The notes: a model not told the origin generated them from the sequence alone. A stretch of 28,475 nucleotides of DNA from a virus (IMGVR_UViG_3300007513_000151:1-28475), one strand, 5' to 3'; positions 1-28,475 are shown, counted from the first letter of the stretch. Translations and numbers: made by a program.

Positions 1-131
1 GAGGTAGCAGTAAGTACACCTTCAGCAGTTAATGAACCTACCTGTGAGCCATTACTCTGAAACAAAATATCGTTTCCCGAGCCATGTGCGTTTAAGGTTA
101 AGTCTTCAGAATCTGATTTTATTGTGCTCAT
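1..131 (-). CDS. Tail fibre protein, N-terminal fragment (runs off window)
   Basis: An open frame starts with ATG at 131 and is still open at base 1, giving 43 complete codons. The start is preceded by AGGAG and overlaps the end of the upstream gene closely (stop TAG at 135-133). The visible peptide begins MSTIKSDSEDLTLNAHGSGN and continues with the motif ILFQSNGSQVGSL. It is a clear paralogue of the N-terminus of the gene at 2700-2074 (MSTLDVKN...LTLNANGSGSDIKFQSN). That similarity suggests a fibre-type virion protein whose variable C-terminal part lies outside the window. Function beyond that cannot be read. Confidence 0.75.
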   Translation of the reverse strand, partial: MSTIKSDSEDLTLNAHGSGNDILFQSNGSQVGSLTAEGVLTAT

Positions 132-132
132 T

Positions 133-738
133 CTATACTCCTATTAATTTCATTCCAGAAAAATGCAAATGATTATTATGAAAGTTTCGAGATGCTCCTT
201 CATTTTGATAACCCCATAATTCAATATAATCTGCAGCAGCTAAAGCTAACATTGCTGAACCTCGAACATATACCTGTTGGTTATCAACTGCTGCATAACC
301 ACTTGACCAAGTTTCGTTTAATACTGAACCATTCTTATACAATGCCAATAATCCGTGTTCTCCAGCATCTAAACTTTCCATTCTAGCTGCATAATTAAAT
401 AAGTATTTACCGCCCTCTCCAGCTGGAACTATAAATTTGTCATTTGTAGTATCAAAAGCACTATCCGTATCCCAATGTTCATTTGGAAATTCTATTTTAG
501 TCCAAGTAGCGTTTGGTACTGATTGTTCACCACTAGCTCTATAAGCACTAAAGCTAGGAGTATTATCACCACCAGCTGCTGCCCAAGTGTTATCCCCTCT
601 GAGGAATGTAGAGGAACTCGCTGTACCTGTGGCTGATAACTCTGCTACTCCAATAGCATCATCTGCCATATCTGCGTTTACAACAGTGCCATCTGTTATC
701 TTATTGACACCAGTTGAACCACTAATTAATGTTGGCAT
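133..738 (-). CDS. Tail fibre protein with C1q-like C-terminal domain
   Basis: This is a 201-residue protein. Residues 1-55 form a low-complexity fibre segment (MADDAIGVAELSATGTASSS, then FLRGDNTWAA) that is nearly the same as residues 43-73 of the gene at 5364-4897. Residues 61-201 look like a C1q/TNF-type jelly roll: they open PSFSAYRASGEQSV and contain TKIEFPNEHWDTDSAFD, a GGKYLFNYAARM strand and LYKNGS. This domain is usually trimeric and sits at the tips of phage fibres, where it can contact the host surface. I recognise this domain type from marine phage fibres. AGGAG precedes the ATG (AGGAGTAAATTATG). Domain call is by eye; receptor role is inference. Confidence 0.75.
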   Translation of the reverse strand: MPTLISGSTGVNKITDGTVVNADMADDAIGVAELSATGTASSSTFLRGDNTWAAAGGDNTPSFSAYRASGEQSVPNATWTKIEFPNEHWDTDSAFDTTNDKFIVPAGEGGKYLFNYAARMESLDAGEHGLLALYKNGSVLNETWSSGYAAVDNQQVYVRGSAMLALAAADYIELWGYQNEGASRNFHNNHLHFSGMKLIGV

Positions 739-747
739 AATTTACTC

Positions 748-1089
748 CTATGGTTTTGGATATTTGTCTTTGACTGCTTGTCGCTTAACTTGAAGTGCAG
801 CTAAATCATCATCAAGTATTGCGTGGACACATTCTTCTATTGTTGGATATTCTGCTTCCCTACTTCTTGCGTAAGTTTTGGCATCATAGTCTGCTTGAAG
901 TTCTGCAACACCAGTAGTACAATCTGCCTCTGAAGGTAAAGAATATGGATTAGCAATTTCTTCACCTGCTGCATTATTCATTATTGGTGTGAGAATTAAA
1001 TTAGCGTAGACTCTATTATTAAAATCAGTCCAAGTAAACCAAGAGCCTGTATGCAACTTTACTAAATAATCTTCTAATGTAAAAGTCAT
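748..1089 (-). CDS. Small conserved protein, possible fibre assembly/accessory factor
   Basis: This is a 113-residue acidic protein lying between two fibre genes. Its C-terminal half contains REAEYPTIEECVHAILDDD followed by a basic helix ending KRQAVKDKYPKP. The YPxIEE...HAILDD pattern resembles small proteins accompanying tail fibres in marine myoviruses and recalls the XkdW/DUF4376 type seen near tail fibre genes. A chaperone or fibre-attachment role is therefore plausible but not shown. Its start overlaps the preceding stop as TAATG at 1089, and GGAG lies inside the last codons of the upstream gene, so translation is probably coupled. There are no membrane segments. Confidence 0.6.
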   Translation of the reverse strand: MTFTLEDYLVKLHTGSWFTWTDFNNRVYANLILTPIMNNAAGEEIANPYSLPSEADCTTGVAELQADYDAKTYARSREAEYPTIEECVHAILDDDLAALQVKRQAVKDKYPKP

Positions 1090-1739
1090 TATGTATCTCC
1101 TAATTTAGTGAAGGTTAAATAAGTATTATTATTAAAAATTTCGGTGCTACTTGCTAATGTACTAAATCCACTAACTTTTATTTTACAGTTTGATGTATTT
1201 GTTACATCAAATATCATTTTACAAGAAGCAGCTACATAAGTGGTATAGCCAGATGTGTAGGTTCTTTTAATATGAGTTCTAGTTTGTGCTGCTGTAGTAT
1301 AAGTACTATTATCTGTAGTTGCCCATATTTCTATAGCAAATTCTCTGCAATCTACAGTACCTCCAAGCATTGCATTAAAATCTACCATCCAATAGCCTGT
1401 TGATGGAAAAGAAAATACACCACTTGATTCTGACATTCCTGTTCCAATCTTACCAAAACCAGTGCTATTGAGCTGAGAATCACTTTGTCTTGCCCAATTA
1501 GCAGTAGCAAAAGTATCTGAAGTTCCTAATGCTAAAGCAACAGTTAAAACCCATTGGTCTACTTCACTAAGTCCACTAGAAAGTCCTGTTAAGTTAGAAC
1601 CATCAATAGCTGGTAAAGTACCAGTCAAACTCGCAGCTGGAAGAGTCTTAGTAGCTGCCATCGCAATATCATTGTTTAATGTAATGCTTCCAGTGCCATC
1701 TGCGGTTTGTATTTGGTCTACTTTAACTTTTGATGCCAT
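1089..1739 (-). CDS. Tail fibre protein with jelly-roll-like C-terminal domain
   Basis: This is a 216-residue protein. It begins MASKVKVDQIQTADGTGSIT, a fibre N-terminal pattern. Around residues 33-55 it has the common fibre motif LPAIDGSNLTGL. The C-terminal 150 residues are strand-rich, with VFSFPSTGYWMVDF, EIWATTDNSTY and a closing YLTFTKLGDT, which resembles a C1q-like or related jelly roll. The RBS is AGGAGTAACTAATG. The last codons (gga gat aca taa) also supply the RBS of the next gene. A host-contact or fibre-tip role is inference from architecture and neighbours. Confidence 0.65.
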   Translation of the reverse strand: MASKVKVDQIQTADGTGSITLNNDIAMAATKTLPAASLTGTLPAIDGSNLTGLSSGLSEVDQWVLTVALALGTSDTFATANWARQSDSQLNSTGFGKIGTGMSESSGVFSFPSTGYWMVDFNAMLGGTVDCREFAIEIWATTDNSTYTTAAQTRTHIKRTYTSGYTTYVAASCKMIFDVTNTSNCKIKVSGFSTLASSTEIFNNNTYLTFTKLGDT

Positions 1740-1748
1740 TAGTTACTC

Positions 1749-2024
1749 CTATAAACTTTGTGCGTCTATCATCTCTTGATACGCAGTTTTAACTGCTGCT
1801 GTCCAAGTTGCTGTGGCTACTGCTTGTACTCTAGCATCTTCACCACTTATATCTGTGTCACCCCAAGTATCACCTGTCTTAGTGCTTGGGTCTAAAACGT
1901 GTCTATGATATGATTGACTAAGTTGTACACCATCTTCCATAACTCTTGTTGCTGTGCGTACTTGCACTTGCCCCATTTCTAGGACTTCTATCTTATCTAC
2001 TACTGTTTCTTTCGTTAAAGCCAT
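1749..2024 (-). CDS. Conserved small marine-phage structural-cluster protein
   Basis: This is a 91-residue protein starting MALTKETVVDKIEVLEMGQV, followed by a charged strand-rich segment with SYHRHVLDP and a C-terminal helix (EDARVQAVATATWTAAVKTA). I recognise this type from memory as a recurrent small protein next to tail fibre genes of T4-like cyanophages and related marine phages. It has no assigned biochemical role there that I know of. It is too short to be a fibre and has no signal peptide or membrane helix. AGGAG lies 8 bases before the ATG (AGGAGAAAGCAATG). Confidence 0.65.
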   Translation of the reverse strand: MALTKETVVDKIEVLEMGQVQVRTATRVMEDGVQLSQSYHRHVLDPSTKTGDTWGDTDISGEDARVQAVATATWTAAVKTAYQEMIDAQSL

Positions 2025-2073
2025 TGCTTTCTCCTGTTATTAAATATCCGTGCCTAGAATCCACTAAGCATAA

Positions 2074-2700
2074 TTAACCTGTATGATATGTGACATTAAT
2101 ATTCCAATCACCACCACCAGCATCTACATCATTTTCATTTAACATTGTATTTGAATCTACCACCCATAAATATGATTGTCCACTTACTGTACTTACATAC
2201 GCATTACCAGTTGAACCATAACCAGAAAAACGACCTATACCCATTTCATAAGTGTTGGAACTTGCAGCAAAAGGCAATCCACCAATTACCATTTGAGTAC
2301 CATCACCATCAGCACTTGTACCAAGATAGGCGTGAACGTGAACTAATCTACCAATTTTTGTATATCTAGCTGAAGTAACACTAAGCGAAATGCTTCCACC
2401 ATTATTTGTAGGAGTCCAAGTTCCCTCCTCATAGTCATCCAGAGTATTTGCATCAGTATTACTTGTTACACCTAAACAAACTCCTTTACCAGCAGTTGCA
2501 AAAACTATATCACCACTAGTTATAGTAGTATCACCAGTAGATGAAATAGTTCCAGCAGCTATCACATTACCATCTTGGTCAATACTAGCTTTCTCTACTG
2601 CATTACTCTGAAACTTAATATCACTCCCAGAGCCATTTGCGTTTAGGGTTAAGTCAAAATTAGTCGGTGACTGTAAATTTTTTACATCTAATGTACTCAC
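2074..2700 (-). CDS. Tail fibre protein, GTG start, DYEEGTWTP-type C-terminal domain
   Basis: This is a 208-residue protein. The start is GTG at 2700, overlapping the upstream TGA as GTGA, so reinitiation is likely. Residues 1-45 (LTLNANGSGSDIKFQSN) match the partial gene at the left edge. The middle has short fibre repeats (GTISSTGDTTIT). From about residue 87 the motif DANTLDDYEEGTWTPT opens a strand-rich domain with YTKIGRLVHVHAYL, a pattern I know from many marine phage fibre and spike C-termini. Exact fold is unknown to me; a distal fibre role is inferred. Confidence 0.65.
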   Translation of the reverse strand: MSTLDVKNLQSPTNFDLTLNANGSGSDIKFQSNAVEKASIDQDGNVIAAGTISSTGDTTITSGDIVFATAGKGVCLGVTSNTDANTLDDYEEGTWTPTNNGGSISLSVTSARYTKIGRLVHVHAYLGTSADGDGTQMVIGGLPFAASSNTYEMGIGRFSGYGSTGNAYVSTVSGQSYLWVVDSNTMLNENDVDAGGGDWNINVTYHTG

Positions 2701-2960
2701 ACTATACTCCAGTTTCCGTTGACTGTGACTGTGTAGCCATCAGCTATTGTTATCGGTCCAGCCGACATACCATTAGTAGTTGATCCAATTGTAATGTTCT
2801 CACTAATTGTTTGTGCATTGGTTCTAATCACATGAGAAGTACCTAACGCAGGCCCCGCTTTAGCAGCTGTTGCAATCATATCTGCATCAACTATTCCGTC
2901 TGGGAGTCCCCCGACTGAAATTCCTGTTACTGTTCCATCTCCATCAATTACTATTGCCAT
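2697..2960 (-). CDS. Short fibre-associated protein with AGPITI...WSIV C-terminus
   Basis: I place the start at the ATG ending at 2960, giving 87 residues (MAIVIDGDGTV...). It forms TAATG with the upstream stop and has GGAG 8 bases upstream. A longer reading from 2978 would start inside the upstream coding end without a better RBS. The protein contains VDADMIATAAKAGPA and ends AGPITIADGYTVTVNGNWS followed by IV. That C-terminal peptide recurs in the gene at 5364-4897 (AGPITINNGISVTV...WIIV), so it is a shared terminal module. Probably a small virion component; function unknown. Confidence 0.6.
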   Translation of the reverse strand: MAIVIDGDGTVTGISVGGLPDGIVDADMIATAAKAGPALGTSHVIRTNAQTISENITIGSTTNGMSAGPITIADGYTVTVNGNWSIV

Positions 2961-3316
2961 TATGTTATCTCCGTCCAATTGATTATTACTTCATTCCAAA
3001 TATAATCCTTACCATCGTCTGGGTAAGGTACAGGTGCTTCCCACACACAAGTAGTTTCATTAAGAGTCCAATGTGTGTGTGGTTGGGGTGGAATAAAAGC
3101 ATCTCTTGATGAATTATATGTAAATCCTACCCCTGCAAAATTCTTTCTTAAAGGTGTGCCATCATCTTCCGTATTTGAGTTAGGAGCATAATGTTTACCC
3201 CCTCTCGTATTATATGAAGTTTGAATCCAAGTTCCTTCTTGTGTATCAATAAAGTCTTGTTCAGCTACAATCACTTGTGTAACAAATTCATTTTCTACTT
3301 TTGCATAATGTGCCAT
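2960..3316 (-). CDS. Conserved cyanophage/marine-phage virion-cluster protein
   Basis: This is a 118-residue protein beginning MAHYAKVENEFVTQVIVAEQ and containing SYNTRGGKHY, LRKNFAGVGFTYN, RDAFIPPQPH, TCVWEAPVPYPDDGK and a terminal W-rich strand. I recognise this as a widely distributed conserved protein of T4-like cyanophages and other marine phages, usually in fibre or structural clusters. Its function is not established. The many aromatic and proline residues suggest a compact beta fold. AGGAG precedes the ATG (AGGAGACGATATG). The stop overlaps the next start as TAATG. Confidence 0.7.
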   Translation of the reverse strand: MAHYAKVENEFVTQVIVAEQDFIDTQEGTWIQTSYNTRGGKHYAPNSNTEDDGTPLRKNFAGVGFTYNSSRDAFIPPQPHTHWTLNETTCVWEAPVPYPDDGKDYIWNEVIINWTEIT

Positions 3317-3324
3317 ATCGTCTC

Positions 3325-4530
3325 CTATGCTGTATATGTACCTGAACTGGTGTAAGTTAAAATAGTATCTGAGCCATTTGTAGTTACTGTGGGTGAACCT
3401 GATGTAGTTCCTGAATAACTAGCAGTTGCCATACGAAGTATTACAACGCCTGAACCACCAGCACCGCCAGTACCATAAGAAGCAGAGCCTGAAGTACCAC
3501 CTCCACCACCGCCTGTATTAGCAGTTCCAGCAACTCCATTTCCGTGTGGACTGTCTACACCGTGACCAGCACCACCACCGCCAGCACCACCGACAGATTG
3601 GTTAGCACCATAGCCACCACCACCTCCGCCACCTGCTCTTGTTACAGCAGAACCTGTGATAGATGAGGATAATCCAGCACCACCATCACCGCCAGTGCCA
3701 GAAGAAGAATTACCAGCATCATAACCGTTAGCACTAGCTCCACCGCCACCGCCACCCATACCAGTTCCTCCATCATAAGTTCCACCATCGCCTCCATCAA
3801 AACCTTGACCAGTATTACCACTTGAACCAACAAGACCGCCAGGATTGCCAGTTGCACCCCCGCCTGCACCAGAACCATAAGTTCCCTCTGGTCTTGCCTT
3901 ATTACCTTGCTTACCACCACCGCCACCACCATAAGAAGTTACTGTGTTGAATACACTATTTGAACCGGGAAGACCAAAATCGTAATATACGCCTGCACCA
4001 CCAGCACCAACTGTTACTGTGTAAACTGTAGTAGGTATTGCAGCTAAAGCTGTTTCAGATGAACCATTCCTACCAGATGTTTCTGAGTTATAGGTATTTC
4101 TATAACCGCCAGCTCCACCGCCACCGCCTCTCGCATAACCACCACCTGCTCCACCACCAGCAATTACTAAAGAGTCAATAGTATAAGTAGTTCTTATATC
4201 TCCAGAACCCCCTCCTACATTAGTCCAAACATTAGCACCAGTGCTTACATCAGTAGCAATATATGTTTCACCATCAGTCTTATTAACCCAAAGGTGCCCT
4301 GTTGCAGATGGATTAGTAGATACAGTCGGGTCAGAAGCGGATACTGTAGCATCAGACAAACCAGCGAGAGTTGATGCAATTCCAGTTAAATTAGAACCAT
4401 CACCATCACTATTAAGTAGTGTGCCTGTAGCATCAGGGAGTGTAATCGTTCTATCCGTTGAAGTATTAGGAGCTGCGATAGTTAAAACTCCTGTACCACT
4501 TACGTGTCCTGTAATTTTTACTTTAGACAT
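3325..4530 (-). CDS. Glycine-rich tail fibre/adhesin
   Basis: This is a 401-residue protein. Residues 1-113 form a fibre module (GHVSGTGVLTIAAPNTSTDR, TITLPDATGTLL, GSNLTG, then HLWVNKTDGETY and VWTNVGGGSGDI) duplicated in the gene immediately upstream (4887-4543). Residues about 117-365 form a glycine-rich domain (IDSLVIAGGGAGGGYARGGG through GGAGGSGVVILRMATA). This matches the Gly-rich domain seen in phage fibres and bacterial surface proteins. By analogy with phage adhesins of S16 gp38 type, such runs can pack as polyglycine-II helices, but that structure is inference here. RBS is AGGAGTTATACATG. The coding DNA is locally GC-rich from glycine codons. Confidence 0.75.
   Translation of the reverse strand: MSKVKITGHVSGTGVLTIAAPNTSTDRTITLPDATGTLLNSDGDGSNLTGIASTLAGLSDATVSASDPTVSTNPSATGHLWVNKTDGETYIATDVSTGANVWTNVGGGSGDIRTTYTIDSLVIAGGGAGGGYARGGGGGAGGYRNTYNSETSGRNGSSETALAAIPTTVYTVTVGAGGAGVYYDFGLPGSNSVFNTVTSYGGGGGGKQGNKARPEGTYGSGAGGGATGNPGGLVGSSGNTGQGFDGGDGGTYDGGTGMGGGGGGASANGYDAGNSSSGTGGDGGAGLSSSITGSAVTRAGGGGGGGYGANQSVGGAGGGGAGHGVDSPHGNGVAGTANTGGGGGGTSGSASYGTGGAGGSGVVILRMATASYSGTTSGSPTVTTNGSDTILTYTSSGTYTA
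4445..4475 (-). repeat. 31-nt exact direct repeat, copy in glycine-rich fibre gene
   Basis: These 31 bases are identical to 4802-4832 in the upstream paralogue and encode the TSTDRTITLP region. A further 17-nt exact match (gttaaaactcctgtacc) follows after a short divergent stretch. Confidence 0.9.
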
Positions 4531-4542
4531 GTATAACTCCTA

Positions 4543-4887
4543 TTATGAAATATTGCCGCTTTTTCCACCAACATTAACCCAAACATTATCACCAGTACTT
4601 ATACTAGTACAAACATACCATTCTCCCGTAGTTTTGTTAATCCAAATATGTCCTGTTGCTGAAGGATTAGTTGATACTGTTGGATTTGAGGCTGATACTG
4701 TAGCATCTGATAAAGCATTAATAGTTGTCGGACCTGCTCCAGATAGACTAGAACCATCACCATCGGCAGTTAATAAAGTACCTGTGGCATCTGGAAGTGT
4801 TATCGTTCTATCCGTTGAAGTATTAGGAGCTGTAACAGTTAAAACTCCTGTACCGCTTGCGTGTCCTTGAACTTTTACTTTAGCCAT
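4543..4887 (-). CDS. Short fibre module protein, tandem paralogue of next gene
   Basis: This is a 114-residue protein that aligns end to end with residues 1-113 of the following gene (4530-3325). Shared features are GHASGTGVLTVTAPNTSTDR, TITLPDATGTLL, DATVSAS.PTVSTNPSATGH and NVWVNVGG. It stops at SGNIS just where the paralogue enters its glycine-rich domain. It is therefore either an independent short adaptor or a duplicate that has lost its distal domain. RBS AGGAGACTTAAATG. Sequence is intact with no sign of decay. Role presumed structural. Confidence 0.65.
   Translation of the reverse strand: MAKVKVQGHASGTGVLTVTAPNTSTDRTITLPDATGTLLTADGDGSSLSGAGPTTINALSDATVSASNPTVSTNPSATGHIWINKTTGEWYVCTSISTGDNVWVNVGGKSGNIS
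4802..4832 (-). repeat. 31-nt exact direct repeat, copy in short paralogue
   Basis: Identical to 4445-4475. The two copies are 357 bp apart, which matches the spacing of the tandemly duplicated N-terminal fibre module. Confidence 0.9.
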
Positions 4888-4896
4888 TTAAGTCTC

Positions 4897-5364
4897 CTAA
4901 ACTATTATCCATGTAGAGCCTGAAGGTACTGTTACTGAAATTCCATTGTTAATAGTAATCGGACCTGCTGTTACTGCATTATAAGTAGAACTAATACTAT
5001 AGTTAGATGATATAACGTTTTTCATTTCGTATAAACCTTTAGTAGTTGTATTAGCATCTGTATCTAAAGTTGCCCAGGAAGCTGAACTACCATCAGTAGT
5101 CAAGTACTTACCATTATGAGAACTTTGTGTAGGCAATGCATCTACTGTAGCCCATGAGTTATCTCCTCGTAAATACGTGCTAGAAGAAGCTGTTCCTGAC
5201 GCTGATAATTCTGCGACACCTACAGCGTCATCTGCCATTTCTGAGTTACCTACTGCATTGGCTTTAATTTCATCTGCTCCCACTGCATCTGTTCCAATAG
5301 AAGTAATATCTATAGAATCTGTAATGAAGGCTACTGGTTGAGAACTTCCAATATACCCAGCCAT
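4897..5364 (-). CDS. Tail fibre protein, composite of shared modules
   Basis: This is a 155-residue protein. It opens MAGYIGSSQPVAFITDSIDI, then carries an Ala/Asp-rich segment (DAVGADEIKANAVGNSEMAD). The stretch DDAVGVAELSASGTASSS followed by YLRGDNSWA is shared with the gene at 738-133. KYLTTDGSSASWATL follows, and the end (AGPITINNGISVTVPSGS, then WIIV) is shared with the gene at 2960-2697. It therefore combines the N-terminal module of one neighbour with the C-terminal module of another. Start overlaps the upstream stop as TAATG. Fibre assignment rests on composition and neighbours. Confidence 0.65.
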   Translation of the reverse strand: MAGYIGSSQPVAFITDSIDITSIGTDAVGADEIKANAVGNSEMADDAVGVAELSASGTASSSTYLRGDNSWATVDALPTQSSHNGKYLTTDGSSASWATLDTDANTTTKGLYEMKNVISSNYSISSTYNAVTAGPITINNGISVTVPSGSTWIIV

Positions 5365-5687
5365 TAGGTTATCTCCATATAAGAAAGGTGTGCATCTAAA
5401 GCATTCGCTACTGAACCTTTGACTTTGACGACATCTGTTGTTTCCATAACAATTTTACCATCAATAAATGACAGTGCAGTATTCGCAGGTATTGGTGTAT
5501 CTTCACCAATTAAATTAATTACATCTGAACCTATTGTAACGGTTACTGAAGCGTTGCATGTAGAACTAGTTGTATTAGATAGTAAACCACCAATTAATAC
5601 TGTAGTAGTAGAACTAGGTACTGTATATAAGGTTTCAGCACTAGTACCTACCGTGTCTACTGAACTTCTTTTAAATGTATTTGCCAT
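5364..5687 (-). CDS. Small virion structural protein, beta-sandwich type
   Basis: This is a 107-residue protein beginning MANTFKRSSVDTVGTSAETL followed by YTVPSSTTTVLIGGLLSNTT. Later it has VTIGSDVINLIGEDTPIPAN, a hydrophobic strand (ALSFIDGKIVM) and DVVKVKGSVANALDAHLSY. The strand pattern and the YTVP/DTPIPA motifs resemble a small protein family found in structural clusters of marine phages (from memory). It may decorate the tail or link fibres; neither is shown. The last codons (gag ata acc taa) contain the GGAG used by the next gene. Confidence 0.6.
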   Translation of the reverse strand: MANTFKRSSVDTVGTSAETLYTVPSSTTTVLIGGLLSNTTSSTCNASVTVTIGSDVINLIGEDTPIPANTALSFIDGKIVMETTDVVKVKGSVANALDAHLSYMEIT

Positions 5688-5691
5688 AATT

Positions 5692-5985
5692 TTATCCTAG
5701 TGCGATTGCCATTGCGACTGCGTCTCCCTCTGCATCGGCTTGGTTAGTCCATTTACTGGAACTTGCGTTATATTTAAGTACTTGCCCATCACTGACGGAA
5801 GATATAGTAGTGTCATCTAAAGCTGAAACTGTTCGAGTGGTTAGCTCTAAAATATTAGTGCTTGTATCACGAACGTACAGTTTCTTGTCCGCTAGATTAA
5901 CGGCTATTTCTCCATTAGTAATATCTGATGTCGATGGAACGTTACCACTAGACGTAGTACGTTTTGGTTTGATTATATTTGCCAT
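5692..5985 (-). CDS. Short fibre N-terminal domain protein (Mtd-N-like)
   Basis: This is a 97-residue protein beginning MANIIKPKRTTSSGNVPSTS, followed by ITNGEIAVNLADKKLYVRD. The basic start plus NGE(I/L)A and KL(Y/L)xxD pattern is that of the N-terminal domain of phage tropism determinants and fibres, and matches the start of the long fibre gene just upstream (IKRSTGTALPGSLANGELA). A second motif, ALDDTTISSVSDGQVLKYN, then SSKWTN, is common in marine phage fibres. It may be a free-standing adaptor for fibre attachment. RBS is AGGAGCGCCAAATG. Confidence 0.6.
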   Translation of the reverse strand: MANIIKPKRTTSSGNVPSTSDITNGEIAVNLADKKLYVRDTSTNILELTTRTVSALDDTTISSVSDGQVLKYNASSSKWTNQADAEGDAVAMAIALG

Positions 5986-6021
5986 TTGGCGCTCCTTTAT
6001 TTGCTATTTAGCTGAGCTTTG

Positions 6022-6041
6022 AGGGGTGTATATACACCCCT
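6022..6041. repeat. Perfect 20-bp palindrome between fibre genes
   Basis: AGGGGTGTATATACACCCCT reads the same on both strands. As RNA it gives an 8-bp stem with a 4-nt loop. In the direction of the genes it starts 13 bases after the long fibre stop codon and lacks a following U-run. The A-rich DNA before it would give a U-run only for transcripts of the opposite strand. It could be an RNA-stabilising or pausing hairpin, a terminator for antisense transcripts, or a protein-binding site. Confidence 0.75.
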
Positions 6042-6054
6042 TTAATTTGAATTT

Positions 6055-8145
6055 TTAGAATGTACCACCATCTATAGTGTTAGTCCATTGAGGAGCTGTT
6101 GCTCCAGTATTCATTTGAAGAAACTGTCCTGCAGTTCCTTTGGCTAACTTAGAAATTGTAGTACCTGCACTTGCATACATTAAGTCACCTGCTGTAAAAG
6201 AGGCTAATCCTGTACCACCATATCCTACTGCAACTGTAGTACCTTGCCATACACCTGTAGCAATGGTGCCTAAAGTTGTAATGGTATTCTGACCTACATA
6301 TGAAGTATGAATATCAATTGCATCTGCACTCACAGCAATTCTATTTGCAGTACCTACAACATCTAGTGTATTAGCACTTTTAGTTAAACCTGCACCTGCA
6401 GTAACTTGACCTGCACCCGAGAACTGTGCTACTCCTAAAAGAGTAGTACCTAAGTTAGCATCCCCATTGTGAGTAAATACATATCCATTTTCTGAATTTG
6501 TACCTTGCTCTACAAAAGTAAATGAGCCACCTGTAAGTTCTGAGTTAGAATCCGCGTCTGTAGCACGAGTTATAACCCATGCAGTAGAACCATCACCAAC
6601 AGTAGTAACTGTATAAATACCATTTTGTTTAGTATCAGCCTGGTCTTTAACTAGAATTCTATCTCCAGCTGCTAAAGTAACACTTTGACCCATTCCCGCT
6701 GAATCATTAATTGCTCCGTTGCTACTTTTAGTCATTGTACCAGCACTATTGTTATAAGTATTGCCATCAAGTGCTGCAGTTGTACCAAGTACTACTGAGT
6801 CTTTAATATCAAGACCAGTTTTAACTGCGTCAACATATGACTTGTTAGCTGCATGGTGAGTGGCTGTTGGAGTAGCTACATTGATAATATTAGCGTTTGA
6901 TGCGTCAATATCACCAGTACCGTGTGGGTCTAAAACAATATCGTTATTAGAAGCTGTTGTAGAAATAGTAGCATTAGCTACAGTTATATCATCTGCAACA
7001 AGTGTACCATCAAGAGTTACGTTCCTTAAAGTTGCAAGGTCTCTATTTGAATCTACAACCAAAGCTTTAGAAGCAGCAACAGTTCCAGCAGTAACACCAT
7101 CAATTGTTTCTAATTCTGCTTCATTAATAGCAGCACTACCAATAGTAAATCCTGTTCCTGTTACAACACCTGTTGAAGTAATTGCTCCAGAGCCTATTGT
7201 ACCAATTCCACTAATATTTGTACTTCCATCTAATATTACCGCTTTATTAGCTGCTGCAGTACCGTTAGTAACTCCATCTATCTTTTCTAAGTCTGTTTCA
7301 TTCATACTAGCTGAACCAATAATAAATGAACCTGTTGCTGTAACATTTCCTGTTGAAGTAACATCTCCAACTGAAGTTATGTTACCAGCCAAAGTAACAT
7401 TAGCACTAGAAAAAGTTGCTGCAGTAGTTGAGCCAGATTTTATGATTAAGTTAGAACCACTAGAAGTAAGAGTACCATATTGAGTACCACCGTCTAACAG
7501 TGCAATATCTCCGCCGTCAGCGTCTATTTTAATATCTCCTGGTGCGTCGAGTGTTACATCTGTTCCACCATTTAGTACAAAATCTAAGACAGTCGTACCG
7601 GCTGACTTCATAGTAATATTATTACCTGCAGCATCTAAGTTAATGTCTGCCGCTGCATCAAGTGTAATATCTGAACCTGAATCAATCTCAGTAATAATTG
7701 GGGTTGTTAAAGTTTTATTTGTTAAAGTATCTGTAGTATCTTTACCTACTAAAGTATCTGTAGCGTCTGGTAAAGTAAGAGTTCTGTCAGCTCCTAGTGC
7801 GGCTACACCTGCAAGAGTGATTTTATTTGTTCCATTAGCAGTGCCCTCAAGAAACTCAACAGTTCCTGCTGCTGAATTACTTGTACCAACTTTTAAAACA
7901 TCTAATGCGTTAGTAGTATCTGTAATAAGTGCTGAACTAGCAGTTGCTGTACCATGTACATGGTCAAGCATGCTTGTAAAGTATTCACCACCAATAACCT
8001 CTATACCAGATGCATCACCAATTAGGAGTCTACCACCGTTGTTTGCTTGAGTACCCGAACCTTGAGTATGTGCTAATTCACCATTCGCTAGCGAACCTGG
8101 CAGGGCTGTTCCAGTACTTCTTTTGATTTGAATCGTATTTGCCAT
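6055..8145 (-). CDS. Long tail fibre protein
   Basis: This is a 696-residue fibre. Residues 1-52 form a tropism-determinant-type N-terminal domain (IQIKRSTGTALPGSLANGEL, RLLIGD), presumably for attachment. Residues 110-155 carry DRTLTLPDATDTLVGKDTT and TLTNKTLTTPII, a motif common in T4-like cyanophage fibres. Residues 155-270 are short Asp/Gly beta repeats (ITLDAAADINLDAAGNNITM). Residues 277-305 and 335-364 are an internal duplication. Residues 430-580 hold NKSYVDAVKTGLDIKDSV and AAGDRILVKDQADTKQNGIY, a conserved fibre domain. The C-terminus has YVGQNTITTLGTIATGVWQG and ends TIDGGTF. The nearest GGAGG is 12 bases before the ATG, inside the last codons of the upstream gene; that spacing is long. 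I see no tip-lectin domain. Confidence 0.8.
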   Translation of the reverse strand: MANTIQIKRSTGTALPGSLANGELAHTQGSGTQANNGGRLLIGDASGIEVIGGEYFTSMLDHVHGTATASSALITDTTNALDVLKVGTSNSAAGTVEFLEGTANGTNKITLAGVAALGADRTLTLPDATDTLVGKDTTDTLTNKTLTTPIITEIDSGSDITLDAAADINLDAAGNNITMKSAGTTVLDFVLNGGTDVTLDAPGDIKIDADGGDIALLDGGTQYGTLTSSGSNLIIKSGSTTAATFSSANVTLAGNITSVGDVTSTGNVTATGSFIIGSASMNETDLEKIDGVTNGTAAANKAVILDGSTNISGIGTIGSGAITSTGVVTGTGFTIGSAAINEAELETIDGVTAGTVAASKALVVDSNRDLATLRNVTLDGTLVADDITVANATISTTASNNDIVLDPHGTGDIDASNANIINVATPTATHHAANKSYVDAVKTGLDIKDSVVLGTTAALDGNTYNNSAGTMTKSSNGAINDSAGMGQSVTLAAGDRILVKDQADTKQNGIYTVTTVGDGSTAWVITRATDADSNSELTGGSFTFVEQGTNSENGYVFTHNGDANLGTTLLGVAQFSGAGQVTAGAGLTKSANTLDVVGTANRIAVSADAIDIHTSYVGQNTITTLGTIATGVWQGTTVAVGYGGTGLASFTAGDLMYASAGTTISKLAKGTAGQFLQMNTGATAPQWTNTIDGGTF
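7054..7317 (-). repeat. Internal duplication in long tail fibre
   Basis: Two roughly 29-residue units lie 58 residues apart (7317-7231 and 7143-7054). Each follows IIGSASMNETDLEKIDGVTN or TIGSAAINEAELETIDGVTA, then GTxAAxKA and a hydrophobic VxD. They are diverged repeats of a fibre shaft or hinge unit. Confidence 0.8.
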
Positions 8146-8147
8146 AA

Positions 8148-8531
8148 TTAAAAATAACCTCCATTAAGGGTTACGTCAGCGTACTCTGTGGTACCTGAGT
8201 CCTCTGCTAGTTGTGCAGCAATAACGAGGTTTTCCCAAGTTGTATTCCTGTAAACTTTCAGTTGATTATTTGCTGTATCATACCATAAGTCCCCTTCTTC
8301 TAAATTAGCGTCACTAGAAGCGGGCGCCGTTGCCCCCGTGAACTTTTGGTCAGCAAGTTGATGCAAAGCATCTTGTATATTTGTTGCGTCAATATCAGTC
8401 CCTGCTACAGGGTTGATTGCAATTTGACTAGCATCTGCGATAGCTAGTGTATTGGTCGTTACGATAACTTGGTCTGTTGTTACTGTTATCTCGTTACCAG
8501 TTGTTTCTGTTACCGTTACTACTACACTCAT
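8148..8531 (-). CDS. Small fibre-associated protein
   Basis: This is a 127-residue protein. The first 45 residues are Thr/Val-rich strands. The middle has IDATNIQDALHQLADQKF, a short helix often found in fibre trimerisation segments. After that comes EEGDLWYDTANNQLKVYRN followed by TTWE, a motif typical of cyanophage fibre proteins, and the end is VTLNGGYF. That end resembles the TIDGGTF terminus of the next gene. Start overlaps the upstream stop as ATGA. A fibre-base or connector role is inferred from position as the second gene of the promoter-driven unit. Confidence 0.6.
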   Translation of the reverse strand: MSVVVTVTETTGNEITVTTDQVIVTTNTLAIADASQIAINPVAGTDIDATNIQDALHQLADQKFTGATAPASSDANLEEGDLWYDTANNQLKVYRNTTWENLVIAAQLAEDSGTTEYADVTLNGGYF

Positions 8532-8866
8532 GATGTTATTCCTGGAGAGATAGTTGCTCTCCCCTGGATTAGTCTAGTAACTACACCAGAACTATCTGTA
8601 ATTTCTACATCATAAACGTACTCATGAGCAGCATCTAACGCTGCTGTTTGGGCTGCTGACAAGGATATAGTAAATATACCTTGATTTTGAATCACCCAAG
8701 CAGTAGTCATAGTAATAGGAGAAGTATCATAATAAGATTTACCAATTTTAGAAGCCGTAGTAAAGCCAGTTAAGTCTCTATCCACTCCAGCACTCTGGTC
8801 TACCTCTAACCTTAAACTCCAGGTAGAGCCTTGTTCGATACTTATATTATATGTTCCTGCAGCCAT
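8528..8866 (-). CDS. Small tail/baseplate-type protein, first gene of fibre unit
   Basis: This is a 112-residue protein beginning MAAGTYNISIEQGSTWSLRL, then DLTGFTTASKIGKSYYDTSP and, near the end, YVYDVEITDSSGVVTRLIQG. The (I/F)xQGxTW...DLTGFT pattern is that of a small beta-sandwich protein found beside fibre genes in many tailed phages, and is reminiscent of the N-terminal domain of BppU-like baseplate proteins. Its position directly behind the consensus promoter suggests it acts at the fibre attachment point. RBS AAGGA lies 8 bases before the ATG. Confidence 0.6.
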   Translation of the reverse strand: MAAGTYNISIEQGSTWSLRLEVDQSAGVDRDLTGFTTASKIGKSYYDTSPITMTTAWVIQNQGIFTISLSAAQTAALDAAHEYVYDVEITDSSGVVTRLIQGRATISPGITS

Positions 8867-8978
8867 TTAAAATTCCTTAGTAAAAACCTTGCACATATCG
8901 GTAGTTACCCTTAATGCGCCTTGTACTTGTTAAAAGGTCTATTCCAATAAATTTTTAAGACCATTTCTTAATAAGTAT
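8867..8978 (-). promoter_or_regulatory. 5' leader of fibre transcript with possible weak hairpin
   Basis: About 105 nt separate the expected transcription start from the first fibre gene, an unusually long gap here. Reading with the genes, GGTCT at 8962-8958 pairs with AGACC at 8940-8936 across a 17-nt loop and is followed by TTTTAA, so a weak attenuator-like structure is possible. I see no small ORF with an RBS and no riboswitch that I recognise. Confidence 0.4.
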
Positions 8979-9007
8979 ATTATATCAAAAAAATACCAAA
9001 ATGTCAA
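8979..9007 (-). promoter_or_regulatory. Consensus sigma70 promoter for the fibre unit
   Basis: On the minus strand the sequence reads TTGACA (9007-9002), 17 bases, TATAAT (8984-8979). Both hexamers and the spacing match the bacterial sigma70 consensus exactly. It sits in the only sizeable non-coding gap (8867-9028) and points into the fibre genes. The expected start site is near 8972. No intrinsic terminator is visible before it, so read-through from upstream probably adds to expression. Confidence 0.9.
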
Positions 9008-9028
9008 GAAGTAAATTTTTGGTGGATA

Positions 9029-9880
9029 TTAAATATTAGTAACAGTAAAACCGTTAGTATCTATATCAGTTCCAGCACTACCTGCACTTCCAGCGCCACC
9101 TGAACCATCATTACCACTTCCGGCTGATCCATTACTTCCAGAGTTACCTACAGTACCTCCTGCTCCTCCTCCACCGGCTGTTGCCCAACCTCTACTACCG
9201 CCAGCTCTAGCTCCTTGACCTCCACTACCAGCTCCTGTTAAACTACCTGCTCCTCCGTTTGCTGATTGTTGCCCACAACCTGAACCGTTACATGTTCCAT
9301 TACGAGCACCTCCATTTCCGTAGCTTTGGCCACCGCCGCCACCACCTCCTCCAGCGAAATCTTGGTCTGACCAGCGCTGGTCATCAATTGCACCACCACC
9401 GCCTCCTCCGCCGCCACCGCCGCCTTTGATTTGGTTATTATTGTCTAAGTTTATATTACATTCTACGTATAAAGCTGTACCCCCGGTACCTCCTGTTCCT
9501 CCTCCCCCTCCAGGACTTCCTCCAGAACCTCCAGTTCCTCCACACCCATAAATATAGCCATTATTAATAATGGTTAGTGTACCACCGTAACCTTGACCTG
9601 TTTTAAAAGCAGGAACACCAGTATTATCAGAATAAATATAAACTCCACTATTAATAGTTATTTCAACATCCATAAACTTATCTATACCAGCTAAGTTATC
9701 TAAGTCTACTTGATTTTGATTAGAAGTGAAAGTATAAGACCATACACTACGAAATGAGTCTCTCCAACTTCCGCCGTCTTTTACTTGAACTTTTTTAATT
9801 CTTTTCCAGTCCCCATCTTTCTTAACCCAAATAGCTGTTGGAGTTCTTATAGTTCCACTGTCTTTTACACTAATAGGCAT
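9029..9880 (-). CDS. Glycine-rich tail fibre/adhesin
   Basis: This is a 283-residue protein. The N-terminus has two short related strands (TAIWVKKDGDWKRIKKVQVK, DGGSWRDSF), a pattern seen at the base of phage tip fibres. Residues 48-105 are a small beta region (FMDVEITINSGVYIYSDNTG). Residues about 108-265 are glycine-rich with runs of up to 11 Gly, interrupted by YVECNINLDNNNQIKGG and NGTCNGSGCGQQS. It ends DIDTNGFTVTNI. Such runs could form a polyglycine-II bundle as described for other phage adhesins, a possibility rather than an observation. It is unrelated in its N-terminal part to the other Gly-rich gene at 4530-3325. It is the last gene before the internal promoter. Confidence 0.7.
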   Translation of the reverse strand: MPISVKDSGTIRTPTAIWVKKDGDWKRIKKVQVKDGGSWRDSFRSVWSYTFTSNQNQVDLDNLAGIDKFMDVEITINSGVYIYSDNTGVPAFKTGQGYGGTLTIINNGYIYGCGGTGGSGGSPGGGGGTGGTGGTALYVECNINLDNNNQIKGGGGGGGGGGGAIDDQRWSDQDFAGGGGGGGGQSYGNGGARNGTCNGSGCGQQSANGGAGSLTGAGSGGQGARAGGSRGWATAGGGGAGGTVGNSGSNGSAGSGNDGSGGAGSAGSAGTDIDTNGFTVTNI

Positions 9881-9886
9881 GATATT

Positions 9887-10681
9887 TTAATATTGATACC
9901 AAACATCACCGTTACTTCCACCTGATGCGGCTGAAGTACTAACGGTTCTTGTACCATAACCATTAGCTGTTGTAGCGTCAGCTATATTAACTAATGTGGC
10001 TTGTTTAGTATTTAATTGTGTTGTGATGTCCGCTCCGACACCTGTTAAAGAAGCTCCACTACCTGTAAATTTGGTTGCTGTAACATTACCAGTACTAGGA
10101 TTATAAGTAAACCCTGTATCTGTTTCTGCTCCTTGAGATCCTGTTGCTCCGTCTACAAATATAGGATAAACTGTTTCATTATTCGTATTATTAGCTGAAG
10201 CTGTAAAAGTAGCTGCATTACCTGATATGTCAGAACTTATTGTAGCAGGTAAACGAGCGTCTGCTACAGTTCCTGCATTAAGATTATCTGCATTTCTAAA
10301 AAAGGCTGCATCTTGAGTAGATGCTCCTAAGTAATTTGCTACTAATTCATTTTGTAGTGTATCATTATTTCTGGCAAGGTTATTAGCCCCTGCCGCGTTA
10401 TTAGGGGCGCAACCCACTACTGTTGCTACATCTATTGCGTATTGACCTGATGCTACCAAGTCTCCCCAACTAGACGAGCCTCTAATTAACCATTTTTTAT
10501 TGGTTCCGTCCCAGCGTATAGTCCCTTGTACGTGGTTACTAGCTAATTCTGTGTTATCATCATCATTGAATTGCCTAGCCACGTCTTCATCCCTTCTTCT
10601 AATATAAGTTATTATATCAGAATAAGTAGATGCTAACTTAGGGTCACTGGTAGATACCCAATCTGCTGCTGTATATGCCAT
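9887..10681 (-). CDS. Tail fibre protein downstream of tip genes
   Basis: This is a 264-residue protein. It begins MAYTAADWVSTSDPKLASTY, followed by IITYIRRRDEDVARQF and TIRWDGTNKKWLIRGSSSWG, which may form the attachment domain. The middle carries FRNADNLNAGTVADARLPAT, a common fibre motif. Then come NETVYPIFVDGATGSQGAET and the fibre motif ATKFTGSGASLTGVG. It ends SGGSNGDVWYQY. Several of these motifs are familiar from marine phage fibres. It sits between the FN3 tip protein and the Gly-rich protein and is transcribed with the tail-tip genes. A role at the tail tip or side fibres is inferred. Confidence 0.65.
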   Translation of the reverse strand: MAYTAADWVSTSDPKLASTYSDIITYIRRRDEDVARQFNDDDNTELASNHVQGTIRWDGTNKKWLIRGSSSWGDLVASGQYAIDVATVVGCAPNNAAGANNLARNNDTLQNELVANYLGASTQDAAFFRNADNLNAGTVADARLPATISSDISGNAATFTASANNTNNETVYPIFVDGATGSQGAETDTGFTYNPSTGNVTATKFTGSGASLTGVGADITTQLNTKQATLVNIADATTANGYGTRTVSTSAASGGSNGDVWYQY

Positions 10682-10687
10682 AGTTGT

Positions 10688-13318
10688 TTAAACTCCTGTT
10701 GCTTGCCATGTAAATGAACCGTCTGCAAAATCTCCTGTTTGAGCATCCAAAAGGTACACTTTAAAGGTTGTAGGGTTAGCTACATCTGTAAAATCATAAA
10801 TTGCGGTATTTTGTCTACCGTTGTTATTCCCACCTGAAATATATTTAGGGGATACAGTTATACTATTAACATCTTTAAAAGATTTATTAAAAGTTACTGT
10901 AGCTCCTGTTGCTCTGTTTGCCCATGTAATAGACACATCTTCAGTAGCCTGGTCCCTAACCGTTCCAAGTCCTAAAGATATTGATTGCTTACTAATTTCC
11001 TTAAAACCTTTATTAGTAGAGCCATCATAAGTTATTTTTACCTTTACATATCTAAAAGAATTAGCTAGTAAAGAGGTATTTCCTGCTGTTCCTGCTGTCC
11101 AACCAGTATGATTAGTAATATCTGCTACTTCAAAAACAGTCTCACTATTTGTATAGTATAAAGTTGGAGTAGAGGATACAGCTGCGACCTTATCTTCCGC
11201 AGTTGTAGTCAAAGTTATAGTAGCAGTATCTATTTCTGTTCCCATATCCCACTTTTGATAATAAGTGGCAGTTTGTTCAGGTTTTACAAAATAAGCGTAT
11301 CCTGCTGTTACCTGTGCTTGAGGTGTTGCCCAACTGTTATTAACAAAGTGTTGTTGCCATGTTTCCGTAGTATTAATAGGTAATACTGCACTAGTATTAC
11401 TTTCATCCTCAATATTTGTCCAAGAAGCTGCAGAACCTTCTATCCAGCTATGCCCATTATTTTCACAATCAGTTTCATTATTATACACTCCTCCACTACA
11501 ATAACCCGCTGCTAGCGCACCAGTATTATACTTAGAATCAACTTCATTTAATACTTCAAAGTCTCTTGGTTCACTAACTTCTACTGATATGGATTGAGGA
11601 GTAGCATAATTACCTGCCAAGTCTTTAGTTCTTGCAAAATATTTATAAGTTCCAGAAGAGGTTTCAAAGAAAGAGTAAGTATTTGTATTTCCGACATTAG
11701 TAATATAAGTAGTAGTTGTTAAATAATCAGAAACTGTACAAGTTCCTGCTGCAGGACATCTATAAATATCATAAGATGTAATAGGCAAAGAAGTTGCTAC
11801 GGGGTCTGCCCATCTAAGTATAACATTATTATCAATAACTTGTGCAGTCAAAGAACCTGCTGTAATCTGATTAGGATTTGTTACTGGAACTGATATTCCT
11901 ACAGGTAAAGATATATTACCTATAGAATCATAAGCTACTAAATAAATAGACCTAGAACTTTCGCCCGACCCATTAGTCGGCCCCCAAGTTACTGGTGTAG
12001 AATACTTTGACGCAGTACCCGCTTTGGAGTTTCTCTCCCCTCTAGTAGACGTAAGTTTACTAGTAGTAGCATTCCAAGTAGGTAATTCCCAAAATATTCT
12101 AAAACTTGTAATAGGAGCAGTAGTAACTACTGGAAGAGTCCAGGTAACTTCTACAACTCCATTTGAAGATTTTGTAGAATAATCACTAATAGTTAACCCA
12201 GTAGGAGCGTTAGGACGAGTTACTGTAACATCTTCTATATCAGGTATATAATCACTTTCACCATTATTATACGCAATACCCCAATTTCCCGCCGAATCTA
12301 CAGGAACTACCCAATATCTTCTAATATCACTAGAAGTACCAGTAGTTGACGAAATAGCTCCGTTAGAGTTAGCAATTGTTGGGCCCCATTCTACTTCTTG
12401 TTTAAACTCTGTAGTTCCTAATTCTGATAAATAAGGGCTTCCTCTATTTTCAAATGTTGGCGCTGTTGTTCCTGTTTTATAATCTTGATAAAAAATTTTA
12501 TAATGTGATACAGGTAATTGAGAAGAAGTAATAGTAGGAGCTGTCCAAAAGACTCTCGCATCAACTTTAGTTCCTTCATCATTTTGAATAAATTGATGTG
12601 CAGCAGATAGTACAGTAGGAGGGTTTATTTGAATAGATTTTGAAATTTCATTTCCTGACTCATTCCCTGCTAAATCTAAAGCTTTTACAATAAAAGTTCT
12701 ATAAGCTGTTGAATCCCCACTTTCTCCCGTACCCCAAGTTACTGGAAAAGTTAATGTATTTGCAGGGTTAAATACGCCCTCTGTTGTTCCATGCCCAGTT
12801 GCTACTGCTCCTGCCCAACTAGTACTAGTATTACCTGTTCTATATTTAACTTGATAACTTGCAATATCAAATAAACTATTAGCTGGTTTAGGCCAAGTTA
12901 TAGTTAGCATACCATCCTCAATAGTATGGGATATAGTTTGTGAAGACCAAGTTGCTCCAGTTATTGATACTGTACGAGAAGTAGCATTAGTAGAGTATAT
13001 TCCTGAAGTATCCACTGCTTTTATAAGAAATGTCATACTACCCAAAGGCATACTATCTGCAGTATATAACCAATTATTTGCTTTACCTCTAAATACTTCT
13101 GTGTTATTAGACAATGTAGTTTCCCAGCTGCCTCCCCCTGGAGCTTTTTGAATTACATACTCTTTGAAGTCTACATCTGTTATTTCTGGCCAACTAAAAT
13201 ATATAGCATTTGCACTGGGTCTAATTACTGGAAGATTGAAAACTACATCTGAAGGTGGAGCTACCTTACCTAGTATTGTAGCTGATTTAGTAGCAAATCT
13301 AGAAAATATGTTAGCCAT
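10688..13318 (-). CDS. FN3-repeat tail tip protein (split C-terminal half of J)
   Basis: This is an 876-residue protein. About five fibronectin type III-like units can be seen, at roughly 28-118, 122-232, 234-368, 370-480 and 485-582, marked by recurring (F/V)xW, PITSF/YxI and (V/A)xDSxGN motifs. A two-cysteine module lies at 607-625. Residues about 790-876 form a terminal beta domain (ATVTFNKSFKDVNSITVSPK ... GSFTWQATG) like the C-terminal end of J-type tip proteins. λ J carries FN3 repeats in its C-terminal half, whereas the J homologue just upstream here stops after its first FN3-like stretch. The two genes together therefore resemble one J split in two. The start overlaps the J stop as TAATG, suggesting coupled translation and stoichiometric assembly. 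The receptor-contacting part is probably near the C-terminus. Confidence 0.75.
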   Translation of the reverse strand: MANIFSRFATKSATILGKVAPPSDVVFNLPVIRPSANAIYFSWPEITDVDFKEYVIQKAPGGGSWETTLSNNTEVFRGKANNWLYTADSMPLGSMTFLIKAVDTSGIYSTNATSRTVSITGATWSSQTISHTIEDGMLTITWPKPANSLFDIASYQVKYRTGNTSTSWAGAVATGHGTTEGVFNPANTLTFPVTWGTGESGDSTAYRTFIVKALDLAGNESGNEISKSIQINPPTVLSAAHQFIQNDEGTKVDARVFWTAPTITSSQLPVSHYKIFYQDYKTGTTAPTFENRGSPYLSELGTTEFKQEVEWGPTIANSNGAISSTTGTSSDIRRYWVVPVDSAGNWGIAYNNGESDYIPDIEDVTVTRPNAPTGLTISDYSTKSSNGVVEVTWTLPVVTTAPITSFRIFWELPTWNATTSKLTSTRGERNSKAGTASKYSTPVTWGPTNGSGESSRSIYLVAYDSIGNISLPVGISVPVTNPNQITAGSLTAQVIDNNVILRWADPVATSLPITSYDIYRCPAAGTCTVSDYLTTTTYITNVGNTNTYSFFETSSGTYKYFARTKDLAGNYATPQSISVEVSEPRDFEVLNEVDSKYNTGALAAGYCSGGVYNNETDCENNGHSWIEGSAASWTNIEDESNTSAVLPINTTETWQQHFVNNSWATPQAQVTAGYAYFVKPEQTATYYQKWDMGTEIDTATITLTTTAEDKVAAVSSTPTLYYTNSETVFEVADITNHTGWTAGTAGNTSLLANSFRYVKVKITYDGSTNKGFKEISKQSISLGLGTVRDQATEDVSITWANRATGATVTFNKSFKDVNSITVSPKYISGGNNNGRQNTAIYDFTDVANPTTFKVYLLDAQTGDFADGSFTWQATGV
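11435..11506 (-). repeat. Two-cysteine module, copy in FN3 tip protein
   Basis: The module encodes CSGGVYNNETDCENNGHSW (C607, C618, W625), which fits C-x10-C-x6-W exactly. It lies between the last FN3 unit and the C-terminal half. Confidence 0.8.
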
Positions 13319-15822
13319 TAGTAGATTCTCCTAGTTTTTACTCGAAACTCTAAGTTTCCTGCAGGTGCGTCCTCAATAACCATACTTGTAGCAGTTGTTT
13401 CCCCTAAAGAGAACCAATTAGATACTGGGTCAGTTCTCCTCCATTCAACATAATAACTAGCAGTATAAGGATATAAAGTTGTAGTTCCTGCAATTACAGG
13501 AGCTGTCCAACTAAACGTTGCTCTATTTTTAAGGGTATTCCTAGAATCTAAATATAATTCTTCATCTATTGCTAAATTATCGGGTTCTGGAACTTTTTCT
13601 TCTGGGTCAGGTAAAATACTAGTAGACTTAGCTGAAAAAGCTATATTTTCTTCAATTAAATTATACTTTGCAACATGGTATTTTAAAGCACTTATTTCAA
13701 CTATATTTGACTCAGCTTCCCTCAAGGATAAAACTCTAAAGTCTTGGGCTTCTACATTGCCCATTTCTTCTAAAATCCACATATATTCCGTAGTAGGAGT
13801 ATTTGTAAAACTGTCATCAAAAGTTATTTCAGTAACATCTGCAGAAGCATAGTCCCAAGTTCCATCCTCAGAAATAGGTCTAGATTCTACCCAAGTAAAA
13901 GGTTTCCATTCATTATCTATATGTGCATTAAGACATGTTTCCTGTGTAGTTTCTGATTGCTTTATACCATTACGCACACAAGCTGCTTCCGCATTAATTA
14001 AAGAAAGATTATAAGTAGGTCCCGCCGTCCAAGTTGCAGAATTAGCTTCACAAGTAGCTTTAGTAGTATAAGAATTATTACTACAAGTTCCCCCTGTTAA
14101 TGCTGTAGCATTATCTAATTTAATAAGACTACTTGTACTATTAGAAGCTACTCTTCCCCCATACCTAACTCCTGCTCTAGAAGGGTCTGCTATTTTTATT
14201 AAGTCTCCAGGACGAACTCCTGCTCCCTCCATTCCTGTTTTAAAAGTTACAGTTTCAGTTTCATGTTTTTCAGTATATAGTATCCATTTACCTATTCTAC
14301 GCGCCTGGGACTGTGAAGTACAACCTACAGCTCTAACATTAGTAGAAAATATTTGGTTATTAGCCGCTACAATTCCTGCGGCATCTTCAACATATTCCAC
14401 ATTTTGTTTATATAAATCTTCTGGGTTATTCCAAGTAACTAAAGCTACATTATGTCTTTGTTTACGAGAGGTTCCTTCATAGCTAAATAACCCATCAATT
14501 ACATTAGCTTCACTAAAATTCATTATAGGGTCTTTTGGAGCATCCTGAACTGGAGTTATCATTCCTTCTTGCCAGTATAACATACCACGAAAAATTGAAG
14601 CTATATCACTAACAATTTTATAAGCTTCTTCAGCAGATTGTAAGTATAAATTACAAGTAAATCTTGCTTCTTTATTCCCCCAACCATCATCAACTCCTTC
14701 AAAATTTCCTTGGTTATTTACTGCATCACAATATTTTGCTATATCATATAATGCCCACTTATCTATTTGACTAGAAGAAAGCCAGTTTCCTAGCCCATAT
14801 CTATTTTCAGTACATAAATCATAGAGTATCCAAGCAGGATTGCATGTCCATTCAGTATCAAAGGTACCGTCCCAAGTACCATTATATAAGGTAGTACCAA
14901 CTTGAGTACCTGTCCAAGTACCCCCTGCTGCCTCACAAGTGTCCTTCCGTCTATACCCACCTAAGGAACAGTGCCCTGGGTCATAAGAAGTATAATTACT
15001 AGGAACTTTTACTTTTACTCCTTTTATTTCGTAACCTCTGGTTGGTACACTATTAAATTGTCTAGAGTCTATTTGAGTCGCAATAAGAGCGCTATTCGGG
15101 TAAGTTAACCTATTATCAATTATTTGTGTGTAGGAACCCCAATATAACTCGTTAGTTATTTTAGAGCTAGAAGGGTCACTAGTAGTTCTTTCTACCTTTA
15201 TAGATATAGTAGTAAACCCCGAAGATTTCCATGCTGCAGGGATATCTAACCTATAAGCTCTTTCATACTTAGTAGTAGTTTTTCCCGAAATACTATGGGA
15301 TTTTGCTAAGTACCAACTTCCTGAACTGTTTTTATCTAAGTATATTTTATAACTTACAGAAGAACCATGTATGTCTCCGTTATCTGCATCTACTTCTGTT
15401 AATGCATTAACGTACAGAGTTACCCTAACTGCATCTACTGTAGTAGAATTAAAAGTACGTACTATAGGACCGGGAGACCCATTCTTTACCTGAGTCTCAA
15501 CTGAAGTAGTTGATTCAGTGCCATGAAACCCTGGTATAGAAGTTTGCGAGTTTGTTCCTTCTCTAGAAGTATAACTAAAATCATCAAAATTGTAAGTTCC
15601 GCTAGCATCCTGTAAAGGAGTATTATCTAAATAAATGGATTTAGCTCCATTAATTAAACCAACAACTTCTCCCTCAGATACTAAATCAATTATTCTAGCT
15701 TTAGAAACTGAAAATAGAGTATCGTCGTCTTCTATAGGTGATCTGCTTCCGCCACCGCCTTTACCGCCGCCGCCTCCACCGCCGCCGCCTCCAGAACCTC
15801 TAATCCATTCACTTTCACTCAT
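13318..15822 (-). CDS. J: λ J-like tail tip attachment (host specificity) protein
   Basis: This is an 834-residue protein. After a Gly-rich start (residues 9-25) it follows λ J closely: RIIDLVSEGEVVGLINGAKS, then SYTQIIDNRLTYPNSALIA, KVPSNY, WDGTF, NPAWILYDLCTENRYGLGNW, KWALYDIAKYCD, RHNVALVTWNNP, a VEYVEDAAGI segment and RPGDLIKI...GGRV. The tip protein forms the hub at the tail end and reaches the receptor. Compared with λ (1132 residues) it lacks most of the FN3 and C-terminal part, which appears in the next gene. Three two-cysteine modules interrupt it at residues 283-305, 577-602 and 615-645, each where λ J has a loop. The start overlaps the stop of I (TAATG). Confidence 0.9.
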   Translation of the reverse strand: MSESEWIRGSGGGGGGGGGGKGGGGSRSPIEDDDTLFSVSKARIIDLVSEGEVVGLINGAKSIYLDNTPLQDASGTYNFDDFSYTSREGTNSQTSIPGFHGTESTTSVETQVKNGSPGPIVRTFNSTTVDAVRVTLYVNALTEVDADNGDIHGSSVSYKIYLDKNSSGSWYLAKSHSISGKTTTKYERAYRLDIPAAWKSSGFTTISIKVERTTSDPSSSKITNELYWGSYTQIIDNRLTYPNSALIATQIDSRQFNSVPTRGYEIKGVKVKVPSNYTSYDPGHCSLGGYRRKDTCEAAGGTWTGTQVGTTLYNGTWDGTFDTEWTCNPAWILYDLCTENRYGLGNWLSSSQIDKWALYDIAKYCDAVNNQGNFEGVDDGWGNKEARFTCNLYLQSAEEAYKIVSDIASIFRGMLYWQEGMITPVQDAPKDPIMNFSEANVIDGLFSYEGTSRKQRHNVALVTWNNPEDLYKQNVEYVEDAAGIVAANNQIFSTNVRAVGCTSQSQARRIGKWILYTEKHETETVTFKTGMEGAGVRPGDLIKIADPSRAGVRYGGRVASNSTSSLIKLDNATALTGGTCSNNSYTTKATCEANSATWTAGPTYNLSLINAEAACVRNGIKQSETTQETCLNAHIDNEWKPFTWVESRPISEDGTWDYASADVTEITFDDSFTNTPTTEYMWILEEMGNVEAQDFRVLSLREAESNIVEISALKYHVAKYNLIEENIAFSAKSTSILPDPEEKVPEPDNLAIDEELYLDSRNTLKNRATFSWTAPVIAGTTTLYPYTASYYVEWRRTDPVSNWFSLGETTATSMVIEDAPAGNLEFRVKTRRIY
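13888..13980 (-). repeat. Two-cysteine module, third copy in J (diverged)
   Basis: The module encodes CVRNGIKQSETTQETC followed by LNAHIDNEW (C615, C630, W639). Spacing is longer than in the other copies (x14 and x8) and it retains the ETTQETCL core. Confidence 0.65.
14017..14094 (-). repeat. Two-cysteine module, second copy in J
   Basis: The module encodes CSNNSYTTKATCEANSATW (C580, C591, W598), an exact C-x10-C-x6-W. Bases 14045-14091 match 17585-17631 and 27736-27782 at about 39 of 47 positions each. Confidence 0.85.
14905..14979 (-). repeat. Two-cysteine module, first copy in J
   Basis: The module encodes CSLGGYRRKDTCEAAGGTW (C285, C296, W303), an exact C-x10-C-x6-W. It lies between the conserved VPSNY and WDGTF motifs, where λ J has a short connecting loop. 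Confidence 0.85.
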
Positions 15823-16484
15823 TAGTAATCTTCCGCATTCATTCCTGAACTAATTACAGCCCCACCGACCATAAGTTGTCCGTAACATAAAGGAATTGCC
15901 ACACCTTGTTGAGTAGTATTTACTACACCACCAAAACTATAGTTTGACTTTTCTTCTGCATCGGGTTTTGGAGTAGGAGCCAATAGTTGAGCTATACCTC
16001 CTAACATTAATCCAAATCCTAATTTCATAGCCATACCTGAAGTAGCTGCTCCTAGGCTCCCTAAAGCTGCTCCAGTTGTAGCACTTACCGCTGTGGCACC
16101 TCCATGTAATACTGCTCCTGTTGTTCCTACAGCTCCCGCTGAACCAGCAATAGTAGTCGCTAGCCAAGGTGCTGCTACCATTAAGCCTACACCAAGTATT
16201 ACCTTACCTAAACCACCTTTCTTTGCCCCAAGTACAACAGGTACAATTTTTACCTCTTGTCTACCTGAGGGGTTATAAATCTCTTCTTCTTTTTCTAAGT
16301 AGGTCTTACCAACCATTACTTTATATCCCATGCCTCTTTCATGAGATGAGCAAACAAATTGTCTAAAACCAGGGTTATTTGCTGCTAAAGCCTGCATAGC
16401 TTCTGAAGGCGAATTGATATCTAAAGACCAATCTCTCCCGTATTTTTGTGCTAATTCCCCGTAAAGGGTTACTTTCTTTAACAT
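15822..16484 (-). CDS. I: λ I-like tail assembly protein
   Basis: This is a 220-residue protein placed between K and J as in λ. The N-terminal 85 residues (KKVTLYGELAQKYGRDWSLD, EAMQALAANNPGFRQF, GYKVMVGKTYL, VKIVPVVLGAK) form the family's ubiquitin-like-looking domain. Residues about 88-165 are Gly/Ala-rich and hydrophobic (LGKVILGVGLMVAAPWLATT). The C-terminus GVAIPLCYGQLMVGGAVISS is a typical ending. In λ, I is needed for assembly of the tail tip with L, K and J but is not retained in the mature virion. The start lies 7 nt inside the K gene, so the two are probably coupled. Confidence 0.85.
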   Translation of the reverse strand: MLKKVTLYGELAQKYGRDWSLDINSPSEAMQALAANNPGFRQFVCSSHERGMGYKVMVGKTYLEKEEEIYNPSGRQEVKIVPVVLGAKKGGLGKVILGVGLMVAAPWLATTIAGSAGAVGTTGAVLHGGATAVSATTGAALGSLGAATSGMAMKLGFGLMLGGIAQLLAPTPKPDAEEKSNYSFGGVVNTTQQGVAIPLCYGQLMVGGAVISSGMNAEDY

Positions 16485-17194
16485 AATGATTTGTGCCTTA
16501 AATGATGGGTAGTATGCTTACGCCAGTACCCTCCGTATAGTTCTCTATTTGATAACCTACCATGAACATGATGAAGAATTTTGTCGTCTCCGATGAAAAG
16601 TGCCGCATGGTTAGGCACAGGTGAAACTAATTTTATCAAAAATATATCATATTTTCGTATATCTGTTTCATCTTTTATCTGGACAAAACCTTGCTCTTCA
16701 TAGTTATCTAAGTATCTATTCTCTCCTTTTAACCACCACTCGTCTTTACCCGAAATACATTCAAAATTTATATTTTTTTCTTTTTTATAAAAATCTCGTA
16801 TCAAAGTACAGCAATCTAAAATTCCATAATGAAAATGTCTTCCTACATAAGGTGCTTCATATCCATTTGGCTCCCAACTAAATAATTTGTTACCTGGCCA
16901 ACTTAGTATATACCAAGGTTTTTGAGACGTTTCACACGCTACTTTATCTGCTTCTGAAGGGTAACAATCTTCATGTGGATGAGAATGACAAATACCAATA
17001 ATTTCCCCAGTATCCTCTGCATCTGCATAACTAACTGGGTCCAGTATAAATTGTTCTTCTGCTGATTCAGCTAAATTTTTTGCTCGAAAATACCGTTCTT
17101 TTCCTTTGGAAGTTACTATAAGTAGTCCACATGCTTCTCTTGGAAATTCTTCTTCGGTATGTTTTCTAAATTCCTCTAATGTTTCCGACTTCAT
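16478..17194 (-). CDS. K: λ K-like tail tip protein: JAMM peptidase plus NlpC/P60
   Basis: This is a 238-residue protein with two enzyme-like domains. Residues 1-100 are a JAMM/MPN domain: E20 in FPREACGLL, then H70-S-H72-P, S80 and D83 (HSHPHEDCYPSEAD), the full zinc-site pattern. Residues about 115-230 are an NlpC/P60 domain with catalytic Cys C128 in GILDCCTLIRDF, His H196 in PNHAALFIG, and H208/H209. In λ-like phages K acts at the tail tip, probably cutting peptidoglycan during assembly or DNA entry. All key residues appear intact. The spacing to L is 5 bp; the C-terminus is His-rich (HTTHHLRH). Confidence 0.9.
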   Translation of the reverse strand: MKSETLEEFRKHTEEEFPREACGLLIVTSKGKERYFRAKNLAESAEEQFILDPVSYADAEDTGEIIGICHSHPHEDCYPSEADKVACETSQKPWYILSWPGNKLFSWEPNGYEAPYVGRHFHYGILDCCTLIRDFYKKEKNINFECISGKDEWWLKGENRYLDNYEEQGFVQIKDETDIRKYDIFLIKLVSPVPNHAALFIGDDKILHHVHGRLSNRELYGGYWRKHTTHHLRHKSLC

Positions 17195-17199
17195 CGGAA

Positions 17200-18126
17200 T
17201 TAGCCCATTTTCATTCCTGCACCTGGAAATCCCCCGAAAGGAACTTCTTGAGGCTCTGGAAATCTAAGTTCACAAGCTGTAAAAGTTTTTGCACATACAT
17301 CTAATGCGGCGTTATTAGTAGATACATTAGCTTCTGTCCAATAGTTACTCCCACTATACCCACACTCTGTTCCTTTATAAACCCACGGACATGTATTAGC
17401 AATTACTGACCTACCAGGCAATTTGACCCCTTGTACATCATGGGCTGCCGTAAGTTCAAATTCTATGTGCGTTTTAGTTTCTAAAGCTTTTCTATCAATA
17501 TACCATATTTCTTCTGCAAAATATGCAGTATCATCTGCTAAAGCACTCGCATACCATATGCCAGGTGTCCAAGTACCAGAATTAGATTCACAAGTTGATT
17601 GAGTAGTATAAGCAGTGTTACTACAAGTACCACAAGTGGTAGATGTGTAAGTTGTCCACGTTCCTGCAGAACCATTTTTTGTTGCATCTAAACAATCTGC
17701 TTTACTTAAACTGTAAGGGGTACCTCCGGATTCTCCTGTACATTTTCCACCTGCTGGGTAGCCTCCTATATAACAATATGCATCTAAGTATTTAGCAAAA
17801 GTTCTTTTTCTAGTGACTTTTGAGCCAACTAGATCATCATAACTGGAAAGAACTCCTGATAAAAGAGTGGTAATATTAGCTACTGTTAATTTCGGTCTAG
17901 GAATTGCTCCTTTTCCTGTAAATTCAAAACCATCTGCTTCTATCGGAAAGGAAGAATACCTATTTCCTTGCCACACTATTTCTTGGTAATTTTCATTAAT
18001 ACCAGAATGCCACCTAAAAATAGGTTCTGTAGAAGGAGCTGTACCTGTAGACATATCTAGTTCAAATAAATCAACTAAATCTCCAGGCTCTAGCTTATTA
18101 ATATCGCTTATAATCTTGTCTGCCAT
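17200..18126 (-). CDS. L: λ L-like tail tip protein with Fe-S ligands and an insert
   Basis: This is a 308-residue protein. It aligns with λ L: VWQGNRYSSFPIEADGFEF, TGKGAIPRPKLTVANI, LVGSKVTRKRTFAKYLDA, LPGRSVIANTCPWVYKGTEC, GYSG and CAKTFTACELRF. λ L-type proteins bind an iron-sulfur cluster through four cysteines. Here C246, C255, C278 and C285 are in the matching places, so the site looks intact. Between KYLDAY and YFAEEIWYID about 77 residues (117-193) with six further cysteines are inserted. Without them the protein would be about 231 residues, against 232 in λ. The extra cysteines could compete for metal or be buried in their own mini-fold; which is unknown. Start overlaps M (TAATG). 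Confidence 0.92.
   Translation of the reverse strand: MADKIISDINKLEPGDLVDLFELDMSTGTAPSTEPIFRWHSGINENYQEIVWQGNRYSSFPIEADGFEFTGKGAIPRPKLTVANITTLLSGVLSSYDDLVGSKVTRKRTFAKYLDAYCYIGGYPAGGKCTGESGGTPYSLSKADCLDATKNGSAGTWTTYTSTTCGTCSNTAYTTQSTCESNSGTWTPGIWYASALADDTAYFAEEIWYIDRKALETKTHIEFELTAAHDVQGVKLPGRSVIANTCPWVYKGTECGYSGSNYWTEANVSTNNAALDVCAKTFTACELRFPEPQEVPFGGFPGAGMKMG
17548..17778 (-). repeat. Inserted segment in L with two two-cysteine modules
   Basis: This codes for about 77 inserted residues. Copy A is C129-x15-C145-x11-W157 (diverged). Copy B is CSNTAYTTQSTCESNSGTW (C168, C179, W186), an exact C-x10-C-x6-W. Two more cysteines are at 118 and 165. Bases 17585-17631 in copy B match the J and connector copies at about 39 of 47 positions. 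Confidence 0.85.
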
Positions 18127-18668
18127 TATGGTTCAAATACTCTAACGAAAGTTGCGTTTATATCTTTATATCCCAGTACAGGAGTAGTTACATTCCATTG
18201 ATTACAAATATACTTCTTGTATGGGTATATAGTGTAAGTTTCTTGGTTTGCCATAATATCTCCACTTAAAGATAAAGTAGTAGCACTATCAATTGCTGTA
18301 ACAGTAGCCGTATTAGAGGAAGAATCAGTAACCGTAGTATTCAAGTACCTATTAGTAAAGTATTGGGTAGTATCTATAAGCTTATTAGTTGTAGCACTAG
18401 TAGTAGTACTAGAAATCTCTGTGTCTGGAGGGTACCAATCAAATGCTGTTACGCCTGCTTGGTCTTCCAGAAATTTTATTATCTTATTAGCATCTGCATT
18501 ACTTCTACTATTCCAAGTTAGCCTCCAACTTTCTGGTAAATTATTAATACCAGCAGCTACTCTTTGTTCATATCCATCCCCATATTTGGCTGTAAGTACT
18601 CTAGGAGCTTGATCTGTTGAGAGCCCTCTATCTGGTATTATATTTACATCTGTATTAAAATTTGCCAT
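18126..18668 (-). CDS. M: λ M-like minor tail protein with a 67-residue insert
   Basis: This is a 180-residue protein. Residues 1-82 (RVLTAKYGDGYEQRVAAGIN, SWRLTWNSRS, FLEDQAGVTAFDWYPPD) and 150-180 (YKKYICNQWNVT, INATFVRVFEP) match the λ M family, in which FxWxPP is followed directly by the (Y/V)xCxxW strand. Here residues about 83-149 separate those two motifs. The insert is Thr/Ser-rich with ATVTAIDSATTLSLSGDI and ETYTIY. Removing it leaves about 113 residues; λ M has 109. M works at the tail tip, completing it onto the tape measure with L. The insert type differs from the cysteine modules in L and J. Confidence 0.9.
   Translation of the reverse strand: MANFNTDVNIIPDRGLSTDQAPRVLTAKYGDGYEQRVAAGINNLPESWRLTWNSRSNADANKIIKFLEDQAGVTAFDWYPPDTEISSTTTSATTNKLIDTTQYFTNRYLNTTVTDSSSNTATVTAIDSATTLSLSGDIMANQETYTIYPYKKYICNQWNVTTPVLGYKDINATFVRVFEP
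18222..18422 (-). repeat. Inserted ATVTAIDSATTLSLS-type domain in M
   Basis: About 67 residues are inserted between FDWYPPD and YKKYICNQW. It reads as a small beta unit with a NKLIDTTQYFTNRYLNTTVT strand pair, followed by ATVTAIDSATTLSLSGDI. I recall similar segments in unrelated phage proteins, which would fit a mobile domain, but that needs a search. Only one copy is seen here. Confidence 0.75.
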
Positions 18669-18673
18669 AACTA

Positions 18674-21600
18674 TTAAACGCTACTAAGTAGCCCTCCTGG
18701 TCTTTGCTGGTCTACTAATTCTGACTGTACTGCTTGAGAAATTAGATAACCCAATTCTTTAGCTCCTGCTCCAGTTGATTCTGTTACCCCCGATTGTCCG
18801 TTAGCGTCTACTGATACATTTACTGTAACATTATTACCTGTTCCGCCTTTAACAGGAATAGCTCTTCCATCAGGTAATGGAACTACTGCTTCATTATATT
18901 TACCTTCTCCCACCATTCCTAAAGTAGGTCTATTAGCTATTCCTCCATTTGCGAACGCTCTAAAACCTCCAGAAGCTATTCCACCACTACCAAAAGGTAA
19001 AAAGGATTGAAGTATCATTCCTAATATTTGAGAGCTAGCTGAATTATTTCCAGTCCAATTATTAAACTTGTTCTGACCTGGGCCTTTATTAAATATAGAA
19101 GGAGAACCAAGTATAGAATTAGTAATAACACCCCCAAGTTTCTTTCCTCCGTCCATTACTCCTAAAGCATTCATAAATCCTCCGAGGGTTCCGCTCTCAC
19201 TAGTATTGTGTTCTATATTTACAAGACTAGTCGAAGTACCTGTAGTGAGTTCCTCTAAGGATTTCTGTCCTTCAAGTAATAAGTTTAAATTAGTATTAAC
19301 ACCCTTGCCAATTTCCTCATTACCAGCGGGGCCTAACCAAGTATTACCAAATAAAAGTTCTGCTCTACCTTCCCCTCTTAAAGTCTCCTCCATAGATCCT
19401 GGGCCTTTTGAAGTAGTTTTGCCCCAAGCTGGACCTATTAAATGCATTTCCAACATTTCATTGGTCTTTTTTTGTTGTGCTAATTGTGCCTCTGCTACCG
19501 CAATCATGAGTCCCTTAGCTTCTGCTGCTAATACTCCTGATTCTATTGCTGCTGCAACTTCTGATACCTCTGCTACCTTATTTCTTCCTGATAAATTTCC
19601 TCTTGCACGATGGGTACCACTTCCTTGATCAAAACCAAAGGCTCTCCATATACTATCTACCCCGGACTCGTTAGTTGCTCCAGAACCTATACGCCAACCT
19701 CCGCCAAAAAGGGGAGAAGTTAAAGCTCCTTCTACACCTGGCTCATTAACACCAGCATTCCAATTAAGCCCATAATTTCCTGCTGTACTTGGAATTTCTG
19801 TTTGAGTATAAGGACTAAACCCTAGTATCTTTACTCCTCTCTCCCACAAGTTCTTTAAATAATTAGTTCTTTCTTGTGCCATTTCTAACTCAGATTTTGG
19901 AAATAAAGTATTTGTCCAATCCTCACCCAACATTGGTCTTAACATATTTGCTAAAAACCCTTTATTACCAAATACTGCTTTTTGTGCCATGTCCCCTATC
20001 AGTTTAGAACCAGCACTTGCGAAACCTTGAGCTAAAGTAGTTCGAAACTTAGACATATCAAAGCCTTTATTCATAAATATATCGTTAAAAGCACCAGAAA
20101 CTGCAGAACCAAAAGAATTAGCAATTGTATTCATTGCTGCCCCAAATGTTGCGGCTCTTTCCTTCCAAATAGCATCTCGTAAATCTTCCTGAGCTTTTAA
20201 ATACTTAGTTTCTAAAAGGTGTCTTTCTGCAATAACATATGCTTCATTAGATAAATTTTCTGCTCTAAGCTTTTCTACTTCAAACGCTAAAGATACCACA
20301 CCTGGCATACTTCTAAGTTCTGGGAATTGACTAAATAGAGCTCCTGTACGCTTTTGTTTATAGTTACCAGTTCCAATTCCTTTAGCAACTGAACTTCCCA
20401 TTAATTCATTTCTTAATCCCGCGTCTTTTACTCCAGCAAAAGAACTGTATTGCAAAGCCAAATCTTGAGCTGCATCCATCCTAGCTCTTTGCCCATCTAA
20501 AGCATTATTATAATCGTAAGTAAAATTAGCAAGTGCTATAGTTCTATTTATAGTTTTATCTAAAGAAGTTATATACTTATTTATTCGTTTAGTTCTTTCA
20601 TCAAAAATTTTGTTATCTATTCTCCAAGCTAATATACCTTCTGCTTCACCGTCTGCTCGGGTAGCTTCTTCTAACTCCCACATAGCAGTAGTTGTAGCAG
20701 TTAAAGAATCTCTATATTTCAACTGGGTTACGTGTATAGCCTCTGTTGCTGCAATTTTATCTTTTGTAAGCTGAATCTCCCTTAAAGCACTAGCTTCTAG
20801 TCCTTCTAGTTCTCCGCCTTTATCAAAAGCTTTATTCTTTTTATTAAGTTTATATAATTCTTCCTTTTGATAAAGTTCTTCTGCTAAAACTAGTCTTTGT
20901 AATTGTGCCTGCTTCTGAAGAGTAGAGTTACCTACTTTCTTTAATTTATTAAGTTCTGCTTGGTGACCAGCAACTTTCTCAGCTGAGGCTGCCCAGGCTA
21001 GATTATTCTTTATAGCGTCAACACCCGTAATCATCATAAAGGCTTTCGCAGGGTCACTCCCTAAAATTTTCATTAAAATATTTGCATTTGCATCTGTATC
21101 CCCTCCCTCAGCTTGGAAAGCATTTACAGCTTTTTGAAGATGCTTATTTGCATAGTTTGACTTAAATAATCCTGCTTGATTTATTTGCTGTAATGCTGCA
21201 GTATTGGTTATATTTCCCGACCCCCACTGCCCTACAATATTTTTTTGACTTTTAGCCATATCATACCAAGGAGTTTTCTTTACTAAACTTTCTAGTATAT
21301 TTTTAAAATCTTTACTATACTTTGTTAAAGTTTCTCCGAAATCTTTTATAGATAAATTTGTAAGAGCAAATTCGTCCCTCATTAATTCTACTTGCTCTAG
21401 AAGTTTTTGACGCATTTCTTCATCTTCAGCAAACACTAAAGAGAATCTTTCTAATCTTTTTTCAAAGTTCATCGCCTGCTCACTATACAGATAATTCTGA
21501 TCTGCTGCAACTCCTAATTTACCAGGGTCTCCTAGCAATTTTGCTATACCTTCTTTATCCATTAATTCCAACATAAAAGCTCCACCACCCATTCCAACAA

Positions 21601-23560
21601 TAGATTTTACAACATTTTCCACATTTTGAACCATAGAATCCTTTATCCCTTTACCAAAAGCAGATTTAAACCCATCAATAAGTTTATCCCAAAAACCCAT
21701 CTTCTCTACATCTACTGCTAGTTTTTGAAAGGCCGTTTTAGTAGAATTATAGATTTGATCAGATACATTTGCAGCAAACTCTGCAGATTTTAAAGTTTGT
21801 TGTAAGCTTTCACTTGTTCCATCTAAAGTTATTAAAGCGTCTTTTTGGCGTATAGTATCTAGAACTCCTTTTAACTCGGTATTTAGTGTTTTTGAAGCTT
21901 CGGCTGCTCTAGCAAAGGGAGTATCAAAGTCATGAAAAATACCTATAATAGATTTTGCTATACTTAAAAATATAGTAATACCAAAAAATGCACTCATCAG
22001 TTTTCCAGCCATTACTGTGAGAAACTTTAAGGCTCCTGAAAGTACTCCTACTGCAAGACTAGCCTTTTTTACTGCTCTTTCATACTTAGAAATCTTATTT
22101 TTTGCATTATCAGTTGCTCTCCCTGCTTCTCTCCATTGCCTTTTAAGTATTTTTAAAGATAATATAGTACCTCTAAATACCCCATGTTTTTGTATAGCAG
22201 CTCCTACAGTTCTCCAAGCTTGTATTTGAGTAGCCGCAAATATTGAAGCTGATTTCTTCATAGTAAGAAAAGCTCTATTAACTTTACTAGCTGCGCCTGC
22301 AACATTGTGTAATCCTAAAGCTCCCTTTCTTATTTCTATATTAAGTTTTTTGAAAGCTTTTTCTTTCTTTACTAATTCTGCTTCAGAAATACCTTTTAAT
22401 CCCCCAAAGGTTACTACTCCTCCCTGTAAACTACCTCTAGCTTGTTGTAAAGTAGCTCGAGTACTCGCTATAGGGTTTCTACCAAAAGCTGCTCCCCTTG
22501 CAGCTTCAGGTAGTATACCTCTAGCAGTGGAAGCAATCTCGGCTTGAGACATTGCGCCTCTGAATTTGCCCATACGTTTTTCAATCTTAGCAATATTTGT
22601 AGACATCTTTGCTGGTAGAGCTGCCATTTTATTTCCAAATTGTGTAAATGCAGGAAATATTTTACCTACTAAACTTTTTGCTATCATTGCCATTAGTACA
22701 ATAATTAAAGACTTAGATTCAGATAGGAATTTCATAATAGGACCAACTACATCAACCAGTTTAGCACTCATAGTATTTATTAAATCCATAACTGTAGAAG
22801 ATAGTTGTTGAAAATAATTAGGAGGTAATTTATCTGCAATTCCTCCAAATTTATCCTCTAACTGTCCCATAATAGCAGTATTTCGTGCCATTAGTTTTTC
22901 ACTTTCCGTCAATTCGGCAGTTGATTTATTCACTGATTCAGCATAATCTTTATAAACTTTGTCTAGTCGAATAATAACACCAATTTCGTCAAGTATTTCT
23001 GGTTCAGCCTTAACAATACCACGAGTCAAACGATCCATAGTATCAGTCATAGAACGACCCAAAGCAGTAGAGGAATCTACCGCTGCTTTAGTCATTTTTA
23101 CAATTTGTCCAGTACCTAACCCAGCTGTTGTAGCTAAAGCTACACTGGTGGAAGCTTCTTTGAAGTCTAACATGAATTTAGAAGCTTTTTGAACTTGTTT
23201 CGCGATATTCCCCATATCTTTACCGGTCATTTTAGCATATTCTTGCTGACCTTTTATTAATAGAGAAAAGTTGGCTGCTCGTGATAGAGCGTTGAATGCG
23301 GCAGTTAGGGCGAATACCCTTGCTGCGACTTCTGCATAAGCAGGAACCAAGATACCTTGCATACCTTGAGCTTGTTTAGAAAAGTTTTTAGAAGAATTAG
23401 AAGATTGCCTAGAAAGCCCCTTCATATTACGGTCATACTCTCTAGAACTCTTGGAAGCTTTTTGAGTAGACTTATTTAAGGCATCAATCTTCTTTTTAGT
23501 TTGTTTGAGGTTACCTTTATCATCTACCTCAATTACAATTTTTTTCTTTACATCAGCCAT
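18674..23560 (-). CDS. Tail tape measure protein
   Basis: This is a 1628-residue protein, by far the longest gene, at the expected place after the G/G-T chaperones. The N-terminal 65 residues are Lys/Ser-rich and helical (KKKIVIEVDDKGNLKQTKKK). Long Ala-rich helical stretches follow (GILVPAYAEVAARVFALTAA). Hydrophobic, possibly membrane-inserting segments lie at about 283-300 and 501-542 (SLAVGVLSGALKFLTVMAGK). The C-terminus has RAFANGGI, PTLGMVGEGKYNEAVVPLPD, VTVNVSVDANGQSG and a terminal QQRPGGLLSSV, like λ-family tape measures. It sets tail length and is ejected ahead of DNA. At roughly 1.5 Å per residue it predicts a tail of about 240 nm. The ATG follows the T-frame stop with no gap (TAAATG). 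Confidence 0.95.
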   Translation of the reverse strand: MADVKKKIVIEVDDKGNLKQTKKKIDALNKSTQKASKSSREYDRNMKGLSRQSSNSSKNFSKQAQGMQGILVPAYAEVAARVFALTAAFNALSRAANFSLLIKGQQEYAKMTGKDMGNIAKQVQKASKFMLDFKEASTSVALATTAGLGTGQIVKMTKAAVDSSTALGRSMTDTMDRLTRGIVKAEPEILDEIGVIIRLDKVYKDYAESVNKSTAELTESEKLMARNTAIMGQLEDKFGGIADKLPPNYFQQLSSTVMDLINTMSAKLVDVVGPIMKFLSESKSLIIVLMAMIAKSLVGKIFPAFTQFGNKMAALPAKMSTNIAKIEKRMGKFRGAMSQAEIASTARGILPEAARGAAFGRNPIASTRATLQQARGSLQGGVVTFGGLKGISEAELVKKEKAFKKLNIEIRKGALGLHNVAGAASKVNRAFLTMKKSASIFAATQIQAWRTVGAAIQKHGVFRGTILSLKILKRQWREAGRATDNAKNKISKYERAVKKASLAVGVLSGALKFLTVMAGKLMSAFFGITIFLSIAKSIIGIFHDFDTPFARAAEASKTLNTELKGVLDTIRQKDALITLDGTSESLQQTLKSAEFAANVSDQIYNSTKTAFQKLAVDVEKMGFWDKLIDGFKSAFGKGIKDSMVQNVENVVKSIVGMGGGAFMLELMDKEGIAKLLGDPGKLGVAADQNYLYSEQAMNFEKRLERFSLVFAEDEEMRQKLLEQVELMRDEFALTNLSIKDFGETLTKYSKDFKNILESLVKKTPWYDMAKSQKNIVGQWGSGNITNTAALQQINQAGLFKSNYANKHLQKAVNAFQAEGGDTDANANILMKILGSDPAKAFMMITGVDAIKNNLAWAASAEKVAGHQAELNKLKKVGNSTLQKQAQLQRLVLAEELYQKEELYKLNKKNKAFDKGGELEGLEASALREIQLTKDKIAATEAIHVTQLKYRDSLTATTTAMWELEEATRADGEAEGILAWRIDNKIFDERTKRINKYITSLDKTINRTIALANFTYDYNNALDGQRARMDAAQDLALQYSSFAGVKDAGLRNELMGSSVAKGIGTGNYKQKRTGALFSQFPELRSMPGVVSLAFEVEKLRAENLSNEAYVIAERHLLETKYLKAQEDLRDAIWKERAATFGAAMNTIANSFGSAVSGAFNDIFMNKGFDMSKFRTTLAQGFASAGSKLIGDMAQKAVFGNKGFLANMLRPMLGEDWTNTLFPKSELEMAQERTNYLKNLWERGVKILGFSPYTQTEIPSTAGNYGLNWNAGVNEPGVEGALTSPLFGGGWRIGSGATNESGVDSIWRAFGFDQGSGTHRARGNLSGRNKVAEVSEVAAAIESGVLAAEAKGLMIAVAEAQLAQQKKTNEMLEMHLIGPAWGKTTSKGPGSMEETLRGEGRAELLFGNTWLGPAGNEEIGKGVNTNLNLLLEGQKSLEELTTGTSTSLVNIEHNTSESGTLGGFMNALGVMDGGKKLGGVITNSILGSPSIFNKGPGQNKFNNWTGNNSASSQILGMILQSFLPFGSGGIASGGFRAFANGGIANRPTLGMVGEGKYNEAVVPLPDGRAIPVKGGTGNNVTVNVSVDANGQSGVTESTGAGAKELGYLISQAVQSELVDQQRPGGLLSSV

Positions 23561-23962
23561 TTATTGGTTTCCTGTAGTCGGTTTTATCTTGTCTTTTTTA
23601 TTAACGCTTTCCATATATTTAGCGTCAATAATTTTAACTATTTTTAATACTTCTTTTTGGTCTTCAATTTCAAGAATATCCATAATTTCTCGAATACCCG
23701 ACATCTGCTTACCAAAATAAGAACCACTCATGCCGTCCCATTGGTCAGTTAAGTAATTCCAAACCAAAAAAGCAAATTGAATGGTTAATGGGAAATTTGC
23801 TGAGTCTCCCATGTCTTTATCTAATTCAGACCAGTCGACTTCTATACCGTTCTCCTCCATCTGAATCATCATTTCTATACGCTTTTTACGGCTAATACCT
23901 GTACCAACGCCTCGAAAATATTCTTCTATACGGTCTGTCCAGTACTCTAACTGGTCGTCGTA
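23561..23962 (-). CDS. Tail assembly chaperone T domain, made as G-T by -1 frameshift
   Basis: This frame is entered by a -1 shift at AAATTTT (23968-23962) near the end of the G gene. It then reads YDDQLEYWTDRIEEYFRGVG and TGISRKKRIEMMIQMEENGI to a stop just before the tape measure gene, 133 residues in all. The fusion would be about 277 residues (144 from G plus 133). An ATG pair at 23872 could start a 103-residue protein, but it has no AGGAG-like RBS, and upstream codons in the same frame are open back into G. That argues for frameshifting. The G-T product bridges tape measure and tube subunits during assembly and is absent from the mature tail in λ. Confidence 0.88.
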   Translation of the reverse strand, partial: YDDQLEYWTDRIEEYFRGVGTGISRKKRIEMMIQMEENGIEVDWSELDKDMGDSANFPLTIQFAFLVWNYLTDQWDGMSGSYFGKQMSGIREIMDILEIEDQKEVLKIVKIIDAKYMESVNKKDKIKPTTGNQ

Positions 23963-23968
23963 AAATTT
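23939..23968 (-). promoter_or_regulatory. Programmed -1 ribosomal frameshift signal
   Basis: The slippery heptamer A AAT TTT (23968-23962) fits X XXY YYZ in the G reading frame. After a 7-nt spacer comes CCAGT-TAGAGT-ACTGG (23954-23939), a perfect 5-bp stem with a 6-nt loop. The zero-frame TAG stop is inside the loop. This has the layout of a phage G/G-T frameshift signal with a stimulatory hairpin. Confidence 0.88.
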
Positions 23969-24393
23969 GCTAAATCACCTACTGTATCTGTAAGCCACGC
24001 ATCAAAATCATTAGAATTCTCCATTAAAATTCGAGCATTTTCTAAACTATAGGGTAGAGTTGCTTCCATATCAGTCAATTTATCCTCATCTATAGGGATA
24101 ATTTGAGCTAAATATTTCATTTTTAATCCTGACCATCCTTTGATGACTGCTTTACAATATTCTTTGAGGAAGATTTCTTCGTTTAAATCTTCTTCAGGCT
24201 GTCTAGTTCTACGATTAATTTTTGTAGATACTGCCTTTTTACGAAGTTTTAGCATTTCCTCTCTTGCTAAATAAGTTACATTAACCTTAAACCCATCATA
24301 ACCAGGAAAGTCAATAGTAGCTGTCTTACTTGGAGTTAGTAAATCAGATAAATTCTGAAATGACGCTCCACTCGGGGTAGTTGTTTCTGTCAT
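23947..24393 (-). CDS. Tail assembly chaperone G
   Basis: This is a 148-residue, mostly helical protein between the major tail gene and the tape measure gene, the fixed place of λ-type G chaperones. Residues 25-45 form a beta pair (KTATIDFPGYDGFKVNVTYL). Basic and acidic helices follow (REEMLKLRKKAVSTKINRRT, EEIFLKEYCKAVIKGW). It ends DTVGDLANFTTTS at a TAG stop. Ribosomes that slip four codons before that stop continue into the T frame. The protein coats the tape measure during tube polymerisation. The RBS is weak (AAAGGT, 10 bases from the ATG) and it follows an intrinsic terminator, both consistent with lower expression than the tube protein. Confidence 0.85.
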   Translation of the reverse strand: MTETTTPSGASFQNLSDLLTPSKTATIDFPGYDGFKVNVTYLAREEMLKLRKKAVSTKINRRTRQPEEDLNEEIFLKEYCKAVIKGWSGLKMKYLAQIIPIDEDKLTDMEATLPYSLENARILMENSNDFDAWLTDTVGDLANFTTTS

Positions 24394-24419
24394 AATAATA
24401 TTACCTTTTGTTATAAAAT

Positions 24420-24455
24420 TTAAAAAATAGCGGGGTACATGAGATACCCCACTAT
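24420..24455 (-). terminator. Intrinsic terminator after the major tail protein gene
   Basis: Reading with the genes, ATAGTGGGGTA (24455-24445) pairs with TACCCCGCTAT (24437-24427) over a 7-nt loop, an 11-bp stem with one G-T pair. It overlaps and runs into TTTTTT (24427-24422). It begins 11 bases after the tube gene stop. Partial read-through would lower expression of the chaperones and tape measure relative to the tube. Confidence 0.92.
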
Positions 24456-24466
24456 ATAAAACTACG

Positions 24467-25606
24467 TTATACGGTAGTTAAACCTGTATAAACAATTGTA
24501 GCTTCGTCGTTTCCTGAACCAAAACCGTCTTCTAATGCTGTCCAATTAATAGTAACTCCCATAACGTCAGCTGTATCTAAAGATGGTAACTCTAGATGAG
24601 CTTTCGGCATAGTAAACAATACTTTTGGAGCTGAAGCTCCGCCAATACTTAAAGCAATATTAAAAACATTAGTAATAGTATCAGGGTCTGCAGCATTAAT
24701 ATCCGCTAGGATATCGTCATACATAACCTTGGTACTTAAAGCAGCAGTATCTAGGTAAGCAGTAAAGTTACCTGAAACGGCTCTTGTGCCAGTTTGGTGG
24801 CCAATTGGAACATTAATTCTACCTAAAGATTCTGGCGTCACATATGAGATACCATTATCAATAGTTACATTACCACCAGTGAGTGCAAAGGTGTATGTTT
24901 TAGAGCTGCCTGAAATACTAGATGTTAGTGTAACAGTGCTTAGTCTATTTAGAATAAAGTCCGCGGTTGCTGGGGCAAGTGCGTATCCGTCTGTAGCGTG
25001 ATCCGATGTTTCAGGTGTAGCTGATTGAGCTACAGCATCAATTGCTTCTGCATAGCCTGACCATGTAATCTGTGCAATACCATCAACATCAAAATCCATT
25101 GATGCTGAATTTACACACATATTTTTTAGTCTATAATTAGTACTAGAATCAGAGAAAACAAACCAACCAGTTAATTTTAATAACTGATTTTTATTTGATT
25201 CTTCTAAATCAACAGTACATTCCGTAGCAGTAGATGTAATACCACCAGTACCTACATTGTCCGTTTTAACACCAGATACTAACGCGTTCCATAGTATTTT
25301 TTCAGTCATACCATGAAGGTCAGTACTTAGGTCGTCAATTCTAGGACGCATATAAGTAGTGAAACTCCAATCTACGGGCTCAATTGATGTATTAAAAATC
25401 GCTTGACCACGTTTTGGAGATGCACCTGCTTCGTTCAACGTTACGTTTTGCGTACCCGTTGCTTGTGAGAATGAGAATCCGTCTAAAACAGGAATCTCAA
25501 ACGTATTCGCCTCACTAGGCTCCCTTCCAGCACCGTCCCATGCGGTGGCTGTAGAAGCTTGGTAAGATAGAATAACTGTTGCATTTCTGCTTAATGAAAG
25601 TGCCAT
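24467..25606 (-). CDS. Major tail tube protein
   Basis: This is a 379-residue protein beginning MALSLSRNATVILSYQAST. It contains FEIPVLDGFSFSQATGTQNV, NEAGASPKRGQAIFNTSIEP followed by VDWSFTTYMRP, FDVDGIAQITWSGYAEAI, VSGNFTAYLDTAAL and a C-terminal FTMPKAHLELP...VTINWTALEDGFGSGNDE. The all-beta composition and the 'DWSFTTYM(R)P' and 'SGxFTAYLD' strands are typical of tube subunits of long-tailed phages. It is preceded by a very strong AAGGAG site in a purine-rich leader and followed at once by a terminator, as expected for a protein needed in the highest copy number. It is larger than λ V (246 residues). Confidence 0.85.
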   Translation of the reverse strand: MALSLSRNATVILSYQASTATAWDGAGREPSEANTFEIPVLDGFSFSQATGTQNVTLNEAGASPKRGQAIFNTSIEPVDWSFTTYMRPRIDDLSTDLHGMTEKILWNALVSGVKTDNVGTGGITSTATECTVDLEESNKNQLLKLTGWFVFSDSSTNYRLKNMCVNSASMDFDVDGIAQITWSGYAEAIDAVAQSATPETSDHATDGYALAPATADFILNRLSTVTLTSSISGSSKTYTFALTGGNVTIDNGISYVTPESLGRINVPIGHQTGTRAVSGNFTAYLDTAALSTKVMYDDILADINAADPDTITNVFNIALSIGGASAPKVLFTMPKAHLELPSLDTADVMGVTINWTALEDGFGSGNDEATIVYTGLTTV

Positions 25607-25666
25607 AAAGGTCTCCTTCTTCTCTTCTTGCCATTGTAATAATTTTGACTATTGTCTGTTATTACG
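25607..25666 (-). promoter_or_regulatory. Leader of major tail gene with strong purine-rich RBS
   Basis: The 60-base gap holds AAGAAGAGAAGAAGGAGACC directly before the ATG, so the Shine-Dalgarno AAGGAG is embedded in a purine run. Upstream, GTAATAA and TTATTAC form a 7-bp inverted repeat with a 16-nt loop. I see no convincing promoter hexamers in the gap. Confidence 0.6.
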
Positions 25667-26122
25667 TTAGGCTACTTGATACCTGACTTCGCAGGTTATT
25701 TCACCAACCCCATACGGTGCCAATAAGCCTTCATCCGTAGCGATTGATAAAACTGTTAGTTGTTCAGTTGTTTTGCCAGTATCATATGTTAAGGTCTGGT
25801 CTCTATCCAACTGATTTTCAATTTCGTATAGAACTTTTTCAAGTTCATCTAATGGCTCTTCGCCATGTACATAGGCTCTAATATTAATGCCTAAATGCCC
25901 CCACTTAAATCCCCCAGGGTGGTATTCTCTTACTTCATTGCCAGGAACTACACTAACAAAAGGGAAGTCGTTCACTTCATCCCAAAATATAAGTTTGTTA
26001 GTTACATTTTCAGCTAAGTCTACCGAATAATTAGTAGTAGTACTACCTATACTACCACCATCTATCTTTTTTAATTCTGTAATAATAGCATTAGTAATTG
26101 CTGAACGGGCTTTTGCTGCCAT
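25667..26122 (-). CDS. Tail terminator protein
   Basis: This is a 151-residue alpha/beta protein. An N-terminal helix (RSAITNAIITELKKID) is followed by strands FPFVSVVPGNEVREYHPGGF and LGINIRAYVHGEE, then a helix LDELEKVLYEIENQLDR and a final strand pair (LSIATDEGLLAPYGVGEITC, then EVRYQV). This resembles λ U/T5-type tail terminators. The gene lies directly before the major tail protein gene, the normal place. The protein caps the tube end, stops polymerisation and joins the tail to the head. Its start overlaps the upstream stop as TAATG, with AAGGAG inside the last upstream codons. Confidence 0.8.
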   Translation of the reverse strand: MAAKARSAITNAIITELKKIDGGSIGSTTTNYSVDLAENVTNKLIFWDEVNDFPFVSVVPGNEVREYHPGGFKWGHLGINIRAYVHGEEPLDELEKVLYEIENQLDRDQTLTYDTGKTTEQLTVLSIATDEGLLAPYGVGEITCEVRYQVA

Positions 26123-27420
26123 TATACTCTCCTTACTCTAATTCCTAATTTATGGCTTAAGGTTTCTCTCGCGATTTCTCGTATAGAAGCCGCAATTAAT
26201 TTTCGTGGGTCTCTTCTAAGTGACCCTTGTGCAAATCCTCTCTCAAAAGTTTGGTACGGTGCTTTCATATAAGTATAGTATGCCGTTAAAGCGCCTTGTC
26301 TAGATTGAGTAACTTTTTCTACAGCAACGGATTCTGCAAATCTTCCTGTCCTATACACCAACGCCCCTCCTTTGCCCATATTATCCGCCACTTGCTGTTT
26401 AATCTGTGCGTTAAGTAAATTTTCTATATTTAATGTGGAAGTAAATTGCCCTCCTGAAGTTCGTAAAGTTCTAGAAGGAGGTACGGGCGTTTTACCTACT
26501 TTTTCTTTTTTTCTATTTTTATAAGTAGTTGAAACAGAAGTAGTTTTTCTTAAGGATTTTTTACCTTTTTCTAAAATGGCAGCAGTCAAAGCTTGGTCTA
26601 CCCATTTCATAGTAGAAGGACTTGAATCGTATTCTAAAGCTATGTCTTCTAATAACTTTATTACACGGCCATTCTTCCCTAAATCTTTCTGCTCCTCAAC
26701 TGATTTTCTAGTATTATCATCAATATCTCCAAGTTTTATATGAGCTGTAAAAGTTCCTTTAAACTGACCATCTATATCGTAAAATTTTCTAGCATCTAAA
26801 TTTAGTTTAAATCCTTTTAAAGTATTAACGGTACGTAGTCGCCCAAGAATTTTATTCTTACCACCACGAGTCATATCAGGATGATTAAACCCAGAAAATA
26901 TGGCTCCTAGTACAGGATAAGCAGCCTTGGAGTAAGCATGCCCTTCCCCGTGCTCCATAACTAAAGCCCTACTTAGACGTCTGCCAGTTCGATAAGTACC
27001 TCCCTTCTTACTTTTTCCGCCTCTAGGTACATTACTATTTCTTGTGTTTCCAATTATATTTTTAAATCTAGTTTGAAAACGTGAAGACATAGCAGTCTTC
27101 CAACGATTAAATAATTTGTACCTATTTACTTCTGTAGACTTACTTCCAGCAGTAGTAAAAATAGTTTTACCAAATCTATTAGCCTTTATAAGAAATTTAC
27201 CTGCACTAACTTGTTTCATCATATCATCTACGATAAAATCGTACATGTCATCTAAAACTGAATCTCCTTCAGGTATGTTGTATTCTTTAGATAAAACTCC
27301 TTTTATTGTAGCTTCATGAAATTCTAATTCTTGTTCTTGCTTATCTAATTCACTAGCAACACTATCTATGATAGTTTGCTTCATTTTTCTAATGGCTTTG
27401 CTTAACGCTGGATTGCTCAT
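26122..27420 (-). CDS. Large neck / tail-completion protein candidate
   Basis: This is a 432-residue, very basic protein between the connector and the tail terminator, where HK97 gp10/λ Z-type neck proteins are found. Those are much shorter (about 110-190 residues). The last 100 residues (YRTGRFAESVAVEKVTQSRQ, LTAYYTYMKAPYQTFERGF, RDPRKLIAASIREIARETL) resemble such tail-completion proteins, with RTGRFAxSV as the best motif. Residues 1-300 are helical and Lys/Arg-rich (NRGG-like patches such as RGGKSKKGGTYRTGRRLSRA) and I do not recognise them. They could bind DNA or hold assembly functions. Start overlaps the connector stop (TAATG). Confidence 0.55.
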   Translation of the reverse strand: MSNPALSKAIRKMKQTIIDSVASELDKQEQELEFHEATIKGVLSKEYNIPEGDSVLDDMYDFIVDDMMKQVSAGKFLIKANRFGKTIFTTAGSKSTEVNRYKLFNRWKTAMSSRFQTRFKNIIGNTRNSNVPRGGKSKKGGTYRTGRRLSRALVMEHGEGHAYSKAAYPVLGAIFSGFNHPDMTRGGKNKILGRLRTVNTLKGFKLNLDARKFYDIDGQFKGTFTAHIKLGDIDDNTRKSVEEQKDLGKNGRVIKLLEDIALEYDSSPSTMKWVDQALTAAILEKGKKSLRKTTSVSTTYKNRKKEKVGKTPVPPSRTLRTSGGQFTSTLNIENLLNAQIKQQVADNMGKGGALVYRTGRFAESVAVEKVTQSRQGALTAYYTYMKAPYQTFERGFAQGSLRRDPRKLIAASIREIARETLSHKLGIRVRRV

Positions 27421-28439
27421 TAGCTAATGTGCCTATAATGCTCCAAGATACGTTTTATGTGTGGAGGGAATTCCGAGTGGAGGGTCTGAGTCTTTGTTAC
27501 ATTCTTTATCTCAGAACCTGGCATTGATTTAGCTGGAGTCGCTTCTTTCTTTAAGTAATATGTTATTAAATCATATACTGCTAACCTTAAATCTCCTGGA
27601 ACAGAAGAGTATCCACCTTTATACACCAGCTTAACTGATTTAGTACCTGAAGGAAAAGCTACTCTAGTACGAGTAATCTCTTGACCATCAGCATCTAACT
27701 CATAATCCCTGTCCGCAGTCCAGTATTCACCAGCTGCTTCACAAGTTGCTTGAGTAGTATAAGAAGTATTGCTACATTCACCAGTCCATCTTTCGGCAGT
27801 GAAAGTCCAATTGTCTCCTGTTGTATGAGTGTTAGTCGTAGCAAAGGTTATTGCAACGTCTCCCTCTAAAATTTGACTAGAGCCTGTTATTCCAACGCTA
27901 GTTGCCTTCCAATTTGAACCACCATCCCTTGACCATTTAAACGTGTCTGGAGTTCCTTGACTATCAATTTGTACTTTATAACTACGCCCTACTTCACCTG
28001 ACGACGTATTTGCGTTGTAACCAGTGATTGTTAGGTCGTTTTGTCCCGAACCCGTAAAGGTATCGTTATTAATACAAGCTGCTTCAGTAGTCTTGCTTGA
28101 AAGGGTACATTGAGGAGTACCAGAACTCAATAGATAGTAATTGTTACTATCTGCGAGGTTTAATTCGACGGTTTGTTTATCCGTCTTTGAGCTATCACGC
28201 TCATATAATTGTATAACTTCCGCAATAGGAAGTTCTAACGGAAATATAGAAGTTTCGCCTTTGACTATATCAAAGTACTCCGTCTTTTCCGTACTATAGT
28301 AGTCGATAAAAGTACGACCACAATAGGTTTTTATAAGTGTACTAACTTGGGACTTTAAATTATTTATAGCCGAGTCTCGTGTGTTACTATTTATTCCTGC
28401 GTATGTTTTATAATCACTTACTGTAACTAAATCTGCCAT
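27420..28439 (-). CDS. Head-tail connector (HK97 gp6-like) with large insert
   Basis: This is a 339-residue protein. Residues 1-104 (VTVSDYKTYAGINSNTRDSA, LKSQVSTLIKTYCGRTF, FPLELPIAEVIQLYE) and 243-339 (DRDYELDADGQEI, FPSGTKSVKLVYKGGYSSVP, GDLRLAVYDLITYYLKKEAT) make up a typical gp6-like connector of about 200 residues. This is the ring under the portal that helps close the head. Residues about 105-243 are an extra block in the usual place of a short loop. The block contains a two-cysteine module, a TPDTFKWSRDGGSNW-type domain and a second two-cysteine module. The frame is intact. The RBS is weak (GGGAATAAAGAATG). Confidence 0.8.
   Translation of the reverse strand: MADLVTVSDYKTYAGINSNTRDSAINNLKSQVSTLIKTYCGRTFIDYYSTEKTEYFDIVKGETSIFPLELPIAEVIQLYERDSSKTDKQTVELNLADSNNYYLLSSGTPQCTLSSKTTEAACINNDTFTGSGQNDLTITGYNANTSSGEVGRSYKVQIDSQGTPDTFKWSRDGGSNWKATSVGITGSSQILEGDVAITFATTNTHTTGDNWTFTAERWTGECSNTSYTTQATCEAAGEYWTADRDYELDADGQEITRTRVAFPSGTKSVKLVYKGGYSSVPGDLRLAVYDLITYYLKKEATPAKSMPGSEIKNVTKTQTLHSEFPPHIKRILEHYRHIS
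27714..27791 (-). repeat. Two-cysteine module, second copy in connector
   Basis: The module encodes CSNTSYTTQATCEAAGEYW (C222, C233, W240), an exact C-x10-C-x6-W. Bases 27736-27782 match the L and J copies at about 39 of 47 positions each. Confidence 0.85.
27795..27992 (-). repeat. TPDTFKW-type domain inserted in connector
   Basis: This codes for residues 150-215 (SYKVQIDSQGTPDTFKWSRD, then GGSNWKATSVGITGSSQILE and THTTGDNWTFTA). It reads as a compact beta domain sandwiched between the two cysteine modules. I recall similar segments in other phage proteins; a profile search is needed to confirm. Confidence 0.7.
28050..28118 (-). repeat. Two-cysteine module, first copy in connector (diverged)
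   Basis: The module encodes CTLSSKTTEAACINNDTFTG (C111, C122). The C-x10-C spacing is kept but the Trp is replaced by Phe at 128. Confidence 0.65.
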
Positions 28440-28460
28440 TCTTTATTCCCAAATACTTGT

Positions 28461-28475
28461 AAAAACCGGCGGGTT
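28461..28475 (-). terminator. Possible 3' part of an intrinsic terminator at window edge
   Basis: Reading with the genes, the window begins AACCCGCCGGTTTTT, a GC-rich run followed by five T. It could be the right arm and U-run of a terminator of the preceding gene (often the capsid gene), or a short AACC-CGCC-GGTT hairpin. The left arm lies outside the window. Confidence 0.3.

Follow-up and report, generated by a model that had tools for sequence, protein, structure and literature searches.

Analysis of a complete IMG/VR virus record (28,475 bases, GC 38%; hereafter the window) revealed a short protein module of 19–25 residues, marked by two cysteines and a tryptophan, which recurs in four unrelated structural proteins of this virus and in many other virion proteins. 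We favor, with moderate confidence, the interpretation that it is a minimal disulfide-clasped insertion, placed in exposed loops, which was spread by old recombination and has since been inherited mostly vertically. The module behaves as accessory domains do in phage structural proteins, but it is a quarter as large and its cysteine pair is fixed.

Module Copies and Their Host Genes

The structural genes of the window lie on the minus strand and comprise the connector, tail completion, the major tail protein, a probable tape measure of 1628 residues, an M-like gene, L, K (with JAB and NlpC/P60 domains), I, J, the tip protein and many fibre-like genes. Fold searches led from the J model to lambda J and from the connector model to neck proteins, and the identities of L, J and the connector were confirmed against solved lambda-type or neck structures. 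The first-pass annotation had placed eight copies of the module in hosts of unrelated fold, two in the connector, two in L, three in J and one in the tip protein. All eight were found at these places (Table 1), and the hosts are indeed unrelated, as they belong to HCP/phrog_442, Phage_tail_L and the lambda-J family, while the tip protein matches no significant Pfam or PHROG family; its earlier "FN3" label finds no support in Pfam.

TABLE 1. Host genes, module copies and the connector insert in the window.
Feature	Position	Strand	Residues	Sequence or pattern	Description
Head-tail connector, host gene	27420..28439	-			Pfam HCP, phrog_442; head-tail adaptor
Connector insert	27699..28118	-	connector 108–247		conn1, beta-rich domain with TPDTFKWS, conn2
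conn1	28056..28109	-	connector 111–128	CTLSSKTTEAACINNDTF	Divergent; W replaced by F
conn2	27720..27776	-	connector 222–240	CSNTSYTTQATCEAAGEYW	Canonical; profile 47.9 bits; predicted strand-loop-helix-strand
Minor tail protein L, host gene	17200..18126	-			Phage_tail_L
L1	17656..17742	-	L 129–157	C-x15-C-x11-W	Probable divergent copy
L2	17569..17625	-	L 168–186	CSNTAYTTQSTCESNSGTW	Canonical
Central tail fibre J, host gene	13318..15822	-			phrog_31; lambda J by fold
J1	14914..14970	-	J 285–303	CSLGGYRRKDTCEAAGGTW	Canonical
J2	14029..14085	-	J 580–598	CSNNSYTTKATCEANSATW	Canonical
J3	13906..13980	-	J 615–639	C-x14-C-x8-W	Divergent
Tip protein, host gene	10688..13318	-	876 in total		Adjoins J
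Tip protein module	11444..11500	-	tip protein 607–625	CSGGVYNNETDCENNGHSW	Canonical

Exactly five copies (conn2, L2, J1, J2 and tip) fit C-x10-C-x6-W, as had been claimed, and residue shuffling of the 30 window proteins (2000 trials) gave a mean of 0.0105 such matches and never more than one. Concerning the remaining three, relatives and the structural model support conn1 and J3 as divergent copies. Specifically, relative L225 reads CTNGDYTTEAACINNDTF at the conn1 site (CTNGDYTTEAAC..); judged from this site, conn1 is a true copy in which the tryptophan was replaced by phenylalanine. L1, which was not scored by the module profile, is the weakest of the eight and plausibly a divergent module. 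Other C..C..W-like strings of the window were rejected as copies, in particular the conserved cysteines at the C terminus of L (246, 255, 278 and 285), which are separate from the L modules. A [4Fe-4S] or metal site like that of lambda L was also rejected, because it needs four cysteine ligands and the module has two.

Comparison with solved structures places several copies within inserted segments. PDB neck proteins of 170–195 residues align around the connector insert, L has approximately 80 additional, inserted residues (126–205) compared with lambda L and F2-pyocin L, and J1 with its flanks (J 279–309) stands where F2-pyocin J has a two-residue turn.

Spread Across Viral and Bacterial Proteins

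A profile built from strict copies matched 264 copies in 5315 ORFs from the retrieved loci, compared with zero when these ORFs were reversed, a count which depends on loci partly picked with the motif. DNA pattern scans of IMG/VR returned 111 and 66 stretches, the latter, independently of the motif-chosen loci, with the pattern C-S-D-x2-Y-x4-[T/A]-C-x3-G-x2-W over 2.9 million viral contigs. The same pattern lengthened by one codon gave eight stretches, five of them in short or stop-bearing frames and three being real long-loop copies with one additional loop residue; a mis-spaced pattern, serving as informal background, gave one viral and five genome stretches. The two pattern scans led to 169 host ORFs, in all but one of which the motif is free of stops. 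After masking of the modules these ORFs fell into 31 clusters, one being a chance match with a stop, so that about 30 unrelated protein clusters in IMG/VR carry the module and the profile is not confined to one protein family. That chance match was also the sole intergenic one among the pattern matches. Roughly half of the clusters are without a family, and nearly all of the others are proteins of the neck, tail, baseplate or other virion parts. The PHROG families that carry the module number at least 13 and include J, L, head-tail adaptors (phrog_442 and phrog_211), head closure Hc2/Hc3, tail, tail fibre and virion structural families, and one labelled amidase. A single contig of 158 kb has 23 profile matches, spread over several large ORFs.

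Beyond C, C and W, ten or more positions are common to the copies (G-x-C-S-D-x-x-Y-T-T-K/Q-x-T-C-E-A-A-G-G-T-W-T). Both cysteines are retained together in all 133 unique profile-aligned copies spanning both positions, in what is a biased sample: because motif-selected copies went into the profile, C, C and W are constant in part by construction.

Outside viruses, the profile matched 10 of 369 genomes of Gammaproteobacteria (the class of an Erwinia genome; reversed profile 0/369). The phyla of a Clostridium genome and of a Chloroflexi genome gave none of 378 and one of 380, respectively, the latter in a type IV pilin-like protein. The ten gammaproteobacterial carriers are mostly exported proteins (pilin-like with several copies, autotransporter-like, LptD, PEP-CTERM and NosD-like), which fits a disulfide made outside the cytoplasm, and one of them (L232) resembles a phage structural protein. 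Phylogeny could also account for the bacterial distribution.

Relation to T4 gp8 and Other Known Systems

No significant family and no entry of its own was found when the bare module was compared with Pfam, PHROGs and NCBIfam. To this extent the proposal that the system is undescribed holds, but the module extends beyond phages of this kind, the same spacing being present in T4 gp8 (C142, C153 and W160 of chain 1N7Z), a protein of long-known structure. A literature search covering open-licence papers, and hence weak evidence of novelty, returned no description of the motif. Tblastn against cultured phages pointed to baseplate wedge proteins, and exact C-x10-C-x6-W is present in all examined gp8 proteins (Serratia, Acinetobacter, Vibrio, Aeromonas, Klebsiella and RB49 phages), in gp10 of Yersinia phage P8, and in wedge proteins of Vibrio phage GR7B and Pseudomonas phage KoPa-5. 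Profile scores were 40 bits for GR7B, 23 for gp8 of Vibrio D479 and 1–2 for RB49 and Muldoon, with reversed controls not exceeding 0.1 bit.

The T4 gp8 segment (139–163; Pfam Phage-Gp8, phrog_977) belongs to a virion protein and shares with the module the C-x10-C-x6-W spacing, the CS start, a KDEC segment and the GG-x-WTPS end. It differs in lacking Y-T-T and in occupying the same site in every gp8 protein examined; it has been treated as part of the gp8 domain, and open-licence papers yielded no description of it as a movable unit. A plain phmmer search of the consensus against PDB returned nothing, and T4 gp8 was found there with gp8-like seeds in the profile and missed without them. The link therefore rests on the spacing, on phrog_977, which is the best though not significant PHROG for the bare consensus, and on the intermediate gp8 proteins. 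On these grounds the T4 gp8 segment is likely related to the module, for which the score alone is no proof. Whole-protein homology of the hosts to the T4 gp8 family (phrog_977) does not apply, as they belong to other families. As for T4-like gp10, the bare consensus aligns weakly with its domain 3 (Pfam Gp10_D3, profile positions 64–85), but the score is low and the exact motif is known from the Yersinia phage protein and not from T4 gp10.

Phage Ig-like and BACON domains are independent domains of approximately 80–100 residues that are not known to have a conserved disulfide. Like the module, they are accessory units of unrelated virion proteins and are shuffled between phages, whereas the module has a fraction of their length and a fixed cysteine pair. 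Domain exchange in phages has usually been described for larger domains, receptor-binding proteins and lysins. If our interpretation is correct, the module would rank among the smallest shuffled protein parts on record (19–25 residues in about 30 virion clusters, necks and baseplates included). It would account for cysteine pairs in the virions of marine phages, T4 gp8 would allow a direct test of whether virion stability depends on redox state, and many unassigned virion proteins would become easier to annotate. More tentatively, the module might be an uncatalogued, very small disulfide-clasped mini-fold and one of the accessory parts reused most widely in tailed-phage virions. Its range would run from the necks of siphophages through lambda-type tips to the baseplates of T4-type phages and to bacterial pilins; in exposed loops it would serve as a redox-set staple, and nearby hot spots in the loops would take up other mini-modules as well.

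Gain and Loss at Individual Sites

Homologues of the hosts do not carry the module invariably at the same site and in congruence with the gene tree, as empty sites were seen in close relatives for L2, J2 and the connector. L2 is present in 7 of 20 relatives and absent in 13, L007, L009 and L011–L014 being without it, and the flanks-only L tree requires at least two gains or losses. Alternative sites also exist in L, with a copy at a second site in L031 and at a third in L033, L046 and L047. The window, L002, L159, L009 and L011 have J2, which L004, L006, L016 and L020 lack; in L024 and L026 a module copy lies a few residues before the J2 site, and further modules are nested in the J3 loop of L120, L026 and L147. 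The patterns of L009 and L011 (J2 without L2) and of L004 and L006 (L2 without J2) are reversed, revealing independent gain or loss at the two sites. The 195-residue relatives L229 and L230 lack the connector insert; connectors found by pattern scan all contain conn2 by construction. Finally, alignment of the tip protein of L006 places the module there in divergent form.

Predicted Shape and Possible Role

Structure prediction was applied to the connector and J, following the suggestion that each copy may be an independent surface loop. A common order emerged for conn2, J1, J2 and J3; conn1, which is without the tryptophan, was given no fold by the AlphaFold2 model. In conn2, J1 and J2, located in two unrelated proteins, the order is identical: a strand ending at Cys1, a seven-residue loop, a helix at positions 9–14, four residues, and a strand beginning at Trp19. 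The same strand-loop-helix-strand order is followed by J3. Confidence of the models is moderate (pLDDT approximately 55–79 at the copies, 66–69 overall, pTM 0.30–0.47).

On this predicted order, the six-residue helix would hold Cys12 and be followed by a Gly-rich turn, and the two short strands would pair, bringing the ends of the module together. With its ends adjoining in this way, it could extend a turn in nearly any exposed protein and leave the fold undisturbed. The Cys1–Cys12 disulfide would form under oxidising conditions, after release of the virion or export of the protein; together with Trp19 as a core, it would pin the loop and harden exposed tail, neck and baseplate parts. The module may have moved between virion genes by illegitimate recombination or by recombination at short homologies, after which it would have been passed on vertically, with an occasional copy lost or converted. 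Shuffling of fragments in phage proteins has precedent (PMC10684548), as does particle stabilisation by disulfides, seen in phage Milano (PMC10811340).

An unlikely alternative, also raised in the first-pass annotation, is that the loop contacts surface molecules of the host and is swapped to change specificity, or that it serves antigenic variation. Three of the window's host proteins are at the tail tip, pilin-like and autotransporter-like surface proteins are among the bacterial carriers, and the residues between the anchors vary. However, neck connectors and head-closure proteins, which are far from the receptor, carry the module too, and in T4-like gp8 its site is fixed. Moreover, selection is purifying (pN/pS of 0.23 for conn2 and 0.19 for J1, like the flanks) and no hypervariation was seen; the sequence data lend this idea no support.

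It is likewise improbable that the cysteines form crosslinks between subunits and lock the tail, instead of clasping the module internally. In Agrobacterium phage Milano, tail parts are disulfide-crosslinked, which stabilises the particle outside the cell (PMC10811340), and the hosts of the module are, similarly, multimeric virion parts. Both systems place cysteines, putatively stabilising ones in the case of the module, in tail and baseplate proteins, but the Milano bonds are inter-subunit, at protein-specific positions and outside any common sequence module (PMC10811340). The C-x10-C spacing is constant across unrelated hosts, which together with the joint retention of both cysteines (133/133, in the biased sample described above) suits an internal pair, and the module also occurs in exported bacterial proteins.

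Convergence, in which a common disulfide turn motif arose repeatedly by selection and not from a common origin, seems quite unlikely: the unit is short, its copies diverge and its host range is wide, bacteria included, but the spacing is exact, the positions shared beyond C, C and W are numerous, and reversed controls gave zero matches.

Protein Module or DNA Element

A mobile coding mini-element had been considered as well. Rickettsia palindromic elements are DNA palindromes with conservation at the DNA level. Both they and the module are short in-frame insertions in unrelated genes; the former are conserved in DNA and the latter in protein. That a selfish in-frame DNA mini-element of this kind copied itself into the genes is very improbable: the copies are short and dispersed, and one trio of 65 nt in the window is 74–85% identical in DNA, but differences between copies are mostly synonymous, same-site copies are vertically inherited (mean DNA identity of 80% between genomes), the 23 copies of the 158-kb genome are at most 64% identical in DNA, and intergenic copies are missing apart from the chance match. 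No palindrome or folded structure stands out (folding z-scores of -1.7 to 1.3), and RNA or DNA structure as the basis of the module was ruled out by these scores. Drift rich in synonymous changes, true copies that are in frame and the lack of a palindrome thus argue for a protein module and not for a mobile DNA element.

Copies at different sites of a genome usually resemble one another no more than copies from separate genomes do, and general within-genome copying, tested by DNA identity, was not found, save for one suggestive pair. L2 of the window is 84% identical in DNA to its own J2, compared with 75–79% to orthologous L2 (79% being the nearest relative). This counts in favor of a DNA element; as L2 is closer to its own J2 than to its orthologues, the comparison suggests a single conversion event between the two sites.

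Module-rich contig and other elements of the virion genes

A total of 23 matches to the two-cysteine module were found within a single genome, the 158-kb contig L121/G005, where several module-bearing ORFs of 587-2347 residues are grouped near both ends of the contig. Among bacteria, the module is present in several copies in a type IV pilin-like protein of a gammaproteobacterium (L234:526-2010), as well as in a type IV pilin-like protein of a Chloroflexota genome (L256).

Features of the window
Feature	Position	Strand
Fibre-like gene	3325-4530	-
Adjacent fibre-like gene	4543-4887	-
L, C-terminal cysteines 246, 255, 278, 285	gene 17200-18126	-
M-like protein, second mini-module TTTSATTNKLIDTTQYFTNRYLNTTVTDSSSNTATVTAIDSATTLSLSGDIMANQETYTIYP	18126-18668	-
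TPDTFKWS domain, beta-rich, flanked by both connector modules	27790-28050	-

The TPDTFKWS domain of the connector is possibly a further mobile domain, and its distant matches are the fibre of Roseobacter phage CRP-6 and structural proteins of Cellulophaga phages. The second mini-module of the M-like protein was seen again in the J of three relatives (L009, L011, L045) and in the L of a fourth (L033). Its site in J is the J3 loop, which also accepts two-cysteine modules.

The C..C..W search pattern is mimicked by the four C-terminal cysteines of L, which have no relation to the module; their counterparts in lambda L, by alignment, are conserved cysteines that bind an iron-sulfur cluster. Finally, the two fibre-like genes share a nearly duplicated N-terminal region (GHxSGTGVLTxxAPNTSTDRTITLPDATGTLL...) and are apparently tandem paralogues.
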